A stretch of DNA of 64,000 bases from a virus. Every line of letters starts with the position of its first letter. Positions within the stretch are counted from its first letter, which is position 1. The translations under genes were made by a program, and so were the position numbers. The stretch spans positions 1 through 64,000 of the IMG/VR virus record IMGVR_UViG_3300046003_007892; one strand, given 5' to 3'. Shown in pieces: positions 1 to 64,000 of this stretch. Under the pieces are notes generated by a model, which saw only the letters and a program-made list of their open reading frames with translations, was not told the origin of the DNA and did no database searches.

Positions 1-850
1 CATTGAGGTCCCAGCCTACGGTATCCCAGCCCGGAACTCGGCGCAGTCCATCGTCGAGTTGGATGCGCATGCCAGAAGACAAGGCAGTCGGGGTGCTCTG
101 AAGCTCACGGATACCGTTCACGGATACGGTCGCCACGATGTTGAGGATGGGGGTCGGGTCGAACGTGACCTTTCCTTCAATGATCTTTTTCAGATTACCG
201 TAGCGATAGGTCTCGACGACGGCGTCTTCGACCGGAGGCGCATAGAGGTTGACGTGGTTCGCGCCAGAGCGAAGGAAGGCCTCATAGGGGATGCCGTCAA
301 CGAAAACGATGATCTCTTCATCGTCCACGCTGAACTCGTCCAGCGCGTCGGGCAGAGGAAACTGTGCGGTCGTGCCGTCAGCCGTAGTCGTCAGCGAATC
401 CGCTGACAGGACCAGGGCGGGAATCATGCGCGGGTTATCGCCGAACCAGTGATACTGCTGCGGGTTGGCAAGCTTGTCGATGTCAATGGGCGGGGCCCAA
501 GAGTAGAAATCACCAGCGAACAGTCTGTCATGGTTGTCCACGATGGCACCGTTGGAGCGAAGGTGCCCGACCAGATCAGAATAGAAGAGCACGCGGTCGA
601 TGGCGGTCTCGCCGCCCACCATGGTGGCTTCAAGCTGGTAGAAAGCACGCTCGGCTGTTTGCTCCGAGATGTAGAAATCCTTCTCCGCATCGAAGTACGA
701 TGGCACCTGCCCAACGTATCCGGTGAGGGACACTGCTTTGCCGGGCTGGAATGCGTGATCGACGGTTGCACCGAAGAACTTGGTCAAGTCCTCAGTGCGC
801 AGACGGGCGGGGAGGAGATCGATGAAACGACGCTTGTTTTGCTTAGCCAT
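1..850 (-). CDS. Baseplate-region structural prot., N-term part
   Basis: Open frame running off the window edge; about 283 codons are visible from the ATG at 850. The N-terminus reads MAKQNKRRFIDLLPARLRTE, followed by stretches such as FYSDLVGHLRSNGAIVDNHD and FYSWAPPIDIDKL. This pattern resembles large tail/baseplate proteins encoded beside gp6 in T4-like phages; that recollection is the only basis for the name. It lies directly downstream of the gp6-like gene on the same strand. A TAAATA box ends 5 nt before the ATG. Confidence 0.7.
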   Translation of the reverse strand, partial: MAKQNKRRFIDLLPARLRTEDLTKFFGATVDHAFQPGKAVSLTGYVGQVPSYFDAEKDFYISEQTAERAFYQLEATMVGGETAIDRVLFYSDLVGHLRSNGAIVDNHDRLFAGDFYSWAPPIDIDKLANPQQYHWFGDNPRMIPALVLSADSLTTTADGTTAQFPLPDALDEFSVDDEEIIVFVDGIPYEAFLRSGANHVNLYAPPVEDAVVETYRYGNLKKIIEGKVTFDPTPILNIVATVSVNGIRELQSTPTALSSGMRIQLDDGLRRVPGWDTVGWDLN

Positions 851-855
851 GTATG

Positions 856-861
856 TATTTA
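856..861 (-). promoter_or_regulatory. Late-type TAAATA box
   Basis: TAAATA on the minus strand, followed by CATAC and then the ATG at 850. It resembles the T4 late promoter core TATAAATA. With T4 geometry transcription would begin at or beside the ATG. Confidence 0.6.
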
Positions 862-910
862 CCACCCCATTAAGGTCGGGTATTTAGCTAGGCTGAACAG
901 CGTCGTTTCT

Positions 911-3900
911 TTACTGCCACTTCCTGATCTTGAGGTTCGAAGCCGTATTGGAGTTGATGATCACGACGTCATTGACCTGGGCGGTCGAGAGGAAGATTTC
1001 ATCCGAACGACAGCGGACCTCGAAACCATCACCGAAGCTCGACGACGATTTGCGGGGAACGACGACAACCGAGCCGATCACGCCAGCGAGTTGCTGGTGG
1101 ATGTAGGCTGCGAGTTCCGTGTAGTAGAAAGTCTCACCGAAGTCCCACATCTGAACGTTGAAGTAATCATTTACGGCGCGGATGACGCGGGACTTGATTT
1201 CACCATCTGAAAGGGTGGTGTTTTCAAGCTTCACGACCTTGAACTGTGCGCTGAGGTCTTCTTCGGCTCCGAAGAGAAACTTGTATTGAACAGGGCGCCA
1301 AACAATCTCGTCGGAGAACATTTTGTAGTTGTTGAACTCGCTGAGCGCAATACGGAGATCGAGTTCGCTCGGGGGGAGAGGGAGATCAGCCTTTTTCGCG
1401 CCATTGGCCACCCACTGGCGCGTGACGTAGTCGTATTCCGACGTCAGGACAAATATGTCGATGATGTTGGTCTTGGACGGGTCGATGCGATGATCAGACG
1501 GGGCGTAATGCTTCCACTGGAAATTGATCGGGTATTGAGCAGGCGTCTTGGATTCGTCGGCCGTATACCAATCGATTGCTACGTTCGGTCCTCTGCCCAG
1601 TGCGAAACGATAAGCCTTGGACGTCATCAGGCCATCCACCGGGGACCAGCCCGAAGTTGTCATCTCGAAGAAGTTATTGGCCGTGCCGTCTGCTATCGAG
1701 GTCGAGTCTGGAAGCTGGAACGCGACGGTCCCAATAGGCGGCGTGGCGGCCAGCCGACGTGTGCTCGTTTCGTACACCGTCATGGTATAGTAGGGCAGGA
1801 ATCGGCCCTCGGCGTTTCGAGCCCAGAATAGGTATTTGGACTCCGGCGATACGGCATTAGAGTCAGCAACAACGCGGGCGAAAGTGTCGGGTTGGTCCGG
1901 CACGCCGTCCTCATCAGAGTCGATGAACGCTACTCCGACACGGAGGGGTTCAGCATAGCCGTCCGTGTAATGGATGAGGTTGGTGATCGAGAGATCGAAC
2001 GGGCGGTCGAGACTACGTCCCGTGCCGAGGTTGATGTCCTCGTTGACGGACATGACGCGCACTAGGTCTTGCTTCTGCAATCCGGTGTTGCCGTCTACGG
2101 CCTTGGCACCGTCGAAATACCATTGAACATTCCCCTGGCTCTCGAAGATATAGCGGAGACCAGCGGTGGTGATGCGCCACAGGTCACTGCTCACGTAATC
2201 GACGGTCATGATCTTGATTGTCGTTGACGTGATGGCCTCGTCTGTGGTGAGGGCGGGCGGGCCAATCATCCACGTTCCGGTTGCGAACTCGTACAGGATG
2301 GTGAAGGACGTGTTGTCCAGCAGCTTCTGCTCGATGTCAGCCAACGCCGAACTGGTCAAAGTTGAGTTGAAGCGCGGTATGATGCGCTCGACGCCCACTG
2401 TGGCCGGGACCGGCTTGGAGAAAGTCACGCCCTTACGGCCAGCACTCGGCTGAACTGTGATGTCACCATCGTCGATATCGACAATGCTCAACCACTCGCG
2501 GCCATCAGGCTTCAGGGCGACCAGTGCGCCGGGCTTCAGGGTCGGGCGAATAGCATGCGAGGAACCCACGTTGGCGAACCAACCCGTGCCGGAGATCGAA
2601 GAAGAGGTGGTGGGTCGGATTTCCATATCGGATGGAACTTCCGGGATGGCGGTCGTGGGGCGCATCATGGCCTCAATGGCGTAGTTTGAAGTCGATTGGC
2701 GGCGCAGCGCGGGCTGGATGTAGATCGCGACCATTTCGGCAGGCGTGCGGCTAAGCGACAGAGGAACCTCAACCGAGTAATCGTCGAACTCCTTGTAGAA
2801 CATTCCGTCGTCAGAGAATACGTTGGTGTCCTGGTAGTTGCCCGTGGGGTCGTTGAGGTCGATGAAGCGCGAATGGCCGGAGTAGATGCGATTCACCGCC
2901 TTCATCTTGACTGCCAGATTGGATTGCAGGGGGAAGGTGTTGTAGTCCTCACCCGAGACCATGCGGTTCTGGGTCGCGTAAACAGTCGGTGCGCGACGAC
3001 GGATTTGCTCGTCGGTCTCGCGCGGCGTCGAGTTCGTCACTGTTTCCTGGAGGGAGAAAGTTACCAGAAGGGTGCGCGGAATGCCACGGCGGTTCACATA
3101 AGGAACCGGGATGGTGACGCGGTCGATGTCCTGCGGCCGAATAGTGTAGCGTTGGCCATTCGAGACCCGATACCAGACGCGGATGTTGCCCACCGGGGCG
3201 GCACCGAAACGACCATCGGAGAAGCGGATGCTGATGCGGTCGTCATCTCGGGTCACGACCGAGAAAATGTTGCGGACAGTCGGCGGGAGGCTGTTGAAGG
3301 TCGTGTTTTCGCTAACGATGGCGGGGACCTTGGACCATTCGGTCGTGATCGCACCAGCGTCCGAGACGGTCTGAACCCAGACGTCGCTCTGGTTGATGTT
3401 GGAGACGTCGATGTCGATGAGTTTGTTCTCGACCGGAACCGGGACGTTGATGGTTTGGCGGCTCATCCGTCCCTGCTTGAAGTGAGCGAAGAAACCAGAA
3501 TTGGGAGACGCGTTTCCGGCGCCGTCCGTGCGGTGGAAGAGGTGGAAGGCAGCGTCGGGGTTGGGAGTCCGCTCAAAGAAACCTTGTGTCTCGTCGAAAT
3601 CACCGTTGCAGATTTCAAAATCCATGCGGTCGCCACCAGCCTGTGCGGTGAAGCCAGCGTTGATCTGCGAAGTCTTGCCGTTGATGCGATAGAGTTGAGT
3701 TCGGGCTCCGCCGATGGTAGCCGCCTTCAGGGGCTGACCGAACTGATTGTTCTGAACGAACGCGTTGTTCATGATCAGGGTGAAGCGTTCGTACCAATCC
3801 GGGTCGTCGCTGTTGTTCCACTGAACGGCGGTGTTGGACAGATTGACCCCGTAACCGTCAATGACGTCGTCGTCCGTCTGAATTTCGACGATCTTGAGCA

Positions 3901-4249
3901 GACCGCGAGCGGGCTGGTTACGGCGCGGGTTGTATGACAGGAAACGAGCAAGGCGAAGGATGGATTCGCGGCTCTCGGCGGTTTCGAGAAAGTTCTCCCG
4001 AGCGTTGATGTCAGTCTTGAACGCCAGGGTTCCAGCGAGCCAGGACAGGAGGTCGATGATGAAGATGAACTCCTGGGATTCAATCCAGTCGTTGAAATCT
4101 TCCGGGTAGTTGATCTGAATATACTCACGCAGGGCGCGGTTGATCGACGCCGGGTCTGAGGCGTTGAAGTTCACCTGCGTGAACGCACGGTAGATGACCT
4201 TCCAGTCGGCTCCGCTAAAAATTTCTGACTGTCGAAGGGCCTGGGACAT
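911..4249 (-). CDS. Baseplate wedge protein, T4 gp6-like
   Basis: 1112 residues. The N-terminal region has a helical block, then IIDLLSWLAGTLAFKTDINA and ARENFLETAESRESILRLAR, a signature of T4 gp6-family baseplate wedge proteins, which form the inner ring of the contractile-tail baseplate. It is much longer than T4 gp6 (about 660 aa), with an expanded beta-rich middle and a C-terminus matching the usual wedge end. A Shine-Dalgarno-like AAGGAAAAG lies before the ATG. It follows the gp25-like gene by 8 nt, the T4 module order. Confidence 0.85.
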   Translation of the reverse strand: MSQALRQSEIFSGADWKVIYRAFTQVNFNASDPASINRALREYIQINYPEDFNDWIESQEFIFIIDLLSWLAGTLAFKTDINARENFLETAESRESILRLARFLSYNPRRNQPARGLLKIVEIQTDDDVIDGYGVNLSNTAVQWNNSDDPDWYERFTLIMNNAFVQNNQFGQPLKAATIGGARTQLYRINGKTSQINAGFTAQAGGDRMDFEICNGDFDETQGFFERTPNPDAAFHLFHRTDGAGNASPNSGFFAHFKQGRMSRQTINVPVPVENKLIDIDVSNINQSDVWVQTVSDAGAITTEWSKVPAIVSENTTFNSLPPTVRNIFSVVTRDDDRISIRFSDGRFGAAPVGNIRVWYRVSNGQRYTIRPQDIDRVTIPVPYVNRRGIPRTLLVTFSLQETVTNSTPRETDEQIRRRAPTVYATQNRMVSGEDYNTFPLQSNLAVKMKAVNRIYSGHSRFIDLNDPTGNYQDTNVFSDDGMFYKEFDDYSVEVPLSLSRTPAEMVAIYIQPALRRQSTSNYAIEAMMRPTTAIPEVPSDMEIRPTTSSSISGTGWFANVGSSHAIRPTLKPGALVALKPDGREWLSIVDIDDGDITVQPSAGRKGVTFSKPVPATVGVERIIPRFNSTLTSSALADIEQKLLDNTSFTILYEFATGTWMIGPPALTTDEAITSTTIKIMTVDYVSSDLWRITTAGLRYIFESQGNVQWYFDGAKAVDGNTGLQKQDLVRVMSVNEDINLGTGRSLDRPFDLSITNLIHYTDGYAEPLRVGVAFIDSDEDGVPDQPDTFARVVADSNAVSPESKYLFWARNAEGRFLPYYTMTVYETSTRRLAATPPIGTVAFQLPDSTSIADGTANNFFEMTTSGWSPVDGLMTSKAYRFALGRGPNVAIDWYTADESKTPAQYPINFQWKHYAPSDHRIDPSKTNIIDIFVLTSEYDYVTRQWVANGAKKADLPLPPSELDLRIALSEFNNYKMFSDEIVWRPVQYKFLFGAEEDLSAQFKVVKLENTTLSDGEIKSRVIRAVNDYFNVQMWDFGETFYYTELAAYIHQQLAGVIGSVVVVPRKSSSSFGDGFEVRCRSDEIFLSTAQVNDVVIINSNTASNLKIRKWQ

Positions 4250-4257
4250 ACTTTTCC

Positions 4258-4653
4258 TTAGAATTCTGGATTGTTGAGGCGGGCAGTTTCCCGACGCTCG
4301 AAGTCGATTGCGAAAGTTTCCACGACATCGAGCGGGATGAAGTCGAGTTCAATCGCTACCCGGATGCCCTGATCTTGGTCGGTGACGTTGACGTTGATGA
4401 CGCGGACGCGAGCGTCTTCCTGACAGACCCGGACAGCCTCAGAGATGATGCGGTCGCGGAGATCGTTGGTGTAGGGTTCGAACAACCAATCCCATATGCG
4501 GCAACCCCACGAAGCTCTCATCACCCGGTCACCCACACGAGTGTGGAAGTGATTGCCGAGGTCGCGCTTTATGAGTTCGACGTCATAGTGGACCCAGTTG
4601 CGAGTCTTTGCCTCACCAACCGTGCTGAATCCCTTGAACATCTTACGTGCCAT
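4258..4653 (-). CDS. Baseplate wedge subunit, gp25-like
   Basis: 131 residues, the usual size for the GPW/gp25 family that links baseplate wedge to sheath. Typical features are the RDLGNHFHTRVGDRVMRASWG segment (about residues 29-49), the following WDWLFEPYTNDL, and a C-terminal strand pair near VTDQDQGIRVAIELDFIPL. The ATG at 4653 is preceded by GGGGA. A late box lies at 4679-4684, leaving a short leader, so unlike most late genes here it is leadered. Confidence 0.88.
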   Translation of the reverse strand: MARKMFKGFSTVGEAKTRNWVHYDVELIKRDLGNHFHTRVGDRVMRASWGCRIWDWLFEPYTNDLRDRIISEAVRVCQEDARVRVINVNVTDQDQGIRVAIELDFIPLDVVETFAIDFERRETARLNNPEF

Positions 4654-4678
4654 CAATAATCCCCGAAGCTATGTCGGT

Positions 4679-4684
4679 ATTTAT
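4679..4684 (-). promoter_or_regulatory. Late-type TAAATA box with leader
   Basis: Minus-strand ATAAATACC about 25 nt upstream of the gp25-like ATG. The leader carries GGGGA as a ribosome site. Confidence 0.6.
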
Positions 4685-4715
4685 TCCCGCATAAACTCCA
4701 GAGATTTGAACCCGC

Positions 4716-4721
4716 TAAATA
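4716..4721 (+). promoter_or_regulatory. Late-type TAAATA box
   Basis: CTAAATA followed by TGGGC and then the ATG at 4727. Divergent from the gp25-like late box; no Shine-Dalgarno can fit between box and start. Confidence 0.6.
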
Positions 4722-4726
4722 TGGGC

Positions 4727-5464
4727 ATGCGCGAACACATCGACCTCGTTGATCAAGACTTCGAAGACCTCGTAGAGGCAGACCTGAGACGATTCCTGGC
4801 TGCGGCCGGTGCGGCAGGCTTGATCGCTGGCGGAGCCATCGCGGCTCATAAGGTCGGTGGAGACAAAGCCGAAGTTTCTCGGGATTGGACCGAAGACGAT
4901 ATGCCGATTTTCGGCGATGGGGATTGGGGTGGGCCCGAAGAAGAACAGGTCCGTCTGGCTCCTAGTCGCGGGGGCGCCCTGCATAGCGAATACACCGCCC
5001 GTGACACCGCCTATCTCGCAGCCACGATCTGGGGCGAGGCCCGGTCGGAAAAAGCTCTGGGGATGCGAGCCGTGGCACACGTGATCATGAACCGCGCCCG
5101 ATCACAGCGGTGGGGAAGCTCCCTTGAAGAGGTGGTCCGCCGCCGCAAGCAATTCTCGTGCTGGAACTCGAACGATGACAACCGCGCCAAGATCAACCGC
5201 ATGGCCCAGATTGATCGCTATCTAAAATCCCAGCCAGAGGGTTACGAGCGGTGGCTGGCAAAGTTCCAACGCAGCGACGAATATCCCGAGTATCTGTTGT
5301 GGCTCCAGGCCAAGAAAATCGCCCGTGACGTCGTGGCCGGAAACACCTCCGACATCACCGATGGCGCGCTCTTCTACCACACGACAGCGATCAACCCATA
5401 CTGGGCTCCGACCATGACACCCATCAAGACCATCGGGAACCACACCTTCCTCACCGACCGTTAA
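4727..5464 (+). CDS. SleB-like cell-wall hydrolase
   Basis: 245 residues from the ATG placed by the late box. The C-terminal half has the SleB/hydrolase_2 pattern: AATIWGEARSEKALGMRAVA (catalytic Glu in WGEAR), HVIMNRA, FSCWN and GALFYHTTAINPYWAP. Members cleave peptidoglycan as lytic transglycosylases or amidases. The N-terminus (MREHIDLVDQDFEDLVE|AD) contains an (I/L)-x-E|A site, and an Ala/Gly-rich hydrophobic stretch follows at about residues 24-40. A role in cell-wall passage during infection fits a late or packaged protein; an alternative is a lysin. Confidence 0.85.
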   Translation: MREHIDLVDQDFEDLVEADLRRFLAAAGAAGLIAGGAIAAHKVGGDKAEVSRDWTEDDMPIFGDGDWGGPEEEQVRLAPSRGGALHSEYTARDTAYLAATIWGEARSEKALGMRAVAHVIMNRARSQRWGSSLEEVVRRRKQFSCWNSNDDNRAKINRMAQIDRYLKSQPEGYERWLAKFQRSDEYPEYLLWLQAKKIARDVVAGNTSDITDGALFYHTTAINPYWAPTMTPIKTIGNHTFLTDR

Positions 5465-5470
5465 AATGGT

Positions 5471-5498
5471 TTGACCAAACTGCTCGTCGTGGTAGTAG
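5471..5498 (+). promoter_or_regulatory. Early-type promoter, N16 spacing
   Basis: TTGACC, 16 nt, TAGTAG, then 7 nt to the ATG at 5506. The downstream gene would be leaderless or nearly so. Confidence 0.5.
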
Positions 5499-5505
5499 CG
5501 CGGCC

Positions 5506-6507
5506 ATGAGCAAACTTCGAACAGGTGACGAACTTCGCCGCTTCCTAGCGGATGAATCCATCAAGACCATGATGGTGTTCGCCGATAGCTGGAAGCTCCT
5601 GCGCTACATGCAGGACGAGCTTGCGCCGCGCGTGGGGGACTACCTCGTCCGAGGTGGTCTAATCGTGGACATCAACACGTGGACTGTCGGGGTCTCGGAC
5701 CCGAACTGGCCGGTTGTGCGTCGCCACCCCGTGGCCGATTTCGCCAGCAAGACGGCCCGCAACCATTACGTCGATTCCCATCGTCCCAAGATCGAACTCG
5801 ACTTCGAGCGGCGGCATCAGGGTCGCAAGCTCTTCCTCGATTCCTTGGTCGCCGCCATGGATGAGCGAGCGCGAATGTGGTTCCGCGAGAGCCCCTCCGA
5901 GATCGTGCAGGACTGGCTCGGCCTCGACATGCACCCCGGCAAGCTGTCCGATTTTCAGGACTTCACGGGGGTGCGCTTGGATGCGTGGTATTTCCTCGGC
6001 ATTCTGACCCGCTGCCCCCAGCACACCGACGAGTTCATGAACTTCGTGCTCGGGCCGTTCGCGAGCAAGCTCAAAGCCATGGGTCTGGGTTTCGACGAGC
6101 GCAATCGTGCGTTCAACATCCACGGCTTCATGATGCTCTTGGAGGCGTTCGACATCGACTGCATCCCGTCAGGGGTGAAGCGGGAGTTCTACGAGACCCT
6201 ACTGAACCGGTTCAACGATGAGTGGGCGCGCGAATCCATGGCTGGCGACTTGGACGGTGGCGAGTCCGCAGCCCGTGTGGTCTTCTTCTCCATCCTGGCC
6301 GACGTGATCGAACCGACGCTGTCGGGCCCCTCGACATCCGAGATCGCCACCATCGTGGACACCATCATGGCCGCCAACCCAGACAAGGTCGCGCTGGCGC
6401 GTGATGACCAGCGCATCGTTGGTTGGTTCATCGGTCAGGTCAACAAGGCCTCCGAGACCAAGCTCGACGCCCACACCGTCCGCAACCTCATTCTCGAACG
6501 GCTCTGA
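5506..6507 (+). CDS. Unknown protein with GatB/YqeY-like tail
   Basis: 333 residues. Residues 1-280 match nothing I recognise. The last ~50 residues (IVDTIMAANPDKVALARDDQ, then RIVGWFIGQVNKASETKLDA) resemble the tail domain of GatB/YqeY, where NP..V.....G......GFLVGQVMKA......P is conserved. In GatB that tail helps contact tRNA in the amidotransferase; no GatB catalytic domain is present. Transcribed from the promoter just upstream. Confidence 0.7.
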   Translation: MSKLRTGDELRRFLADESIKTMMVFADSWKLLRYMQDELAPRVGDYLVRGGLIVDINTWTVGVSDPNWPVVRRHPVADFASKTARNHYVDSHRPKIELDFERRHQGRKLFLDSLVAAMDERARMWFRESPSEIVQDWLGLDMHPGKLSDFQDFTGVRLDAWYFLGILTRCPQHTDEFMNFVLGPFASKLKAMGLGFDERNRAFNIHGFMMLLEAFDIDCIPSGVKREFYETLLNRFNDEWARESMAGDLDGGESAARVVFFSILADVIEPTLSGPSTSEIATIVDTIMAANPDKVALARDDQRIVGWFIGQVNKASETKLDAHTVRNLILERL

Positions 6508-6525
6508 CGCCAGAAACGACCCACC

Positions 6526-7233
6526 ATGTCCACTCGTTCCTATATCGGAAAAGTCGAAAACGACGGCAGTGTGCGCTACATTTACTGCCACAGTGACGGC
6601 TACATGTCGCACAATGGTGTCTTGCTGTTCTTCTTCTACAGTGACCCGAAGAAATTGGATAAACTCCTCCACGAGGGAGATGTAAGCAGTCTCGGAGCGG
6701 AGATCGGCAAGAAACACGGATGGGACCAACACTCCTGGAATGAAGACAGCGGGATTCCCGTAACGTGGTCGAAGTTCTACGCTCGTGAACGCGGCGACGC
6801 CATGAGGAGATGGTCTCACCCGAGCGAGCAGGAGTTTTGGGCCAAAAGTGACGAAATCCCTTACCTGTTCAAGGACGGGGAATGGTACAGCGAGGATTCT
6901 GGTTGGCCCAAGACGCCCGAAAACACGGTCAAGTTCTCACTCCGAGACCATCTCGGCAAATGCATGGTCAAATGCAGCTATGACGGGGGAACTATCGGAC
7001 TGTCCGATATTGCCTTCTATGAGATCACCGACCCGGAAGACTACGAGGAGGGCGAGAAATCCGAATACGAGGTCGCCGTCGAAGAGGCCCCTCACGGCTC
7101 GATCTTCCTCAAAGACATATTCGATTTCTGCGAGAAAGAACGGGTCAAGCCCAGGTGGTCAGGAAACTACAACGACATCCACATGACGCTTTCCAAGAAA
7201 GCCATGACGAAGTTCGTCCTTCTGCACTGCTAG
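6526..7233 (+). CDS. Conserved phage protein, MSTRSYIGK type
   Basis: 235 residues opening MSTRSYIGKVENDGSVRYIY followed by CHSDGYMSHNG. That N-terminus is a recurrent phage/plasmid hypothetical family of unknown role. The C-terminus (KKAMTKFVLLHC) resembles the end of the convergent neighbour 7230-7742 (KTLTKWVLLDF). It is 18 nt after the previous gene, probably in one operon. Confidence 0.8.
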   Translation: MSTRSYIGKVENDGSVRYIYCHSDGYMSHNGVLLFFFYSDPKKLDKLLHEGDVSSLGAEIGKKHGWDQHSWNEDSGIPVTWSKFYARERGDAMRRWSHPSEQEFWAKSDEIPYLFKDGEWYSEDSGWPKTPENTVKFSLRDHLGKCMVKCSYDGGTIGLSDIAFYEITDPEDYEEGEKSEYEVAVEEAPHGSIFLKDIFDFCEKERVKPRWSGNYNDIHMTLSKKAMTKFVLLHC

Positions 7234-7742
7234 GCGCCCATCTCCTCGAAATCCAGCAGGACCCACTTCGTGAGCGTCTTGGTATCGACCGGGAGCTTGA
7301 GGCAACGGTCGGCGTCGGTGATGCGCCGCAGTGCGTCACCGCGATAGTGGTTGACGACCTTCGAGCCGTTGCGGACTGCTCTTTTCACCGTCAAGCCGCC
7401 GATCTTAGAAATCTGGGTGATCTCCCCAACCTCCAACGCATGACTGGAGTTTCCGGCCGGGACCGAATAGGTCACCCAGTCGCCGATCTTGAGTTCTCTC
7501 TCTGACATGTCGGTGACGGGCTCAATCATGGCCGTCCCGTTGATGTCCACGTATTCGATATCCCGATATGGGAATGACTTCGCTTCAACTCCGAAGCCCC
7601 AAGCAACGAACACCACCGATGAAGAGTATGATCTCCCCATCAAATGACCGATCTTGCCTTTATGCTTACCAGATGTTGAAGTGACTTCGGGGTAGGGGAG
7701 TTCACTTTCGTGAGGAACTTCTTGGAATTGCCATTGACGCAT
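7230..7742 (-). CDS. Hypothetical protein
   Basis: 170 residues, overlapping the end of the convergent upstream gene by 4 nt. The middle (ERELKIGDWVTYSVPAGNSS followed by VGEITQISKIGGLTVK) looks like a small beta-barrel or KOW-like module, but I cannot name the family. Confidence 0.7.
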   Translation of the reverse strand: MRQWQFQEVPHESELPYPEVTSTSGKHKGKIGHLMGRSYSSSVVFVAWGFGVEAKSFPYRDIEYVDINGTAMIEPVTDMSERELKIGDWVTYSVPAGNSSHALEVGEITQISKIGGLTVKRAVRNGSKVVNHYRGDALRRITDADRCLKLPVDTKTLTKWVLLDFEEMGA

Positions 7743-7787
7743 GAGAGAAGTCTACTTGTCGATGGGAGTAACCTTCAATATTTTTGC

Positions 7788-7815
7788 TTGACCTCAGTCC
7801 AGAAACTTGTAAAGT
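7788..7815 (+). promoter_or_regulatory. Early-type promoter, N16 spacing
   Basis: TTGACC, 16 nt, TAAAGT; the leader then carries AGAGGAG 8 nt before the ATG at 7839. Confidence 0.65.
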
Positions 7816-7838
7816 AAAGGCGAACAGAGGAGAACGTC

Positions 7839-8519
7839 ATGGGTCGTCGCGCGCACAACAACCATTTCGACACCGGCAAGACCAAGACGACCTCGTGGGG
7901 CTCTCAGGAAGCCATCGCCCTGTGCGGCGAGGCCTGGACCTTCCGGGGTGGCGTCGTCACCGACGAAGCTCGCGTCTCCTGCTCGAAATGCGCCAAGCTC
8001 CTCGCCCAGCAGAAAATGGGGCCCGACTTCCCCGTGCGGGTCGAGAAGATCGAGCACAAGGGATATCGGTTCGCCTACGCGGCCTACCTCAACGACGAGC
8101 ACATCGGCTACATCGTCTACGACGGCGGCTACGCGAGCGGTCGCTGGTATATTGCCGCCATCCGCCTCAATGCCGGGGACGCCATCGACATCGGCCACCA
8201 GTTGGACGACCAGCACGCCCGCTACCCGAAGGCCGTGCCGTATCGGTCCAAGGAAAACGCCATGCTGGAGATTCCGGCCTTGGCCGCCGCCGAGCGTCTC
8301 AAGACCACGCCGACGCTCATCCGCGAGCAGGCCGAGTGGGAAATCGAACTCGAACGCCGGGGCAAAGAAAACGCCCGCAAGAAAGCGGAAGCCGCGCAGG
8401 CCCGCGAGGAGACCGCGATGGGCTTGCAGGAGATCATCGCCCTTCAGGAGGCCGGGGCCATCTCCCTGTCGAACTTCCAGATCACCGCGCTCCAGAACGC
8501 CCTTAAGGCCTGCCTCTGA
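7839..8519 (+). CDS. Hypothetical protein with CxxC and coiled coil
   Basis: 226 residues with a strong AGAGGAG ribosome site. It contains an early Cys (LCGEAW) and a CSKC pair near residues 48-51, then a mixed beta region, then a Lys/Arg/Ala-rich helix (about 160-195) likely to coil. A zinc-binding N-terminus is possible. The stop overlaps the next start by one base. Confidence 0.75.
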   Translation: MGRRAHNNHFDTGKTKTTSWGSQEAIALCGEAWTFRGGVVTDEARVSCSKCAKLLAQQKMGPDFPVRVEKIEHKGYRFAYAAYLNDEHIGYIVYDGGYASGRWYIAAIRLNAGDAIDIGHQLDDQHARYPKAVPYRSKENAMLEIPALAAAERLKTTPTLIREQAEWEIELERRGKENARKKAEAAQAREETAMGLQEIIALQEAGAISLSNFQITALQNALKACL

Positions 8520-8917
8520 TGTTCTGCACCAAGAAAAATGCGGTCGCGCTCGTCCGCCTGATGCAGTTGACCAAGGATACCGGTCGAAACATCGGACGAG
8601 GGGAGGACCGGCGCCTGCTGGCCCCCATCTCGCGCATCTGGCTCGACTACGTCTGCCGCGACGAGATTGTTGTCCGATATGAAAAGCGAGGCGACCGCTA
8701 CAGCCTCGATTTCCTGGAAGCATATCTGGAGTTCAATCGGGAACATCAGACGAAGGACATCAGGACCGTGTCGTGTGGTCAGGTTGAGCGCATCATGGCC
8801 GAAGGCTGGTGCGCCGTCGTCCGCAATGGGAAACCGGTCCAGGTCAGTGGTGATCTCCAAAAGATGGAATGCGACCTCTCGAAGCTCATCCTGTGCGGGG
8901 ACCTGGAGGTCTCGTGA
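8519..8917 (+). CDS. Hypothetical protein
   Basis: 132 residues; ATG overlaps the previous stop and the TGA overlaps the next GTG start, so the three genes are translationally coupled. No motif recognised. Confidence 0.72.
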   Translation: MFCTKKNAVALVRLMQLTKDTGRNIGRGEDRRLLAPISRIWLDYVCRDEIVVRYEKRGDRYSLDFLEAYLEFNREHQTKDIRTVSCGQVERIMAEGWCAVVRNGKPVQVSGDLQKMECDLSKLILCGDLEVS

Positions 8918-9396
8918 GCGTCTACACGTGGATGAACGATTTGGGCCGGGATGCGAAGCGCGAGGAATACGGGGCGCACGCCTCGTTGTGCCGTGAACTC
9001 CGCCACGTCCCCGCCTATCGGATGAACGGCTGGCGGGGTATGCGGGGCGAGACGCTTGGGGAGGCCGTCGTCGATAGCCTGCACCGCCACCATTCCGTCT
9101 TCAAGTTCCTCGTCGTGGTCAAGTTCGAAGAATCCCTGCGGGTCCACAACGCGTGGGCTGGGGCACCGGGCGTCGATCTCATAAAGGCGTTCAGCGACGT
9201 CGGCTATCGACCGGCCGAATGGACCTCGCTGCACGACGACCAGTACGGCTACATGCTGTTCTCGATGAGCCGAGACGCCATGATGGCCAAGATGCTTTAT
9301 GAATACGGACCCGACGTTTCGATATATAAGCTGTCGGAGTGGAGCACAAATCGCTGGGCTGCGACCGTTATACTTGACGACGACCCCGACATCTAA
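8914..9396 (+). CDS. Hypothetical protein
   Basis: 160 residues starting at the GTG inside the GTGA overlap with the preceding stop. Contains FSMSRDAMMAKMLYEYG, distantly like the F...DA..F+L motif shared by several small proteins of this phage. Function unknown. Confidence 0.7.
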   Translation: MSVYTWMNDLGRDAKREEYGAHASLCRELRHVPAYRMNGWRGMRGETLGEAVVDSLHRHHSVFKFLVVVKFEESLRVHNAWAGAPGVDLIKAFSDVGYRPAEWTSLHDDQYGYMLFSMSRDAMMAKMLYEYGPDVSIYKLSEWSTNRWAATVILDDDPDI

Positions 9397-10190
9397 GAAT
9401 AGATTCGACTCCTGTTCTCCAGACTCTGTATAGTCCGACTCATTGGTGCTCAGCACCCATAAATCGCATCCAGGGCCGGATAGATCGCGGTGGGGCCCGT
9501 CGCAAAGCGTTCAAGACAGTCGGCACACACCGGGTGGACACGCAGGCAGGATGGCCAACGAGACGGAGGGTCGTGGTTGACTCAACTGGCCGAGGAAGGC
9601 AGGCGCATAACCGAGAGGCGCGCGGACCACGATCAGACGGCTGCTCGGCGCGATCTCGCGCGAAAGGCACTATGCAAAGAGGAGGGCTCTGTCCACTGGT
9701 TGACATCCCTCCGCGCATCTCGGGTTCTCTGAACGCCTGGGATGCGTTGCTTGAAACTTCAATGTTTCATAACCGTTTGACCACTTAAGAAGCTCGCCGG
9801 GGCGCAACGACGGCAGATTAATTCACCCTGCGTGAAATCTGACCGATACTCGTGGAGGCCCCGATTACAGGAGGAAGCTTGGTCGGGAATGGGCTGTTCA
9901 TGCTGGTATCGGGAAACCGCCAGCCGTCTGTAAAAAGTCACCGCAGCTATCAGACTAATCGACTCAGGATTAGATATTCTCTCCCTGTTGATGACTTCCT
10001 ACGTGGAGTTCTCAACGGGGGGAGAATACGCTGACGATCTAGGATTAGTATAAGGGATTGATAGTCTATAGGATATCAGCTTGCTTGTTCTTGATGTCCT
10101 ATAAGACATAGCTGGTGTCTCAAGCGAACGAGCATAGCGAGTGAGACGAGCACCAGCAGGGGGTGTGAGTGAAACGAAACCCCCTCTGAT
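9397..10190. other. Gene-free stretch with chain of hairpins
   Basis: 794 bp without a convincing gene. Consecutive inverted repeats: GGTGC/GCACC (about 9445), TTCAC/GTGAA (9820), GTCTG/CAGAC (9928), CTAATC/GATTAG (9955), TATTCTCTCCC/GGGGGAGAATA (9976-10028), TATAGGATATCA/TGATGTCCTATA (10067-10107), GCTGGTG/CACCAGC (10111-10157) and AGGGGGT/ACCCCCT (10159-10185). GGATTAG occurs twice around the third hairpin. It could be a non-coding RNA, a replication origin or a regulatory region. A 60-codon minus frame at 9759-9941 with a C...C..C pattern is possible but unsupported. Confidence 0.6.
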
Positions 10191-10667
10191 CTAAAGGCCA
10201 AAATGTTTCGGAAACAACGCGACAAGGTCTCGGGCCCAGTCCATGAGTTCTTGGTCGGAACCCCCAGCTTGCTGGGGCTCTAGCTTGACGATCTCTCCTC
10301 GATGCCCAATCCTCGGGTTGAGATGCGGAGCGATCTTGTTCGGACCCCACTCCGGGTCATTGAACTTTGATTGTGCGAACGCCTCCGGGTGAACACCGTT
10401 GATGTCTACGGCGAGACCAGCATCGTTGACGCACCAGATATGATCTACGTCACCATCCGGGCTCATCTCGGCATGGATGGGCCAGCCTGTTTTTTCATTT
10501 ACGGCCACGGCGAGGTAGCCGCATCCTCCGGTGCTGAAGGTTGAACGGACGAAGTTGTCGATGCCGTGCTCGGGCTTCCATTCGTCGTAGGTGGCCTCGT
10601 CGTCGCCATGGTCCATCCACGGTCGGGCGGCCTCCATGATCGAGCGCATATCGGGGAAACGAGCCAT
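10191..10667 (-). CDS. Late protein, CTS-like leader, Cys-His-Asp pattern
   Basis: 158 residues. The start is set by a TAAATA box ending 4 nt before the ATG at 10667. The N-terminus MARFPDMRSIME|AA has an I-x-E|A site like T4 prohead-protease targets. The middle has GGCGYLAVAV, DHIWCVND and AVDINGV, a Cys...His...Asp order typical of papain-fold or transglutaminase-like hydrolases and similar to 31728-32324. The enzymatic assignment is tentative. Confidence 0.75.
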   Translation of the reverse strand: MARFPDMRSIMEAARPWMDHGDDEATYDEWKPEHGIDNFVRSTFSTGGCGYLAVAVNEKTGWPIHAEMSPDGDVDHIWCVNDAGLAVDINGVHPEAFAQSKFNDPEWGPNKIAPHLNPRIGHRGEIVKLEPQQAGGSDQELMDWARDLVALFPKHFGL

Positions 10668-10671
10668 TCGA

Positions 10672-10677
10672 TATTTA
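10672..10677 (-). promoter_or_regulatory. Late-type TAAATA box
   Basis: Minus-strand ATAAATA, TCGA, then the ATG at 10667. Confidence 0.6.
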
Positions 10678-10744
10678 TTCGAATTCGGTGAACTAAAATA
10701 TTGCACGCCCGTTGGGAGTCCCCTTATGGTCTGAGGGTGAACTT

Positions 10745-10957
10745 ATGGAGTTTTTCACACAAATGACCGTTACCACCTACACCTCGGCCTCGCGCGGCGT
10801 CACCCTGACCATCGCGAACATGCCCACCCCGCACATCGAGAACGCCGTCGCCAAGATCAAGACGTCGGCCGCCACGCTGACGGAATCGCAGGTTGCCACC
10901 CTGGCCGCCCTGGAAACCGAACTGGGCACCCGCGACGACCGCACCGTCGCCGCTTAA
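10745..10957 (+). CDS. Small hypothetical protein
   Basis: 70 residues from the ATG at 10745, preceded by GAGGGTG. The composition is Thr/Ala-rich (IKTSAATLTESQVATLAALE), probably a helical hairpin. A strong terminator follows. Confidence 0.7.
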   Translation: MEFFTQMTVTTYTSASRGVTLTIANMPTPHIENAVAKIKTSAATLTESQVATLAALETELGTRDDRTVAA

Positions 10958-10988
10958 TCTACCCACCTCGCCTAATCGGGGTTCGACT

Positions 10989-11020
10989 AGGGCTCGCGGC
11001 TTCGGCTGCGGGCCCTTTTT
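10989..11020 (+). terminator. Rho-independent terminator
   Basis: GC-rich stem (AGGGCTCGCGGC / GCTGCGGGCCCT) around a TTCG loop, followed by TTTTT. Ends the 10745-10957 unit. Confidence 0.85.
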
Positions 11021-11022
11021 AC

Positions 11023-11050
11023 TTGACAAGGTTCGAGACCCTCCTATCTT
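11023..11050 (+). promoter_or_regulatory. Early-type promoter, N16 spacing
   Basis: TTGACA, 16 nt, TATCTT, then GCGGGG and the ATG at 11057. Transcription would start at or inside the start codon. Confidence 0.65.
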
Positions 11051-11056
11051 GCGGGG

Positions 11057-11212
11057 ATGACCGAGAACCTCACCTCCAAAGAACGTGTCGCCTTCCGGGC
11101 CGCCAAGGAAACCGTCGCGAGAACGCAGGCGATTCTGGCCCTGCGCACGGCCCGGAACAAGACCAACGTTTTCGCCGCGCGCGGAATGGCGTGGATGGAA
11201 CAAGCCCTGTGA
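11057..11212 (+). CDS. Small hypothetical protein
   Basis: 51 residues (MTENLTSKERVAFRAAKETV...), a basic Ala-rich helix. Supported by the promoter six bases upstream and the tight spacing to the next gene. Confidence 0.7.
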   Translation: MTENLTSKERVAFRAAKETVARTQAILALRTARNKTNVFAARGMAWMEQAL

Positions 11213-11217
11213 GGGGA

Positions 11218-11223
11218 TAAATA
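11218..11223 (+). promoter_or_regulatory. Late-type TAAATA box
   Basis: ATAAATA, CCGG, then the ATG at 11228. Confidence 0.6.
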
Positions 11224-11227
11224 CCGG

Positions 11228-11386
11228 ATGAAGAAAGACGAATTCGAAAAGATTCGTGCGGAGGCGCATCGAAAGATCGCTGCCCGCAATGGCAACCTCA
11301 ACGAGGGGGCTGAAGAACCTGCGCCCAAGATGGTGGTCTTCGAGACCGTGGACGACTTGATGAAATCGTCTCGAAAGGGTTCGTGA
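11228..11386 (+). CDS. Small late protein
   Basis: 52 residues, highly charged (MKKDEFEKIRAEAHRKIAAR), start fixed by the late box. Its TGA overlaps the GTG of the next gene (GTGA), so the two are coupled. No (I/L)-x-E leader is present. Confidence 0.7.
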   Translation: MKKDEFEKIRAEAHRKIAARNGNLNEGAEEPAPKMVVFETVDDLMKSSRKGS

Positions 11387-11988
11387 GATTTTCTGAGTTC
11401 GGCACCACCCGCATCCTGGCGTCAACCCGCTATCTGAAGAACGTCGCGTTTTTCCTGCGCGGCTACCCGACGATGGACAAGACCCTGACGGCCTTCCTGA
11501 AGGCCAAGGTCGCCAACCCAACGCAGCCCATGGGAGCCAAGGACACACCGTTCACGGGCGGCGTCCTGAAGGGTTTCTGGCACGTCCACCTCATCCACGG
11601 CAAAGTCGTCCTCGTCTACGACTACCGGAACGGAGCCCTGTGCCTCTACGACGTCGTCGAGCACAACGATTTCGAATCAGAGGTCAGGCAGCACAATCTG
11701 GCCAACTATATCGCGGCGGCCGATCTAGAACCCCTCGTCGGCGACGAGGATGAAACCGAGACAGGTCTCGCGCCTCGGGATACCAAAGAGATCGAAGAAC
11801 TTTTCTACATGATGGCCGTCGAAGAGCGCGACATCATCAACGCGGCGATTGCCGGAGACCCCGCAGACCTCATGGAGTTCGTCAAGCTCACCATCACTGC
11901 CGACGAGGCCACGTTCATGGCCGCCATGGGTGGACAGCAGGGTCTGGCGCAAGCTCTCCAGAAAGTCGTCAAGAGCCTCGGCTACTAG
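11383..11988 (+). CDS. Hypothetical protein
   Basis: 201 residues from a GTG overlapping the previous stop. The N-terminus is basic; the C-terminal half is acidic and helical (TKEIEELFYMMAVEERDIIN). Probably expressed late with 11228-11386. Its stop overlaps that of the convergent gene 11985-12134. Confidence 0.7.
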   Translation: MRFSEFGTTRILASTRYLKNVAFFLRGYPTMDKTLTAFLKAKVANPTQPMGAKDTPFTGGVLKGFWHVHLIHGKVVLVYDYRNGALCLYDVVEHNDFESEVRQHNLANYIAAADLEPLVGDEDETETGLAPRDTKEIEELFYMMAVEERDIINAAIAGDPADLMEFVKLTITADEATFMAAMGGQQGLAQALQKVVKSLGY

Positions 11989-12134
11989 GCGTGCCGCCTA
12001 ACCTCCTGGAAGGCCGCAATGACGGCTTCCGCCACGTCTTCCGCACTGTCGGTGCACAGGGTGGTCATCGAAGCGATGACAAAGGCCACCGCCTCGATTT
12101 CCTCTGGCGTGGGGTCACTCGAACCTTCACTCAT
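11985..12134 (-). CDS. Small acidic hypothetical protein
   Basis: 49 residues (MSEGSSDPTPEEIEAVAFVI...), helical and acidic. The ATG overlaps the end of the upstream gene, and the stop shares CTAG with the convergent gene. No family recognised. Confidence 0.6.
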   Translation of the reverse strand: MSEGSSDPTPEEIEAVAFVIASMTTLCTDSAEDVAEAVIAAFQEVRRHA

Positions 12135-12399
12135 CTTTCGATGATATCAGCCCGTCTTCGCCTGCGTCAAAATATTCGCTAACGAAGCGGGCGCGCTGCT
12201 CCTGCATGGTCGGCTCACCGAACCATTTGCGCGGATTACCACAGCAGTAGGAGGAGCAGGATTGGGGATGAACGGCTCGCTGTCGTGCAGCGCGTTCTAT
12301 GTCGGACTCAGCCGTATACCAACGGTTCTGACGGAGCCAGTTGTCCACTCGCGCGATCTCGCGCTGGCGGGCGTGTCTTCTGTATTCTCGGTTTCGCAT
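12127..12399 (-). CDS. Small phage protein with CCGNPRKWFGE motif
   Basis: About 90 residues from MRNREYRRHARQ; starts at 12408, 12414 or the TTG at 12429 are also possible. CSSYCCGNPRKWFGEPTMQE is a motif I know from small hypothetical proteins of other phages and plasmids, probably a Cys-based metal site with a basic N-terminus. Function unknown. Confidence 0.75.
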   Translation of the reverse strand: MRNREYRRHARQREIARVDNWLRQNRWYTAESDIERAARQRAVHPQSCSSYCCGNPRKWFGEPTMQEQRARFVSEYFDAGEDGLISSKDE

Positions 12400-12476
12400 G
12401 TTGACCATCCACATGCCAAGGCGCCCCAAACGGGCGGCAAGGCGGGATAGGAGGGTCAGTGTTGCGCATCACGTAT

Positions 12477-12728
12477 TTACGCTCGTTGTTCTTGGGAGAC
12501 GCCGGGTTCTCCCCAAACGATCAGTTTCTGATAGTCGGACCACTGATGCATCACCATCAAGGGTATGGTGGCGTCATGGCCGAGCATGCTCAGCAGTCCC
12601 TTCTCCTCAAGGTGTTTGAGAATCTCGGGATTGTAGTCGGAGGGCGGCGAGCCTCGGGCGATGCCGTCAAAGACGCGCACCTCTTCGGCGTTGCAGCCCA
12701 TATCAACGGCGGGATGAGTTCTGTCCAT
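12477..12728 (-). CDS. Hypothetical protein
   Basis: 83 residues from the ATG at 12728 (MDRTHPAVDMGCNAEEVRVF). Acidic; family not recognised. The divergent AAA+ gene starts 48 bp away. Confidence 0.65.
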   Translation of the reverse strand: MDRTHPAVDMGCNAEEVRVFDGIARGSPPSDYNPEILKHLEEKGLLSMLGHDATIPLMVMHQWSDYQKLIVWGEPGVSQEQRA

Positions 12729-12732
12729 GGCT

Positions 12733-12738
12733 AAATAT
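12733..12738 (+). promoter_or_regulatory. Late-type TAAATA box with leader
   Basis: CTAAATATA about 38 nt upstream of the ATG at 12777; the leader contains GGAAAAAG as a weak ribosome site. Confidence 0.5.
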
Positions 12739-12776
12739 ACCACTAACCCATTAAAGCGCAAGTGGAAAAAGCATTC

Positions 12777-14507
12777 ATGAAGATTTTTGAATTCGCACGC
12801 TCAGAAGACCGTGGCCTCGCAAACGTTCGGAAGCATTTTGTTGCAAAGATCGGCGAGCTTGACCGGATTGGCGGCCCCTCTCGCGTGTTTGAGATCGAAG
12901 GAACCGATCAACTCGGTGCTCTCTACTTGCACAAAGACGGTATCCTGGCCATCGGACTGGCTTGGGAAAAAGATCAACACCAGAACCTCGGCATTTCCAC
13001 CGTCTACGTCTGGCCCAAGTATGACCCCAATGACCCGGCTCCCTATGCTATCGATATTCCTCTTGACCTTTCCTTTGAACAGTATAAAGATGCGCTAGTC
13101 GATCTCGTTCGCCATCCACAACTTGGCGAAGTATTGATTTCCGGCAACAGCAAAAAGATCACCGAAATGGCCCGTCGCTCCACCGAGAGTGAATTCGTGC
13201 AGATGTGCGTCTCCATGTATGGCGACAAAGCCCGCGCACTTACGATGCCGGAGATGATGGCCTGCGCGGCTAAGAACGACGTCCAGATTCCCGGCAGCGT
13301 TCGCGGCAACGTCAACCTCAAGGTCGATGCTCACCACTGGAACCTCTCGGGTCGTGAAAACGCCGGGGACAGCGCGGACGCATCCTTCTCGAAGTCACAG
13401 GGCCCGCTGGAGCCCGCTCCCGAGATGGACCCGGATGTCGCCGCTCTGAAGACCGTGCAGGGCGTGGCCCGCATGACTTCGCAGGGCAAGGTCTACCTGT
13501 TCGGCCGCAAGCCCAACGGCGCCTTCTTCAAGATTCCCGGCATCGAGCACATCATTCCGCAGCTTGAACGCCTCCTGGCCCGCGCTCTGCCGGGCGGCAA
13601 CGAGCACTCCATGGACGAGCAATACGAAATGCTCGCCGACCGAGTGAACCTCGTCGCGGGTGGCGAAGCCTCCTTCATCAAATCCCTTCTGATCACCGGC
13701 GCCCCGTCGTCGGGCAAGACCTTCACGGTTCTGAAAACCATCAAGGCTCTCGGTCTCCAGGAAGGCCGCGACTTCATCATCAAGAAGGGTCGTATCACCA
13801 CCCTGGCCATGTATCGGACCCTGATCGAACAGGTGAACGGCATGGTGATCTTTGACGACTGCGACAGCGTCGTTGAGGACAAGAACGCGATCAACATGCT
13901 CAAGGGCGCGCTCGACACCGACCCGGTGCGCGAAATCTCCTACGACGTTCAGGGCACGGTCAACACCGCCGTCATGAGCGCGGAGGTCCGCAACGAATAC
14001 GTGAACGTCATGTCGCGCGTTCTGCGCGGTGAGCCCGAGGACGGCGATCTCGAACAGTTCGTCCGTAAGGTCATCAAGCCCAAGAAGGAGCCGAAGGATT
14101 TCGACGGACTCTGGGACCCCTACCAGCACGATTTGTCGGATGACGAACTCCTGGAGGAAGTCCAGAACTACATGGTCAACCACCTTCCGAACAAGATCGA
14201 CTTCAAGGGCCGCATCATCTTCATCTCCAACATGGCGGAAGAAGACTGGGACACCGCGATCATCTCGCGCGCCTTCTACATGAACATGGACTTCCGTTCG
14301 GATGAAATGATCGACTACATCGACAAGATCAAGCAGCACATCAAGACGCCGTCGCTGTCTGAGGAAGAGAAGCAAGAAGTCATGGACTACATCCGTGATC
14401 TCTACGTCACGGGCAAGCTGAAGCGCGACGTCAACTTCCGTCTCGTCCAGCAAGCCTTCGATCTTCGTCTGACTTCGAATTGGAAGAAGATGATCGCTAT
14501 GCTATAA
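12777..14507 (+). CDS. AAA+ family ATPase
   Basis: 576 residues from the ATG (MKIFEFARSED); a GTG at 12762 is the alternative. Walker A is GAPSSGKT (about residue 310), Walker B is MVIFDDCD (about 360), and IIFISNMAEE with SRAFYMNM fits sensor and arginine-finger regions. The N-terminal 280 residues are phage-specific. AAA+ proteins remodel protein or nucleic-acid complexes; the substrate is unknown. The Smr gene follows 7 nt downstream. Confidence 0.85.
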   Translation: MKIFEFARSEDRGLANVRKHFVAKIGELDRIGGPSRVFEIEGTDQLGALYLHKDGILAIGLAWEKDQHQNLGISTVYVWPKYDPNDPAPYAIDIPLDLSFEQYKDALVDLVRHPQLGEVLISGNSKKITEMARRSTESEFVQMCVSMYGDKARALTMPEMMACAAKNDVQIPGSVRGNVNLKVDAHHWNLSGRENAGDSADASFSKSQGPLEPAPEMDPDVAALKTVQGVARMTSQGKVYLFGRKPNGAFFKIPGIEHIIPQLERLLARALPGGNEHSMDEQYEMLADRVNLVAGGEASFIKSLLITGAPSSGKTFTVLKTIKALGLQEGRDFIIKKGRITTLAMYRTLIEQVNGMVIFDDCDSVVEDKNAINMLKGALDTDPVREISYDVQGTVNTAVMSAEVRNEYVNVMSRVLRGEPEDGDLEQFVRKVIKPKKEPKDFDGLWDPYQHDLSDDELLEEVQNYMVNHLPNKIDFKGRIIFISNMAEEDWDTAIISRAFYMNMDFRSDEMIDYIDKIKQHIKTPSLSEEEKQEVMDYIRDLYVTGKLKRDVNFRLVQQAFDLRLTSNWKKMIAML

Positions 14508-14514
14508 GGCATAG

Positions 14515-14883
14515 ATGACCAGAGACGACCTCAATCTGTGGAAACGCATCACCGACACGGTTCGCCGTCTCGGTGATCGTTCGCGTCCAGACCCCCATCC
14601 AACTGCGCCACTGCACGTCAAGCCACCTCATCCTCGCTCACACCCCGCCCATGCGAAAACCCTCGACCTTCACGGCATGACGCTCGACCAAGCCCACCGG
14701 GCAGTGAAGGTCTTTGTCAGGGACGCGAAGGGCGAGGGAACCAGGGCCGTCTTTGTGATCACGGGCCGCTCTGGTCAAATCCGCGAGGAATTCTTGGACT
14801 GGGTCGAGCACATGCCAGCGGTAGAGAGGAGCCAGATGCTTCCGAACCGTGGCTCCTTCCGTCTGCTCCTCAGCCCAAAATGA
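14515..14883 (+). CDS. Smr-domain protein
   Basis: 122 residues. After a basic/Pro-rich linker, residues 48-122 carry TLDLHGMTLDQAHRAVKVFV, then FVITGRSGQIREEF, the LDLHG and TGxG motifs of the Smr domain, a nuclease fold acting on nucleic-acid junctions or on collided-ribosome mRNA. The second motif is TGRSG rather than TGKG. Likely cotranscribed with the AAA+ gene. Confidence 0.85.
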   Translation: MTRDDLNLWKRITDTVRRLGDRSRPDPHPTAPLHVKPPHPRSHPAHAKTLDLHGMTLDQAHRAVKVFVRDAKGEGTRAVFVITGRSGQIREEFLDWVEHMPAVERSQMLPNRGSFRLLLSPK

Positions 14884-15397
14884 GGGCCTTGTAGCGGTTG
14901 GCGAAGGGAGCGAACTCCTTCATTTTCACCGCATTCCACGGCACCTTCTCCACAGAGAGCATCCGCTTCGCGACCGCGATGGCGACGACGGCGTCTTCGA
15001 CCGTGCGGAGCGCGTCTTCGTCCATGGTATCGACGACCAGCTTGCCGTCGAAGAGATCGCTGACCATCTGAAAGAGGGCCGGGTCTTCCAGGTTCGAGTT
15101 GTTGAAGTGTAGGCGGATGAAGGCCAGCATGCCGTCGCTGACCAGATAGAGTTCGGCGAGAAGGGGCTCGACCTCGATCTTGAAGGCGGCCTTGTAGTCG
15201 CTCTTCACCTGCGTTGCCTCTGCATGGGACATGCCAGCAACGTCGGGCTCGACCTTGGCGGCCTTGATCTGCTCGTTGACCTCGATCACGAGTTTCTGGC
15301 GAGCCACGAGTTCGGCGTAGCGGTCGGGAATTCCGTTCAGTGAATCGTAGTCGCCCCCGATCAGGGACCCGAGGAGTTTGCGGCGGTCGTAGGTCAT
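14870..15397 (-). CDS. Hypothetical protein, paralogue of 15405-15845
   Basis: 175 residues, helical. The C-terminus (KMKEFAPFANRYKALILG) matches that of its upstream neighbour (KLKHWDTFSERYQDLIL), indicating a tandem duplication. Function unknown. Confidence 0.7.
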   Translation of the reverse strand: MTYDRRKLLGSLIGGDYDSLNGIPDRYAELVARQKLVIEVNEQIKAAKVEPDVAGMSHAEATQVKSDYKAAFKIEVEPLLAELYLVSDGMLAFIRLHFNNSNLEDPALFQMVSDLFDGKLVVDTMDEDALRTVEDAVVAIAVAKRMLSVEKVPWNAVKMKEFAPFANRYKALILG

Positions 15398-15404
15398 GGG
15401 GTCC

Positions 15405-15845
15405 CTAAGCGGAGAGAATGAGGTCTTGGTAGCGTTCTGAGAACGTGTCCCAGTGCTTGAGTTTCGCGGGGTCGAAGGTGACCCTATACAGGCTCAGCAG
15501 AACCCTGGTGGCGTAAATCGCCATGGCGGCGTCGGAGTAGTTGGACATCGCGGACATCGCGTCCTCGATTGTGAGCCCTTCTTTCCATCGCAGCGGATGA
15601 TCGGGGTTGTTGAACAGGTCGCCGACTTCCTGCTTCGTGGTTTCGGTCGCCTCGCCATCGAACTCATTGATGATGATGTCGAAGAACGCGTTCAGGCTCT
15701 CGTAGAACGCGATCTCGGCAGTCTCGCACCCCGCGACGTCGTCAGCGTCGGTGGCTTTCCAGGCCTGGAAAACAGCGTGTGCCGTAATCGTAGCGTCATG
15801 GAGACGGCGGTATTTGTCGGCTTGAGCGGAGGCGTTCTGGGTCAT
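15405..15845 (-). CDS. Hypothetical protein, paralogue of 14870-15397
   Basis: 146 residues, helical and acidic, 7 nt upstream of its paralogue on the same strand. They share the K-x-(x)3-F-x-x-R-Y-x-x-L-I-L ending. Confidence 0.7.
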   Translation of the reverse strand: MTQNASAQADKYRRLHDATITAHAVFQAWKATDADDVAGCETAEIAFYESLNAFFDIIINEFDGEATETTKQEVGDLFNNPDHPLRWKEGLTIEDAMSAMSNYSDAAMAIYATRVLLSLYRVTFDPAKLKHWDTFSERYQDLILSA

Positions 15846-16037
15846 GCTATTCCCTTACAATGGTGCACCGAAATCGTCAATGAAAAGGTTGACGGTTGAT
15901 TCTGACGTGATAAGACAGCCCGGCTATCTGCGATGCAATAGCGATATGAGACATACGCATCAGTATCGATCTCTGCACAATATCACTTGTGCGCAACCAA
16001 GGAACACCATGAACCCATAACGCCCGGAGTCTATCCG

Positions 16038-16379
16038 ATGCCCAAGCACGCCCTGCGCCGCAACATGATCGTCTACACCGTGGATTCCGGCAACGGTTTC
16101 TGGTCCCCCTATGGCCGCGTCATCCGATGCGTCGGAGACTACGAGGTCGAGATCGTGGACGTTACCCGCCACGTCCAAATCTATGACGTCGCCGATGTAA
16201 TGATCGTCCACAACTACAAGGGGATGTGGCAGAACCCTCACAGCGATCTCCGCCAAGCCTACCCGGTCTGGATTCCGATGCCGAGCCTTCGCAAGCTCAA
16301 GCAGATGGCCTCTGGATACAATCCCCAGGTCTTCAAGAAGAACCGCAAGAGGCTTGCAAAGCAAAAGTCTGAAGAGTAG
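16038..16379 (+). CDS. Hypothetical protein
   Basis: 113 residues from the ATG at 16038 (MPKHALRRNMIVYTVDSGNG), preceded by CGGAG. Beta-rich front (YGRVIRCVGDYEVEIVDVTR) and a basic tail (KKNRKRLAKQKSEE). Nucleic-acid binding is possible; not recognised. Confidence 0.65.
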   Translation: MPKHALRRNMIVYTVDSGNGFWSPYGRVIRCVGDYEVEIVDVTRHVQIYDVADVMIVHNYKGMWQNPHSDLRQAYPVWIPMPSLRKLKQMASGYNPQVFKKNRKRLAKQKSEE

Positions 16380-16388
16380 AGTGGCGGA

Positions 16389-16685
16389 ATGTCAAAGATC
16401 GAATACACTCCCAGCATCGGCCGCAAGGTGTCCGGGTTCGAGGTCCACTCCGGCATGCAGGACCCGAGCGAGATGGAGACCATCCGTTGGGTGGTGGCCG
16501 CCGAAGCCGACGACCGCGCCGGAGCCATCCGGGAGATGGAACGCATCATGATCGAACGAGTCGGCGTCACGCCGATGACGCCTCGTGAGCGCGCCGACGC
16601 CATCGCGGCCTACCAGGGTGGTCCCCTTCGGGTTGTCGAAAACACGGTGCGGCTCGTTCACGCCGCAGGGTTCGTCGAGGAATAA
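16389..16685 (+). CDS. Hypothetical protein
   Basis: 98 residues (MSKIEYTPSIGRKVSGFEVH), 9 nt after the previous gene. A TTGCAA/TAGAGT pair 17 nt apart ends 6 nt before the ATG and may be a promoter. Confidence 0.65.
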   Translation: MSKIEYTPSIGRKVSGFEVHSGMQDPSEMETIRWVVAAEADDRAGAIREMERIMIERVGVTPMTPRERADAIAAYQGGPLRVVENTVRLVHAAGFVEE

Positions 16686-16740
16686 TTCGCAAACCAGAGA
16701 CGGCGTGGATATACTCGGGGCTCTACATTTTGGAGCCTAC

Positions 16741-17022
16741 ATGTTTCGTCCCCTACTCGACCGCGTCCTGGTCAAAACCGCTGACCCCGAATCCATCTCC
16801 AAGGGTGGCATCATCATCGCGGAGACCATTCAGGGCAAACCCCAAGAAGGCACCGTGGTCTCGACCGGCCCCGGCATCTACGAAGGCGGCGTCTTCAAAG
16901 AAATCTCCGTCAAGGCTGGCGACCGCGTGCTGTTCAACAAGCTCGCCGGTTCGGAAGTCAAGGTTGATGGCGACACCTTCCTGCTGATCGAAGACAAGCA
17001 AATTCTGGGCGTGCTGGCCTGA
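16741..17022 (+). CDS. groES: GroES-like co-chaperonin
   Basis: 93 residues, normal GroES length. It has the N-terminal strand PLLDRVLVKTAD, a mobile-loop segment around SKGGIIIAETIQGKPQEGTV, the GxV.S.GPG turn and the closing GDTFLLIEDKQILGVLA. It caps the chaperonin folding chamber. Phage versions (T4 gp31) adapt host GroEL to fold the major capsid protein; that role is inferred. TGGAG precedes the ATG. The TGA overlaps the sirtuin ATG. Confidence 0.93.
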   Translation: MFRPLLDRVLVKTADPESISKGGIIIAETIQGKPQEGTVVSTGPGIYEGGVFKEISVKAGDRVLFNKLAGSEVKVDGDTFLLIEDKQILGVLA

Positions 17023-17729
17023 TGCCCAACCTCACCATCCTGACCGGCGCAGGCATATCCGCCGAATCCGGCATCCAGACCTTCCGCGACGGTGGTGGGC
17101 TCTGGCATGAGCACGACGTCATGAAGGTCGCGAGCCTCAAGGGGTTCGAAGCCGAGCCCGATCTCGTGCATGCTTTCTACAACCAACGTCGTCAGGATGC
17201 GCAGACCGTTCATCCCAACGACGCCCATCATGCCCTTGCCGAACTCGAAGAGGCGTGGGCAGACAAGGGTGCCTTCCTGGTCATCACACAGAACGTCGAT
17301 GATCTTCATCGCCGCGCCGGAACCAAGAACATCGCCCACATCCACGGAGAGATCGACAAGGTGATCTGTCGTTCCTGCGAACACGCCGAGGTGACGACCA
17401 ACGATGTCGATGCCTCAACTGTGTGCGGGAAGTGCGGGGCCGCGACGATGCGGCCGGACGTCGTCTGGTTCGGGGAGATGCCCAAGTATCTCAACGAGAT
17501 CGAGACCGTTCTGGACAACACAGACATCTACGTCACCATCGGGACGTCAGGCTCCGTCATGCCCGCCAGCCTTTTCGCCGAGGTGGTCAAGCAGGCCAAC
17601 CCGGCTGCTGAGGTGATCGAGGTCAACATCCAGCCCACCAACGCCCCCGTCTATACCAAGGTCATTGATGGTACTGCCAGTCGAGGGGTTCGAGAACTGG
17701 TTGACTATCTGGTAGAAAAATACGCATAG
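17022..17729 (+). CDS. Sir2 / CobB-like NAD-dependent deacylase
   Basis: 235 residues, complete sirtuin. NAD site LTGAGISAESGIQTFRD; TQNVDDLH; catalytic His in HIHGE; zinc site CRSC...CGKC; GTSGSVMPA near the end. FYNQRR supplies the Tyr-x-x-Arg that marks class III (CobB/SIRT5-type) enzymes able to remove acyl groups such as succinyl. It consumes NAD+ and releases nicotinamide, which the salvage genes at 46-54 kb could reuse. Coupled to groES by ATGA. Confidence 0.95.
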   Translation: MPNLTILTGAGISAESGIQTFRDGGGLWHEHDVMKVASLKGFEAEPDLVHAFYNQRRQDAQTVHPNDAHHALAELEEAWADKGAFLVITQNVDDLHRRAGTKNIAHIHGEIDKVICRSCEHAEVTTNDVDASTVCGKCGAATMRPDVVWFGEMPKYLNEIETVLDNTDIYVTIGTSGSVMPASLFAEVVKQANPAAEVIEVNIQPTNAPVYTKVIDGTASRGVRELVDYLVEKYA

Positions 17730-17736
17730 GGCATCG

Positions 17737-18087
17737 ATGACCAATGTGCTTGACCTTCGCAAAGATTCTGTCGAAGTCTCTGTCGAGATAGTGAGGACGC
17801 CCGCGCCTTCACTACCGATCCCTCTGATACCCCCGGCCAAACGCAGGTCGTTTTTTCGAATGCGATATCGTATCGTCCGGGACAACTATCGGGGATACGA
17901 AGCCCAAGCCAGAGCTTGGTGGTCGCCGGTTTGGGCCCAACTAGGGAAGGACGGCGAATTTGGCGTGAACACCAGTTCCTCCGTCGAAGAGGCTGAAGGA
18001 CGTATCTTGGAATGGGTTCGCAAACGTGTCGAAATAGCTGAGCGTCGGCGTCAAGGTGGCGTCGTGAAATACGTGGAGTTCGATTGA
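17737..18087 (+). CDS. Hypothetical protein
   Basis: 116 residues, basic and Arg-rich, with a Pro-rich linker (PSLPIPLIPPAKRR) before a folded C-terminal part. Its TGA overlaps the next TTG start. Not recognised. Confidence 0.65.
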   Translation: MTNVLDLRKDSVEVSVEIVRTPAPSLPIPLIPPAKRRSFFRMRYRIVRDNYRGYEAQARAWWSPVWAQLGKDGEFGVNTSSSVEEAEGRILEWVRKRVEIAERRRQGGVVKYVEFD

Positions 18088-18536
18088 TCTACTTCCTCGA
18101 CTGCGAGTTCGACTCCTTTGGTGGTCGTCTCCTCTCAATAGCGTTGGTGCGCCAGGACGGCCTACCCCTCTCTCTGGTTATCTGGAAAGAGGGCGAGACC
18201 CTGACGCCGTGGGTGACCACAAACGTTGCCCCGCATTTCTATGCTGACCCGCACAGCCGTGAAGTCGAGCGCGCCGACGTCCCCAACGAGCTTGCCAAGT
18301 TTCTGCGTGGTGATTTCCAGCCCGTCATCGTTTCCGACTGGCCGGACGACATCCGGTATTTCTGCGAGTGCACGATGGTGGCGCCGGGGCAGATGATCGC
18401 CCTGAGCGACATCACTTTCCGAATGCTGAAGGTGCAGAGCTACCCGACGACCGTGCCGGGCGCAGTTCAGCACAATGCCTACTGGGACGCCATGGCGTTG
18501 CGGGAAGCCCTCGCTCCTGAGGGCGGCTGGGCTTAA
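18084..18536 (+). CDS. DEDD-type 3'-5' exonuclease-like protein
   Basis: 150 residues from a TTG overlapping the previous stop. Motif I FLDCEFDSFGGRLLSIALV, a middle acidic motif VSDWPDDIRYFCE and a final HNAYWDAMALREAL match the DEDDh exonuclease order, like the compact Rv2179c-type exoribonucleases. It should act on RNA or DNA 3' ends with two metal ions. Confidence 0.8.
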   Translation: MIYFLDCEFDSFGGRLLSIALVRQDGLPLSLVIWKEGETLTPWVTTNVAPHFYADPHSREVERADVPNELAKFLRGDFQPVIVSDWPDDIRYFCECTMVAPGQMIALSDITFRMLKVQSYPTTVPGAVQHNAYWDAMALREALAPEGGWA

Positions 18537-18895
18537 ACGTTCTTCAGTCCGGGCGTCGGGCCGTTAACGGAACGGAACTCCGCGTCATCGGCAGGAATCG
18601 AGCCATCGGCATCGGTGTGAACGAGCATCAGGCGACGCATGACCTTCATCGTATCCTGCTGACCCATACGGACCAGCGACACGAAGGCTTTGCCCATCTG
18701 TTCGAGTTCCCAACGGTTGAGTTGCTCTTCGTTGTTCTGGACGATCTTGCGCCAACCACGCAGGAAATATTCCTCGTTGTCGATAGTGGGGAAGAACCCC
18801 ATTACGATACGGGCGTTGGTGGAGCTACGACCTTCGAGGGGCTCCCCCAGGACGTTGCCTTCAGCTTCGTTGATGATGTCGCGCATGGTCTTCAT
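18533..18895 (-). CDS. Late protein with CTS-like leader
   Basis: 120 residues from the ATG at 18895, 5 nt after a TAAATA box. The leader MKTMRDIINE|AE closely resembles the T4 internal-protein leader MKTYQEFIAE|A and has an I-x-E|A cleavage site. The rest (RIVMGFFPTIDNEEYFLRGW, helical C-terminus) is unassigned. Predicted to be packaged in the head. Confidence 0.75.
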   Translation of the reverse strand: MKTMRDIINEAEGNVLGEPLEGRSSTNARIVMGFFPTIDNEEYFLRGWRKIVQNNEEQLNRWELEQMGKAFVSLVRMGQQDTMKVMRRLMLVHTDADGSIPADDAEFRSVNGPTPGLKNV

Positions 18896-18900
18896 GAACA

Positions 18901-18906
18901 TATTTA
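18901..18906 (-). promoter_or_regulatory. Late-type TAAATA box
   Basis: Minus-strand CTAAATA, 5 nt before the ATG at 18895; its plus-strand partner lies 4 nt away. Confidence 0.65.
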
Positions 18907-18910
18907 GCGA

Positions 18911-18916
18911 TAAATA
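18911..18916 (+). promoter_or_regulatory. Late-type TAAATA box
   Basis: ATAAATA, CCGAA, then the ATG at 18922. Back-to-back with the minus-strand box at 18901-18906. Confidence 0.65.
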
Positions 18917-18921
18917 CCGAA

Positions 18922-19698
18922 ATGAAAACCTATGCCGATATCCTGGTCGAAAGCATCATGGGCACCACGCCCGAATACACGCCTCGCTACCGTGAGGTGC
19001 CAGTCTACGACAAAAACGGTACGCTGATCGGGTTCAACAATGTGACGCCGTTCTCGTCTCACGCCGCAGAGGTTTTGCGTCACAACGACATCGATTTCAC
19101 GAAACAGTATATGAACCAGGGTGGCACCCTGACCTATTTCAATCTTGGCCCGAACAACATCGCGACGTTCTCCCCTGACCTGGAAACCATCTCGCTGCTG
19201 ACGCGCCCGGATTCCTACCAGCCCCTGAACGAGATGGAGGCACCGGCCGATTTTGATAGCTGGTTCGGTGGCAGCGCAGCCACCGAGCCGAACGGTGCGC
19301 CGATGGTTTTCTATCACGGTGTCCCCCACGTCTACGCTGGCTTCGACCGGTTCTCCGATCATCCCATGGGCCATTTCTTCACCTCCGACCCCGACTACGC
19401 TCAGCGGTATGCGGAGAAGCCGATCAACGATGACGAAGAAGATGACACGGGTGCCATCTATCCCGTCTACCTCTCGCTCAAGAACCCGCTCGTCATTAAC
19501 CCTGAGGACAAGGACGGCGTTGGTGACTATTCCCATCACAAGCACACCGCCGAAGACATCCGGGCGGGCGGCTATGACGGGACGATGATTCGTTATGCGG
19601 ATGGTGAGGTCGAGGCCATGGTGATCGACGCGGACCAGATAGTCTCGGCCGTGTCCGCGCGCAAGCCCACCAACCCGTCTCCGATGTCGCGTGGTTGA
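18922..19698 (+). CDS. ADP-ribosyltransferase-like late protein with CTS-like leader
   Basis: 258 residues. The leader MKTYADILVE|S is nearly the T4 capsid-targeting leader MKTYQEFIAE. The C-terminal half (about 130-250) reads PMVFYHGVPHVYAGFDRF, GHFFTSDPDYAQRYAE, PVYLSLKNPLVI, GYDGTMI and VIDADQIVSA. This is the YHGT...FFTxxPxxAxxYA...NPL...GYDG order of ART-superfamily domains found in phages. It probably uses NAD+ to modify a host target. The catalytic Glu is not certain from sequence. Confidence 0.78.
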   Translation: MKTYADILVESIMGTTPEYTPRYREVPVYDKNGTLIGFNNVTPFSSHAAEVLRHNDIDFTKQYMNQGGTLTYFNLGPNNIATFSPDLETISLLTRPDSYQPLNEMEAPADFDSWFGGSAATEPNGAPMVFYHGVPHVYAGFDRFSDHPMGHFFTSDPDYAQRYAEKPINDDEEDDTGAIYPVYLSLKNPLVINPEDKDGVGDYSHHKHTAEDIRAGGYDGTMIRYADGEVEAMVIDADQIVSAVSARKPTNPSPMSRG

Positions 19699-19740
19699 CA
19701 GCGGACGCGACCGGTCCTAGACATAAATTCAGTTCCCCAA

Positions 19741-19835
19741 AAGGGAGCACCGAGTTCCTTCGCGGGAACGTTCACCGACAGTCACTGCGGGTGTTTTTCA
19801 AGGGACCGCTCGTTCTGACTGTCGGTGAATCCCTT
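19741..19835. ncRNA. Structured RNA candidate (three-helix junction)
   Basis: AAGGGA (19741) pairs with TCCCTT (19830). Inside are a GTTCC/GGAAC hairpin with a TTCG-containing loop and a perfect 14-bp inverted repeat, TTCACCGACAGTCA (19771-19784) with TGACTGTCGGTGAA (19816-19829), extended by GCGG/CCGC in its loop. It lies between convergent genes with no reading frame. A cis RNA, small RNA or complex terminator are all possible; the strand is unknown. Confidence 0.6.
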
Positions 19836-19871
19836 AGGCCGGGGGCCACCGTCTTCTTTCGTCCGTGGTGA

Positions 19872-20738
19872 CTATCCCGGACCTACGCCCAGCCGCCGTG
19901 CAAGTTCGACGGTGAACTTCTTGACCGCAACGCGGTATCTCTTGGGCGCGTGTTTCTTCAGGTCTCTGAAGAAATCAGGCGTAGTGAATGGTCCCAAATA
20001 GAACCCCTTTCGCTGCGATAGACCGCAATACTGCTTCACTGAACTAGACAGAGACGGTTTACGGCTGCCCTCACTGGCGAGGTCCCATAACTGCAAGAAC
20101 TCCTCAACGCAGGAACCGATAGTGGGGTCGAACTCAATGGGCGACGTGTGGTAGTCGGGGCCAAAATCGCTGTATTTCTTTTTTCTTTTTTCCTGATCAG
20201 CATGCTGGATGATCTCCGTCTGGACCATGTGCCGAAGCTCGTGGACGAGCGTCGAGGTGATTTCGTTCAGGGCATACTCAATGTCCTGAGCATGGGTGCG
20301 ATGCGTGGGATAGTCACGGAGGAACGGCGGAGCCAGCGGATAAAGGGACAGGACTTTCTTCTCGTCCTCCCATGAGCCCCTGAGACGTTCCTGGTCGGTC
20401 CAGTAAAGCAAAAGGGTGATACCCTTAACTTGTGGCGTGCGGCTGGTGTAGGACGCCCCCATGCCATCTGTGTCCATCGGGATGCGGTAGGCGGTCACGT
20501 TGCTGGACGGTTCGAACGGACTCTTGGTGACAACAACGCCGAACTCGTCACACAGGGCCTTCAGCGTAGCTTTTTGCTCAGCCACAACATCGGCCCGGTG
20601 GCTTCGTTTTCGGAGTTGGTCGCTCGCCCACCAGAGCATATCTCGGCGGAGAAGATGGGTGATTCGCGCGAGCATTTTGGGCGGAACCTCGACCAGCCCC
20701 TCCGTCAGCCGCATGGCGTTCATCTCGTCTATCCGCAT
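19872..20738 (-). CDS. HExxH metallopeptidase-like late protein with CTS-like leader
   Basis: 288 residues. The leader MRIDEMNAMRLTE|GLVEVPP has an L-x-E|G site, and a TAAATA box ends 4 nt before the ATG. Residues ~165-185 hold ITSTLVHELRHMVQTE, an HExxH zinc-binding motif in a helix. A downstream acidic third ligand (for example in GSCVEEFLQLWDLASEG) is plausible. Substrate unknown; proposed packaged zincin-type hydrolase. Confidence 0.78.
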   Translation of the reverse strand: MRIDEMNAMRLTEGLVEVPPKMLARITHLLRRDMLWWASDQLRKRSHRADVVAEQKATLKALCDEFGVVVTKSPFEPSSNVTAYRIPMDTDGMGASYTSRTPQVKGITLLLYWTDQERLRGSWEDEKKVLSLYPLAPPFLRDYPTHRTHAQDIEYALNEITSTLVHELRHMVQTEIIQHADQEKRKKKYSDFGPDYHTSPIEFDPTIGSCVEEFLQLWDLASEGSRKPSLSSSVKQYCGLSQRKGFYLGPFTTPDFFRDLKKHAPKRYRVAVKKFTVELARRLGVGPG

Positions 20739-20742
20739 CCCA

Positions 20743-20748
20743 TATTTA
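20743..20748 (-). promoter_or_regulatory. Late-type TAAATA box
   Basis: Minus-strand CTAAATA, TGGG, then the ATG at 20738. Confidence 0.6.
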
Positions 20749-20749
20749 G

Positions 20750-20940
20750 CTGTTGCTCGGGCCCTCGCTGCCTGATATCAGGGCCGGGCAACTAGGCGAG
20801 ATTTGTCGGTTGTGCCGCGCGTCGTGCCTCATGACGCGCAGGCCGTCGCCCGCTGACACATCTCGTCTGGGTGTCTCTTGAGCAGAGGGGAGGGTAGGCG
20901 TGCCCGTCGCGCCTGCCCTCCTACTCAAATATTGAGACGC
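20750..20940. other. Hairpin-rich intergenic region
   Basis: Between divergent genes. Contains the palindrome CCTGATATCAGG, GCGCGTC/GACGCGC around an 8-nt loop, and GGAGGGTAGGCG/CGCCTGCCCTCC. No gene seen. Possible regulatory or RNA element. Confidence 0.45.
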
Positions 20941-20965
20941 CGTGCTGACTTCAGTATTATGACTG

Positions 20966-21334
20966 ATGTCTTGGCGAACCCTCTCCCCACGTTCCTATCC
21001 CGGCTACAAGAGACCTGAGGATATTTTCGATCTCGATATGCTCATCGCGGCCAACTGCTACGAGGGCATCTGCAAGGTTCTCGCAGACCGTCTCCCCCAC
21101 GCCATCGTGACCAAAGGCACGGGCACGCTGGAGGACGTCGAGCGCATCCTTGCCGAACTCTCCTCTAACCAGGAGATGTTCAAGGGCGAGTGGAGCGCGT
21201 TCTCGTATTCGCTCGGGACCCACTACAACTACCAGACCCGCACCGTCACGGAGCGGGGGCGGTGTGTCTGGCTCGGATTTGCCGATGAGCGGGACGCCAT
21301 GCAGTATCGGCTCATGATCGCGGTGGACCAATGA
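20966..21334 (+). CDS. Small protein, F...DA..F(K/R)L family
   Basis: 122 residues. The C-terminal CVWLGFADERDAMQYRLMIA carries the F-x4-DA-x2-(F/Y)-(K/R)-L motif repeated in several short proteins of this window. A TATTAT hexamer ends 5 nt before the ATG, suggesting a leaderless mRNA. First gene of a three-gene operon. Confidence 0.72.
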   Translation: MSWRTLSPRSYPGYKRPEDIFDLDMLIAANCYEGICKVLADRLPHAIVTKGTGTLEDVERILAELSSNQEMFKGEWSAFSYSLGTHYNYQTRTVTERGRCVWLGFADERDAMQYRLMIAVDQ

Positions 21335-21492
21335 TCAAGATCGGAGACATGGTGCACGTAGAGATCAACGGTTCTCTGATCTTCCCAGAACCTGTCCCGG
21401 TGCGGGAAATCTTCGAGACCGAGGTTGACATCTGGGTGTTTGTCGGCGACAGCAAGTCAGGCGTTCTGTTGGAGAACATCATAAAGGTCTGA
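21331..21492 (+). CDS. Small hypothetical protein
   Basis: 53 residues (MIKIGDMVHVEINGSLIFPE...), an all-beta small barrel by appearance. ATG overlaps the preceding TGA. Confidence 0.68.
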   Translation: MIKIGDMVHVEINGSLIFPEPVPVREIFETEVDIWVFVGDSKSGVLLENIIKV

Positions 21493-21493
21493 G

Positions 21494-21736
21494 ATGCGCC
21501 GAACCGGACGCTATGTGGGAGTGGACAAGGGCGTTGTTTCGTGTCCCCACAAGGTCAACGTAGAGGACCGGCGCGACTACGACGTCTACACGAAGTTTAT
21601 CCGCGATAACTGTCGGCGGGGAAACTGGTCCAAGGTTTGCTACCGAAAGGTAGACAGAGTGGCGTTCTTTGACTGTGTCACATACCTGTTCGCCGACGAA
21701 CAAGACGCGATGACCTTCAAGCTAGCCTTTGGCTAG
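21494..21736 (+). CDS. Small protein, F...DA..F(K/R)L family
   Basis: 80 residues, basic. Ends YLFADEQDAMTFKLAFG, a clear copy of the family motif seen in 20966-21334 two genes upstream. Confidence 0.7.
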   Translation: MRRTGRYVGVDKGVVSCPHKVNVEDRRDYDVYTKFIRDNCRRGNWSKVCYRKVDRVAFFDCVTYLFADEQDAMTFKLAFG

Positions 21737-22480
21737 TAGCTCGGCCGCCGTATCGCGAATGGATTGCGCCACCGGGTCGTTCGCCATGGCGAAGTGCTCG
21801 ACCATGTGTTCGAGTTCGAACTTGTTGAAGCCGCCGCGCTTGCTCAGACCGGCTTCCCAGTCTGCCGTCGCCTTGGCCTTCATGCGGGCCTCGCGGGCGT
21901 CGCTGATCTCGCGGTAGGTGGGCTGACGGGCACCCCAGGCCTCCATGGCGCGCGGCAGACGGTTGAGCATCTCCCACTCGTCCACGCCTTCGGCCTTCAG
22001 CCATGCGCGGGCCCGGCGTTGAACGACGAGGTGTTCGTAGCCGAACTTACCGCGAAGCATCGGGTGATCGACGGGCTCTTCCCACACCATGGTGCCGTCT
22101 TCGAGCGTCTTGTAGCCAGTCTCGAAGCGGGGATAGAAATCGATGGCGTTGCCGCCGCCGTTGAACAGAACCGTACCGAGGGCTTCCTTGCCCCGAGCCC
22201 GGAACGCCTTGATGGCAAGCTCGTCGCTGCCTTCACCGAAGAGCTTGACGATCTCTGCGCGGATTTCCTCGCTCTGCATGTCGGCCAGGAGGACGCGTCC
22301 GTGCTTGAAGGTCTTGATCGCCGACATGCTCGACGACCGCGAACCCGTCCACGCATTCAGGCCCTGGCCCAGATACAGGATGTTCTCGGGCGAGCGCATG
22401 AGGACGCGCACCTTATGGGCATAGCCGATGCCGGAGACGATCTTGTCGCCGTGCTCAGTCCTGACGAATTCAACGGTCAT
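21722..22480 (-). CDS. Hypothetical protein
   Basis: 252 residues. N-terminal beta part, then a long helical C-terminus (TADWEAGLSKRGGFNKFELE followed by HMVEHFAMAND). Convergent overlap with 21494-21736. Part of a minus operon 23491-21722 with ATGA overlaps; family unknown. Confidence 0.7.
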   Translation of the reverse strand: MTVEFVRTEHGDKIVSGIGYAHKVRVLMRSPENILYLGQGLNAWTGSRSSSMSAIKTFKHGRVLLADMQSEEIRAEIVKLFGEGSDELAIKAFRARGKEALGTVLFNGGGNAIDFYPRFETGYKTLEDGTMVWEEPVDHPMLRGKFGYEHLVVQRRARAWLKAEGVDEWEMLNRLPRAMEAWGARQPTYREISDAREARMKAKATADWEAGLSKRGGFNKFELEHMVEHFAMANDPVAQSIRDTAAELLAKG

Positions 22481-23055
22481 AGCGACATCGACCCCGATTG
22501 ATCGATCATCGGCATCGTGGGCACCAGACCGGGCCCGCGACGCGCGAGGTCGGCGGCGGCCCGATGGCGAGCCGTGCTGCGCTCCCGCACACCCATCCAG
22601 AAATCGAACATGAGACGGTTGCGATATTCTTCGATGGCCATGATGGCGGGGTTGGTCTTGCGCTCGTTACCCCTCACCTTGAGGGCCGTGGCGGTCGATT
22701 CGAGTTTGGCCGTCTCGACGCCGATCAGGATGGAGATCGCCTGAAGGTTCTCCAGCGTGGCGCGCGGCAGCCCGGCGCCGAACGGCGAGGCCTCGACATC
22801 CGCCAGTCGTTTACCCTGACGGGCGAACTCGTGGTAGAGCGAGGAGAAGTAGTCGCCCGCCCACGCGGCGTGACGGTTGATGGTTTCGATACGGAGGACG
22901 AACTCGCGGTTGGCGCGCTTCCACGCCTCGAAGGTATCCGTGGGCCAGCCGACATTGATCGACCGATCATCGCTGATGCCCTCCATGAGGGCCATCAGTT
23001 GTGCGGTGCGGTTGTCCTCTTCGGACAGCCAGTCAGCGTAATCGATGTCGGTCAT
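22477..23055 (-). CDS. Hypothetical protein
   Basis: 192 residues, mostly helical and Arg/Ala-rich. Stop overlaps the next start. Not recognised. Confidence 0.7.
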   Translation of the reverse strand: MTDIDYADWLSEEDNRTAQLMALMEGISDDRSINVGWPTDTFEAWKRANREFVLRIETINRHAAWAGDYFSSLYHEFARQGKRLADVEASPFGAGLPRATLENLQAISILIGVETAKLESTATALKVRGNERKTNPAIMAIEEYRNRLMFDFWMGVRERSTARHRAAADLARRGPGLVPTMPMIDQSGSMSL

Positions 23056-23315
23056 CCGATCAGTCCCGTGTTGTAAGCGCGGCGAGCGTGGAAGTAGACG
23101 GTCTCGCGCTCGGCGTGGTTGTCGATTTCAGTGAAGGTCGGGTTCGAGCCGACCGACATCCGCTTGGCTTCGCCGAGGTCTTCCTTGGCGTCCACGCGAA
23201 CGAACCATTGGTTCTTCGTCTGCCCGCGTTCGAGTTCACGAATGACCAGACCGGACTTCGTCCGTTTGGCGATGAAGCGGTTGCCCGCGATCTCACTGAA
23301 GCTGCGCTCGGTCAT
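23052..23315 (-). CDS. Hypothetical protein
   Basis: 87 residues (MTERSFSEIAGNRFIAKRTK...), small beta-rich, overlapping both neighbours by a few bases in the operon. Confidence 0.68.
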   Translation of the reverse strand: MTERSFSEIAGNRFIAKRTKSGLVIRELERGQTKNQWFVRVDAKEDLGEAKRMSVGSNPTFTEIDNHAERETVYFHARRAYNTGLIG

Positions 23316-23491
23316 TTTTCTTGCCCATCATCGGAAGCGATATCCCAACCCTGTTGGGACGGGCGACCCGACTGCGGCACGTCAGACGAGCGGGCAAGAC
23401 GGCCCATCATCTTACCACGAGGCGCGTCCTCATAACGCTCCACGCGGCGAGCCTTTCGGCGTTGTTCGGTACGGGTTTTCGACTTGGACAT
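23312..23491 (-). CDS. Small basic protein
   Basis: 59 residues (MSKSKTRTEQRRKARRVERY...), strongly basic N-terminus, likely nucleic-acid binding. First gene of the 23491-21722 operon; a promoter -10 ends 6 nt before its ATG. Confidence 0.7.
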   Translation of the reverse strand: MSKSKTRTEQRRKARRVERYEDAPRGKMMGRLARSSDVPQSGRPSQQGWDIASDDGQEK

Positions 23492-23497
23492 TCGTAT

Positions 23498-23525
23498 AGC
23501 ATAAACGACAGGATTGACTTGTCAA
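23498..23525 (-). promoter_or_regulatory. Early-type promoter, N16 spacing
   Basis: Minus strand TTGACA, 16 nt, TATGCT, then 6 nt to the ATG at 23491. Back-to-back with the plus promoter at 23540. Confidence 0.65.
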
Positions 23526-23539
23526 GTAAATAATCGAGT

Positions 23540-23567
23540 TTGACAAAACCATAATCGTCGGGATAGG
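23540..23567 (+). promoter_or_regulatory. Early-type promoter, N16 spacing
   Basis: TTGACA, 16 nt, GATAGG, then 7 nt to the ATG at 23575. Confidence 0.55.
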
Positions 23568-23574
23568 TTGCGGC

Positions 23575-24255
23575 ATGTCCGATGCCAAAGCCCGCACACG
23601 TCTCCGCAAGCTCCGTGATGAGGTTGCCGCCCTGGTTGGGTCAGGGGGCCAGACCGACCCCGCGCCGCTGTACGCGGACCTCCGGGCCATCATGGGCGGC
23701 GGGCGCGCGCATCGCGACGACACCACTGGCTTCGACGAACCCTTGATTCGGGTTCTGGGCTGGAACATCAAGCGGCATATGTTCGACAATTTCCGCATCC
23801 TTCACGACTGCAAGAAACCTGATCGGGCACAGTTCCTCGAACTCGATGACGGCGGCAATAGCGGCGTCATGACTGTGCTCTGGATGGAGGAGACCCTTTT
23901 CCCGGACTGGCTCAATGAGAGTGCCACGTCATGGAAGACCGAGTGTTCGATTGATGCGAGGTTGCTGTCGGGCGAGGAAGTCTACCTCCTTCGCCTCATG
24001 GCTGAGAAGATTTGGTCCCGGAACATGGCGAGCGATGGCTGGGCGTCTTGTCATCTGCGGACCAACATCGATCAGTGCCGCCACGTCAGTGTCCAGCCCC
24101 GCATCTACGTCGAGGACCGACCCAACTACGCTGCGCTGGCGGCGAAGCAAAACGCCTATGCGCTCACCATCGCAGACGTATTCCGCAAGGAAGTCCCGCA
24201 TCTGGTCGCCTCGGCACCGCGCATCATGGCGATCTTCGACAAACTCAAATACTGA
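23575..24255 (+). CDS. Hypothetical protein
   Basis: 226 residues, helical, with several Trp and His (WNIKRHMFDNFRILHDC). No motif recognised. Driven by the promoter just upstream, probably as a single gene. Confidence 0.7.
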   Translation: MSDAKARTRLRKLRDEVAALVGSGGQTDPAPLYADLRAIMGGGRAHRDDTTGFDEPLIRVLGWNIKRHMFDNFRILHDCKKPDRAQFLELDDGGNSGVMTVLWMEETLFPDWLNESATSWKTECSIDARLLSGEEVYLLRLMAEKIWSRNMASDGWASCHLRTNIDQCRHVSVQPRIYVEDRPNYAALAAKQNAYALTIADVFRKEVPHLVASAPRIMAIFDKLKY

Positions 24256-24386
24256 CACGGGCTCGCGGGCCTGTTAGGTTCGATGAGGTTGCCGCGAACC
24301 TGAATCGCGGCGTAGAGGAGGTAGCTGGGCGAGGCCTTGCTATGTCCAATGAGCGGGGCGGCTCGGCCGGGCTGCCCCACTCGACC

Positions 24387-24392
24387 TAAATA
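24387..24392 (+). promoter_or_regulatory. Late-type TAAATA box
   Basis: CTAAATA, TGAG, then the ATG at 24397. Confidence 0.6.
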
Positions 24393-24396
24393 TGAG

Positions 24397-24825
24397 ATGC
24401 GAAATCTCATCCTCCTGGTTGAATACTACGAGGCGTCCATGACGCCAGAACAACTTGAGGCCCAAGCGCGAGGCTACGAGGGCGCCATTCAGAACGAACG
24501 CGCTTCCGATTTCGACTGGAAATTTGTTCCAGACTTCCCGCTTGAGAAAGTGCAGTTCCAACCCGGCGACGGTGGGACGACCCCGGAAGGATGGGCGGAC
24601 TTTCTCCGCGACGAAATCAAGATGTGGGACGAAGAAGAAGGTCAACCAGATCGCTTCAACGATCTCCTTGAAGAGCCCATCCGGGAAGCAATCATCGTCC
24701 ATCTCGGTGAGGACGGCATGGGCTATTTGTGGGACGGCTGCCACCGCACAGGGGCAACCGCGACGAAGGGGCTGCCGACCATTGCTGCCATCGTCGGCAC
24801 CCGCAAATCCGATTTCTGGACCTAG
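24397..24825 (+). CDS. Late protein with CTS-like leader and ParB-like fold motif
   Basis: 142 residues. Leader MRNLILLVE|YYEAS with an L-x-E site. The C-terminal third (EAIIVHLGEDGMGYLWDGCH followed by RTGATATKGLPTIAAIVG) resembles the G.H(R).A....G...IPA.V core of ParB/sulfiredoxin-like domains, which in some relatives bind nucleotides or ATP. The exact activity cannot be read. Confidence 0.72.
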   Translation: MRNLILLVEYYEASMTPEQLEAQARGYEGAIQNERASDFDWKFVPDFPLEKVQFQPGDGGTTPEGWADFLRDEIKMWDEEEGQPDRFNDLLEEPIREAIIVHLGEDGMGYLWDGCHRTGATATKGLPTIAAIVGTRKSDFWT

Positions 24826-25175
24826 AAACCCTCGCCCTCTATGGCGAAGATGAACTCACCGTGGCGGAGCCAGAAAGCGAACGCGGCGGCCCGGTCTGCA
24901 AAACCAGAGCACCGATAGACGTTACTTCCAATGGCCTCCAGGAGACCGTAGCTTTCGAAGATTTTCGGGTGCGCGACCATTCGGTAGTAGCACGTCGGGT
25001 GTGCCTCTTGGAAACCGTTCTCCGAACCAATGCGGCTGTCTCCGCCCCGCAGACACCAAACGTCAAACTCGCCCACCTTGCGAGCGGCCACGAAGGCGTC
25101 ATACCGTTCATAGAGGGCATCGCGGTCCCGACCGTCCGAATTGACGCCGAAGAGATCGTCACTAAAGCGGCTCAT
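24822..25175 (-). CDS. Small protein, F...DA..F(K/R)L-like
   Basis: 117 residues; the end YRCSGFADRAAAFAFWLRHG is a variant of the repeated family motif. Convergent overlap with 24397-24825. Confidence 0.68.
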   Translation of the reverse strand: MSRFSDDLFGVNSDGRDRDALYERYDAFVAARKVGEFDVWCLRGGDSRIGSENGFQEAHPTCYYRMVAHPKIFESYGLLEAIGSNVYRCSGFADRAAAFAFWLRHGEFIFAIEGEGF

Positions 25176-25177
25176 GG

Positions 25178-25372
25178 TCAGAGTTCGGGATAGTCGTCGC
25201 TGGCCCGCAGCCCCTTGGCGACTAACGGGACCAGGGAACGTTTCAACCCGCTGGCTCGCCGCGTGCTGGCCAGTTCCTCGCCAACCGCACGAATGAGGGC
25301 CTCGTGGATGATGCGCTGGGCCTCCGCCAAACTAGCGTTGACGCGAGCCATGTCCGTCTTGGGCTGGCTCAC
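25178..25372 (-). CDS. Small hypothetical protein
   Basis: 64 residues from a GTG overlapping the upstream stop (GTGA). Helical (MARVNASLAEAQRIIHEALI). Coupled to 25369-25872. Confidence 0.65.
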   Translation of the reverse strand: MSQPKTDMARVNASLAEAQRIIHEALIRAVGEELASTRRASGLKRSLVPLVAKGLRASDDYPEL

Positions 25373-25872
25373 AGTCCAGCCTCCTCGGGCGTGGTGTGGT
25401 TGTAGATCACGACGCCGACCGGGGTCAGGGTATAGAGCTTGCGGTTCGGTTTGCCGGACGACCAGCGCAGCAGCCCCTTGTCGATCAGGGCTTTGATGGT
25501 GCGGGCATCGGTGCGGGATTCCCTCGACGATTGGGCACTGCCGTGGAACCGGATGATCGCGCGCAGCATAGGCTTGGTGCACTCCGCCTTCACGATGGGG
25601 ACCAGCTTGGCTTCGGCTTCCGCGACGATGGCGTCTCGGTCGCGGGCACCCCAGGCCGCGTCCCGGAAGAGGGTGTATTCTTCGATGGCGTTGAACATCC
25701 GCTGCTGAGCAGAGACGAGGGCTTCCATGGATACCGGCGCGAACCTGCTTTCGTCGGCGAACAGGGCTTGGGCTTGGGCCATCCCGGCGTTCATGACGTC
25801 CTGGGGAATGCGCGCCAGACGGGCCGCGTTGTCGGCTTCGATGCGGTCGAAAATTTTCTTGGTATCGGTCAT
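25369..25872 (-). CDS. Winged-helix-like protein
   Basis: 167 residues from the ATG preceded by AGAGGAG. The C-terminal 70 residues (SRESRTDARTIKALIDKGLL followed by GKPNRKLYTLTPVGVVIY) look like a winged helix: helix, recognition helix, then a YTLTPxG wing as in MarR/PadR-like folds. The N-terminal 90 residues are helical. It may regulate its own early operon. Confidence 0.7.
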   Translation of the reverse strand: MTDTKKIFDRIEADNAARLARIPQDVMNAGMAQAQALFADESRFAPVSMEALVSAQQRMFNAIEEYTLFRDAAWGARDRDAIVAEAEAKLVPIVKAECTKPMLRAIIRFHGSAQSSRESRTDARTIKALIDKGLLRWSSGKPNRKLYTLTPVGVVIYNHTTPEEAGL

Positions 25873-25893
25873 GTGTTTCTCCTCTGGAGCCAA

Positions 25894-25921
25894 CATATAA
25901 GTCGCTCTTAAATTATGTCAA
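25894..25921 (-). promoter_or_regulatory. Early-type promoter, N16 spacing
   Basis: Minus strand TTGACA, 16 nt, TATATG; leader with AGAGGAG before the ATG at 25872. Confidence 0.7.
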
Positions 25922-25931
25922 GTAAATTCTA

Positions 25932-26357
25932 CTATCGGAGGCCGAGAGCCTTCATGAGGGTCAGGACGGCTTCCCCCCGCACGGTGTCGGGGTCATCCTT
26001 GGGGTCCGCGTAGGGGGACAGGACCAACAGGGCTTGCTCGATGTCCATCGACCGCTTGGGGTTGGACAGAACCGAGTTGCAGACGGCGGCCAGGACGGCA
26101 CTGCGGGCGGAATCGACGAGGTTCGAAGCGATCATGGCCGTGCCGATTTCTCGACTGAACTTCGGGTCCTTCATGGAATCGTAAGCCTCGCCCGCCATGC
26201 GCTGCAAGGCACCCAGCGAAGGAACGTCCGGGACGTCTTCGAAGTATCCGTCCTCGTCGGAGGCCTTACAAATCCTGGCCAGATCGGGCAGGATTTCGAT
26301 CAGCGAGACCGAAAGGGAAACCGAAACAGGGATGCGATTCTTGGACATGTCGGACAT
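25932..26357 (-). CDS. Hypothetical protein
   Basis: 141 residues from the ATG preceded by AAGGAG (MSDMSKNRIPVSVSLSVSL). Helical, not recognised. Monocistronic behind the promoter at 26377-26404. Confidence 0.7.
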   Translation of the reverse strand: MSDMSKNRIPVSVSLSVSLIEILPDLARICKASDEDGYFEDVPDVPSLGALQRMAGEAYDSMKDPKFSREIGTAMIASNLVDSARSAVLAAVCNSVLSNPKRSMDIEQALLVLSPYADPKDDPDTVRGEAVLTLMKALGLR

Positions 26358-26376
26358 TGAGTTCTCCTTCAAACCC

Positions 26377-26404
26377 AAAATAGGGCAAAGGGGGAACTTG
26401 TCAA
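26377..26404 (-). promoter_or_regulatory. Early-type promoter, N16 spacing
   Basis: Minus strand TTGACA, 16 nt, TATTTT, followed by a leader with AAGGAG. Confidence 0.65.
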
Positions 26405-26411
26405 GCAAATA

Positions 26412-26606
26412 TCACCAGAGCAGCATGAGCTTGAGTGCCTGTGCTGCCGTCACATCTTTGACTGTCCAGTAATCTGCGACTCCGGGCCATATGATCAGGG
26501 TGTCGTCAAACGGTATGTCGAGATGGTGAAACAGTTTACGGATGACGGAAAGCTCTCCGTATAGGTCCATGACCGTTATGCCGTCCGAGTCAAGCTTGAT
26601 ATCCAT
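26412..26606 (-). CDS. Small hypothetical protein
   Basis: 64 residues (MDIKLDSDGITVMDLYGELS...). A TATACT hexamer ends 6 nt before the ATG, so the mRNA may be leaderless. Confidence 0.6.
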   Translation of the reverse strand: MDIKLDSDGITVMDLYGELSVIRKLFHHLDIPFDDTLIIWPGVADYWTVKDVTAAQALKLMLLW

Positions 26607-26643
26607 CTTGACAGTATAGACTATCGAGAGATGAATTTCAAAA

Positions 26644-26719
26644 TGGCGTCCCGAGCAGGGCTCGAACCTGCGACCTCATCCTTCGGAGGGATGTGCTCTT
26701 CCAACTGAGCTACCGGGAC
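26644..26719 (-). tRNA. tRNA-Arg(CCG)
   Basis: Full cloverleaf: acceptor GTCCCGG/TCGGGAC-type pairing, D arm GCTC/GAGC, anticodon loop CTCCGAA, T arm GCAGG TTCGAGC CCTGC, encoded CCA. Decodes CGG. Confidence 0.92.
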
Positions 26720-26743
26720 TTGAGGCGTCACCCTCGAAAAGAA

Positions 26744-26819
26744 TGGATGGGGCGGTAGGGGTCGAACCCACAACCGACGCATTCAAAGTGCGTTGCTCTA
26801 CCAGTTAAGCTACGCCCCA
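26744..26819 (-). tRNA. tRNA-Gln(TTG)
   Basis: Acceptor TGGGGCG/CGCCCCA, anticodon stem ACGCA/TGCGT with loop CTTTGAA, T loop TTCGACC, encoded CCA. Discriminator reads T, unusual for Gln. Confidence 0.9.
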
Positions 26820-26843
26820 CCAGGGGTGGTCCTGAGCACTTTG

Positions 26844-26916
26844 CTGGGGAGATAGGTCTCGAACCTATAACCGCCCGATTCAGAGTCGGGTGCTCCACCA
26901 GTTAAGCTACTCCCCA
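26844..26916 (-). tRNA. tRNA-Gln(CTG)
   Basis: Acceptor TGGGGAG/CTCCCCA, anticodon stem CCCGA/TCGGG, loop CTCTGAA. CCA is not encoded. The gene is bracketed by a ~20-bp inverted repeat that continues the acceptor stem outward (GCTGGGG...CCCCAGC). Confidence 0.9.
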
Positions 26917-26937
26917 GCAAAATGCTCAGGACCGAAA

Positions 26938-27012
26938 TGGCGATCACGACGGGTTTCGAACCCGTGGCCTGCGCATCGACAGTGCGCTGCTCTACCCCTG
27001 AGCTACGTGACC
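26938..27012 (-). tRNA. tRNA-Asp(GTC), copy 1
   Basis: Acceptor GGTCACG/CGTGATC, anticodon stem GCGCA/TGCGC, loop CTGTCGA, discriminator G, encoded CCA. Confidence 0.92.
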
Positions 27013-27013
27013 G

Positions 27014-27089
27014 TGGCGACCTTGACGAGGTTCGAACTCGCGACATTCGGATAGACAATCCGACGCTCTACCAGTTGAGCTACAAGGCC
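27014..27089 (-). tRNA. tRNA-Asp(GTC), copy 2
   Basis: Acceptor GGCCTTG/CAAGGTC, anticodon stem TCGGA/TCCGA, loop TTGTCTA with T at position 37, where a purine is normal. Discriminator G, CCA encoded. Not a recent duplicate of copy 1. Confidence 0.87.
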
Positions 27090-27116
27090 GTCGTAGATGA
27101 AGAACAATGTCCTTTG

Positions 27117-27190
27117 CTGGGATGGAGGGATTCGAACCCCCGACCCTCGGTTTCGTAGACCGATGCTCTAATCCGCTGAGCTACACCCCA
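27117..27190 (-). tRNA. tRNA-Arg(ACG), copy 1
   Basis: Acceptor TGGGGTG/CATCCCA, anticodon stem TCGGT/ACCGA, loop CTACGAA. CCA not encoded; flanks form AATGTCCTTTGCTGGG/CCCAGCAAAGGACATT. Confidence 0.9.
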
Positions 27191-27215
27191 GCAAAGGACA
27201 TTCCTCTTTTAGTAA

Positions 27216-27291
27216 TGGCGTAGCTAGGAGGGCTCGAACCTCCAACCTTCAGATTCGTAATCTGATGCTCTTCCAGTTGAGCTATAGCTAC
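27216..27291 (-). tRNA. tRNA-Arg(ACG), copy 2
   Basis: Acceptor GTAGCTA/TAGCTAC, anticodon stem TCAGA/TCTGA, loop TTACGAA, T arm GGAGG/CCTCC, encoded CCA. First gene of cluster 1 in transcription order. Confidence 0.9.
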
Positions 27292-27325
27292 ATTGTTCCT
27301 TTCGTGAACAAAACTTGTGATGGTT

Positions 27326-27370
27326 GCCGGGAGGTCGGTGCCCAGATTGGCACTACACCGACTTCCCGAC
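27326..27370 (-). other. Long hairpin upstream of tRNA cluster 1
   Basis: Near-perfect stem: GCCGGGAGGTCGGTGCC pairs with the GGCACTACACCGACTTCCCGAC side (bulges at A/G and TAGT) around a 5-nt loop. Possibly a processing or termination signal; no gene. Confidence 0.55.
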
Positions 27371-27410
27371 TGTTCTGCCCGGTGCCGCTGCGCAGCGACT
27401 TTGGGCAAAG

Positions 27411-27443
27411 AAAAACCCGCCCCGGCCTGAGCCGAAGCGGGTG
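27411..27443 (-). terminator. Rho-independent terminator
   Basis: On the minus strand ACCCGCTTCGGC/GCCGGGGCGGGT followed by TTTTTCTTT. It ends transcripts arriving from above 27450 before the tRNA cluster. Confidence 0.75.
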
Positions 27444-27460
27444 TTTCTAATCCTGTAGAC

Positions 27461-27587
27461 CTAGACCGAGGATTTGGCCTTAGCAGCCGCCTCCTTGATC
27501 ACCATTGTCCACACGACGAGAAACCCCGCAACCGCGTTGGCGGTCCCGTTGCTGTCGATCTCGGCGTTGGTTGATGGTGTAGGTCAT
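27461..27587 (-). pseudogene. Small membrane-protein gene with frameshift
   Basis: From the ATG at 27587 the frame gives MTYTINQRRDRQQ and stops at 27480. The neighbouring frame gives NAEIDSNGTANAVAGFLVVW then TMVIKEAAAKAKSSV up to 27461, a credible one-segment membrane protein without its own start. Dropping one base near ATCAACCAACGCC joins them. Real decay, a recoding site or a sequencing error are all possible. Confidence 0.5.
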
Positions 27588-27595
27588 GATGTAAC

Positions 27596-27603
27596 TATTT
27601 ATA
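27596..27603 (-). promoter_or_regulatory. Late promoter, full TATAAATA
   Basis: Minus strand TATAAATA, identical to the T4 late consensus, 8 nt before the ATG at 27587. Confidence 0.7.
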
Positions 27604-27622
27604 CAGATGGTTCGAAAAGACG

Positions 27623-27940
27623 TCAATAAGAAAATTTCTGCCGGGCGATTTTTCTGCGGCGAAGTATGGCGTGGGCCTCGACGGGGTGCGGAAACGCTGG
27701 CATCCCTTCCCTTCTCACAAATCGAATCTTTCCTTCGGGGGTCAGGTAGAAAAAGTTCGCGCCGCCACGCCTGACAAGTGCAGCCTCGGTCAACTTTTTC
27801 AATGCAGCAAGGATAGTCTCGGCAGTCAGACGATGTTTCCCCAACGCGTCGATTACCTTCTTCAACTCTCCTACGGACGTGGCTCTCGAATCATGAAGTG
27901 CGTGCCCGACAATACGCTGATTTTTTGATAGCTTAATCAT
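27623..27940 (-). CDS. Winged-helix-like protein
   Basis: 105 residues. KLSKNQRIVGHALHDSRATS, ETILAALKKLTEAALVRRGG and FFYLTPEGKIRF have the helix-turn-helix plus YLTPEGK wing order of winged-helix regulators. Basic C-terminus (RRRKIARQK). Presumably a small transcription factor. Confidence 0.7.
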   Translation of the reverse strand: MIKLSKNQRIVGHALHDSRATSVGELKKVIDALGKHRLTAETILAALKKLTEAALVRRGGANFFYLTPEGKIRFVRREGMPAFPHPVEAHAILRRRKIARQKFSY

Positions 27941-27978
27941 GACTACATAGTAGATGACGGAACGGTCGTAGTCGAAAT

Positions 27979-28461
27979 TTAGATTGGACGAATCGCCCCC
28001 TCGGGGTTCACGATCATGATCTCGCCTCGGGGACCATCGGACATCCAGCCCTCGGCGCCAGTCTCGGCCAAATGTGCTGCCACGTCCATGTGCCCGTGCT
28101 CGGGGTCTCCAGTCAGTGCGAAGGCGAGTTCGTAATAGGTCCGGGCGTCGGTGATGTCATAGAGGGTCAGGTCGCGGGTGGTCTCGTAGGAGAGAACCCG
28201 TTTACGGCCCTTATAGTAGGAATCGCCCTGGTTCGCCCATCCGGCCCATTCCTTGGCCGCGCCGTCGTCAATGGTGAACCACGCGCATGGCCCGTTTGGG
28301 ATTTCGAAGTCGGTTGGGTTGTCGGTGCCGTGATGAAGGACGGTCCCAGCAGGCAAGACTTTCTTGGGGAAGCGGCTCAGTGGCCAGCGGTCATCAGGCG
28401 CGCGCTTCTCTTCGTCGAAGGCATCCAAGGGGTCTTTGAAGGCGATCTCGCTGTATCTCAT
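27979..28461 (-). CDS. ART-superfamily-like protein without CTS leader
   Basis: 160 residues. PAGTVLHHGTDNPTDFEIP, CAWFTIDDGAAKEWAGWA, RVLSYETTRDLTLYDI and GAEGWMSDGPRGEIMIVNP follow the HGT...WFT..xxA..WA...GxxGW...EI order of ADP-ribosyltransferase-like phage proteins. The N-terminus (MRYSEIAFKDPL) lacks an (I/L)-x-E site. ATG overlaps the upstream stop, so it is probably late and co-expressed with 28458-28673. Confidence 0.65.
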   Translation of the reverse strand: MRYSEIAFKDPLDAFDEEKRAPDDRWPLSRFPKKVLPAGTVLHHGTDNPTDFEIPNGPCAWFTIDDGAAKEWAGWANQGDSYYKGRKRVLSYETTRDLTLYDITDARTYYELAFALTGDPEHGHMDVAAHLAETGAEGWMSDGPRGEIMIVNPEGAIRPI

Positions 28462-28673
28462 TGGCCGACTCTGGTTCGACCCTTGTTGCCGGGCTCAACG
28501 GCCGGAAGCTGATACGTGCTGTCGTTCATTAGCGCACAGACATGGAAGGCCACGCTCTCTGAGGCGAACTCCGCGATGGGAATGCGGGACAGGCTCGGGT
28601 TGTCGATGATACCCGCCGCCACGCCGGGGCGAAGGTCGTTGTTCTTGGCCAGGATGACGGAGTATCTTTTCAT
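28458..28673 (-). CDS. Small late protein
   Basis: 71 residues (MKRYSVILAKNNDLRPGVAA). Leaderless start 4 nt after a TAAATA box. No Glu cleavage site. Overlaps the following ART-like gene (ATGA). Confidence 0.7.
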   Translation of the reverse strand: MKRYSVILAKNNDLRPGVAAGIIDNPSLSRIPIAEFASESVAFHVCALMNDSTYQLPAVEPGNKGRTRVGQ

Positions 28674-28677
28674 CAGA

Positions 28678-28683
28678 TATTTA
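28678..28683 (-). promoter_or_regulatory. Late-type TAAATA box
   Basis: Minus-strand CTAAATA, TCTG, then the ATG at 28673. Confidence 0.6.
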
Positions 28684-29016
28684 GGTTGGGCGGAAGGTCT
28701 CGTCCATCCATGCCAAGGTAATATCCCGCGAAGCCTTGTCGGCGTCTCCGGTCACCGTGATCTCTTCGACCACGAGCTTGGATTCTGGTCCCCATATTTC
28801 CCAGACGGTATCGTCGGCGGTGGCTTCCCGGAAGACTGCTGCGATTTTCCAGTCCGATGCCTCGATCTCCACGTCGTGCGCCCCACGAGGGTCCCTCCTG
28901 GAATCGATTTTAAGAGTGAACTCGACGCCGTTCGAGCGAAAGCCGAACCCTCGTCCGTTGGCTACTCCCATCGCCAAGGCGAAAGCGGTTCGCACAATAA
29001 TCCTGGCGTCGATCAT
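28681..29016 (-). CDS. Hypothetical protein
   Basis: 111 residues, beta-rich (DVEIEASDWKIAAVFREATA). Last gene of an operon 30274-28681 with ATGA-type overlaps. Confidence 0.68.
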   Translation of the reverse strand: MIDARIIVRTAFALAMGVANGRGFGFRSNGVEFTLKIDSRRDPRGAHDVEIEASDWKIAAVFREATADDTVWEIWGPESKLVVEEITVTGDADKASRDITLAWMDETFRPT

Positions 29017-29426
29017 TCGGCTTCCATCTCGGCGATCATCGGGAAGAGGGTGATGTCGCGCTCAAATCGGTCCCGGTCCCCGTCGAACTTCAAGATCATC
29101 AGGGGACCGTGGAAGGTCGTGGTTCCGTCCGACTGCGCCCGCATTCCATACAGGGTTCTGCGCCCCATTCTCGGGACGGTAAGGAGGGCGTCGTGCGGCC
29201 CAGCCGTCCAGCCGTCGAATGGGATGCCAAGACCGAGCGTCGCTTGCCAGTAGAACTGCCCCTGGTCGGTGTCGATGCTTCGCGACAACCGAACCCGCAG
29301 GCCAGATCGGGAATTGTTTTTCAGAACCTCAGCATGGTAGTCGCCCCCGCTGGCCTCGAACCACGCACTGGGCTGATTCCAGACATGCTGCCACACGCGG
29401 GCAATGAGGCGCCCCATCGGGCTCAC
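29013..29426 (-). CDS. Hypothetical protein
   Basis: 137 residues, beta-rich with aromatic residues; overlaps both neighbours by 4 nt. Not recognised. Confidence 0.68.
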   Translation of the reverse strand: MSPMGRLIARVWQHVWNQPSAWFEASGGDYHAEVLKNNSRSGLRVRLSRSIDTDQGQFYWQATLGLGIPFDGWTAGPHDALLTVPRMGRRTLYGMRAQSDGTTTFHGPLMILKFDGDRDRFERDITLFPMIAEMEAE

Positions 29427-30274
29427 AGGAGTCGCATACCGCCCATCGACGCCGCCATGGCTTCGGCGAGAAGGCTGTCGAACTCCGACTTGGCGCCGGG
29501 GTCGGTGTCGAGACGGGACATGATCTCGAACGCCTTGTTGACCTTGCGGGTCTCATCGTTCTCTTCGAGGTTGGGCCCGTTGAAGTAGAAGGTCGAGCCC
29601 TCGTCGTCGATGTCATAGGCGGACGCGAAACCGAGGTCTTCGCGTTTGCACGAGAACAGATCGGACGGGCGGAACCCCTGCGCGTTGACCTTGTTCAGCG
29701 GGTTCTCGGGGTCGTCGTTCCACGCCAGCTTGACCTCGACAGCTTCGCGGGCAGTCGGGGTGCAGACGATTCCGTGGTAGTCCGACGAACTCACGCCGCC
29801 CTTGTAGGACATCGAAACCCGCCAGCGACGTTCGCCGGGCCCGGCCTTGGGATACGGCTTGCCCTCGGGGTCGCACTCGGACATCAGAACTCCGTCTTCG
29901 TTGACGTGTTCGCCATCGGCGTCCTGAAGAACCGTGCCGCTGAGATAGACGCTGCCGCTATCGTATTCGTGCAGCTTGAGGACGATGTCGTCCAAGCGGA
30001 TGAGGCGATTGATTTCCTCGCGGGCGTCGGGGAGGACGGGCGTGAGGCGAACGGCCTTGGGCCAGTGACGACCCAGAACAGTTTCCAGCTTGGCGGCGGT
30101 GCGGGCGCGGAAGCGGTTCCAGTCCTTGGCGATACGCTGCTGACGCTCTTCCTGATCGCGATTGCGGCGACCATCGGCGGCCAATGACAGGGTCTCGCCC
30201 AGATCGTAGAAGAGGACACTGCCCTCGACTGCGGCGGCGAGGATGAGGCGGGTGGCGGCTGTGTAGTTGCGCAT
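29423..30274 (-). CDS. Hypothetical protein
   Basis: 283 residues. A hydrophobic/helical N-terminus (MRNYTAATRLILAAAVEGSV), a basic helix, then a mixed alpha/beta body and a helical tail (KSEFDSLLAEAMAASMGGMR). First gene of its operon; the -10 ends 6 nt before the ATG. Confidence 0.7.
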   Translation of the reverse strand: MRNYTAATRLILAAAVEGSVLFYDLGETLSLAADGRRNRDQEERQQRIAKDWNRFRARTAAKLETVLGRHWPKAVRLTPVLPDAREEINRLIRLDDIVLKLHEYDSGSVYLSGTVLQDADGEHVNEDGVLMSECDPEGKPYPKAGPGERRWRVSMSYKGGVSSSDYHGIVCTPTAREAVEVKLAWNDDPENPLNKVNAQGFRPSDLFSCKREDLGFASAYDIDDEGSTFYFNGPNLEENDETRKVNKAFEIMSRLDTDPGAKSEFDSLLAEAMAASMGGMRLL

Positions 30275-30280
30275 ACGAGA

Positions 30281-30308
30281 CCATTATCTCGTATCCCGAA
30301 CATGTCAA
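30281..30308 (-). promoter_or_regulatory. Early-type promoter, N16 spacing
   Basis: Minus strand TTGACA, 16 nt, TAATGG, 6 nt, ATG at 30274. Confidence 0.65.
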
Positions 30309-30313
30309 CTATT

Positions 30314-30835
30314 TTAGCGCGCCCAACAGGCGTCCACGAAGGCAACGTCATCAGCCATCAAGGGTTTCTGGTCCTCGCCGAGCGGGATAGCTCGAACTTG
30401 AACGGGACCCATGAACCTCTGGACGGCAGCCGCGATCTTGGCGGTCATGGCTTCCAGGGGTTCGCCATACTGCTCCTGAACGGCCAGCCGAATGTCGTCA
30501 TCCGACATCCCCTCGTAGTCACCGTCCGTCATCCAAATCTCGCCGTAGCAATGCGTGCGGGACATCTGGAGCCGGTAGGCTTCGTTGTGGATGTCGAGAC
30601 CGGCGTGATCGCAAATGACGTCATGGGCAAGACAGCACCCGTCGCCGATGACGATCTGACCGTCTTTCATCAGAACGCCAGCGGCGCCCTGTGGATATCG
30701 GGCATTCCATTCCGCCTTGGTCGGCGCGAGGCAGATGACGGTCTTGCGATTATCACCGGGATTCAGGATTCGGTCCTGGTACACGATAGCCTCGCCAAGG
30801 ATACTCTCGACGATGATGTCAGCGTAGGTTTTCAT
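30314..30835 (-). CDS. Late protein with CTS-like leader
   Basis: 173 residues. Leader MKTYADIIVE|SILGE is almost identical to that of the ART-like protein 18922-19698, although the bodies are unrelated, which argues for a shared targeting signal. The body has GDGCCLAHDVICDHAGLDIH, rich in Cys/His and possibly metal-binding. ATG overlaps the upstream TAA (TAAATG), so it is co-expressed with the metallopeptidase-like gene. Confidence 0.76.
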   Translation of the reverse strand: MKTYADIIVESILGEAIVYQDRILNPGDNRKTVICLAPTKAEWNARYPQGAAGVLMKDGQIVIGDGCCLAHDVICDHAGLDIHNEAYRLQMSRTHCYGEIWMTDGDYEGMSDDDIRLAVQEQYGEPLEAMTAKIAAAVQRFMGPVQVRAIPLGEDQKPLMADDVAFVDACWAR

Positions 30836-31692
30836 TTATTGGCCACGATGTGCTCGACGAAAGAAGTTATATGGGGCTTGAGCGGAGTCCCCAGTACCCA
30901 AGAAGCGAAGCAGTCGGCCCAGAACTCACCAAAGTTGTTTCTCGAATAGTCTCTCGGGAATGCGCCGGGGTCATTTTGAAGACACCAGTTGTATCGGTCG
31001 TTCAGGTGCACTCGGCAACCAGGGAAGCGGTACTCAAAACGATGGCCGAATTCGTGAATGATAGCGTGGATAAGGAACGGGTCGTTGGTGCTCGGCACAA
31101 GCCAAACATTATCTCCGGCGTAGTCGTAGTAACCGCCAACGCCGTGCCGGGTATGCTTGACACTAACGTCAACCGACATGAGCCAGCCCACCCCCTTGGC
31201 CTCCATGTAGCGACGCGCCGCATTGAAGCATCGCACCATCGCGTTTTTGTACGACTCGGAAATGCCATCACCATAGAAGATTATCTTAGTCTGACCAACG
31301 TCCACGGTCTCGACTTCTACGTTTGGGTCATTCGGGTCCAGGTCATTGAAGTAATCTGTGCCCTTAACGTATGGGAAGTTTACGGCCGGACGGTTCTTGC
31401 CTCCACGGCTCGTGATCTCGCGTCCCGCGCTATTCTGACCAGTGTTCTGACCAGTGTTCTGACCAACGTTGGAATAGTTTGAACCGCCATATTCTACGCC
31501 GTTGACAGTGACTGACCCCAACGCGCCGATAGATATGTTTACTCCGCCAACCTGGAACGATTGAACACTGCTTTCGCCACCAGTATGAGCGTATTCATTG
31601 AGGTGCTCGTCTGTGCAACAGCTACAACGAATTTCCGGTGCCTGGGACGTTTCGACGATGGCTAGGGATTTTCGTATATCGGAGTTGTCCAT
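30832..31692 (-). CDS. HExxH metallopeptidase-like late protein with CTS-like leader
   Basis: 286 residues. Leader MDNSDIRKSLAIVE|TSQAP (I-x-E). A Cys-rich CSCC segment follows, then a low-complexity GQNTGQNTGQN repeat (about 75-90). LIHAIIHEFGHRFEYRF (about 215) is a canonical HExxH zincin helix, and FGEFWADCFASWV downstream supplies a Glu third ligand. It probably cleaves a host or virion protein or peptide. Confidence 0.82.
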   Translation of the reverse strand: MDNSDIRKSLAIVETSQAPEIRCSCCTDEHLNEYAHTGGESSVQSFQVGGVNISIGALGSVTVNGVEYGGSNYSNVGQNTGQNTGQNSAGREITSRGGKNRPAVNFPYVKGTDYFNDLDPNDPNVEVETVDVGQTKIIFYGDGISESYKNAMVRCFNAARRYMEAKGVGWLMSVDVSVKHTRHGVGGYYDYAGDNVWLVPSTNDPFLIHAIIHEFGHRFEYRFPGCRVHLNDRYNWCLQNDPGAFPRDYSRNNFGEFWADCFASWVLGTPLKPHITSFVEHIVANK

Positions 31693-31696
31693 CCGA

Positions 31697-31702
31697 TATT
31701 TA
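31697..31702 (-). promoter_or_regulatory. Late-type TAAATA box
   Basis: Minus-strand ATAAATA, TCGG, then the ATG at 31692; paired with the plus box at 31718. Confidence 0.65.
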
Positions 31703-31717
31703 TCACGGCTTGGTGGC

Positions 31718-31723
31718 TAAATA
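31718..31723 (+). promoter_or_regulatory. Late-type TAAATA box
   Basis: CTAAATA, TTCG, then the ATG at 31728. Confidence 0.65.
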
Positions 31724-31727
31724 TTCG

Positions 31728-32324
31728 ATGCGAGAGTTCCTCAACATCCTGGCCGAAAACAGAGCCCAACCCTTTCCTGGTCTCACCCCGGAGTTCCTCG
31801 CCAAGCTGCGCGAGATTCGACACCAGTGCCGCATCGACAACGGCGGGGGCGGGTCATGCCACCTCGTCTCGGAATGGCTCGATGACGAATACGGATGGGA
31901 CCGTGTCAGCGGCACCTACACGTCCGCCGACTATCAGGACGTCGCTATCACGGGCCACCTCTGGAACCTCTTGCCCGATAACAGCATACTCGATGCAACG
32001 GCCGATCAGACCGGCGAGGGGCACGACATCCGAGTCATCCACCCCTCTGACCCCGAGTACCATCGCTATCGCCCCGAGTGGTATCCAGATTTCCATCCCG
32101 ATCACGAGGATTTCGAGAAATTTTGGGCTGAATATCAGCCGCTCAGTTTCCCCCACTACGACGGGAGCAAATATCCGAAGTTTTCTGGCGAGGACGACTA
32201 CACGGGTCAGAACCGTCTGCGGGACGAGCGCGGTGACTATTGGTGGTCAACCGACAAGGAACAACTGGCTCGCTATCACGACGAGCAGCAGCGCGAATAC
32301 GATTGGAAGCGCGGACAGTTCTAG
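31728..32324 (+). CDS. Late protein with CTS-like leader and Cys-His-Asp pattern
   Basis: 198 residues. Leader MREFLNILAE|NRAQ (L-x-E). GGGGSCHLVSEWLDDEYG, GHLWNLLPDNSILDATADQ give Cys, His and Asp in the order of papain-like or transglutaminase-like enzymes, the same arrangement as 10191-10667. The C-terminus is charged and Trp/Tyr-rich. Likely a packaged thiol hydrolase; not proven. Confidence 0.75.
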   Translation: MREFLNILAENRAQPFPGLTPEFLAKLREIRHQCRIDNGGGGSCHLVSEWLDDEYGWDRVSGTYTSADYQDVAITGHLWNLLPDNSILDATADQTGEGHDIRVIHPSDPEYHRYRPEWYPDFHPDHEDFEKFWAEYQPLSFPHYDGSKYPKFSGEDDYTGQNRLRDERGDYWWSTDKEQLARYHDEQQREYDWKRGQF

Positions 32325-32779
32325 TAGTAGTCGTACCCGCTGCCACCGCTGCTGTTGTTCGATTCCCTCATCGAGCCCCTGACCAGCGCGATGAGCCACA
32401 TGACAATCCAACCCGCGACGTAGGCGACAAAGGTCGCGACGAGCCCCGCGAAAAACCATCCCCAGAATTTCGGATAGATGGTCACGAGTCGAATGAACCC
32501 GACGATTGCGCCGATCACCACGGCTCCGACGACGGGAGCCATGAGGTTTAGTCGCCCCCATTTACCCTCGTCACCGGAATCGACAATGAAGTCGGCGAAG
32601 CGGGCGACCGGATTGACGAACGGTTGTTTGGGCTCTGGTTCCTCGACCACGGCGGGCGGCTGGAAGTTATCGTCCATCGAAACCATCGACGTGGGGGCAG
32701 GCTCAGCGACAATGACGTCCCGACCACGTTCATCCTTGGAGAAGACGAACCCTTCTTGCTTGCGCGATGCTTTTCCCAT
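32321..32779 (-). CDS. Membrane protein
   Basis: 152 residues. A Pro/Glu-rich soluble N-terminus (1-80), then two membrane segments (VVGAVVIGAIVGFIRLV; FWGWFFAGLVATFVAYVAGW running on) and a Ser/Gly tail. Stop overlaps the convergent gene. Confidence 0.72.
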   Translation of the reverse strand: MGKASRKQEGFVFSKDERGRDVIVAEPAPTSMVSMDDNFQPPAVVEEPEPKQPFVNPVARFADFIVDSGDEGKWGRLNLMAPVVGAVVIGAIVGFIRLVTIYPKFWGWFFAGLVATFVAYVAGWIVMWLIALVRGSMRESNNSSGGSGYDYY

Positions 32780-32782
32780 CAC

Positions 32783-33169
32783 CTGCCACTATACCGTGCA
32801 GTTTTTTCGGTCAACCGATATCTTCGCGAAACGAAGAACGGCCCCCGAAGGTGCGCACCAACGGAGGCCGTCACAACCGACGCGGACGTGCTGCGGTCAC
32901 CAAGCGGCAGAGATCAGAAGCCTATCCGATCAAGCCCATGACGTGTCTGCAAGAGCGCGCCGCCCCCAACAGAATCCGCCTGATTGTGCATGGAGCCCAC
33001 CAGCCTAAGCGGGCCTCCCTTACGCGGGCAAACAATCCCGTTCCACCTAAGCCCGTTAAAGGCTGACCCTTGAGGATGACCGTAGTCTCCTGTCGGACTG
33101 ACATCTCGCCAGGGCGGTGCTGCAAAACACTTTCGCCGGTCTGGGTGGCCACCCTCGCCGACGAAATAA
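32783..33169. other. Gene-free stretch
   Basis: 387 bp. A plus frame at 32767-33066 exists but has no start signal. Contains ACGGCC/GGCCGT around a 22-nt loop (about 32838-32872) and GC-rich partial repeats near 33010-33060. I see no tRNA, promoter or convincing gene. Confidence 0.4.
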
Positions 33170-33703
33170 TCAGAGTCCGAGTTCTACTATGGCGGCGTGG
33201 AACTCCGCAATACGTTTCTTGTATGGCTCAAGGGCAATCGTCGGGTAACCGGCCAGTGCCGCCTTGGCGACCTGTTTCTCGGTGAAGAGGCCGACCCAGC
33301 CAAGGAAGTTGAGGTGATCGTATTGTTCTTCCAAGATGCCAAGCTCATAGCCGATATCGAAGAAAGCTTGATCGCCATCGAATGGAAATACCGGATGGCG
33401 GTCTGGAACCTCAACGATATATCGGCAGTCCGACACGTAGATGCCGTCGTTGAAGATCATGCGGAAGACGTCGCGGTCGATTTCGTTGTTGAAAAAGAAC
33501 CGAGCCCCCACCCAGGTGTAGTCTTTACCAAAGACCCATCCGCATAGTTCGTGGGTTTTCGTCCATTCATGGACGGGCTCACGTGTATAGTCGAAATACG
33601 GGTAGCCCATATTTGACAGGAATTGCGCCGCCGTCGAGCCCATGTTTGGGCGGTGGGCTTCCTGAATAGCGGACTTCATTTGCGACAAGGGTGGCAGGCT
33701 CAC
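33170..33703 (-). CDS. Hypothetical protein, paralogue of 33700-34209
   Basis: 177 residues from a GTG overlapping the upstream stop. It shares a D-x-(F/L)-GW-(A/V)-G...AKA.L.GY block (HLNFLGWVGLFTEKQVAKAA) with its neighbour and has an internal ARFFFNNEIDRDVFRMIF like the small-family motif. Confidence 0.7.
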   Translation of the reverse strand: MSLPPLSQMKSAIQEAHRPNMGSTAAQFLSNMGYPYFDYTREPVHEWTKTHELCGWVFGKDYTWVGARFFFNNEIDRDVFRMIFNDGIYVSDCRYIVEVPDRHPVFPFDGDQAFFDIGYELGILEEQYDHLNFLGWVGLFTEKQVAKAALAGYPTIALEPYKKRIAEFHAAIVELGL

Positions 33704-34209
33704 AGCCGACGCCCCCGAAGGTCCATGACCTGATAGCCGAGCAGACTGGCTTTCGCGGCGCATTCTTCCGAACGAATGCCCGCCCAACCGAAATCGTAGT
33801 CGATGACGCTGACCTCGGAACCCAACGCCTTCATGTCATCGTAGAAATCGTCTAGCTCCTGGCCGGTGGGCTCGAACACCCAGCCAGATTTTCGCAGCGG
33901 CGCCGCGAACGGAATATTTTTCCTGATAAGGGGCCCCAGCATAAGGGCCCAACGGTTCTCGAATCGCTCGGCGACCTCCTGGGACTGGAAAAAGAACTCC
34001 GAATTGAACTGGTAGTATCCGGGTTCGAGTTCCTCGGCCGCGCTCATCGCTTGCTGCATTGCCGGGCTCCGCAGCGTGACGACATACCAACCAGCCGCAT
34101 TGAGGGCATGGACCCCCAACTGCCCGCGAAGCCTCGGGGCTATACCGCCCCGCTGCTCCAGGTAGGCATTGATGGCGTCGTTGCCGAATGGAACGGTCGA
34201 GCGGCTCAT
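33700..34209 (-). CDS. Hypothetical protein, paralogue of 33170-33703
   Basis: 169 residues. YDFGWAGIRSEECAAKASLL near the end matches the neighbour. One of a run of overlapping minus genes from 35260 to 33170. Confidence 0.7.
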   Translation of the reverse strand: MSRSTVPFGNDAINAYLEQRGGIAPRLRGQLGVHALNAAGWYVVTLRSPAMQQAMSAAEELEPGYYQFNSEFFFQSQEVAERFENRWALMLGPLIRKNIPFAAPLRKSGWVFEPTGQELDDFYDDMKALGSEVSVIDYDFGWAGIRSEECAAKASLLGYQVMDLRGRRL

Positions 34210-34502
34210 TTGCCAGCTATGTCGAAGATGGAAATCATTTCGCCTTGGGGGAGATCACGGGTCACGGTGCGATTCAAGACCTCCTCAATGGCCCGTTCCA
34301 TGGCGAAGTTGGTCTCGTAGACGGACGTGCTCCGGTTGGGCTGACCGTCCAGCCATTTCTTGGCTTCGATCAAGACGGCGGTGACGTCGCTCGCGTAGGT
34401 GATGAGGTCATGGATATCCCCGGCCTCTTCGGGCGTCGTGTCCGGGCTCGCGGCGAACCCGGACAGGCGCGCGACCACGGCAGAGATGTCGTTCTTGGCC
34501 AT
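34206..34502 (-). CDS. Hypothetical protein
   Basis: 98 residues from MAKNDISAVVARLSG. Helical and acidic; overlaps neighbours by 4 and 1 nt. Confidence 0.68.
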   Translation of the reverse strand: MAKNDISAVVARLSGFAASPDTTPEEAGDIHDLITYASDVTAVLIEAKKWLDGQPNRSTSVYETNFAMERAIEEVLNRTVTRDLPQGEMISIFDIAGK

Positions 34503-34687
34503 CAGGATTTCATCCTCTGTTCGAACGCGTTCAGGTCGGCTTCCAGTTTCGCCATCCGCTCTTCGGACGTCAGCATAGGCGGAACCACAAGATTGGGCTC
34601 GTAGGTTTGTCGCACCCATGGGGACCGGACAGGAGGGCGGTTCTGCGAACGCTTCACCGCGAGGTTCATCATCGCGAGACTGGTCAT
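34502..34687 (-). CDS. Small hypothetical protein
   Basis: 61 residues: a basic, Pro-rich front (KRSQNRPPVRSPWVRQTYEP) and a helical tail (SEERMAKLEADLNAFEQRMK). Confidence 0.65.
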   Translation of the reverse strand: MTSLAMMNLAVKRSQNRPPVRSPWVRQTYEPNLVVPPMLTSEERMAKLEADLNAFEQRMKS

Positions 34688-34688
34688 G

Positions 34689-35036
34689 TCAGGTATCCAC
34701 GTTGTAGCGGAGTTTGAACTCGACGGCGTCCTTGGCGTCCTCGAAGGCGATCACGTAACGGTCTTCGATCTCGTTACCCAGGTTGTCCTCGGGTTCCAGA
34801 GTCTGATATTCCGCCATGACGAAATCACCCTTGAGGATTTCTTTCGCGTGGAGTTCGCCGATCATCGCCGAGTATCCGCCATGGTAGACGATCACGCCGT
34901 GCACTAGCGTCCAACCGAGGGCCGCCATGTGCAAAACCGCTTGAAGATCGCCGCGCGCCTCGGATAGTTCCCGCACGGCGGTGCGAGTTCTGGCGAGTTC
35001 GTGCTCGCAGTCCGAAAGGGCGGCGGTACGTCTCAT
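34689..35036 (-). CDS. Small protein, F...DA..F(K/R)L family
   Basis: 115 residues from MRRTAALSDCEHEL (ATGA overlap upstream). N-terminal coiled helix, then DRYVIAFEDAKDAVEFKLRY, a clear family motif. Confidence 0.7.
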   Translation of the reverse strand: MRRTAALSDCEHELARTRTAVRELSEARGDLQAVLHMAALGWTLVHGVIVYHGGYSAMIGELHAKEILKGDFVMAEYQTLEPEDNLGNEIEDRYVIAFEDAKDAVEFKLRYNVDT

Positions 35037-35260
35037 CGCTGACGAATCACAAAGACTTCGGAGGCCGAGTCCTGCCAGACGTAGTAGTGCTCGCCGGGCG
35101 TGTCGCGCATCTTCTCGCGGCCGAACCACTGATAGAGGTCCGTGCCGTCGAAGCGATAGAGCTTCAGTTCCGTCCAGGAGTTCTTCGGCATCTGATTGTA
35201 GGCCGCCTGTTCGAGTTCAGGAACATGAGTGCGGGCGGCGTCTTCGACTTCAGTAAACAT
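35033..35260 (-). CDS. Hypothetical protein
   Basis: 75 residues from the ATG at 35260 preceded by TGGAGA (MFTEVEDAARTHVPELEQAA). First gene of the operon; TTGACG/TATCTC 16 nt apart lies upstream at about 35280-35307. Confidence 0.68.
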   Translation of the reverse strand: MFTEVEDAARTHVPELEQAAYNQMPKNSWTELKLYRFDGTDLYQWFGREKMRDTPGEHYYVWQDSASEVFVIRQR

Positions 35261-35310
35261 GGGAGTCTCCATTTCACGACAGAGATACCACAAGTTGGTT
35301 TACCGTCAAG

Positions 35311-35316
35311 TAAATA
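35311..35316 (+). promoter_or_regulatory. Late-type TAAATA box
   Basis: GTAAATA, GGGT, then the ATG at 35321. It abuts the minus-strand early -35 element of the divergent operon. Confidence 0.6.
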
Positions 35317-35320
35317 GGGT

Positions 35321-35884
35321 ATGCGCTACTTCAACATCTTTGAATCAAAATCGGCTCCGCTCTACCACGGAACCGATCTCCTGTTGTTGGCTGCCATCGT
35401 GCAGGGGAACTTTCTCCACAAAGGCATCAACTGGGGGAGGCCTGGGGAACCCAACGGGCCTCGCCTGACCCGCAACTACGGCACGGCATACTCCTTTGCC
35501 AACGACAACGAGTTTGGCATGGGCGGGGTCCTAGTGCTCGACCAGATGAAGATCGCGCAGCGGTATCGCATTCAACCCTACGCCGACGTGGATGCCTCTG
35601 GAGAGCGTTGGGTTAACGAATTTGAAGAGGTGCCGATCACGAGTGAGATCGGCCCGCTGAATCGATATCTGATTTCGATCAATGCTGACCCGGCCCACAT
35701 CCAGACGGTGATGGCGGACGAAGACCTCATGGGGCACCGCTGCGCGGAAGCCAGCCATTGCATTTCGGAAACGTTCGCGACCTACGAGGAGTGCCACGAC
35801 GCCCTCGATCATCTCCTGAAACACCCGATGCTCAACCGGATGGTCCCGCGAGGCCGAGATACGCCGCTGGGTTGGCGGGTCTAA
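35321..35884 (+). CDS. ADP-ribosyltransferase-like late protein with CTS-like leader
   Basis: 187 residues. Leader MRYFNIFE|SK (I-x-E). APLYHGTDLLLLAAIVQGNF, RLTRNYGTAYSFAND and GGVLVLDQMKIAQRY resemble the YHGT...SRxxxxAxxFA...GGVxxLD order of phage ART-fold domains, and FEEVPITSEIGPLNRYL could hold the acidic catalytic residue. Probably NAD+-using; target unknown. Confidence 0.72.
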   Translation: MRYFNIFESKSAPLYHGTDLLLLAAIVQGNFLHKGINWGRPGEPNGPRLTRNYGTAYSFANDNEFGMGGVLVLDQMKIAQRYRIQPYADVDASGERWVNEFEEVPITSEIGPLNRYLISINADPAHIQTVMADEDLMGHRCAEASHCISETFATYEECHDALDHLLKHPMLNRMVPRGRDTPLGWRV

Positions 35885-35886
35885 TG

Positions 35887-35920
35887 CAAAACGCCCTCCC
35901 GGCCTGACCGGAAGGGCGTC
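35887..35920 (-). terminator. Rho-independent terminator of the tRNA-like unit
   Basis: Minus strand GACGCCCTTCCGG/CCGGGAGGGCGTTTTG: a 13-bp stem followed by TTTT. It closes the transcription unit that begins near 36867. Confidence 0.85.
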
Positions 35921-35921
35921 A

Positions 35922-36867
35922 CCAATGGACACGGCGGGGAGAATCGAACTCCCTGACGGATATGCGTCAGCGTCATTTCGCTCACCAGCCAGGATGCTTA
36001 TCCAGACTGACTTCCACATCCTCGCCGAACGTGAAGAGGGAGGATTCTCACCTCGGCCCCCGGTTTCCAAAACCGGTGCTCTCCGACCGCTCAGGTTTGT
36101 CCTGTGGGGAGTTTCGAACCTCCGTCACCAGCCTCGCCGTTGCGTCCCGTCCCCTTTCTCACGACCCGCGACGTCGCTACACTTCAGTTCCGACTCTGAG
36201 CTACCTCAACCTAGTATGACCGGGGGATTCGAACCCAACCCCGAAAGGCCTTACGACCCCGGTGTCCACCGTGGCGGGCTCGCCATATCCCTTCGCCGCC
36301 CCGCAGCCTAGGGGAGCGACGACCGCAGCCGGTCAATTCCTTATGCCCATTCGGGCAAATTCGCGTGGAAGGCTCGCCCCTTGGTGCCAAGGAACATTCG
36401 AACGCCCACAAACAGACCGCCCTCCGGGAGCCGTTCCCCGCGCGCGGCGGGTCAGATGTCCTACACTGCTGGCGGAACCCTCCTAGCACCGGAGAGAACG
36501 TTCAGCGAATTATCGGAACGGAGCAGTTTAGGCTTACGCGCGCTATCTTGATAGGGAGGCCTGGGGACTCGTATGTTCACCCGAGGTTCTTTAAGGTCCC
36601 CCGCATAGGGGCCCATCCATCCTGTTATCCGTCCTCAACTGAAAGACGGGTGTTCGACGCCCGACTCCCAATACTGTTGCCCGTTCGGGCGAAATGATGC
36701 TGCTCGGGGGACTTGCACCCTTCTCTGGCTTTCTCGGCGGCAGCTTTCCCGCTTCGTCTACCAGAACCTTACACTGACCCCCAGGTTCCCTGAGGCGAGG
36801 CGTCCTATGCCTCCTTACGCTGCTCTCCACCGCATGCGGTTCGGAGCGGCGCGTGCAGCCGACCAAC
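35922..36867 (-). ncRNA. Transcribed array of tRNA-like elements
   Basis: About 950 nt with its own promoter and terminator and no reading frame. T-arm-like motifs (TTCGA core) occur at 35942-35953, 36108-36122, 36222-36240 and 36388-36404. One unit, 36217-36335, has a 7-bp acceptor TGACCGG/CCGGTCA. Another holds a CCGGT TTTGGAA ACCGG anticodon-like hairpin (36059-36075). None folds into a normal cloverleaf for me. GCCCGAA(C/T)GGGC spacer hairpins repeat at about 36345 and 36680. Decayed tRNAs or tRNA mimics are both possible. Confidence 0.5.
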
Positions 36868-36873
36868 GCCTTC

Positions 36874-36902
36874 TACCTACTCGGGACTGCGTTGCCTGTC
36901 AA
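36874..36902 (-). promoter_or_regulatory. Sigma-70-type promoter of tRNA-like array
   Basis: Minus strand TTGACA (36897-36902), 17 nt, TAGGTA (36874-36879). Strong -35, nothing coding downstream. Confidence 0.7.
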
Positions 36903-36919
36903 GCAAAAACTTTCGACCA

Positions 36920-37195
36920 TCAGCAGAACCGCAGGCGATATTTGGCGAGATCGAGATCGCAGTCGAAGCACATGATGAACTGCGACCAGGGCACGACCGG
37001 AGCCATGCTGGGCTTCCACACCGGTCCCGTTTGCACGCCGGGGAGCGCGATGCTGTTCTCGATGCACCAAAGCTGAGCCTCTTTGGTCAAATCAGCAACA
37101 AGGCTGATGACGTCGATGCGCAACCCGTCGTTTTTCTCCAAGAGGACGATACGGCCAGCAACAACCTCGAAGTTGGTGATCATCGAAGCCGTCAT
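36920..37195 (-). CDS. Small protein, F...D...(F/Y)(K/R)L family
   Basis: 91 residues; ends FIMCFDCDLDLAKYRLRF, a variant of the repeated C-terminal motif. Overlaps the upstream stop by 4 nt. Confidence 0.68.
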   Translation of the reverse strand: MTASMITNFEVVAGRIVLLEKNDGLRIDVISLVADLTKEAQLWCIENSIALPGVQTGPVWKPSMAPVVPWSQFIMCFDCDLDLAKYRLRFC

Positions 37196-37521
37196 AGGAA
37201 GAGCATCTGGAACAGGACGGCCTCCGCCGCCGTATTGAAAGAAATCAGGCCAACCTGCGCCGTTTTATACAGATCGGAACCACGATCATTATAACGTTCG
37301 TGCATATTCCGGTCGTTGTAAAGTTTCACGACACAGACATAGGCGGAAAACTGCTCGTTGGCCACGATGAGTTCGTGGACCTCCTTCGCGACGGTGAAGT
37401 CGCGAGAATGCGGAAACCGGCGCAGCTTTGGCGCCAGCGTCACCTCGAAAGGCAGAGGGTAGATGACGTCGCGCAGGAACCCCTTATCCCGCCGCCAGTT
37501 CGCTGACCAGTTGGGGTTCAC
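37192..37521 (-). CDS. Small protein, F...DA..F family
   Basis: 109 residues, basic. Ends GLISFNTAAEAVLFQMLFL, another motif variant. Start at the GTG is uncertain. Confidence 0.66.
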   Translation of the reverse strand: MNPNWSANWRRDKGFLRDVIYPLPFEVTLAPKLRRFPHSRDFTVAKEVHELIVANEQFSAYVCVVKLYNDRNMHERYNDRGSDLYKTAQVGLISFNTAAEAVLFQMLFL

Positions 37522-37525
37522 GGGT

Positions 37526-37789
37526 TCAGAAACCCCTGCGGATGTCGCGCCGACCGCCCATCACCCGAACGAAGGTCGAGCCCACGAAGGTCAGGATGCA
37601 GAGGAAGAAAACGGCGAAGAAAATGCCGAAGACGATCTCAGGACCCGAATACGGCACCAGGGTTTTCTGACCCGTGCAGACGTTGACGAACTCTCGCCCT
37701 TCCAACAGGGGTCGTTCGATCATGCACGAAGCCTGATTGAGGTTCAGGGTCGAGGACTGGCCATCGACGATGATAGGTGCGGTTTGCAT
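37526..37789 (-). CDS. Small membrane protein
   Basis: 87 residues with one strong membrane segment (EIVFGIFFAVFFLCILTFVG) and a basic tail (RVMGGRRDIRR), so the C-terminus is probably cytoplasmic. Confidence 0.7.
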   Translation of the reverse strand: MQTAPIIVDGQSSTLNLNQASCMIERPLLEGREFVNVCTGQKTLVPYSGPEIVFGIFFAVFFLCILTFVGSTFVRVMGGRRDIRRGF

Positions 37790-37792
37790 GGT

Positions 37793-38140
37793 TCAGGTCT
37801 CCGACGTGTAGGTGATCGTAAGGTAGGACTGGCCGTCGTCGTCATAGACGAGGGCGTGATGGCTCACACACGCGAACCGGAACGTCCGACCCTTGTAGGT
37901 GATTTCGGCCGCCATGAAACCCCGGAGGGCCTCGGCGTTGATGTAGTTCTCGTCCAACGAGACGTAGATGTTCTGATCGTTCGCGATGACGGTGTTGTTC
38001 CGCACCGAAATCGACAGTGCGTCGCCGATCACCTCGGCGTAGGCACCCAAGAGCGACCGGTCGCGAAAACGAGCGAGCGGCATCCGGGCGACCAGGGCGT
38101 CGTAAACGTCATCCACGATGACAGCGTCGAGATTGATCAC
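37793..38140 (-). CDS. Hypothetical protein
   Basis: 115 residues from a GTG with GGAG upstream. Beta-rich C-terminal half (ITYKGRTFRFACVSHHALVY). Operon member below 38529. Confidence 0.66.
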   Translation of the reverse strand: MINLDAVIVDDVYDALVARMPLARFRDRSLLGAYAEVIGDALSISVRNNTVIANDQNIYVSLDENYINAEALRGFMAAEITYKGRTFRFACVSHHALVYDDDGQSYLTITYTSET

Positions 38141-38142
38141 GA

Positions 38143-38529
38143 TCAGGACTCCGGCAGATTGATGAGCTTGTTCAGGATGGGAATCGGCAACGTCCACTGT
38201 CCAATCCAGTGTTCGACCGTGGCCTCCGCCCGGCAGAACGGGATGATGACCAGATGGTTGGAGAAATCATCGGTGTCGAGCAGGCGTTGCAGAATGCGGG
38301 CACGTGTCGCCGGGGTCATCGCGAAATAATCGACGACAATCACGAACTCGCTCGGCGTTTCCTGCGGGTCCCGAAGGCACGCGACGGGCCCGATGGCCCC
38401 CAGGTCAGCGATCATCTCCGGCACGTTCGCGGGCTCGACATTGATAGCCACCGGCCGCCGCATGATCGGCAGGGTGGTGAACTGGGCACCCAGAGCAGAG
38501 AGAAGCGTCAGTTGGGTTTGGGTAAGCAC
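38143..38529 (-). CDS. Hypothetical protein
   Basis: 128 residues from a GTG preceded by AGGAGAG (MLTQTQLTLLSALGAQFTTL). First gene of the 38529-36920 operon. Confidence 0.7.
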   Translation of the reverse strand: MLTQTQLTLLSALGAQFTTLPIMRRPVAINVEPANVPEMIADLGAIGPVACLRDPQETPSEFVIVVDYFAMTPATRARILQRLLDTDDFSNHLVIIPFCRAEATVEHWIGQWTLPIPILNKLINLPES

Positions 38530-38553
38530 GGGTCTCTCCTGTTGAGTTGACCC

Positions 38554-38581
38554 CTTGTAACCTAATCGCCGAACTTGTCAA
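38554..38581 (-). promoter_or_regulatory. Early-type promoter, N16 spacing
   Basis: Minus strand TTGACA, 16 nt, TACAAG; leader then carries AGGAGAG. Confidence 0.65.
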
Positions 38582-38587
38582 GTAAAA

Positions 38588-38619
38588 GAAAACGCCCCCG
38601 GTGAGAACCGAGGGCGTCT
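38588..38619 (-). terminator. Rho-independent terminator
   Basis: Minus strand GACGCCCTCGGTT/CACCGGGGGCGTTTTC, directly after the stop of 38643-39119. Confidence 0.82.
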
Positions 38620-38642
38620 TGATGTTCATCCGCTGGGATGCT

Positions 38643-39119
38643 TTAGGGTTTGCGACGGTCGTTGGGGTTACGGTCGAAGTACGGGCTCAAAGCCCCGTCA
38701 GTCGGCGAATACTTGTCGAAATCGAGATGGCCGTCACGACGATACCAAGGACCCATGGAGCAATAGTCCCAAATTTGGGCGGTGGTGTGATTTAGGTCCC
38801 TCGCCATGCCTTTGCACATGTCGAATTCTTGTCGTTGACTGTAACGGCTATTTCCGTCTTCGTCCGTTTCAAAGGCCCGCACCAGCCTGACGAAGTCCGG
38901 GTGGTTCTCGATGTCGGGCATGTAACGGCTGAAGTTGTAACGTTGACCCCAATCGTTGCTGTTGTCTTCGAAATCGTTTCTGAGCGTATCAGCCGAATTC
39001 GGAAACTGATCAGACTGCTTCTTCGTAGTCCGAATGCCAAAGACTTGGTCAGTGCCGAAACCCAAGAATTCGTTCAGCTTGGTTTCCGTGATGATGTTCA
39101 TATATTTGCGAATCGACAT
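38643..39119 (-). CDS. Late protein with CTS-like leader
   Basis: 158 residues. Leader MSIRKYMNIITE|TKLNEFLGF has an I-x-E|T site. The body is hydrophilic with many Asp/Asn/Arg and no recognisable family (YNFSRYMPDIENHPDFVRLV). Its late box is leadered rather than leaderless. Monocistronic, closed by a terminator. Confidence 0.75.
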   Translation of the reverse strand: MSIRKYMNIITETKLNEFLGFGTDQVFGIRTTKKQSDQFPNSADTLRNDFEDNSNDWGQRYNFSRYMPDIENHPDFVRLVRAFETDEDGNSRYSQRQEFDMCKGMARDLNHTTAQIWDYCSMGPWYRRDGHLDFDKYSPTDGALSPYFDRNPNDRRKP

Positions 39120-39143
39120 AGTCGTGGGCCCTCAAGTTTGATG

Positions 39144-39149
39144 TTATTT
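39144..39149 (-). promoter_or_regulatory. Late-type TAAATA box with leader
   Basis: Minus-strand ATAAATAAC about 25 nt before the ATG at 39119; TTGAGGG lies in the leader. Confidence 0.55.
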
Positions 39150-39414
39150 ATCAAACTGCGTTCGCTGGCGTGCAAAGGGCGTGGGGACTAGATTTCCTGA
39201 CGCGGCCCCGAACTTACGGAAGGCTGCGTTCATGAAGAGAACGGTCATTGCAACGACGCCGCTTCCCCAACCAGGACCCATCGCCGCAAACACGCCACCT
39301 TTTCCCCTTCTTGCGCTCGTAAAGGAACCGCCCCCGCGCGTTGATCGCGGATGGAACCACCATGACGCCGTCCTTCCAAGAGGAGGCGAATGGGACCCAG
39401 ACCAAATCAATCAT
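39144..39414 (-). pseudogene. Small membrane-protein gene, frameshifted
   Basis: The frame from 39414 (MIDLVWVPFASSWKDGVMVV, then NARGRFLYERKKG) stops at 39214 after an unlikely Arg/Cys-rich tail. The neighbouring frame continues as GGVFAAMGPGWGSGVVAMTV then LFMNAAFRKFG to 39144, a good membrane segment. They join by removing one base in the GGGGAAAA run near 39300. Recoding, decay or a base-call error. The first part resembles 39407-39625. Confidence 0.55.
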
Positions 39415-39625
39415 TGGGGCCGAACTTGAGCATGTATTCAGTATAGCGGGCCACGGTCAGAGACATCTCGACGATATAGGTGGTCGGCTGTCCATGAAGA
39501 CGCGTGATGCGATGATCATGGTAATTGTCGCTGATGAAGGCGGCCCGCTCGTCGGACCTGGGCGGGCACTGCCACCCAAAGGGTACGTGGGAAATGACAT
39601 AGGGGAGCCAGACGAGTTCAGCCAT
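39407..39625 (-). CDS. Small hypothetical protein
   Basis: 72 residues (MAELVWLPYVISHVPFGWQC), its front resembling the neighbour's MIDLVWVPF. Overlaps both neighbours. Confidence 0.62.
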   Translation of the reverse strand: MAELVWLPYVISHVPFGWQCPPRSDERAAFISDNYHDHRITRLHGQPTTYIVEMSLTVARYTEYMLKFGPND

Positions 39626-40143
39626 CACCCAACGGCCAAATAGGTTGCTAGGCCTTTTTCGCGTGCTTGGTCAAAAATAGGTCCTGCTTCGAACGTGATC
39701 TTCAAACAATGCAAACGTGTCGTTTCAATGATTACGTCATGAAACTCCGTCTTGAACATGCCGAATATTTCACCATCAATAGAGACAATAATGTCAACCT
39801 TGTTGAGACGCTCTGAAGAGTATCCCCAATGACTCCCTATACTGAAGGACAAGTGAAATTCTGATATTTCTTCATTATCGAACTTCTCTATGGCTTCCGA
39901 TATCATCAGGTCATTTGGATACCCATTTTCGTCGGACAGATAAAGTCCTGGGAATATCAACGTGATTTCTTTGGATGTCACGCCTAGATAGCGGTCTACT
40001 TCCTGAGTAGGCTTGGTAGTGTTATCCAAACCAATGGCGGCTCCTGGCCTGTATACAGTGGGAGCGGGTAGCTTCGGGTCGAGCTTGGAAATAAGTCTCG
40101 TAAGAAAAGCATCTTCGAGCGTCAATGAGAAATCTTCTTCCAT
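39625..40143 (-). CDS. Hypothetical protein
   Basis: 172 residues, lower GC than its neighbours (many AAT, TCT, GAA codons), suggesting later acquisition. Alpha/beta composition, no motif recognised. Its start lies inside the end of the HNH gene. Confidence 0.68.
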   Translation of the reverse strand: MEEDFSLTLEDAFLTRLISKLDPKLPAPTVYRPGAAIGLDNTTKPTQEVDRYLGVTSKEITLIFPGLYLSDENGYPNDLMISEAIEKFDNEEISEFHLSFSIGSHWGYSSERLNKVDIIVSIDGEIFGMFKTEFHDVIIETTRLHCLKITFEAGPIFDQAREKGLATYLAVG

Positions 40144-40667
40144 CTTTTTTTCACGGCCACGTCAGAGCAGCCGAGCATCTCAGCTATCTTAACCATGGAG
40201 AGACGAGACATCAAATTAGGAAGATCGACCGAGTCCCAGTCCACCTTGCCTTTTCGCTGCCCGGCACACGCGACGGAACATGTGATCTGGTGGGCGGGTT
40301 TGGGCCCGGAGCAAATCGGGCACGGCACCGGCTCTTCGGCGTAGAGGGATTTGTAGTCGGCGAACCTCTCGTCGAATGACGGAGGATTCTCCGGTACGTC
40401 CAATATGCCGTCGTGAACTTCCCGGTGGCAGTTCGCGCAGAGGAGAACGCATTTCTTCAACTCGGCCACGATCTTCGGCCAGGACGCTGGATTCCTCCGC
40501 ACCGTTCCCAACGCGAAATCCTTGGCGGTTGGGTCCAGGTGGTGCAGTTCCAATGCAGATACTGTTCGATCATATGAGCAGATCGCACAGCATCCACCCA
40601 TGGCCTCGACGATGCGTTCTTTGGTGCGGCGTCGCCAACTCTTTACCGCTTCTGAGCCTTTGGACAA
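40122..40667 (-). CDS. HNH endonuclease-like protein
   Basis: 181 residues from a TTG with GGAGG 8 nt upstream. MGGCCAICSYDRTVSALELH, HLDPTAKDF and VLLCANCHREVHDGIL form an HNH nuclease core with two Cys pairs for structural zinc. A second Cys pair (CPICSG...CSVAC) and a C-terminal HTH (VKIAEMLGCSDVAVKKRWKK) follow. Probably a free-standing homing-type nuclease with its own DNA-binding tail. A late box lies at 40701-40706. Confidence 0.88.
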   Translation of the reverse strand: MSKGSEAVKSWRRRTKERIVEAMGGCCAICSYDRTVSALELHHLDPTAKDFALGTVRRNPASWPKIVAELKKCVLLCANCHREVHDGILDVPENPPSFDERFADYKSLYAEEPVPCPICSGPKPAHQITCSVACAGQRKGKVDWDSVDLPNLMSRLSMVKIAEMLGCSDVAVKKRWKKISH

Positions 40668-40700
40668 GAAAAATACCTCCGAGCCGAAGTGGCCCAAAGG

Positions 40701-40706
40701 TATTTA
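40701..40706 (-). promoter_or_regulatory. Late-type TAAATA box with leader
   Basis: Minus-strand ATAAATACC about 34 nt before the TTG start; the leader includes CGGAGG. Confidence 0.5.
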
Positions 40707-40740
40707 TCTTCGTGTAATCAAACCTATGACGGTTCGAGAA

Positions 40741-40829
40741 TGGCTCCTAGTTGAGGAATCGAACCTCACTCGTTAGCCTCGCGGCCTACAGGGTAACAAC
40801 CTGCCCGCACACCTTGTGCGTTACTAGGA
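40741..40829 (-). tRNA. tRNA-like, possible tRNA-Asn(GTT)
   Basis: Perfect acceptor TCCTAGT/ACTAGGA, T arm TGAGG TTCGATT CCTCA, discriminator G and CCA. The D arm is a tight CGCAC-AAGGT-GTGCG hairpin and the anticodon stem GCAGG TTGTTAC CCTGT is followed by a long extra arm, odd for Asn. Functional status uncertain. Confidence 0.5.
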
Positions 40830-40861
40830 ATAGCGATGCCCCGAAAGGCATCAGAGATAAG

Positions 40862-41173
40862 CTGGGCAGGCAGGGCTCGAACCTGCGACATTTCGATTCG
40901 CTTGTTCCCATGTTCCCATGGGCGCGGACTATATCTTCACCCTCAGCATTACCTGTTAGGGGCTGGGTGCTGTTTGGTCGTTATCGGGTTTGGCTCCCTC
41001 AGACCTAGTCTCTACACCTTCCGAAATACTCAAGGCCTTCTTTCGGCTCGGCTCGGGATTGCCACCGCCATTACGCGAGAGGTTTCCCCGAATTCTCCCA
41101 GATTTTCAACCTCAGTTTCCCGAGGAAGTGTCCATTGAACAGTCGAACGCTCTACCAACTGAGCTACAACCCA
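40862..41173 (-). tRNA. tRNA-Asn(GTT) interrupted by a group I intron
   Basis: 5' exon 41138-41173 (TGGGTTG TA GCTC...GAGC G TTCGA CTGTT) and 3' exon 40862-40898 (AA TCGAA ATGTC GCAGG TTCGAGC CCTGC CTGCCCA G). Joined they give loop CTGTTAA, anticodon GTT, stem TTCGA/TCGAA, discriminator G. CCA is not encoded. Flanks CAGAGATAAGCTGGG/CCCAGCTTATCTCTG extend the acceptor stem. Confidence 0.88.
40899..41137 (-). other. Group I intron in tRNA-Asn
   Basis: 239 nt on the minus strand, inserted between anticodon position 36 and base 37. The conserved 3' core AAGATATAGTCC is present, as are an R-like GTAGAGACTAGG and a Q-like GGCAATCCCGAGCC. The exon ends in T (TGTT pairs with GACA, putting T-G at the splice site) and the intron ends in G. 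Too short for a homing-nuclease gene. Confidence 0.88.
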
Positions 41174-41250
41174 GCTTATCTCTGACTTGGCGTCCCCCCT
41201 CCCGCCATCACCTGTTGGTGTCTGCGCGGTCGGAGGAACATGGTTGCCCC

Positions 41251-41306
41251 CGACCATGAGAAACCTTGCTCTCATGGTCGGGAGGGTTTTCTTGCCCTCC
41301 CCCGTA
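41251..41306 (-). terminator. Paired hairpins, probable terminator
   Basis: GGGAGGGCAAGAAAACCCTCCC and CGACCATGAGA/TCTCATGGTCG (11 bp, perfect) lie just after the stop of 41327-41557. Confidence 0.6.
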
Positions 41307-41326
41307 AAGGGGGTCCGGCACGAAGA

Positions 41327-41557
41327 TTAAACGTCGGTCGCCTTCCTGTGATTCTTGAAATCGCGTCCGCGTTCCTGAATGACGGTTGCGTCGAGTTCGG
41401 TTCCGAAGGCCTCAAGGACCGTCCAACCTCGGCTCCACTTGCCGTCTTCCTTGAGATCAACGAGGCCGTCCTGGATGGCCCGTTCAGACGGAATCCAGGA
41501 GACTTGACGTGCGCCGTTGCGCTCCAGTGTGCATTGTTTTACAGTCTCCCTTCTCAT
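41327..41557 (-). CDS. Small conserved phage protein
   Basis: 76 residues (MRRETVKQCTLERNGARQVS followed by WIPSERAIQDGLVDL). K..LER......SWIP...A..G..V.L...GW.V resembles a short hypothetical protein common in phages of Proteobacteria. Embedded in the tRNA cluster on the same strand. Role unknown. Confidence 0.75.
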   Translation of the reverse strand: MRRETVKQCTLERNGARQVSWIPSERAIQDGLVDLKEDGKWSRGWTVLEAFGTELDATVIQERGRDFKNHRKATDV

Positions 41558-41601
41558 CTGATAGTCCTTTCGTAAGACTTCACCACCATGGTGAAGAATA
41601 G

Positions 41602-41676
41602 TGGAGGCGCAGGGTGGTCTCGAACCACCGACATGCAGAATATGAATCTGCCGCTCTACCCCTGAGCTACTGCGCC
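41602..41676 (-). tRNA. tRNA-Met(CAT) or elongator/Ile2
   Basis: Acceptor GGCGCAG/CTGCGCC, anticodon stem GCAGA/TCTGC, loop TTCATAT, T arm GGTGG/CCACC, CCA encoded. CAT could be Met or a lysidine-modified Ile; discriminator T. Confidence 0.88.
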
Positions 41677-41729
41677 GTATTCCTTTTGCTGCCGCCCCAG
41701 CATCGAAACACTGGGACGGCGGCGAAACT

Positions 41730-41893
41730 TGGTGGACGTGCCAGGAATCGAACCCGGACAGTTGAGTTTCACCCCAACCGCATTACCCGGACGGACCCCG
41801 CCTCTGACTGTCTCCGGGTTCGCGACCCCTCGGACATCCTCGGACGAGGCACTCCGCCTCTATCAAACTCAACGGGTATCCCCGTCTACGCCC
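41730..41893 (-). ncRNA. tRNA-like element with expanded middle
   Basis: Acceptor GGGCGTA/CACGTCC with CCA and T arm CCGGG TTCGATT CCTGG. The middle is ~115 nt long, bounded by GTTGAGTTT/AAACTCAAC, which could be an anticodon stem. No group I core seen. A second T-arm-like TCGCGAA lies at ~41818. Confidence 0.45.
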
Positions 41894-41898
41894 GTAAA

Positions 41899-41974
41899 TG
41901 GTAGGCCCGGACGGGTTCGAACCGCCGACATTCGGTGTGTAAAACCGACGCTCTCCCAACTGAGCTACAGGCCC
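41899..41974 (-). tRNA. tRNA-Val(TAC)
   Basis: Acceptor GGGCCTG/CGGGCCT, anticodon stem TCGGT/ACCGA, loop TTTACAC, T arm GGCGG/CCGTC, CCA encoded. Confidence 0.9.
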
Positions 41975-42087
41975 TCAGGTCACCCTGAAAATCTCCCAGT
42001 GATTACCCCACCGCTTGGTCGGCAACCTCCGCCGCTGGGAGCGGCCTCTCTGACTGTCGCCATCCTGGCGCCGGTCGTATTCTTGTG

Positions 42088-42164
42088 TGGTCGGCGAAGG
42101 TGGGTTCGAACCACCGACCTTTCGATTATCGGTCGAATGCTCTAACCAACTGAGCTACTCGCCG
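42088..42164 (-). tRNA. tRNA-Ile(GAT), copy 1
   Basis: Acceptor CGGCGAG/TTCGCCG, anticodon stem TTCGA/TCGAA, loop CCGATAA: position 33 is C, not the near-universal T. CCA encoded. Flanked by TTGTGTG/CACACAA. Confidence 0.83.
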
Positions 42165-42205
42165 TCACACAAACTGAGCTTTGATGCTCCTGACCTCGCC
42201 ACGTC

Positions 42206-42268
42206 TGGCTGTCCGGCGAGGGTTTCGAACCCTCCGCGCCTTGCCTGTCGGCCACCTAGGGACCAGAC
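42206..42268 (-). ncRNA. Truncated tRNA-like element
   Basis: 63 nt: acceptor GTCTGGT/GCCGGAC, T arm GAGGG TTCGAAA CCCTC, end AGCCA. Only ~27 nt lie between, with one GCC-GACA-GGC hairpin, so there is no normal D or anticodon arm. Confidence 0.5.
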
Positions 42269-42452
42269 AGTCAGGAACATCTCTGCTAAGAACCCTTCCG
42301 CTTCTTCCCTCGCAGCTTACGAGGGCGTCCCCTTGGGATTCGAAATGGCGGGGCGCCCGGATTTGACCCGGAGATCGTTCGCTTCAAGCGGGGCATCGCA
42401 ACCTAGCCCCTAAGCTTGTGACCTTCCCCCTACGGGGCACACACCGATGAAA

Positions 42453-42527
42453 TGGTAGTCGAGGGTGGGATTGAACCACCGACCTTCGCCTTATCAAGAC
42501 GCTGCTCTCCCGCTGAGCTACTCGACC
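42453..42527 (-). tRNA. tRNA-Ile(GAT), copy 2
   Basis: Acceptor GGTCGAG/CTCGACT, anticodon stem GCGTC/GGCGA (one mismatch), loop TTGATAA, T arm GGTGG TTCAATC CCACC, CCA encoded. Confidence 0.85.
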
Positions 42528-42532
42528 GCACG

Positions 42533-42607
42533 TGGTAGGTCTGGAGGGTTTCGCACCCCCGACCTTTGCAATGTCAATGCAACGCTCTCCTCCTGAGCTA
42601 CAGACCC
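42533..42607 (-). tRNA. tRNA-Val(GAC)
   Basis: Acceptor GGGTCTG/CAGACCT, anticodon stem TTGCA/TGCAA, loop TTGACAT. The T loop reads TGCGAAA (T55 replaced by G). CCA encoded; flanks GTGGTA/TACCAC. Confidence 0.85.
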
Positions 42608-42702
42608 ATACCACATGGAAACTATCCCCCGACGACCCACAGTGCAGGCCGTCTATTCAAGACCCCGAGGGATGGGGTCCCGGAAGCGCGAGGCTTCCGA
42701 AA

Positions 42703-42777
42703 TGGTGGCCACAGGTGGTCTCGAACCACCGACACCCGCATTTTCAGTGCGGTGCTCTACCCCTGAGCTACATGGCC
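42703..42777 (-). tRNA. tRNA-Phe(GAA)
   Basis: Acceptor GGCCATG/TGTGGCC, anticodon stem CCGCA/TGCGG, loop CTGAAAA, T arm GGTGG/CCACC, discriminator A, CCA encoded. Confidence 0.92.
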
Positions 42778-42835
42778 GTAGACATAATCCTGGTCACCCT
42801 TACCGCTCACCATTGGGCCTCCACCTGGGGGCTTC

Positions 42836-43060
42836 AACGCCAAGCCGGGGGATTGAACCCCGACAGATCATGTCCGTATCGGAACACGCCAACAGACCAC
42901 CAGCGAAGAAGGGATTCGAACCCTTCTGCCTCCCCCTTCGCCACCGTTACTGCCGAAACAGCCAAGGCATCGAACCTTGTCGGGTTTGGGTGCGCCGTGC
43001 AACGCTCTTGGTCAGTTCAAGGCCTTTGGACCGCCTGTAGGCGATCTGTTGGCGAGTTCC
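42836..43060 (-). ncRNA. Run of tRNA-like fragments
   Basis: Three T arms without cloverleaves: CGGGG TTCAATC CCCCG (42846-42862), AAGGG TTCGAAT CCCTT (42909-42925) and CAAGG TTCGATG CCTTG (42964-42980). The middle one, 42901-42942, is a 42-nt acceptor-T minihelix with stem GGCGAAG/CTTCGCT. Confidence 0.48.
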
Positions 43061-43082
43061 GATAGTCTTCATATGTATTCAC

Positions 43083-43166
43083 TGGTCGGCAGAGTAGGAT
43101 TCGAACCTACGCGCCTTTCAGAGCGGGGTTACAGTCCGCCGGTTTCAACCACTCACCCATCTGCCG
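43083..43166 (-). tRNA. tRNA-Tyr(GTA)
   Basis: Acceptor CGGCAGA/TCTGCCG, anticodon loop CTGTAAC on stem GCGG/CCGC, extra arm as expected for Tyr, T arm GTAGG/CCTAC, A discriminator, CCA. Flanks TATGTATTCACT/AGTGAATACATA. Confidence 0.87.
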
Positions 43167-43187
43167 ATAAGTGAATACATACTGCGT

Positions 43188-43262
43188 TGGCAGGAGAGGA
43201 GGGATTTGAACCCCCGACCTTCGGTTTTGGAGACCGCTGCTCTACCACTGAGCTACACTCCT
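43188..43262 (-). tRNA. tRNA-Trp(CCA)
   Basis: Acceptor AGGAGTG/CTCTCCT (one mismatch), anticodon stem GCGGT/ACCGA, loop CTCCAAA, G discriminator, CCA. First gene of cluster 3 in transcription order. Confidence 0.9.
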
Positions 43263-43320
43263 ATGTCAACGCATCGTCTTCGTCTTGTTCTTTCGTTCTG
43301 TTCTCCGTTTCGATGACTGC

Positions 43321-43349
43321 AACCTAGTCGAGGTGTTTGGGGCAGTCAA
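43321..43349 (-). promoter_or_regulatory. Sigma-70-type promoter of tRNA cluster 3
   Basis: Minus strand TTGACT (43344-43349), 17 nt, TAGGTT (43321-43326), about 60 bp before tRNA-Trp. An A/T-rich stretch with ACTCAAC direct repeats lies upstream and could be an UP element. The rest of 43263-43510 holds no gene. Confidence 0.68.
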
Positions 43350-43513
43350 CAACTTTTTTCGATTTTGTTGAATATTTTCGAGGACTTACTCAACTGTACT
43401 CAACGTATACTTCGTGCGTTCTTCGCCTTTACTTGGCGGATACTTGCTGGTTCTTTGTGACTTCAAACTGCCAAGGCATTTGTTGTCGGGGTCCCTGTTG
43501 GGTTTCGGCCATA

Positions 43514-43549
43514 GAAAAAGGCCGCTCCGGTTTTCCGGGGCGGCCTTTG
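43514..43549. terminator. Bidirectional terminator
   Basis: AAAAAGGCCGCTCCGG/CCGGGGCGGCCTTTG; symmetrical A and T tracts. Closes the small gene 43573-43668. Confidence 0.85.
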
Positions 43550-43572
43550 TATCTCTGGAGCGGGGTGGGTGT

Positions 43573-43668
43573 TTAGATCGACACCCCATCACGTCCATGC
43601 ACAAAAGCCGCGCCCGGAATATTCCAGACGACGTTGTTGTTCACAAACATGATATAGTTCTTGCTCAT
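43573..43668 (-). CDS. 31-residue late protein
   Basis: MSKNYIMFVNNNVVWNIPGA then AFVHGRDGVSI. Supported by a TAAATA box 6 nt upstream and a terminator downstream. Function unknown. Confidence 0.65.
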   Translation of the reverse strand: MSKNYIMFVNNNVVWNIPGAAFVHGRDGVSI

Positions 43669-43674
43669 CACTCT

Positions 43675-43680
43675 TATTTA
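43675..43680 (-). promoter_or_regulatory. Late-type TAAATA box
   Basis: Minus-strand CTAAATA, AGAGTG, then the ATG at 43668. Confidence 0.6.
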
Positions 43681-43703
43681 GCAAACTGGCTCGCGGCAGT
43701 CAA

Positions 43704-44216
43704 TTAAAAACGTCCAAAATCGTAATTTTCTTGCGATTTCATATATCTGGCTGCGCTGATGGCCTCTCTGGTGCCGGAATAGGTGTAGGTCCCCCGTCTG
43801 GTCACGAAGCTGAGTTGGCGTTCGAACGACGAGGGGTCGATGGTGTATTGCGGAATGATCATGACGTAGGGACAGACCTGGAAACCCACGCCAAGCATCA
43901 GGTTGTAGTCTCGCTTAAGTTCGGCCCCGAGTTCGTAGACCATGTTGCGAAGGATGTCGTAGTCGTATTCGGGCCGGTTCCGTCGCGGTCCAAGGAGATC
44001 GTAGTCGATGCTAAACCGGCAAGCGAGAGGTCTTGTGCACGCCTCGATGACTGAGCGGCGCACGTTCTTGACGGGCGCGGTCATGATGAAGTCGGCATGC
44101 GGGACGAGTTCGGGATAAACGTCGAGGACGCCGAGGGTGAGTTCGCGAGCCAGTTTGACCAGATAGGGGTCGTGGTTAGCGATTTGATCACAGTTCTGAA
44201 CTAGCTGGTGCTGCAT
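43704..44216 (-). CDS. Hypothetical protein
   Basis: 170 residues. DYDILRNMVYELGAELKRDY and CPYVMIIPQYTIDPSSFERQ give an alpha/beta protein of unknown family. No promoter recognised. Confidence 0.68.
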   Translation of the reverse strand: MQHQLVQNCDQIANHDPYLVKLARELTLGVLDVYPELVPHADFIMTAPVKNVRRSVIEACTRPLACRFSIDYDLLGPRRNRPEYDYDILRNMVYELGAELKRDYNLMLGVGFQVCPYVMIIPQYTIDPSSFERQLSFVTRRGTYTYSGTREAISAARYMKSQENYDFGRF

Positions 44217-44253
44217 CTGATAAGAATACCAGAGCGGCCATCGCGAACCCTAA

Positions 44254-45474
44254 TTATAGAGCAATGGCTCCATTGCGGTCGAACGCCTGAACGATGGTGA
44301 CCTCCATGGGCCCGCCTTTGAGAATGAACTCGTGCTCGTGGTTGAACGCGTTGTCGAGTTCCAGATAGTCGAGCCCGCAGATAATCTGATCGGGCTGAGC
44401 GGTGATCTGGAGGACGACGCCGAACTCACCATCGATCTCGGAATCCTTCCAACGGTTCTGGCTCATGATCTGGCCCATGAAGTTGTCGTCTCCGACGTTG
44501 GCGTTCCTGGCGAAACCATCGGCGACGTATTGCTCGGTCGTCCAGCTTGACGGCCGACCCCACGATATCGACAGCGTGTGGTTGCCCGTCTCGACAGCCT
44601 GCGCGAAATTGTTGTGCGCATCCGAGAAGAGCAGACCCCGATACAGGGTGATGGGCTGGGTCGGCCGAACCGGGAGGGCGAGGAGTTCGTCGATGTAGGA
44701 CTGATGGAGCGGCCACACCTTATTGTTCTTCGCCCATTTCACCACGGCGGTCTTGAGGATTTTCGTCAGTCGGGGCTGCCGGGCTTCCGTAAGGCTCTCG
44801 TCCAGATTTTCGTCGGGGTCATAGGAGATTTTCTCCGCCGTCCATGAGGCGAGCTTGGATTGGAAGATCACACCACGGGGTGCCGACAACCGGCTCGGGT
44901 CATGGAGGTCGTTGAACCAGACACCATCCACGCCCATGACGTCTTCGGCGTAGACGGTCAGGATGAGATCGAGGGGCGAGGTGTCGATGCGGGTCTGCAT
45001 GCAGCGATCTGCGAGTTTCTGGGTCCCGGTCATCCCCGTGGGGATTTCCTTGATGATGATGTCCTCGTTGTATTCGGGGTCCGACTCGGCCTCGGCCTCT
45101 TCGCGGGTATCGAAGACGAAGGCGACTCGGCCATCCATCTCCTCGTCATACCAGGAGACCTGATACTGGGCCTTGGCCTCCGCGTATCCGTTCTCGATTG
45201 CCCATTGCCGAATCTGCGCCTCTTGCCTCTTGCCCACCTTGTGGGCGTCGAGGAAGACGTTGCCGGGCTTGGTCATCTCATAGGTGTCGCCGCCCACGAA
45301 GCCCCGCGCGATTCTCCGCCATGCGTTGGGATGAAGGGAAACAGAGAGGCCCGCACCCTCGTAGGAATCCGCGCGCTTGTCAGTGGCCGTCATGGAGCCG
45401 ACGTGCCAGAGTTTACGGAACGTGCGGGTCTTCAGCGGGGCAGCGGTCTCGAAGAGGAAGGCGGCATAATCCAT
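44254..45474 (-). CDS. Alt-like mono-ADP-ribosyltransferase with CTS-like leader
   Basis: 406 residues. Leader MDYAAFLFE|TAAP (L-x-E). The C-terminal ~150 residues hold the R-S-E core of arginine-type ARTs: PITLYRGLLFSDA, then LSISWGRPSSWTTEQYVADG (S-x-T-type strand), then NAFNHEHEFILKGG, an E-x-E-type motif comparable with EMEVILPRG of T4 Alt. The N-terminal half has a possible second fold. T4 Alt is packaged and modifies host RNA polymerase on entry; a like role is inferred. Confidence 0.82.
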   Translation of the reverse strand: MDYAAFLFETAAPLKTRTFRKLWHVGSMTATDKRADSYEGAGLSVSLHPNAWRRIARGFVGGDTYEMTKPGNVFLDAHKVGKRQEAQIRQWAIENGYAEAKAQYQVSWYDEEMDGRVAFVFDTREEAEAESDPEYNEDIIIKEIPTGMTGTQKLADRCMQTRIDTSPLDLILTVYAEDVMGVDGVWFNDLHDPSRLSAPRGVIFQSKLASWTAEKISYDPDENLDESLTEARQPRLTKILKTAVVKWAKNNKVWPLHQSYIDELLALPVRPTQPITLYRGLLFSDAHNNFAQAVETGNHTLSISWGRPSSWTTEQYVADGFARNANVGDDNFMGQIMSQNRWKDSEIDGEFGVVLQITAQPDQIICGLDYLELDNAFNHEHEFILKGGPMEVTIVQAFDRNGAIAL

Positions 45475-45478
45475 GCCG

Positions 45479-45484
45479 TATTTA
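45479..45484 (-). promoter_or_regulatory. Late-type TAAATA box
   Basis: Minus-strand CTAAATA, CGGC, then the ATG at 45474. Confidence 0.65.
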
Positions 45485-45781
45485 GGCGGCCCGGCGACGG
45501 CCCTGCATCAGATTGTGCTTGGGCGCGAAGGCGGTGTGGTCTCGGCGCGGGAGACCGAGGCGGTCGGCCTTCCCCAAGACGGCGTTCTTGGTGCAGCCCA
45601 ATTTCTTGCCGATATCGATGGCCAGGAGGTCGGCAGCCCAGAGATCGCGAAGACGTTGGACCCGCTCGGGGTTCCAGAACTTCGCCGCCTCCCTCGCCGC
45701 CAGCTTGACCGCCCGCTCGGCGAGAATGACATCCCAGTCAACGATCTTTTCAACGAAGCGACCGTTCTCACGCTGCTGCAA
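45482..45781 (-). CDS. GcrA-like regulator
   Basis: 99 residues. WNPERVQRLRDLWAADLLAI, IGKKLGCTKNAVLGKADRLG and LPRRDH match the N-terminal domain of GcrA (W..ERV..L..LW.....IA..LG..T.NAVIGK..RLGL). GcrA activates sigma-70 promoters at methylated GANTC sites and controls the alphaproteobacterial cell cycle. This short form has the DNA-binding part but little of the sigma-binding C-terminus, so it may compete with host GcrA. Confidence 0.85.
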   Translation of the reverse strand: MQQRENGRFVEKIVDWDVILAERAVKLAAREAAKFWNPERVQRLRDLWAADLLAIDIGKKLGCTKNAVLGKADRLGLPRRDHTAFAPKHNLMQGRRRAA

Positions 45782-46238
45782 AGCCGAAGTCCCCTGCCAC
45801 CATGCGGAACGCCACCGCGTCCTTCACTGATCTGAAGTTGAGGATGACGCTGCCGTCTCCCATCCAAAAATTCTTGATCACCTTGGGTGAATATCCGACA
45901 ACCTCCAAGCACCAATCGAGGCCATCACCCAGTCTGGCCTCGGGCGGCATGCACACCATAGCGTTGGTCAGGGCAGGAACCCTGACCAGAACCCTCGACA
46001 TGGTGATCTTGCATCGGTCGGGGTCGTCGGGGATGGCCTCGTAGGCGCCGATCAGCCAGATGGGTTTGTCGCACGACGGGTCGTAGGCTCCGTCATGGCG
46101 TCTCCATTTTTTACCGGGCTCGACACCAGTTGGGTAGGTGGCACTATACTCGGGCAGATAGCCGAAAGCGGAATTGAGATTCGCCATGCATCCTAGACGG
46201 ATTTTGGGCAACCGGCTCAGATAGGGGTCATTCTCCAT
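45768..46238 (-). CDS. Small protein, F...DA..F(K/R)L family
   Basis: 156 residues; ends SVILNFRSVKDAVAFRMVAG, a clear family motif. Overlaps the start of the GcrA-like gene by 14 nt. Confidence 0.7.
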   Translation of the reverse strand: MENDPYLSRLPKIRLGCMANLNSAFGYLPEYSATYPTGVEPGKKWRRHDGAYDPSCDKPIWLIGAYEAIPDDPDRCKITMSRVLVRVPALTNAMVCMPPEARLGDGLDWCLEVVGYSPKVIKNFWMGDGSVILNFRSVKDAVAFRMVAGDFGFAAA

Positions 46239-46278
46239 AGCGGTCCCTATACCAGAGGGATTATTTTTGGAAAGTGGT

Positions 46279-46306
46279 TGACCGAATATTTCTCATTCGC
46301 TAGATC
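46279..46306 (+). promoter_or_regulatory. Early-type promoter, N16 spacing
   Basis: TTGACC, 16 nt, CTAGAT; leader with TGGAGAG before the TTG at 46331. Reads into the NAD/ADP-ribose locus. Confidence 0.6.
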
Positions 46307-46330
46307 GGTCTGGCATTCTGGAGAGAAGCG

Positions 46331-46702
46331 TTGAGCTATACCGGTTGGGAACTGCCGCCCGAAGAACGAGCGCGCCTGCTGGGCGTGTTCGCCCCCACAT
46401 ACCCAGACGTCGTCGCCCACCACATCACGCTCCGGCTGGGTGGCAAGCCAGATGTTCTTCCCGAAGCCACGACCGCCACCGTGATCGGCGTGACCGACGA
46501 TGGCGTCGGACTGGAAGCCCTGATCGTCGAGATCGCTGGCACGACTGAACGCCCGGATGGGAAGACCTACCACATCACATGGTCGGTGGACCGCGCGGCC
46601 GGGTTCGCACCCAAGATGGCCGCAGGCCTGATCAACACTCACGGCTGGCGAGCCGTGGAGCCGACCGATATCAACATCTCACCGAGGTTCTTTGCTCAAT
46701 GA
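46331..46702 (+). CDS. 2H phosphoesterase-like protein
   Basis: 123 residues from a TTG with GGAGAG upstream. Two H-x-T motifs, DVVAHHITLRLG (about 26-37) and TYHITWSVD (about 80-88), define the 2H superfamily, whose members open 2',3'-cyclic phosphates, ADP-ribose 1'',2''-cyclic phosphate or, in phage Acb1, cyclic oligonucleotides. It begins the operon holding the macro-domain gene, which favours ADP-ribose cyclic phosphate; anti-CBASS activity is the alternative. Confidence 0.75.
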   Translation: MSYTGWELPPEERARLLGVFAPTYPDVVAHHITLRLGGKPDVLPEATTATVIGVTDDGVGLEALIVEIAGTTERPDGKTYHITWSVDRAAGFAPKMAAGLINTHGWRAVEPTDINISPRFFAQ

Positions 46703-46878
46703 CTCGATACGTCCTCAAGACCAACAACACCCGCACGGCCATGATCAAACTTGGCGGCATCGAAGGCGTTCGTATCGTCGGAGGGGTTGGCGCCCTGGTC
46801 GTTGAGGTCCATGCTCTGTCCATCCGCAGCGTGAATCGCACGCTCGACGGCTACGGTGAATTGGTCGCCCAACAATGA
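46699..46878 (+). CDS. Small hypothetical protein
   Basis: 59 residues (MTRYVLKTNNTRTAMIKLGG), a beta-rich mini-protein, overlapping both neighbours by 4 nt in the 2H-macro operon. Confidence 0.68.
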   Translation: MTRYVLKTNNTRTAMIKLGGIEGVRIVGGVGALVVEVHALSIRSVNRTLDGYGELVAQQ

Positions 46879-47342
46879 AGATTGAATACCTTCACGGAGA
46901 CGCCCTAGAGGGACCCGAAACGGTCATCATACAGGGCTGCAACGCGCAAGGTGCCATGGGGTCAGGTTTTGCTAAAGCGATCAGGGACCGTCATCCCGAA
47001 GTCTACGACGGGTATCGGGCAATTTACGAACGTCAGGGTAATCGACTCCGACTCGGACAGGTCATCACCGTGGATGTGGGTTCGCGCATCTTCGCCAACG
47101 CCATCACCCAAGAGTTCTATGGACGCGACCCTGACGTCGTCTACGTCTCGTATGACGCCATGGCAGCAGCGTATGAGGAGATGGACCGCATCGCAATCAG
47201 TGCTCGGGTGGGGGAAGAGCCGCCTCGTTTCGCAATGCCTCTCATTGGGGCTGGGCTTGCAAACGGAGACTGGTCCATCATCGCCGCCATTATTGAAGCC
47301 AAGGCGAAGAACTTTGTCCCTGTCGTCTATCGTTTCCCATAA
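46875..47342 (+). CDS. Macro-domain protein, Appr-1''-p phosphatase type
   Basis: 155 residues, one macro domain. IIQGCNAQGAMGSGFAKAIR, LGQVITVDVGSRIFANAITQ, YVSYDAMAAAYEEM and FAMPLIGAGLANGDW match the Poa1/ALC1-type group, which binds ADP-ribose and removes the 1''-phosphate or de-ADP-ribosylates proteins. Directly follows the 2H gene, which would supply its substrate. Confidence 0.92.
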   Translation: MKIEYLHGDALEGPETVIIQGCNAQGAMGSGFAKAIRDRHPEVYDGYRAIYERQGNRLRLGQVITVDVGSRIFANAITQEFYGRDPDVVYVSYDAMAAAYEEMDRIAISARVGEEPPRFAMPLIGAGLANGDWSIIAAIIEAKAKNFVPVVYRFP

Positions 47343-47670
47343 CGCAAACCCGGCCCTCAAGGGTTATCGAGACCTCACGGGCGACGGGCGCATCCTCCTG
47401 GTCTTCAATGACCATCTGTGCCCGATCACGCCCAAATACCGGGCTGAGATCGTGCTGGAATACAACGCCGCCGACGCCGAGCCATGGTTGCGGATAACGA
47501 AGAACCGGTACGGCAAGGACGACATCTTCGCGTATCTGCGCGACCTCGGCTTTGAGGTATCGAAGAGCATCCTCCATCTTGACGATTTCGGCATCGGTCA
47601 CATCAAATATTCCGAGGCCATGTTGATGGCCCTCGTCATGTATTCACCATCTGAAGAAGAAATAAGTTGA
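47314..47670 (+). CDS. Hypothetical protein
   Basis: About 118 residues; TTG start uncertain. It overlaps the macro gene end. NPALKGYRDLTGDGRILLVF, then ITPKYRAEIVLEYN and a C-terminal helix. Not recognised. Confidence 0.6.
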   Translation: MSLSSIVSHNANPALKGYRDLTGDGRILLVFNDHLCPITPKYRAEIVLEYNAADAEPWLRITKNRYGKDDIFAYLRDLGFEVSKSILHLDDFGIGHIKYSEAMLMALVMYSPSEEEIS

Positions 47671-47690
47671 CGGAAGCCTTGCCGTCCTGC

Positions 47691-47696
47691 TAAATA
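47691..47696 (+). promoter_or_regulatory. Late-type TAAATA box with leader
   Basis: CTAAATAGG 57 nt before the ATG at 47753. A TTGACG lies 21 nt upstream. Suggests the NAD genes are also read late. Confidence 0.45.
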
Positions 47697-47752
47697 GGCT
47701 CATCAGCATCGGGATAGACCCAACGCTGACCAGAGCTTAGTGGGATTCACTT

Positions 47753-48904
47753 ATGGCACCGAACACCAGCGCATCGCCCGCGCACGACCTCGCCGTTTTC
47801 ATTGGCAGGTTCCAGCCGTTTCATAACGGCCACCTTCACGTCATTCTTCAGGCCCTCCTGTTCGCCCGTTACGTGCTGATCGTCATCGGCTCGCACGACA
47901 TGGCGCGTCGGCCTGATCACCTTCCCTTCACCAGCGACGAACGTCGTGACATGATTCTCGCGGGCATCCCCGCCGAGTTCCACGACCGCATCCGCTTCGC
48001 CTACGCGGAAGACTTCGGCAACATGACGATGTGGACCAGCAACGTCCGCCGCATGGCCGAGGTAGTCCTGGCCGAGACCGCCTTCCCCAAAGACGTCAAC
48101 GACTGCTCGGTCACCCTGATCGGGCACAAGAAGGACAACTCGTCCTTCTATCTGTCGGCCTTCCAAGACTGGGAGACCATCGACGTCGCCAACCACGAGA
48201 ACCTGTCCGCGACGCCGATGCGTGAGAAATATCTCAACGCCGACGAGGGCGAAGTCGCCGAGTTCTTCCGAGACGCCGCCATGATGATGCCCAAGGGCAC
48301 CGTGGACTGGCTCAAGGCCTTCATGGTCTCGCGCTACTATCGCGAGATGGTCGCCGAATGGCAGTTCATGAAGGACTACCTGCGCCCCTACCTCGCGCTG
48401 CCGTATCCGCCCAAGTTCGTCACCGTGGACAACGTCGTCATCTTTGGCGACAAGGTTCTGCTGGTCCTCCGCAAGGGCTACCCGTGCAAGGGCCTGTGGG
48501 CTCTGCCGGGCGGCCACCTCAACGACGACGAGAACGTCATCACGGGCTGCCTGCGGGAACTCAAGGAAGAGACCAAGCTGAAGGTCCCCGAGGCCATCCT
48601 GCGCGGCAGCATCATCGGCGAGCCCAAGGTCTACGACAATCCCTACCGGTCGATGCGGAAGCGGACCATCACGCACGCCGTCCTGGTCCACATCGTTCCG
48701 AAGATTCCGACGCGCCAGGATGGCACGCTGGAAACCGACCCGGACAAGATCAGGGCCGCTCTGGCGCCGCCGAAGATCAAGGCGTCGGACGACGCCAAGA
48801 AGGCCCAGTGGGTTCCCCTGCACGAGATCAAGCGCAGTGAACTCATGGAAGACCACTGGCAAATCATCCAAGAGATGCGCCAGCGCATCCCGGCAGACAA
48901 GTAA
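47753..48904 (+). CDS. nadM: Bifunctional NMN/NaMN adenylyltransferase-Nudix (NadM type)
   Basis: 383 residues. N-terminal nucleotidyltransferase (8-180): FIGRFQPFHNGHLHV with the HxGH motif, and LSATPMRE as the ISxTxxR motif. C-terminal Nudix (210-375): GGHLNDDENVITGCLRELKE then ETK, a complete GX5EX7REUXEE box. The first half joins NMN or NaMN to AMP giving NAD or NaAD; the second in relatives hydrolyses ADP-ribose. 12 nt upstream of pncB. Confidence 0.93.
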   Translation: MAPNTSASPAHDLAVFIGRFQPFHNGHLHVILQALLFARYVLIVIGSHDMARRPDHLPFTSDERRDMILAGIPAEFHDRIRFAYAEDFGNMTMWTSNVRRMAEVVLAETAFPKDVNDCSVTLIGHKKDNSSFYLSAFQDWETIDVANHENLSATPMREKYLNADEGEVAEFFRDAAMMMPKGTVDWLKAFMVSRYYREMVAEWQFMKDYLRPYLALPYPPKFVTVDNVVIFGDKVLLVLRKGYPCKGLWALPGGHLNDDENVITGCLRELKEETKLKVPEAILRGSIIGEPKVYDNPYRSMRKRTITHAVLVHIVPKIPTRQDGTLETDPDKIRAALAPPKIKASDDAKKAQWVPLHEIKRSELMEDHWQIIQEMRQRIPADK

Positions 48905-48915
48905 GGGCCCCGACC

Positions 48916-50280
48916 ATGATCAACTTCGATTTCGCCAAGCGGGCCTACGATCACAGCTTCAAGATCGACCCCATCATCCGGTTCCTGTCGGACACGGATT
49001 TCTACAAGCTGTTGATGCACCAGTTCATCTACCGGAACTTCTACAACACGACGGTGTCCTTCCAGGTCTTCAACCGGTCGGACTCCGTGCTGCTCGCGAC
49101 CGAGATCGACGAGGCCGAACTCCGCGCCCAACTCGACCACGTTCGCACCCTGAAATGGGAGCAAAACGAACTCAACTACCTGAAGGCCCAGGAGTTCTAC
49201 GGCAAGCGGGACCTGTTCTGCAACGCCTACCTGGACTACCTCCAACACAGCTTCAAGCTCAGCGACTACGATCTGGAGATGACCGCCAACGGTCAAATTC
49301 TGCTGACCTTCAAGGGCACGTGGGTCGAGGTCACCCTGTGGGAAATCTACGCGCTGGCGATCATCAACGAGATGCGCTACCGCCGCAAGATGGCCCTGAT
49401 GACCAAGATGGGTCTCGACGTCATGTATTCGCAGGCCAAGACCAAGGCCTACCGGAAGGCCAAGAAGCTCGCCCGTCTGGCCAACCTGAAGATCACCGAC
49501 TTCGGCACCCGTCGCCGTCACAGCCATCTCTGGCAGGAATACATCATCCTCCTCTACCGGGACATCCTCGGCGACCGCTTCATCGGCACGTCGAACGTCT
49601 ACTTCGCCATGAAGCACGGCCTGAACGCCATCGGGACCAACGCGCACGAGATGCCGATGGCCTACGCCGCCATGGCCGCCGCCCACGGTGGTTCGGACGA
49701 AGAAATCCGGGAGGCTCAATACAAGTTCCTCCGGGATTGGGCGGCCGATTATCGCGGCGGTCTTCAGGTCTTCCTTCCCGACACCTTCGGCACCACCCAG
49801 TTCCTCAAGGGCGCCCCGCTCTGGCTGAAGGAATGGCGCGGTGGTCGCCCGGATTCCAAGAAACCCATTCCGGGCGGCGAGGAACTGATCGCCTACTGGA
49901 AGGAACACGACGAGGCCATCGAAGAGAAGCTGATCGTTTTCGCTGACGGCCTCGACGTCCGCATCGACGGCTTCGAGCCCAACGGCGAAGACATCACGGC
50001 CATCTATGAACACTTCGAGCCCACGGGCGTCGGCCACACCTACGGTCTGGGCACGATGGGGACCTGTGACTTCCTCGGCTGTCACCCCGACGATACCGAC
50101 GACGTCCAGATCATGAAGCCGATCTCGCTCGTCTGCAAACTCAGCGAAGTTGAAGATGTCCCGGCTGTCAAGCTGTCGGACAACTACAAGAAAGCGACGA
50201 GCGCGAGCCCCGAAGAGGTCGCCCGCTATCGTGCGATCTTTGGTCACGAGGGGATGGAGAACATCCCCGTCCAGGTCTAG
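48916..50280 (+). CDS. pncB: Nicotinate phosphoribosyltransferase
   Basis: 454 residues. DTDFYKLLMHQFIY, GTWVEVTLWEIYALAIINEM, DFGTRRRHSHLWQ (with the His phosphorylated in PncB), GTSNVYFAMKHG, GTNAHEMPMAYAA, VFADGLDV, YGLGTMGTCDFLG and KPISLVCKLSEVEDVPAVKL followed by SDNYKK follow E. coli PncB throughout. This favours nicotinate over nicotinamide as substrate (PncB rather than Nampt). Makes NaMN for NadM. Confidence 0.93.
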   Translation: MINFDFAKRAYDHSFKIDPIIRFLSDTDFYKLLMHQFIYRNFYNTTVSFQVFNRSDSVLLATEIDEAELRAQLDHVRTLKWEQNELNYLKAQEFYGKRDLFCNAYLDYLQHSFKLSDYDLEMTANGQILLTFKGTWVEVTLWEIYALAIINEMRYRRKMALMTKMGLDVMYSQAKTKAYRKAKKLARLANLKITDFGTRRRHSHLWQEYIILLYRDILGDRFIGTSNVYFAMKHGLNAIGTNAHEMPMAYAAMAAAHGGSDEEIREAQYKFLRDWAADYRGGLQVFLPDTFGTTQFLKGAPLWLKEWRGGRPDSKKPIPGGEELIAYWKEHDEAIEEKLIVFADGLDVRIDGFEPNGEDITAIYEHFEPTGVGHTYGLGTMGTCDFLGCHPDDTDDVQIMKPISLVCKLSEVEDVPAVKLSDNYKKATSASPEEVARYRAIFGHEGMENIPVQV

Positions 50281-50330
50281 TTGTAAAGAAAAACATTGCC
50301 AGATGTGAAATCTGGAGTAAGGACAATATC

Positions 50331-50948
50331 ATGAGAACCCATCCGAAAAAGTTCGTCGTCTTCGTTGATACCCAAGGCGACTTCGTCTTCCGCAACGGCA
50401 AGCTGCCGGTCGCCGATGCCGAGAGCATCCTGGCCGACCTTCTTCGCTATGCTTCTGAACTCAGCCCCGACGAGGTCGATGGCGTGCTGTTCACCTTCGA
50501 CACCCACGAGCGGGAGACCTACATGGGTTCGCCCGAGAACCTCGGCAATCCCGACGCGGGAGAGCCCGGTTTCGACATCCACTGCGAGCGCGGCACGCCG
50601 GGCTGGGAGAATGTCGTCAACCCCCGGCTGATCGATTCCCGCATCCCCGTCTACACGCTGGAGAAGGGCGTGTTCGACATGTGGGCCGAAGACAATATCG
50701 AAGTTCACGGCGAGCAGATGTATGCGCCCAAGAACCGCGACGCCTTCATCGCCCGCTTCCTCACCGAGGGACAGACCGTCGAGGTTGTCGGCGTCGCCGC
50801 CGACTTCTGTGTGAAGTGGGCCGTGGACGGCTTCGTCAAGCGGGGCTTCCATGTCGTGGTCCCCTCGGAACTCACGCGAGGCATCATTCGCCAAATCGAT
50901 CAGGTGGTCGAGGAAGACTACGCGGAAGGTTCGGTCACCGTCATCTAA
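50331..50948 (+). CDS. pncA: Nicotinamidase
   Basis: 205 residues of the isochorismatase-like fold. Catalytic Asp in VVFVDTQGDFV, metal ligands in TFDTHERETY and FDIHCERGTPGW, a Lys in LEKGVFDM and the Cys in VVGVAADFCVKWAV. The xHCxxGTxG pattern is characteristic of nicotinamidases rather than other hydrolases. Converts nicotinamide (released by sirtuin and ART activity) to nicotinate for PncB. 50 nt after pncB. Confidence 0.9.
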   Translation: MRTHPKKFVVFVDTQGDFVFRNGKLPVADAESILADLLRYASELSPDEVDGVLFTFDTHERETYMGSPENLGNPDAGEPGFDIHCERGTPGWENVVNPRLIDSRIPVYTLEKGVFDMWAEDNIEVHGEQMYAPKNRDAFIARFLTEGQTVEVVGVAADFCVKWAVDGFVKRGFHVVVPSELTRGIIRQIDQVVEEDYAEGSVTVI

Positions 50949-51038
50949 TACTTGACGAGAATAGAACCTGTGTTAGTTGGTGTTCAACAGGTGGGTTCCA
51001 AGGGGGTGCCCACCGCAACCAGAAGAGATTTTTCTTTC

Positions 51039-51587
51039 ATGTTTGACATCAACGAAGGCGACCGCACCCTTCTCATCATCGACGGTTCGAACCTGTATTC
51101 GGCAGCCAAGTCCCTCGGTCTGGAACTGGACTTCAAGAGGCTCCTGTCCGCCGTCAAGGAAGAGGGCCGCCTTGTTCAGGCCAAATACTATACCGCGATC
51201 TCGGCCGACCCCGAAGAGTTCTCCCCCATCCGGGGTCTGGTCGATTTCCTCGACTACAACGGCTACTCGCTGGTCACCAAGCCCATGAAACGTTTCACGG
51301 ACTCGCAAGGCGTCTTGCGCACCAAGGGCAACATGGACATCGAGATGGCGGTGGACATGGTTCGGATGGCCGACCACGTCGATCACATCATTCTGTTCTC
51401 CGGCGATGGCGACTTCCGCCGCGTTGTTGAGGCCGTCCAGGAGAAAGGCGTCCGCGTCACGGTCGTCTCGACCATGAAGAGCCAGCCGCCCCAGATCGCC
51501 GACGAGCTTCGTCGTCAGGCCGACTGCTTCCTCGATCTCACCACCCTGGCCGCCGTCATTGGCCGGACACCGCCCGCCCCGAAATAA
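51039..51587 (+). CDS. NYN-domain (LabA/DUF88-like) RNase-fold protein
   Basis: 182 residues. LLIIDGSNLYSAAKSLGLEL, TKGNMDIEMAVDMVRMAD and IILFSGDGDFRRVVEAVQEK with VRVTVVS are the acidic motifs of the PIN-like NYN fold, predicted metal-dependent RNases. Its place inside the NAD operon is unexplained; it could target tRNA or host RNA. Confidence 0.88.
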   Translation: MFDINEGDRTLLIIDGSNLYSAAKSLGLELDFKRLLSAVKEEGRLVQAKYYTAISADPEEFSPIRGLVDFLDYNGYSLVTKPMKRFTDSQGVLRTKGNMDIEMAVDMVRMADHVDHIILFSGDGDFRRVVEAVQEKGVRVTVVSTMKSQPPQIADELRRQADCFLDLTTLAAVIGRTPPAPK

Positions 51588-51644
51588 TTTTGTCTCCGTC
51601 ATAGATTTTTGGTAAACGAAAATCTCAACAGCAAAGGTTAACGA

Positions 51645-52346
51645 ATGATTCGTTCCACTCTCTTCGCGGTTCTCGCCGCATCCGCTTCCCTTCTGGCTTC
51701 GGCCGCTTCGGCTCAGGACAACCTGTCCTTCAACGTCGGCGTCACCTCCGACTATGTGACGCGCGGTTCCAGTCAGACCGGCCATGACGCCGCCATTCAG
51801 GGCGGCGCCGACTATGTGTTCGGCGACAGCGGCTTCTACGTCGGCGCATGGGGCTCCACCGTCGATTTCGGCGATGGCACCGATGCCGAACTCGACTACT
51901 ACGGTGGCTACCGCACGGTGGCGGCGGGTTGGGGTCTCGACTTCGGTCTGGCCTCCTACAACTACACCAACGCCCCGGCCGACATCGACATGGTCGAGGC
52001 CCTCGTGACTGCCACCCGCACCTTCGGGACGGTCGGCACCACCTTCCAGGTCGCCTACTCGCCCGACTACTTCAACATCGGCTCCGAAGGCGTCTGGCTC
52101 GAAGCCGGGGCCACCGTGCCGGTCGCCGACCGTCTGACCCTGTCGGGCTCCGTGGGCGCCCAGATCGTCGAAGAGCAGGGCTTCGGCAATGCCTCCTATG
52201 AGACCTGGAATGTCGGGCTGGGCTACAAGCTGACCGACAATCTGTCCGCCGATCTCCGCTACACGGGCAACAACCTCCGCGACACCGATTTCGGCGCCGA
52301 TTTCGCCGACGACACGGTCGCGTTCACCATCAACGCGGCCTTCTAA
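51645..52346 (+). CDS. Outer-membrane porin, TorF-like
   Basis: 233 residues. Signal peptide (MIRSTLFAVLAASASLLASA, AXA site at SASAQ). The mature part alternates polar and hydrophobic residues and ends in Phe (AFTINAAF), as outer-membrane barrels do. FNVGVTSDYVTRGSSQT is typical of the TorF/gcw_chp putative porins. 13 nt before pnuC, suggesting uptake of NAD precursors across the outer membrane. Confidence 0.85.
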   Translation: MIRSTLFAVLAASASLLASAASAQDNLSFNVGVTSDYVTRGSSQTGHDAAIQGGADYVFGDSGFYVGAWGSTVDFGDGTDAELDYYGGYRTVAAGWGLDFGLASYNYTNAPADIDMVEALVTATRTFGTVGTTFQVAYSPDYFNIGSEGVWLEAGATVPVADRLTLSGSVGAQIVEEQGFGNASYETWNVGLGYKLTDNLSADLRYTGNNLRDTDFGADFADDTVAFTINAAF

Positions 52347-52358
52347 GGAAAAGCGCAG

Positions 52359-53021
52359 ATGACCGATTTCTTCCAAGCAATCTCGACGGCGGCGGCAGCA
52401 ATGACCCCGCTGGAAATCTTCGCGACGGTGACGTCGGCCCTCTGCGTGTTTCTCGCAGGGAAGCGGAAGGTGATCAACTACCCCATCGGTATCGTGGGGA
52501 CGATTGCCTTTTTCTTCTTCTTCTGGAACGTCGGCCTCTACAGTTCCGCCATCCTCCAGGTGTTCTTCACCGCCGTTCAGTTCTACGGCTGGTGGTACTG
52601 GCTCAAGGGCAACAAGGGCACTCCTCCCCCGATCACGCGGGCAAACCGCAACTGGTTGATCGGGGGCGGGGTGGCCGCCATCGTCGGAGCCTACGCGCTG
52701 TCGCTGATCACCGGGGCCTTCAACGCCAACATGGCGTTCGCTGACGCGGTCATCTTCGGCCTCAGCGTGGTCGCCCAGTTCTTCATGGACCGCAAGAAGC
52801 TGGAAAGCTGGCTGGTCTGGGGCGTCGTCAACGTCCTGTCCATCTATGTGTACGGCAGCCAGGGTCTGGTCCTGACGACCGTCCTCTACGTCGCCTTCCT
52901 CGTCCATGCCGGTTACGGCTGGTGGCAGTGGTATCGGGAGTGGGAGGTACGCACCCGTAGCGAAGCCGAGACCAAGCGGGTCTGGCAGAACGCCGACGCC
53001 AGCAAGGGAACTGTGGTCTGA
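52359..53021 (+). CDS. pnuC: PnuC-type nicotinamide riboside transporter
   Basis: 220 residues with about seven membrane segments. NYPIGIVGTIAFFFFFWNVG, QFYGWWYWLKG, AQFFMDRKKLESWLVWGVVN and HAGYGWWQW are PnuC signatures. It diffuses nicotinamide riboside inward; trapping needs the kinase activity of the NadR-like protein below. Confidence 0.92.
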   Translation: MTDFFQAISTAAAAMTPLEIFATVTSALCVFLAGKRKVINYPIGIVGTIAFFFFFWNVGLYSSAILQVFFTAVQFYGWWYWLKGNKGTPPPITRANRNWLIGGGVAAIVGAYALSLITGAFNANMAFADAVIFGLSVVAQFFMDRKKLESWLVWGVVNVLSIYVYGSQGLVLTTVLYVAFLVHAGYGWWQWYREWEVRTRSEAETKRVWQNADASKGTVV

Positions 53022-53022
53022 T

Positions 53023-53259
53023 ATGAGTGCAGTCGAGATTGCTCGGAACCACAAGACCCTCCAGGTCGTGGACAACCTTGGCAACGAGTTTACCCTCTAC
53101 TGCAACGGCGGGGAAGTCATGGTAAGTCTCGTGGAGGTTCCGAAGGCCAAGGGGGAGGAGGCGGAGATCGGCCGCACCTTCCTCGATCTCGACACCCTTG
53201 AAGTCGTCCTCATGGAAGCCTTGGATTTCGTCCGGTCCAAGAATCCAAAGCTTCCATGA
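53023..53259 (+). CDS. Small hypothetical protein
   Basis: 78 residues (MSAVEIARNHKTLQVVDNLG), beta-strand rich, 1 nt after pnuC. Not recognised. Confidence 0.68.
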   Translation: MSAVEIARNHKTLQVVDNLGNEFTLYCNGGEVMVSLVEVPKAKGEEAEIGRTFLDLDTLEVVLMEALDFVRSKNPKLP

Positions 53260-53264
53260 TTTGC

Positions 53265-53292
53265 TTGACAAGTATTCCGGCCGGGTTCATAT
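53265..53292 (+). promoter_or_regulatory. Early-type promoter, N16 spacing
   Basis: TTGACA, 16 nt, TCATAT; leader with CGGAGG before the ATG at 53315. Gives NadR an additional early promoter. Confidence 0.65.
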
Positions 53293-53314
53293 AGAGCCAA
53301 CACGGAGGGCCACC

Positions 53315-53596
53315 ATGACTGACCGCAACGAACTCGGAATCTTCGACGCATCTTCTGCGCCGGAGGACAACTCGGTCTTCTATGCGCTCGTCGATGACGG
53401 CAAAGTCTGGGGGCCGCTGACCTACTGGTCGGAAGGAACCTGGAACGCGCGCGCCTTCCCCGACCACCCGACCATGTTCGCCGACGATGAGGGCCACGGT
53501 ATCGACGCCGGGTCGTTCGTCGGCTGGGCTCCCACGCTGGTGGAAGTCGAACAGGCAAAAATCCTCTACGACCGTGCCACCGGAGAAGTCCAATGA
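53315..53596 (+). CDS. Hypothetical protein
   Basis: 93 residues, acidic (MTDRNELGIFDASSAPEDNS). Strong CGGAGG site. Overlaps the next ATG. Not recognised. Confidence 0.7.
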   Translation: MTDRNELGIFDASSAPEDNSVFYALVDDGKVWGPLTYWSEGTWNARAFPDHPTMFADDEGHGIDAGSFVGWAPTLVEVEQAKILYDRATGEVQ

Positions 53597-53802
53597 CCCC
53601 GTTCGTGTCCCAGTATGGCGAGCCCCATCCCCGCGCCTCGACGTGGCACTGGCAGGAGATCGAAGGCGGACAGGCGACCGGCAACGGCGGGACCGTTCGG
53701 GGCTCGACCGAGATGGAAGCCCTCGACCGCTTGCGCGAAGAATATCCCGGCATCGGTGCCATCAAGTGGGTGAAGCGGGTCGCTGCTCCCCCGGAGAACT
53801 AG
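53593..53802 (+). CDS. Small hypothetical protein
   Basis: 69 residues (MTPFVSQYGEPHPRASTWHW, then ...EALDRLREEYPGI...). Overlaps the previous gene by 4 nt and abuts nadR. Confidence 0.68.
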   Translation: MTPFVSQYGEPHPRASTWHWQEIEGGQATGNGGTVRGSTEMEALDRLREEYPGIGAIKWVKRVAAPPEN

Positions 53803-54852
53803 ATGTTCGTTAAGCCCAAGATCGGTTTCCTGCTCGGCAAGTTCTTGCCGCCCCACAACGGGCACAAGTTCCTGTGCGAGTTCGCCCGCCAGTATTGTGA
53901 CCATCTCGTCATCCTCGTCGCCACCCTTCCGAGCGAGCCCATTCCTGGCCGCCTCCGCTACGAGTGGATGAAGGAGATGTTCCCCGACTGCACGGTCGTG
54001 TGGACCAACGAAGTCCTCCCGCAGGAACCGAAGAACGACCGCGATGGTCAGTTTTGGGAAACGTGGAAGCAGGAAATCGCCAAGGCCATGCGGGCGCACG
54101 CCCGCACGTTCAACGACGGCATGGGCATCGGCGGCTTGCCGTGGAAATGGCCCGACGTCGTGTTCGCCTCCGAAGACTACGGCCACAAGCTCGCGGCATC
54201 GGTCGGTGCCCGGTTCGTCCCCTGCGACATCGTCCGTCAGGCTGTCCCGATCTCGGGCACGCGTGTGCGGGCCAACCCGGAACTGGAATGGGAGTTCCTC
54301 CCGGACGTCGTCCGCCCCTACTTCGTCAAGCGCGCGGTGGTGTTCGGGCCGGAGAGCACGGGCAAGTCAACCCTGGCCGCAGAACTCGCCGCGCACTTCA
54401 AGACTACCCTGGTTCCCGAATACGGCCGGACCTACACCGAGGCGTTCGGCTCCGACGTTGGACCCGAAGACCTCAAGAACATCGTAGCCGGACACGTCGC
54501 CAGTGTGGCGGCTGCCAAGCGGCAGTGCAAAACCCGCGTCCTGATTGAAGACACCGACCCCGTCATGACCGCCGTGTGGTCCGACATGCTGGTCGGCGAA
54601 CGGGACCCGTGGTTCTCCGAGTATCGCGACCACGCCGACATCTATCTGTTGTGTGACGTCGATATCCCGTGGGTCAATGACGGCACTCGCTATTTCGAGA
54701 ACGATGAAGATCGCCGAAGATTTTTCGCCATCTGTGAAAAAGAACTTCAAGATCGTCGCGTTCCCTATGTTGTCATTCGGGGCGATAGAAAAGAACGACT
54801 GCGTCTTGCCATCGACGCCGTGCAGGGGTTATATGGTGCACCGATAATCTGA
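53803..54852 (+). CDS. nadR: NadR-like NMN adenylyltransferase / riboside kinase
   Basis: 349 residues. N-terminal NMNAT: FLLGKFLPPHNGHKFL (HxGH) and PISGTRVR (ISxTxxR). C-terminal kinase: VVFGPESTGKSTLAAELAAH (Walker A), LVPEYGRTYTE and IEDTDPVMTAVW, as in the NadR riboside kinase. It lacks the N-terminal HTH repressor domain of enterobacterial NadR, so it is purely enzymatic: riboside to NMN to NAD. Completes the PnuC pathway. Confidence 0.94.
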   Translation: MFVKPKIGFLLGKFLPPHNGHKFLCEFARQYCDHLVILVATLPSEPIPGRLRYEWMKEMFPDCTVVWTNEVLPQEPKNDRDGQFWETWKQEIAKAMRAHARTFNDGMGIGGLPWKWPDVVFASEDYGHKLAASVGARFVPCDIVRQAVPISGTRVRANPELEWEFLPDVVRPYFVKRAVVFGPESTGKSTLAAELAAHFKTTLVPEYGRTYTEAFGSDVGPEDLKNIVAGHVASVAAAKRQCKTRVLIEDTDPVMTAVWSDMLVGERDPWFSEYRDHADIYLLCDVDIPWVNDGTRYFENDEDRRRFFAICEKELQDRRVPYVVIRGDRKERLRLAIDAVQGLYGAPII

Positions 54853-54862
54853 CGGGCACCCG

Positions 54863-55177
54863 ATGTCGATCTCTGCGCCTCCTATCCGGTTCTGGAAACC
54901 AATCTCGACGGCCCCCCGTCTACCGCGTTCGCCCGGCCACGGCTTCGGGCCCCTGATTGGACTGTTCGTCCCCTACAACCCAGCCCGTTTCTCCCAGGAG
55001 AAATGCTGGGACGTCGGGTACTGGTGCGAACACCACAAATGCTTCCGCTTCACTGGTGACGATGGCCCCAATGACATGCAGCCCACGCACTGGTGCGAAA
55101 TCGATTTTCCTGCAATTGCCCCAGAGGACTATGCCGGGCAGGGTGTATTGGCCACCGGGGGCCAAGATGGGTTGTGA
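54863..55177 (+). CDS. Hypothetical protein
   Basis: 104 residues with several Cys/His/Trp (CWDVGYWCEHHKCFRF). The first half overlaps nothing; the tail overlaps the next ATG. Possible metal-binding; not recognised. Confidence 0.62.
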   Translation: MSISAPPIRFWKPISTAPRLPRSPGHGFGPLIGLFVPYNPARFSQEKCWDVGYWCEHHKCFRFTGDDGPNDMQPTHWCEIDFPAIAPEDYAGQGVLATGGQDGL

Positions 55178-55715
55178 TATCCACGCCTTCATCGAGAGGC
55201 AGATGCCTGACGGGTCATGGACGACCCAGTTCAAGATCGACGGCATCACGTTCGATGATTACATCGAGCGCAAGATCGCAGACGGGACCGCCCAGACCGT
55301 GACCGGGACGTCAGACGATGATGAGGCCCGCGCCCGCTTCCGCGCCATGCTAGAGGCGATGGACCCAGATGAGGCGGTGGCCAAACTGGGTGATCAAATC
55401 AAGCCAAACTTCGTGATGCCTGAACCTTTTGAATGGCGCCACTATGCGTTCTTCTACGCCATTGCGGGCGTGCGGGGTCGCGGGGGTCCGCAGTTCTGGG
55501 AGCCCCGAGGCGTGCCCCCCGACGTGTCCGTCGAGACCGCCGACTATATCGAAAGCTGGAACGCAGATGGTCACACCCATAGCTGGCAGATGCTGTCCGA
55601 ACTCCTGGCCGAGCCCGGCATGAAAGAGTTCGAAGCCTATTATGCCGCCTTCGAGGAGATCGCCTCCAAGGTGGACCCGACCTGCACCCGCCTCGTTTAT
55701 TTCTTCGACAACTAA
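55167..55715 (+). CDS. MGCDIH-family protein, copy 1
   Basis: 182 residues from MGCDIHAFIERQMPDGSW. Contains FYAIAGVRG, PRGVPPDVS, HTHSWQMLSELL and a YFFDN end. I know the MGCDIH start and HSW motif from phage hypothetical proteins; function unknown. Both copies share IADGTA(Q/H)T(V/L)TGTSDDDEA. Confidence 0.8.
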   Translation: MGCDIHAFIERQMPDGSWTTQFKIDGITFDDYIERKIADGTAQTVTGTSDDDEARARFRAMLEAMDPDEAVAKLGDQIKPNFVMPEPFEWRHYAFFYAIAGVRGRGGPQFWEPRGVPPDVSVETADYIESWNADGHTHSWQMLSELLAEPGMKEFEAYYAAFEEIASKVDPTCTRLVYFFDN

Positions 55716-55724
55716 GAGGGCCCC

Positions 55725-56285
55725 ATGGGCTGCGACATCCATATTGCTTTCGAGATCAAGCGCGAGAAGGGGTGGGAACCCCTGCTGCCCGTCATCATTG
55801 AAGACATGTGGGATTTCATCGACGAAAAAATCGCCGATGGAACCGCCCATACCCTGACCGGCACATCGGACGATGACGAGGCCCTTGAGCGATTCAAGGC
55901 CTATCTGAAATCCATGCCTCCCGAAGAAAAGCTGGAGAAGTTCGCCTACCACGAAAAAGTCCGCCTCAGTTTCGGATGTGGGTACGACCTTCGTGGACGC
56001 GACTACGAGTTCTTCACCAGTATCGCGGGGGTGCGGTCCTATAACGAAGACCACAAAATCATTTGGCAGCCTCGTGGCGTCCCGGATGACGTCTCGCCTC
56101 TTGTGAAAAAAGAAATCGATTACTACGACTGTGATGGACACTCGCACAGTTGGCAGATGCTGTCCGAACTCCTCAATGAGCCCAGGATAGCTGCGCGACA
56201 TCCTCACAAAATGAAACCCTTGCTGGAAATCGCCAAGATGGGAGACCCGGAGAAAATCCGCATGGTCTACTATTTCGACAACTAA
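55725..56285 (+). CDS. MGCDIH-family protein, copy 2
   Basis: 186 residues, tandem paralogue of copy 1: MGCDIHIAFEIKREKGWEPL, FTSIAGVRSY, PRGVPDDVS, HSHSWQMLSELL, YYFDN. Conserved Cys3, Asp4, His6 and the HSHSW could form a metal or catalytic site (inference). Confidence 0.8.
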   Translation: MGCDIHIAFEIKREKGWEPLLPVIIEDMWDFIDEKIADGTAHTLTGTSDDDEALERFKAYLKSMPPEEKLEKFAYHEKVRLSFGCGYDLRGRDYEFFTSIAGVRSYNEDHKIIWQPRGVPDDVSPLVKKEIDYYDCDGHSHSWQMLSELLNEPRIAARHPHKMKPLLEIAKMGDPEKIRMVYYFDN

Positions 56286-56307
56286 ACGGGGGCGGGAAAT
56301 TAATTGC

Positions 56308-56335
56308 TTGACAACACACTTCTCTGTGTTCTAAT
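56308..56335 (+). promoter_or_regulatory. Early-type promoter, N16 spacing
   Basis: TTGACA, 16 nt, TCTAAT; leader AAGAAGGAG before the ATG at 56355. Confidence 0.68.
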
Positions 56336-56354
56336 GCCCAAGAAGGAGAAGTAA

Positions 56355-56894
56355 ATGTTTGTCAAGGCCAATGAACTAGCCGCCGTCCTCAACGAGTCCG
56401 AAACCGGCAAGATGAGCGTGGGGGTCTACACCGACACCATGTCCGCCGCCGCGCTGGGCAAGCTGCTCGACGCCGAGGTCGTGGATACGGATTCGTTCCA
56501 GCCCCGCGACGGAAGGCTGGTCATCGACTGCACCGATGCCGTCACCGACGACATGGACCGCAAGCGGGAAATCTATGCCGCCATCGACCGAGCCGCGCTC
56601 TACAGCGGGGTCTGCACGGCGGTGTTCGCCTTCAGGCAAAGCTACGATCTCGGTGCCGCCTCGAACCGCATCATCAACTTCACGATGCGGCGCAGGGGAC
56701 GGCCGAGCCGGGTTGACCCCGAGAAAGTCATCAACGCCCTTCGGGGGACCACTCCTGGCCCGCTCGTGCTCGCCAACATCGAACGTGGCGCCATGACCGT
56801 GGTGGGCAAGGAGTTCGGCCTGACCCGCGCCCGCGTCTCCCAGATCGTTCAGGACTACGTCGCGTCCCAGCCGAAGCCCCGGAAGGCCAAGTGA
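56355..56894 (+). CDS. Protein with C-terminal helix-turn-helix
   Basis: 179 residues. Residues ~120-175: RRRGRPSRVDPEKVINALRG, then GAMTVVGKEFGLTRARVSQI, a sigma-4-like HTH. The N-terminal part is alpha/beta with resolvase-like length (IDCTDAVTDDMDRKREIYAA) but no clear catalytic Ser. Likely a DNA-binding regulator. Confidence 0.75.
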   Translation: MFVKANELAAVLNESETGKMSVGVYTDTMSAAALGKLLDAEVVDTDSFQPRDGRLVIDCTDAVTDDMDRKREIYAAIDRAALYSGVCTAVFAFRQSYDLGAASNRIINFTMRRRGRPSRVDPEKVINALRGTTPGPLVLANIERGAMTVVGKEFGLTRARVSQIVQDYVASQPKPRKAK

Positions 56895-57058
56895 TGCGGC
56901 GCCTGAATCCCACCCATATACGAAACGAAACGCTCCGAAGGGCCGGGACCATCAACACCGTCATGACTGGCGTCTACCTTAGCGGCGCCGGTCATGGCTT
57001 CGTTTGCGGCGTGATCGCCACCCTGGCGGTCGTCGGCATCGTTGCGCTCATTTTCTGA
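56894..57058 (+). CDS. Small membrane protein
   Basis: 54 residues; one C-terminal membrane segment (GVIATLAVVGIVALIF) after a basic front. ATG overlaps the previous stop; its TGA overlaps the next ATG. Confidence 0.68.
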   Translation: MRRLNPTHIRNETLRRAGTINTVMTGVYLSGAGHGFVCGVIATLAVVGIVALIF

Positions 57059-57702
57059 TGGGCGGCGCAGTAAAGGTCGCCTTTCGGCTCCACGACGGCA
57101 CGGTCACGGCTGACACCCGGTGGACGAACGCGGTCCCCCACAAGCTCACGGACCCAATGTTAGTGGCCGACGACGCAGAATACTTGCGCGAATACGCGTA
57201 TGCGGAATCCGACTATCGGAGCAACGGTGAGGACGTTACGGTCTCACCGACCGGATACGGTCTGATCGTCGTCGATGCCATCACGCACACCATTTACAGC
57301 GGCAACGGCTACTGCACGCCGGGTGAGCACAACGCCTCGACGATCATGAGAAATACCCGGCAGGACCCAGAAGCGTTCAAGCTCTGGGACCAGATGATGC
57401 GCGAAGGCCGCCTGTCGGTCTATCGTTTCTTGAGCGGCGGCGTGCGCGAACCCTATCCGGGCTTCGCGGCCGATTCGCCCCTCACCGTCACAGAAGAGGC
57501 CCGTTCCATCTACCATTTCGAGGAGCGGGCGAACGAGTACACCACGGTCGTCATCAGCCTCGCGCCATGGACGGTGCGGCGGTTTAGCATGACGCCCGAT
57601 CTCGAAATGCTCAATGCCCTCGTCGAGGGGGGCTTCCCCCTGACAGACCTGGACCGGCTGGCGTGGAATCACTGGTTCCGCGACCAAGAAAACGAAAACT
57701 AA
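57058..57702 (+). CDS. Hypothetical protein
   Basis: 214 residues (MGGAVKVAFRLHDGTVTADT). A beta-rich body, with SPTGYGLIVVDAITHTIYSG in the middle. Coupled to the small membrane protein. Not recognised. Confidence 0.7.
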   Translation: MGGAVKVAFRLHDGTVTADTRWTNAVPHKLTDPMLVADDAEYLREYAYAESDYRSNGEDVTVSPTGYGLIVVDAITHTIYSGNGYCTPGEHNASTIMRNTRQDPEAFKLWDQMMREGRLSVYRFLSGGVREPYPGFAADSPLTVTEEARSIYHFEERANEYTTVVISLAPWTVRRFSMTPDLEMLNALVEGGFPLTDLDRLAWNHWFRDQENEN

Positions 57703-57713
57703 AGGGACCACCC

Positions 57714-58868
57714 ATGGCGACCAAGACACCGTCGAAAAAATCTTTGATGATTCCGAACTCGCAGTGGCGGGTGATGGAGGACGTCGAAATCCGGCACTGG
57801 GCTGAGCCGGGCGGGAGCAATGGGATGGGTTCGGCGAAATCGCGTGCCGTGAAAGTCCTGACAGCGACCATTCCGGCAGGCACGGTCCTGACCGTGATCG
57901 GCAAGTTCACGGCCTTCAGCATTCTCGGCGAGGGCATCACCTTCCCGGCCCAGACCACCGACGCGCTCATCAAGCACGACTTCGGAGCCCTCCGGGATGA
58001 GTTCAACTACAGCGTCGGTGCCCCCGGCTACCGCTTTCATCCCCGCTACCAGGGCATCCAGCTATGGCCGGAGACCGACGACAAGGGCGTCACCTACATC
58101 GAACTCCCCTACGCGGAACTCGCCCCCTATCTGGAACAGGTCGGCGAGCCCGAGCGTCAAACCTTCTGGGTCATTCGCGACGCGGCCACGGGCGAATACT
58201 ATCGCACGACGCGCTGGCTCGGCTACATGACCGACGCCAAGACGAACTGCACCATCAACGTCACGCCGGGCTGGAAGCCCCGTCAGGGCTATCCCTACGA
58301 GATGGAGAAGACGACCGGCAAGGCCAAGAAGCACACCGATCTCGGCAAGATCAAGACGACGATCATGAACTTCACCGGCTATTTCGCCGGGCTGGACCGC
58401 GTCGAGACCAAGGACTGGTTGGAGCGCGACCGTACATCGTCCGGCGACGACACGTGGCCGTTCATCGATACCCTCGAAGCCGTCCAGATCGACAAGATGA
58501 CCAAGGAAGAAATCCAGGTCATCCCGTTGGCTCCGTGGCGCGAACGCAGCCTACGCCTCCGTCGCCTGACGGCCGAGTTCGGCTCCAGTGTCCGCAAGGT
58601 CTTCGACGATCTGGACAAGAAAGGCGTGCTGGCCGACTTCCCCTACATGATCGCCTTCAGGAACCCGAAGGGCTTCACTGACGTCCAGGTCGCCGACATC
58701 GAGGCAGCGGTGAAGACGAGCGGTATCAAGGGCAAGAAAGCCAAGGACGTGAACAGCTACGCCATCGCGGCCAAGTCGTTCTCGCCCGTGCTCGCCACCG
58801 CGCTGTCCAGTCAGGGAATCGAGGGAAAGATCATCTCGACCTCGACCCTCGAAGAAGCCACCGCGTAA
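57714..58868 (+). CDS. Hypothetical protein
   Basis: 384 residues from MATKTPSKKSLMIPNSQWRV. An N-terminal beta region, a Lys-rich middle (KTTGKAKKHTDLGKIKTT) and a long helical C-terminus. Size suggests a structural or DNA-associated role, but no family is recognised. Confidence 0.75.
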   Translation: MATKTPSKKSLMIPNSQWRVMEDVEIRHWAEPGGSNGMGSAKSRAVKVLTATIPAGTVLTVIGKFTAFSILGEGITFPAQTTDALIKHDFGALRDEFNYSVGAPGYRFHPRYQGIQLWPETDDKGVTYIELPYAELAPYLEQVGEPERQTFWVIRDAATGEYYRTTRWLGYMTDAKTNCTINVTPGWKPRQGYPYEMEKTTGKAKKHTDLGKIKTTIMNFTGYFAGLDRVETKDWLERDRTSSGDDTWPFIDTLEAVQIDKMTKEEIQVIPLAPWRERSLRLRRLTAEFGSSVRKVFDDLDKKGVLADFPYMIAFRNPKGFTDVQVADIEAAVKTSGIKGKKAKDVNSYAIAAKSFSPVLATALSSQGIEGKIISTSTLEEATA

Positions 58869-58904
58869 TTTGACAGCAGCCCAGACTGGAAGCCACAATA
58901 GCGA

Positions 58905-59315
58905 ATGGTCTACGTGATCTTCTTCGCCCTTGTGGTCGCCGGTCTGGGCTCGCTCATCTGCGCAGTCATGGCCGCTTACTATCTTGTGAAGATCGCAGCG
59001 ATGTCGGGCGAAGAGGTCCAGGTCGCCTATGATAACGGTGCCCGCTGGCCGCATCAGTGGATTCGCTACGTGGGCACTCCCCTCTATCAGGAGGGGCGGA
59101 AGAAAAAGATTTCGCGAATGATGGCCCGCAAGCGCATCGCCCGCATCGGCATCGACCGCTACGGGAAGAAGATCATCCTCATGGAGACCTTGAAGGCGAT
59201 GGAGGGGCGGCTGGAAGCCTCAGGGAAGCCCGCTGAGCCCATTCGCGTGGATTTGCCTCCCGTGGGCCCACCCGAGCACTATTACGGCGTCTGGCGGCTC
59301 GACAAGGGCCTCTAG
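58905..59315 (+). CDS. Membrane-anchored hypothetical protein
   Basis: 136 residues. One N-terminal membrane segment (VYVIFFALVVAGLGSLICAV), then a basic cytoplasmic part (RKKKISRMMARKRIARIGID). Confidence 0.7.
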   Translation: MVYVIFFALVVAGLGSLICAVMAAYYLVKIAAMSGEEVQVAYDNGARWPHQWIRYVGTPLYQEGRKKKISRMMARKRIARIGIDRYGKKIILMETLKAMEGRLEASGKPAEPIRVDLPPVGPPEHYYGVWRLDKGL

Positions 59316-60292
59316 GAGGACTTCTGGGGCCCCGGCCAGTTGTCGTGGCGGATGATGTCCTGGAACTCTCCGTAGATGGGAACCACCGAGTCCGCGATCA
59401 GAGGCGAGTCCATGCTCTCCGGGATGGTCAGCATCGCGGTGAAGTGTTTGATATCTTCGGGATGGCGGCGGGTCAGGGCCTCGATCTCGTTCCGGGCCCA
59501 ACGCTGCTTCCAGCCCAACCGTTCGGCATTGACCCAGGTCGTCAACCGAATGGACACCGCTTCGCCCTTGATCGCGAACGGATTATCGACCGGGATGTCG
59601 ATCACGTTCGTCCCGGAGCGGTCGCTGATGACCCGAACCCGCATGCCGGATTCCCAGGTGTCGTGGGTGGACATGTAGTTGCCCAGGAGGAGGCCGTCGC
59701 GGAACGGCATCATGCAGCCGAAGTCCCCGCGCTTCTGGCTCACGAACGCGAACAGGGGGACGAGCATGAGGAGTTCAGGCAGACCTCCCATCAGGCACTG
59801 AACTGGCTTGCTCTCGCAGGCGCCGCGCTCAATCAGGCGTTCCAGCACATGCTTGGCGAAGGTGAGGTTGCACGAGATGTCGTCGATGACGACGCGGTGG
59901 CGGTCGCAGATGAGCCGCATGTATCGGACCTCAACGATGTCCTCGTCGAACTCCCGTTCATCCTCCATCGACTTCAGCTTGTGGGTGGTGGCCGACAGAT
60001 AGAAGAAGCCGTCAACGTCCGACAGCACGCCTTCGAAGCCCGCGACACGAACCCGTGTGTGATGCGTCGAGACCACGTTGAGGGTTTCGGCGACGCGGGC
60101 GATCAACTGCCGCCGAACCTTTTCGACTGTGGTCTTCGAGAGCTTGGGATGCTTGTCGAACAGGGGCCACGTCAGTTCCTGCATGAGCTTGGCGACTGCG
60201 AAGCGACCATCCTTCCGCGCCGTCGCGTTGTCCTTGCGACGGAGGTTCCGAAGTTCGTCCCTCACGTATCCAATTGTCAGGCGATCAGGCAT
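59312..60292 (-). CDS. Hypothetical protein
   Basis: 326 residues, basic N-terminus, alpha/beta body, several Cys and aromatic residues. Driven by an early promoter whose -10 ends 7 nt before the ATG. Not recognised. Confidence 0.75.
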   Translation of the reverse strand: MPDRLTIGYVRDELRNLRRKDNATARKDGRFAVAKLMQELTWPLFDKHPKLSKTTVEKVRRQLIARVAETLNVVSTHHTRVRVAGFEGVLSDVDGFFYLSATTHKLKSMEDEREFDEDIVEVRYMRLICDRHRVVIDDISCNLTFAKHVLERLIERGACESKPVQCLMGGLPELLMLVPLFAFVSQKRGDFGCMMPFRDGLLLGNYMSTHDTWESGMRVRVISDRSGTNVIDIPVDNPFAIKGEAVSIRLTTWVNAERLGWKQRWARNEIEALTRRHPEDIKHFTAMLTIPESMDSPLIADSVVPIYGEFQDIIRHDNWPGPQKSS

Positions 60293-60299
60293 CCATACT

Positions 60300-60327
60300 G
60301 GTTAAGGATGCCCGATCTCCTTGTCAA
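60300..60327 (-). promoter_or_regulatory. Early-type promoter, N16 spacing
   Basis: Minus strand TTGACA, 16 nt, TTAACC, 7 nt, ATG at 60292. Confidence 0.6.
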
Positions 60328-61022
60328 GCAATTTGAGCCCTGGGTTTATTTTTTGAACCCTTCTTGGGACCGGTAGTGCTGAACGGCGTGGTGGTGATTT
60401 TCTCCATCGACCAACCTTTCTTAAGCCGAACAGAGAATGCGGCCGGGCTGCATCCTAGCTCGCGCGCCCACGCGGCTTGCGTCAGGTTCTTCCCGTCATA
60501 TTCGATGCTTTTCGATGGACCGAGGGGCCGCCCCTGCTTGCTCTTGGGTTTGTTCAAGGCTTCCTCAATCGACCAGCCGCGCAGGAGACGATTCGGTATG
60601 GTGCCGCGATTGAAGCCCTTGGTCTTGCCCCACTGGGTCCTGTTCAGGGTCTCGTCATCGACCGTGATCATGTTCGCGCTCTTGCGAAGTCTCTGAACGC
60701 GTTCTGGGCTCTCACCGAGTGGCGTGGTGATTGCCTCCTCGGTCGTCCATCCGCGCCCCAACCGGGAACGAATAACCTCGCCGCCGATGCCGTAGCGGTC
60801 GCCCCAGTTGGGCGTTGACATCGTCTCGCCGTTGAATGTCAGAAGGCTTGTGGCGTGCCAGGGGTCATGGATGAGGGAGTCGGGACGGAACAGGCGATCT
60901 CCCCGCATGCCGCGCCGCCAACGGATATACAGGGTGTGGCGGTGGATGCCGGTTTCGCGAGCCCACTCGGAGAGGCCTTGCGTTTTGCCCTCGTGGGCAA
61001 CGAGGATTTTCAATGCGGGCAC
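60324..61022 (-). CDS. Repeat DNA-binding protein (homing-endonuclease-type HTH repeats)
   Basis: 232 residues, GTG start. At least three repeats of about 55 residues end R(L/S)RxGW(T/S)xEEAxxxP (SRLGRGWTTEEAITTPLG; NRLLRGWSIEEALNKP; VRLKKGWSMEKITTTP), each preceded by a small HTH. Such repeats form the DNA-binding tails of phage HNH homing enzymes; no nuclease domain is left here. Orphan binding protein or decayed endonuclease. Confidence 0.75.
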   Translation of the reverse strand: MPALKILVAHEGKTQGLSEWARETGIHRHTLYIRWRRGMRGDRLFRPDSLIHDPWHATSLLTFNGETMSTPNWGDRYGIGGEVIRSRLGRGWTTEEAITTPLGESPERVQRLRKSANMITVDDETLNRTQWGKTKGFNRGTIPNRLLRGWSIEEALNKPKSKQGRPLGPSKSIEYDGKNLTQAAWARELGCSPAAFSVRLKKGWSMEKITTTPFSTTGPKKGSKNKPRAQIA

Positions 61023-61097
61023 TCAATATCTCCAAAAAATAACACCCTCCGGGCATAGCCCGGAAGGTATCATTTCGTCTACCAAAAAATGGATGAC

Positions 61098-62126
61098 TTA
61101 TCGAGCCGAAGGCGGCACGAACAGACGGAGGTCGAGATCGTCGATAGCCTGAAGGCGCGGCATCATGGGGTGGTCGAAGTTGAGCGGGTTCTTGCGCTTG
61201 AACCAGCTTCCGCCGATGCGGCCGGTGACGTTATTGAAGATCGTCAAATCCTTCGAGTTGCCGAGCTTCAGGGCGGCGCGCAGACGAGCATCGTCCATCG
61301 GGCCGGTCGTGCTTTCGAGGACATCCTGAATGGCCAGGACCATCAGGTCCCATTCCAGATAGGTGGCGCCGAGTTGGGCTTCATCGCCACCCGCAAGAAC
61401 GGCCAGACCATCGGTCGGCGTCGCGCGCCACGTCGCTTCCGGCACGCCGAGACGACGAGCCAGCGCGGGGACTTCCCACGATTTCAGCAGCGACTGGATG
61501 GGGGCCACGTCGCCGACGTCGCCGTGCACGGTCCAGAACCCGGCAACGAGTTCCGACCAGTTGTCGGTCGAGGCCACGAAACCACGGAGCTTGCGGGCCC
61601 AGTTGTAGAGGGTGATCATCCGCAGACGGGCCCGGACGTTGCCGCGACGAACGCGGACTTCCTGGTCGGGGTCTTCCTCGTGGGCGAGATCGAAATCGCC
61701 GAGGCTCTTCAGCGTCGCGTCATAGAGTTCGGTGAGATCGACGTTCATGTGTTCGAGGCCGAGGGCCCGGCAGGTTTCGATGCCGCGTTCGGTTTCCTCG
61801 GGGTTCTGGTGGATGGGCAGCGTGAAGCCGATCACCCGGTATCCGGCACGTTTGAACAGCGCAGCGACAACGGCCGAATCGACGCCGCCCGACATGCCGA
61901 GCACGACGGTTTCGGTGCCGGTTTGGATGCGGTAGCCGGTCAGACGATGGACCAGCGAGTCCATGATGAAGGTGAGGCTGTGCTCTGGGAGGTAGCGACC
62001 CTTGACGATCTGCGCGTCCAGTTGGGCGGCGAACCAGGGGCTGAGGGTGTGGAGGTTATTTTGGCGGCTGAGATCGAGGATGTCAGCGCGGAGGGCGGCG
62101 TCAGCCACCGGTATTCTGAAGGTCAT
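61098..62126 (-). CDS. nadE: NAD synthetase, ammonia-dependent type
   Basis: 342 residues from the ATG with AGGA upstream (62141 is an alternative start). PP-loop VVLGMSGGVDSAVVAALFKR; then GNVRARLRMITLYNWA, VASTDNWSELVAGFWTVHGD, GDVAPIQSL and DGLAVLAGGDEAQLGATYLE match NadE. No glutaminase domain, so it uses free ammonia. It amidates NaAD to NAD, the last Preiss-Handler step, 7 kb from the other genes and on the opposite strand. Confidence 0.93.
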   Translation of the reverse strand: MTFRIPVADAALRADILDLSRQNNLHTLSPWFAAQLDAQIVKGRYLPEHSLTFIMDSLVHRLTGYRIQTGTETVVLGMSGGVDSAVVAALFKRAGYRVIGFTLPIHQNPEETERGIETCRALGLEHMNVDLTELYDATLKSLGDFDLAHEEDPDQEVRVRRGNVRARLRMITLYNWARKLRGFVASTDNWSELVAGFWTVHGDVGDVAPIQSLLKSWEVPALARRLGVPEATWRATPTDGLAVLAGGDEAQLGATYLEWDLMVLAIQDVLESTTGPMDDARLRAALKLGNSKDLTIFNNVTGRIGGSWFKRKNPLNFDHPMMPRLQAIDDLDLRLFVPPSAR

Positions 62127-62196
62127 AACAAATCCTGCCATGTATGGCGGCGGTCGGGTCTATCCCAGTTGCCGTGCAAGCACTCTACGCCCGCCG

Positions 62197-62454
62197 TCAC
62201 GGCTTGACAATATCTTTGTTCAGTTTCAGCCGAAGTTTTGCTTCCTCGACCTCGCTGTCCAGCGTGAGGATGAGGAGGTGCTCGCAATCCGATTGGTACT
62301 CCTTTGCCCGCCTATAGGGTTTATTCATCCCCGAGGATGGTTTTGCTTCAATGGTGTAGTCGAACAGCACGCCGTCCAGCATGGTGAAGACCTCGGTGAC
62401 CTCTTTTAGGTCGTCGCACCAGAACCGATGAATGAAACGCTGTGAGTGCTGCAT
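62197..62454 (-). CDS. Small hypothetical protein
   Basis: 85 residues (MQHSQRFIHRFWCDDLKEVT...). Alpha/beta, 1 nt after the next-upstream gene. Not recognised. Confidence 0.66.
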   Translation of the reverse strand: MQHSQRFIHRFWCDDLKEVTEVFTMLDGVLFDYTIEAKPSSGMNKPYRRAKEYQSDCEHLLILTLDSEVEEAKLRLKLNKDIVKP

Positions 62455-62455
62455 C

Positions 62456-62791
62456 TCAGATACCCAGCAAGGCGTTGACCTCGACGAGAATGTCTTCGCG
62501 AGGACGGCCCAGTATGGTGCGAGCCAGGGCGGCTACTTTGCCGCCCATGTAGATCGAGCCCAGCATCTGAGCCGAAATGTCATGACAGATGATAGGAGAC
62601 CATTGCCCCGAGGTTCCAATCCAGAACACACTGGAGTTCTCTCCGGGGACGTTGTGCTCGACCCAGAGACCGTCTTCGCGCTCAACCCGGTGGAGGCTCG
62701 TCCGCTTCCACAGGTTTGGAGTTTCGCGGAACGATTTCTCCAGAGCCGCACAGATTGGCAGGCTCTGTTGGTTGAGTTCTTGGTTGGTCAT
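62456..62791 (-). CDS. Hypothetical protein
   Basis: 111 residues (MTNQELNQQSLPICAALEKS...). Upstream member of a two-gene unit with 62197-62454. Not recognised. Confidence 0.66.
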   Translation of the reverse strand: MTNQELNQQSLPICAALEKSFRETPNLWKRTSLHRVEREDGLWVEHNVPGENSSVFWIGTSGQWSPIICHDISAQMLGSIYMGGKVAALARTILGRPREDILVEVNALLGI

Positions 62792-62888
62792 TTGGTGCCC
62801 CGAAAGAGAACCCCTTTTAGAGGAACCATCCGGGTACTGTCAAAATGCTTTTATAGCAGTCGCCAACCAAATCCTTTATAGTTTCCCC

Positions 62889-63179
62889 ATGTTTCAAACC
62901 CAACGCATGGCCACACCGGCTGAACTTGAAATCGCCACCCTCCTGTTCGAGCGGGCCCTTGAGGAGCATCGCATCGAACATAAACTGGCGCAGAAACGGC
63001 GCACGCCGTTCTGGGAATATCGAATGATCGTGTCTGGTATCGACCTCACCATCTCGCAGATGGGGCGGCGTGGAAACATCACCTGCGAGGACTGGAGATT
63101 CGTTGGCAACATGGTCGAGTTCGACACCGAGAGCCAGTTCTCCAAAGACCTCACGAAGGTGATGTTCCTCCTCACCTAG
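62889..63179 (+). CDS. Small hypothetical protein
   Basis: 96 residues from the ATG at 62889 (MFQTQRMATPAELEIATLLF). Ends FDTESQFSKDLTKVMFLL, faintly like the F...DA..F family. Convergent overlap with 63176-63604. Confidence 0.66.
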   Translation: MFQTQRMATPAELEIATLLFERALEEHRIEHKLAQKRRTPFWEYRMIVSGIDLTISQMGRRGNITCEDWRFVGNMVEFDTESQFSKDLTKVMFLLT

Positions 63180-63604
63180 GCATTTTTCACCAGATATTCG
63201 ATGCGGTGCTGGACAGCGATCTGGGCCTTGCGGATGCCAAGCACGGCGGCCTGCTGATAGGCCTCGTCCTGTGCATACAGCCACGGGTCAAACAGGCAGC
63301 CCCGGACAAACGGAAGAGCGGTGAACCCATCGGTGCGCTTCAGCGGAGCGTTCGAAACGCCGCCGATGAGAGTGCCGAACCCAGTGATGCTCTGAAGGAA
63401 GTTGTGGATGTCGATCAGGGTGTTGATCATCTGGTCGTTGATGGCCACGAGGCGGCCGGTGCCGTCGAGACCCCGGAACATGACGCGCTGGGCCCGCTCG
63501 ATGATCTCGTAGTCATCCAGCAGGGCGACCAGCGTGGCCCCCATGCCGTTCACGGTGTAGAACTCGATGCGGCCATTGGCGGGGTCGATGTTGATCGGGG
63601 TCAT
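63176..63604 (-). CDS. Hypothetical protein
   Basis: 142 residues. MTPINIDPANGRIEFYTVNG and a helical middle (INDQMINTLIDIHNFLQSIT). ATG overlaps the upstream stop. Not recognised. Confidence 0.7.
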   Translation of the reverse strand: MTPINIDPANGRIEFYTVNGMGATLVALLDDYEIIERAQRVMFRGLDGTGRLVAINDQMINTLIDIHNFLQSITGFGTLIGGVSNAPLKRTDGFTALPFVRGCLFDPWLYAQDEAYQQAAVLGIRKAQIAVQHRIEYLVKNA

Positions 63605-63795
63605 GCGGCTTCCTCCCGGATGTCGAGCCAGTGGTCTGCGTCGAGAGCACCGTCCGAATAGATGATGAGTTCACGCCCGTTCGACAGGGTGATGCGAATG
63701 CCGTGCGAGACCATCGGGTTTCCCTCGACCTCCACGGCGGTGATGGTCTGGCCGACGATGGACTGGCCAGCGGCGGTGTCTGCTGCGTTGGCCAT
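63601..63795 (-). CDS. Small hypothetical protein
   Basis: 64 residues; VEVEGNPMVSHGIRITLSNG, then RELIIYSDGALD looks like a small beta sandwich. In operon with neighbours. Confidence 0.68.
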   Translation of the reverse strand: MANAADTAAGQSIVGQTITAVEVEGNPMVSHGIRITLSNGRELIIYSDGALDADHWLDIREEAA

Positions 63796-63798
63796 TCC

Positions 63799-64000
63799 TT
63801 AGCCCTCCCAAATGGTGCGGCCGATCACGGCGCCTTCGGGGGCGACGCGGACGCCCTGTTCGTCCAGATAGACGCACTTCCCGTCGATCTTGACGACGAT
63901 GTCCTGAATCATTTCTCCAGGCTCGTCGGTGCGGAAGGCGAAGGGACCGGTGACGATCTCGGTCTGACCCTTGTCGTTGTAGCGTTCACCTTCGACGAGT
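63799..64000 (-). CDS. Hypothetical protein, C-terminal part
   Basis: Open at the window edge. Visible C-terminal 66 residues read ...EIVTGPFAFRTDEPGEMIQD, then VVKIDGKCVYLDEQG. Stop at 63799-63801, 3 nt before the next ATG. Not recognised. Confidence 0.68.
   Translation of the reverse strand, partial: LVEGERYNDKGQTEIVTGPFAFRTDEPGEMIQDIVVKIDGKCVYLDEQGVRVAPEGAVIGRTIWEG

What the first reader, a model, noticed from the sequence alone, without database searches (positions are those of the whole stretch)
10191..45474. Twelve proteins with T4-like capsid-targeting leaders: a predicted packaged effector set
N-termini end a short leader in (I/L)-x-E: MKTYADILVE|S (18922), MKTYADIIVE|S (30835), MKTMRDIINE|A (18895), MARFPDMRSIME|A (10667), MREFLNILAE|N (31728), MRYFNIFE|S (35321), MDYAAFLFE|T (45474), MSIRKYMNIITE|T (39119), MRNLILLVE|Y (24397), MRIDEMNAMRLTE|G (20738), ...LAIVE|T (31692), plus ...DLVE|A in the hydrolase at 4727. 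T4 internal proteins start MKTYQEFIAE|A and are cut by gp21 at this motif. The bodies are unrelated, so a shared signal is the simplest reading.
Basis: partly seen in the sequence, partly recalled or inferred. Interest (0 to 1): 0.95.

Follow-up and report, generated by a model that had tools for sequence, protein, structure and literature searches.

The report
Jumbo phage's capsid-packed protein arsenal
At least forty otherwise mostly unrelated proteins of a giant bacterial virus begin with the same kind of short tag that phage T4 uses to pack proteins inside its head and inject them into the host, so this virus probably delivers a large set of enzymes with its DNA.

Summary
In the whole 240-kb record I find about 42 proteins with the leader M[RK]x(2-9)[LI]xE|[S/A/T/G]. 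Among 45 genes selected only by a T4-late-like TAAATA box 4-5 nt before the start codon, 28 have [LI]xE with E at residue 8-14 against 3.1 expected (z=14.9); control positions show nothing. The leaders match T4 IPII/IPIII (MKTYQEFIAE|A) in length and key residues, for example MKTYADILVE|S. Bodies are mostly unrelated: ADP-ribosyltransferases, HExxH metallopeptidases, Cys-His hydrolase-like and ParB-like proteins. Homologues in relatives usually keep a leader. The record is a fragment without head genes, so its own prohead protease could not be found; 10 of 11 relatives encode one, and their major capsid proteins carry L-x-E at the predicted processing site. Virion evidence is indirect: a homologue of one protein is MS-detected in phage CBB, and Atu_ph07's leader array lies in an MS-defined virion cluster. 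Best reading: T4-type capsid targeting of a very large injected effector set, often expressed from late promoters predicted to give leaderless mRNAs. Packaging, cleavage and injection are inferred.

The parts
4716..5464 (+). TAAATA box (4716-4721) and Hydrolase_2 protein MREHIDLVDQDFEDLVE|A (CDS 4727-5464); weakest leader, may be a membrane-anchored endolysin instead
   Evidence: PF07486 E=4e-23
10191..10677 (-). leader MARFPDMRSIME|A, Cys-His-type body by eye (CDS 10191-10667) with TAAATA box 10672-10677
18533..18906 (-). leader MKTMRDIINE|A (CDS 18533-18895), TAAATA box 18901-18906; divergent from the next gene
18911..19698 (+). leader MKTYADILVE|S fused to an ART-PolyVal ADP-ribosyltransferase (CDS 18922-19698), TAAATA box 18911-18916
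   Evidence: PF18760 E=3.4e-16
19872..20748 (-). leader MRIDEMNAMRLTE|G, HExxH putative metallopeptidase (CDS 19872-20738), TAAATA box 20743-20748; homologue of CBB_321 and CBB_322
   Evidence: PHROG 18596 virion structural protein E=1.2e-6
24387..24825 (+). leader MRNLILLVE|Y, ParB/sulfiredoxin-like motif by eye (CDS 24397-24825), TAAATA box 24387-24392
30314..30835 (-). leader MKTYADIIVE|S, unknown body; downstream gene of an operon, no TAAATA box of its own
30832..31702 (-). leader ...IRKSLAIVE|T, HEFGH putative metallopeptidase (CDS 30832-31692), TAAATA box 31697-31702; paralogue in L001:6168-6965
31718..32324 (+). leader MREFLNILAE|N, Cys-His-type body by eye (CDS 31728-32324), TAAATA box 31718-31723; divergent from 31692
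35311..35884 (+). leader MRYFNIFE|S, LYHGT-motif (ART-like by eye) body (CDS 35321-35884), TAAATA box 35311-35316; homologue in relative G005 also tagged
38643..39119 (-). leader MSIRKYMNIITE|T, unknown body; same leader type (MSIRKFLNIINE|S) two genes downstream of gp21 in Atu_ph07; nearest TAAATA box 25 nt upstream
44254..45484 (-). leader MDYAAFLFE|T, 406-aa body, C-terminal 'LYRGL' ART-like motif by eye (CDS 44254-45474), TAAATA box 45479-45484

Best explanation
The shared N-terminus is a T4-type capsid-targeting sequence. Late in infection the tagged proteins are made, many from promoters consisting only of a TAAATA box 4 nt before the ATG, so the mRNA probably has no leader. The hydrophobic tag binds the prohead scaffold and carries each protein into the prohead. 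The gp21-type protease cuts after [LI]-x-E. The freed proteins stay in the head with the DNA and enter the next host at infection. The bodies (ADP-ribosyltransferases, metallopeptidases, Cys-His hydrolase-like and ParB-like proteins, many unknown) act in the first minutes of infection, as Alt and IPI-III do in T4. Shown: leaders, their statistics, promoter box, fit to the T4 motif, bodies, and protease and capsid-protein site in relatives. Inferred: the phage's own protease, packaging, cleavage, injection and effector role.
For: 28 of 45 promoter-selected genes have [LI]xE at 8-14 against 3.1 expected; relative G005 shows the same (23 of 52 against 3.9), and Atu_ph07 genes starting M[RK] show 27 of 121 against 9.1. 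P-2 is L/I in 39 of 41 and P1' is S/A/T/G in 32 of 41. Codons vary synonymously. T4 leaders read directly; critical residues from PMC9026906. gp21 in 10 of 11 relatives, with conserved HP and GVSSRGSG blocks. Major capsid protein predicted site L-x-E in all six. Homologous bodies usually keep leaders. g025 is homologous to MS-detected CBB_322. In CBB, MS-detected proteins are enriched for the leader with small P1' (6/52 against 10/427, p=0.004). Atu_ph07 CDS 53-63, eleven adjacent genes with MRWxQLTE-type leaders, lie in CDS 31-76, where 29 of 46 proteins were found in virions. Packaged ARTs are known (PMC9503650; PMC5512222).
Against: No gp21, scaffold, portal or major capsid protein in this record. 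A few leaders are off-consensus (E at 13-17; P1' Y, K or Q). Relatives G009 and G010 show little or no enrichment, so the large repertoire is lineage-specific. The CBB enrichment is modest, and several definitions were tried.
Confidence: 0.8

Rival explanations
1. The tags are real capsid-targeting and protease sites, but the proteins are mainly prohead core or DNA-condensing components that stay structural, not injected effectors.
For: T4 IPIII also affects head assembly (PMC9026906); gp22 of CBB begins with a similar leader (MSKLDKFLNE|S).
Against: Many bodies are of enzyme type with no structural role in sight (PF18760 ARTs, HExxH proteins), they vary between relatives, and T4 IPs act in the host (PMC12373910).
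Confidence: 0.12
2. The tag is a signal for another place or protease (membrane, tail, other sorting).
For: Leaders are short and amphipathic; no direct packaging data; another N-terminal signature (MLPFPR..EYGN) marks other CBB virion proteins.
Against: Close match to the T4 leader including E10 and the MKTY start, and the same L-x-E|small signature at the capsid protein site of relatives.
Confidence: 0.05
3. The shared N-terminus is a by-product of translation initiation on leaderless late mRNAs, that is, a nucleotide constraint around TAAATA-N4-ATG.
For: Strong association of the box with leaders; second codon often Arg.
Against: Codons vary synonymously (Arg CGC/CGA/AGA/CGT/CGG, Ser with five codons); operon genes without the box carry it (g041, g252-255, g258, g343); box genes without leaders exist (g001, g159, g245, g259); the eleven-gene Atu_ph07 leader array has no such box.
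Confidence: 0.02
4. Chance matches picked by eye from a degenerate motif.
For: [LI]xE is short and occurs by chance in about 7% of N-termini at these positions.
Against: z=14.9 in a set chosen without reference to the leader; controls flat.
Confidence: 0.01

Closest known systems
T4 internal proteins IPI, IPII, IPIII and their capsid-targeting sequence
   Same: About 10-residue leader, hydrophobic at 4 and 7, [LI]xE at the end, unrelated bodies sharing only the leader; three leaders here even begin MKTY
   Different: About 42 proteins in one partial genome against 3 in T4 and at least 10 reported across T-evens (PMC12373910); bodies are often larger and of enzyme type; often leaderless-type promoters without Shine-Dalgarno sequence
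T4 Alt (packaged ADP-ribosyltransferase)
   Same: ART predicted to be packed in the head and cut by a gp21-type protease
   Different: The ARTs here match ART-PolyVal (PF18760), not shown to be Alt family, and there are several
Polyvalent proteins of phages and plasmids (PMC5512222)
   Same: Overlapping domain content (ART-PolyVal, putative peptidases)
   Different: Here mostly single-domain proteins, each with its own tag, not multidomain fusions
Inner-body and ejection proteins of phiKZ and SPN3US
   Same: Giant phage packing many proteins, matured by a gp21-related protease
   Different: P-2 is L/I here, not the small residue recalled for phiKZ; long propeptides there (recalled); different lineage

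Membership tests
T4-type internal proteins (CTS plus gp21) | short N-terminal leader ending [LI]-x-E with small P1' | tested here: met
   z=14.9; P-2 L/I 39/41; P1' S/A/T/G 32/41
T4-type internal proteins (CTS plus gp21) | hydrophobic targeting residues at positions 4 and 7 of the leader | tested here: met
   read: in nine 10-residue leaders position 7 is I or L in all and position 4 is Y/F/L/M in eight
T4-type internal proteins (CTS plus gp21) | leader shared by bodies that are otherwise unrelated | tested here: met
   phmmer links only a few paralogue groups
T4-type internal proteins (CTS plus gp21) | prohead protease encoded by the same phage | tested here: inconclusive
   none in this record, which lacks all head genes; 10 of 11 relatives have it
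T4-type internal proteins (CTS plus gp21) | same motif at the major capsid protein processing site | tested here: inconclusive
   met in six relatives (predicted site); this phage's own capsid gene is not in the record
T4-type internal proteins (CTS plus gp21) | late expression | tested here: inconclusive
   TAAATA box without -35 element resembles the T4 late promoter; transcription not measured, and the full TATAAATA is not kept
T4-type internal proteins (CTS plus gp21) | present in virions, cut after E, injected | not testable with these tools
   only indirect: homologue of MS-detected CBB_322; Atu_ph07 cluster
Polyvalent proteins | several disparate domains in one polypeptide | tested here: not met
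   no protein has two unrelated domain families; lengths 88-564 aa
phiKZ/SPN3US-type head propeptides | small P-2 residue of the cleavage motif (recalled for phiKZ) | tested here: not met
   P-2 is L/I in 39/41

The most novel reading that the evidence does not exclude
This jumbo lineage carries one of the largest injected-protein arsenals known: more than 40 separately tagged effectors in a partial genome. A portable cassette (late box, 4-nt spacer, ATG, capsid tag) has been joined to many different enzymes, so that one short DNA element supplies late promoter, leaderless start and packaging signal.
Probability: 0.5. Interest if true: 0.82.

Novelty: new variant of a known kind. Interest (0 to 1): 0.72.

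Why it matters
If true, a ten-residue tag picks out the injected effectors of a whole class of giant phages from sequence alone, and turns dozens of unannotated proteins into candidate early-infection anti-defence or host-takeover enzymes. Atu_ph07 is an isolated relative in which this could be tested now. It would also provide many natural capsid-loading tags.

Tried and rejected
Megablast of the window against phages: no match. PF03420 in this record and in an overlapping 79-kb contig of the same virus: none. A scan for this phage's own gp21 in IMG/VR gave only relatives. Structure models of 35321 and 31692 from two-sequence alignments were too poor to use (pLDDT 38 and 43), so no fold search was made. 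Solved-structure search with the 31692/L001 pair gave nothing significant. ART-like, ParB-like and Cys-His labels given 'by eye' rest on motifs only. Considered and rejected: chance, and a nucleotide-level initiation artefact.

Full report
What the window is. The window is bases 1-64000 of a 240,363-base linear virus record. Its baseplate wedge protein (911-4249) is 40-43% identical to those of Sinorhizobium phage Phosso and Agrobacterium phage Atu_ph07, and matches Rak2-like jumbo myoviruses more distantly. An overlapping contig of the same virus exists in another assembly. The record is a fragment: portal, scaffold, gp21 and major capsid protein, found in all six relatives compared, give no match in it, nor does the late sigma factor gp55.

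The observation. I called genes on the record and read every listed start. All twelve are correct. The rest of the record holds about 30 more, for example MRTYIDILME|S, MKTYFEIVAE|S, MRDLIDLVE|A, MRHLITLAE|S, MRQFISLAE|S, MRDLINLITE|S and MRRFIDLSE|K. One start was corrected to MRLAEIME|R. The total is about 42.

Statistics. TAAATA occurs 90 times on the two strands. It sits 4-6 nt before 33 originally called starts, and 4-6 nt before 47 starts once starts are re-examined. Choosing the 45 genes with a 4-5 nt spacer, without looking at their proteins, 28 have [LI]xE with E at residue 8-14 against 3.1 in within-protein shuffles (z=14.9). E at 18-24 and 28-34 gives chance counts. The residues are encoded by varied synonymous codons. 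P-2 is L or I in 39 of 41 aligned leaders, although six residues were allowed, and P1' is S, A, T or G in 32.

The promoter. The box genes lack a Shine-Dalgarno sequence (2 of 47 against 148 of 306 others have one) and show no conservation upstream of the box beyond the adjacent base. T4 late promoters likewise consist of one TATA box about one helical turn upstream of the start site (PMC2988020). Transcription would therefore begin at or next to the ATG, giving leaderless mRNA; this is inference. Box and tag are separable: operon genes (g041, g252-255, g258) have the tag without a box, and g001, a baseplate-region protein, and g159, a homologue of the MS-detected virion protein CBB_334, have the box without the tag.

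Comparison with T4. IPII and IPIII both start MKTYQEFIAE|A. The first ten residues of IPIII suffice for packaging; residues 4 and 7 govern targeting and 8 and 10 govern processing; gp21 cuts after [LI]-x-E (PMC9026906). The ten-residue leaders here have Y/F/L/M at 4 (eight of nine), I/L at 7, I/L at 8 in all but one, and E at 10.

Protease and capsid protein. gp21 (PF03420) is in Atu_ph07 and in 10 of 11 further relatives; the exception is a 310-kb record. Conserved DHP and GVSSRGSG blocks suggest active enzymes. In six relatives the residues just before the conserved mature start of the major capsid protein are L-x-E followed by S, T, A or N. In Atu_ph07, the two genes downstream of gp21 carry leaders, MDFRQIRALLE|G and MSIRKFLNIINE|S; the latter is nearly the leader of window gene 39119.

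Relatives. G005 has the same combined system: 23 of 52 box genes are tagged against 3.9 expected. G001 and Atu_ph07 have tags largely without the box. G009 and G010 have few. Bodies are mostly unrelated to each other, but where a homologue exists in G001 or G005 it usually has its own leader: window gene 35321 and g127, g129, g253, g255, g258.

Bodies. g024 and g127 are ART-PolyVal ADP-ribosyltransferases; g129 matches weakly. g025, g042/g103 and g136 have HExxH motifs; in g042/g103 HEFGH is invariant. g354 matches ParB-like profiles weakly. Several others carry LYHGT or Cys-His motifs by eye.

Virion evidence. Direct evidence is lacking. Indirect: (a) g025 is homologous to CBB_322, detected with 30 unique peptides, and to CBB_321, which carries MRYNQLQE|A; it matches a PHROG of virion structural proteins. 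(b) In CBB, MS-detected proteins are enriched for leaders with a small P1' (6/52 against 10/427, p=0.004); this is modest, several definitions were tried, and some are core head proteins. (c) In Atu_ph07, CDS 53-63 are eleven adjacent genes, most with MRWxQLTE-type leaders. They lie in CDS 31-76, where 29 of 46 proteins were found in virions though only two were predicted structural (PMC6102473). Numbering was checked against gp70, the primase/helicase. I could not see which 29.

Verdict. The mechanism is known from T4; the scale, enzyme content and combination with apparently leaderless late promoters are, as far as seven literature searches in an open-access library show, undescribed. I file it as a new variant of a known kind. 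That the proteins work as injected effectors is likely but inferred.

Noticed in passing
genome-wide; window examples 18901-18916 and 31697-31723: TAAATA-N4-ATG starts without Shine-Dalgarno sequence, several in tight divergent pairs: candidate leaderless, bidirectional T4-type late promoters.
   Followed up: partly
L206 (Atu_ph07 39484-50592): Eleven adjacent tagged genes, several with YRGM-type motifs, possibly ADP-ribosyltransferases, inside an MS-defined virion cluster.
   Followed up: partly
L226, L228, L231, L232 (phage CBB): Another shared N-terminus, MLPF.R..EYGN/AN, on about nine MS-detected virion proteins (CBB_144, 247, 536, 537, 548, 549, 551-553) with differing bodies; a separate sorting or assembly signal?
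   Followed up: no
L184:16840-17043 (G010) and L229:13937-14095 (CBB_293): Small proteins that resemble the mature N-terminal arm of the major capsid protein (E|TATAGASASGNVAT; NE|NASSGATSAGG) right after a leader-like segment.
   Followed up: no
window 47753-50280 and 53803-54852: NAD salvage genes (cytidylyltransferase/NUDIX, nicotinamide phosphoribosyltransferase, NMN adenylyltransferase), which could supply NAD for ADP-ribosyltransferases.
   Followed up: no
window 16741-17729 and 46875-47342: GroES-like, Sir2-like and macro-domain-like genes by eye, again partly NAD/ADP-ribose related.
   Followed up: no
window 26644-27291 and 40741-43262: Sixteen predicted tRNA genes in two clusters.
   Followed up: no
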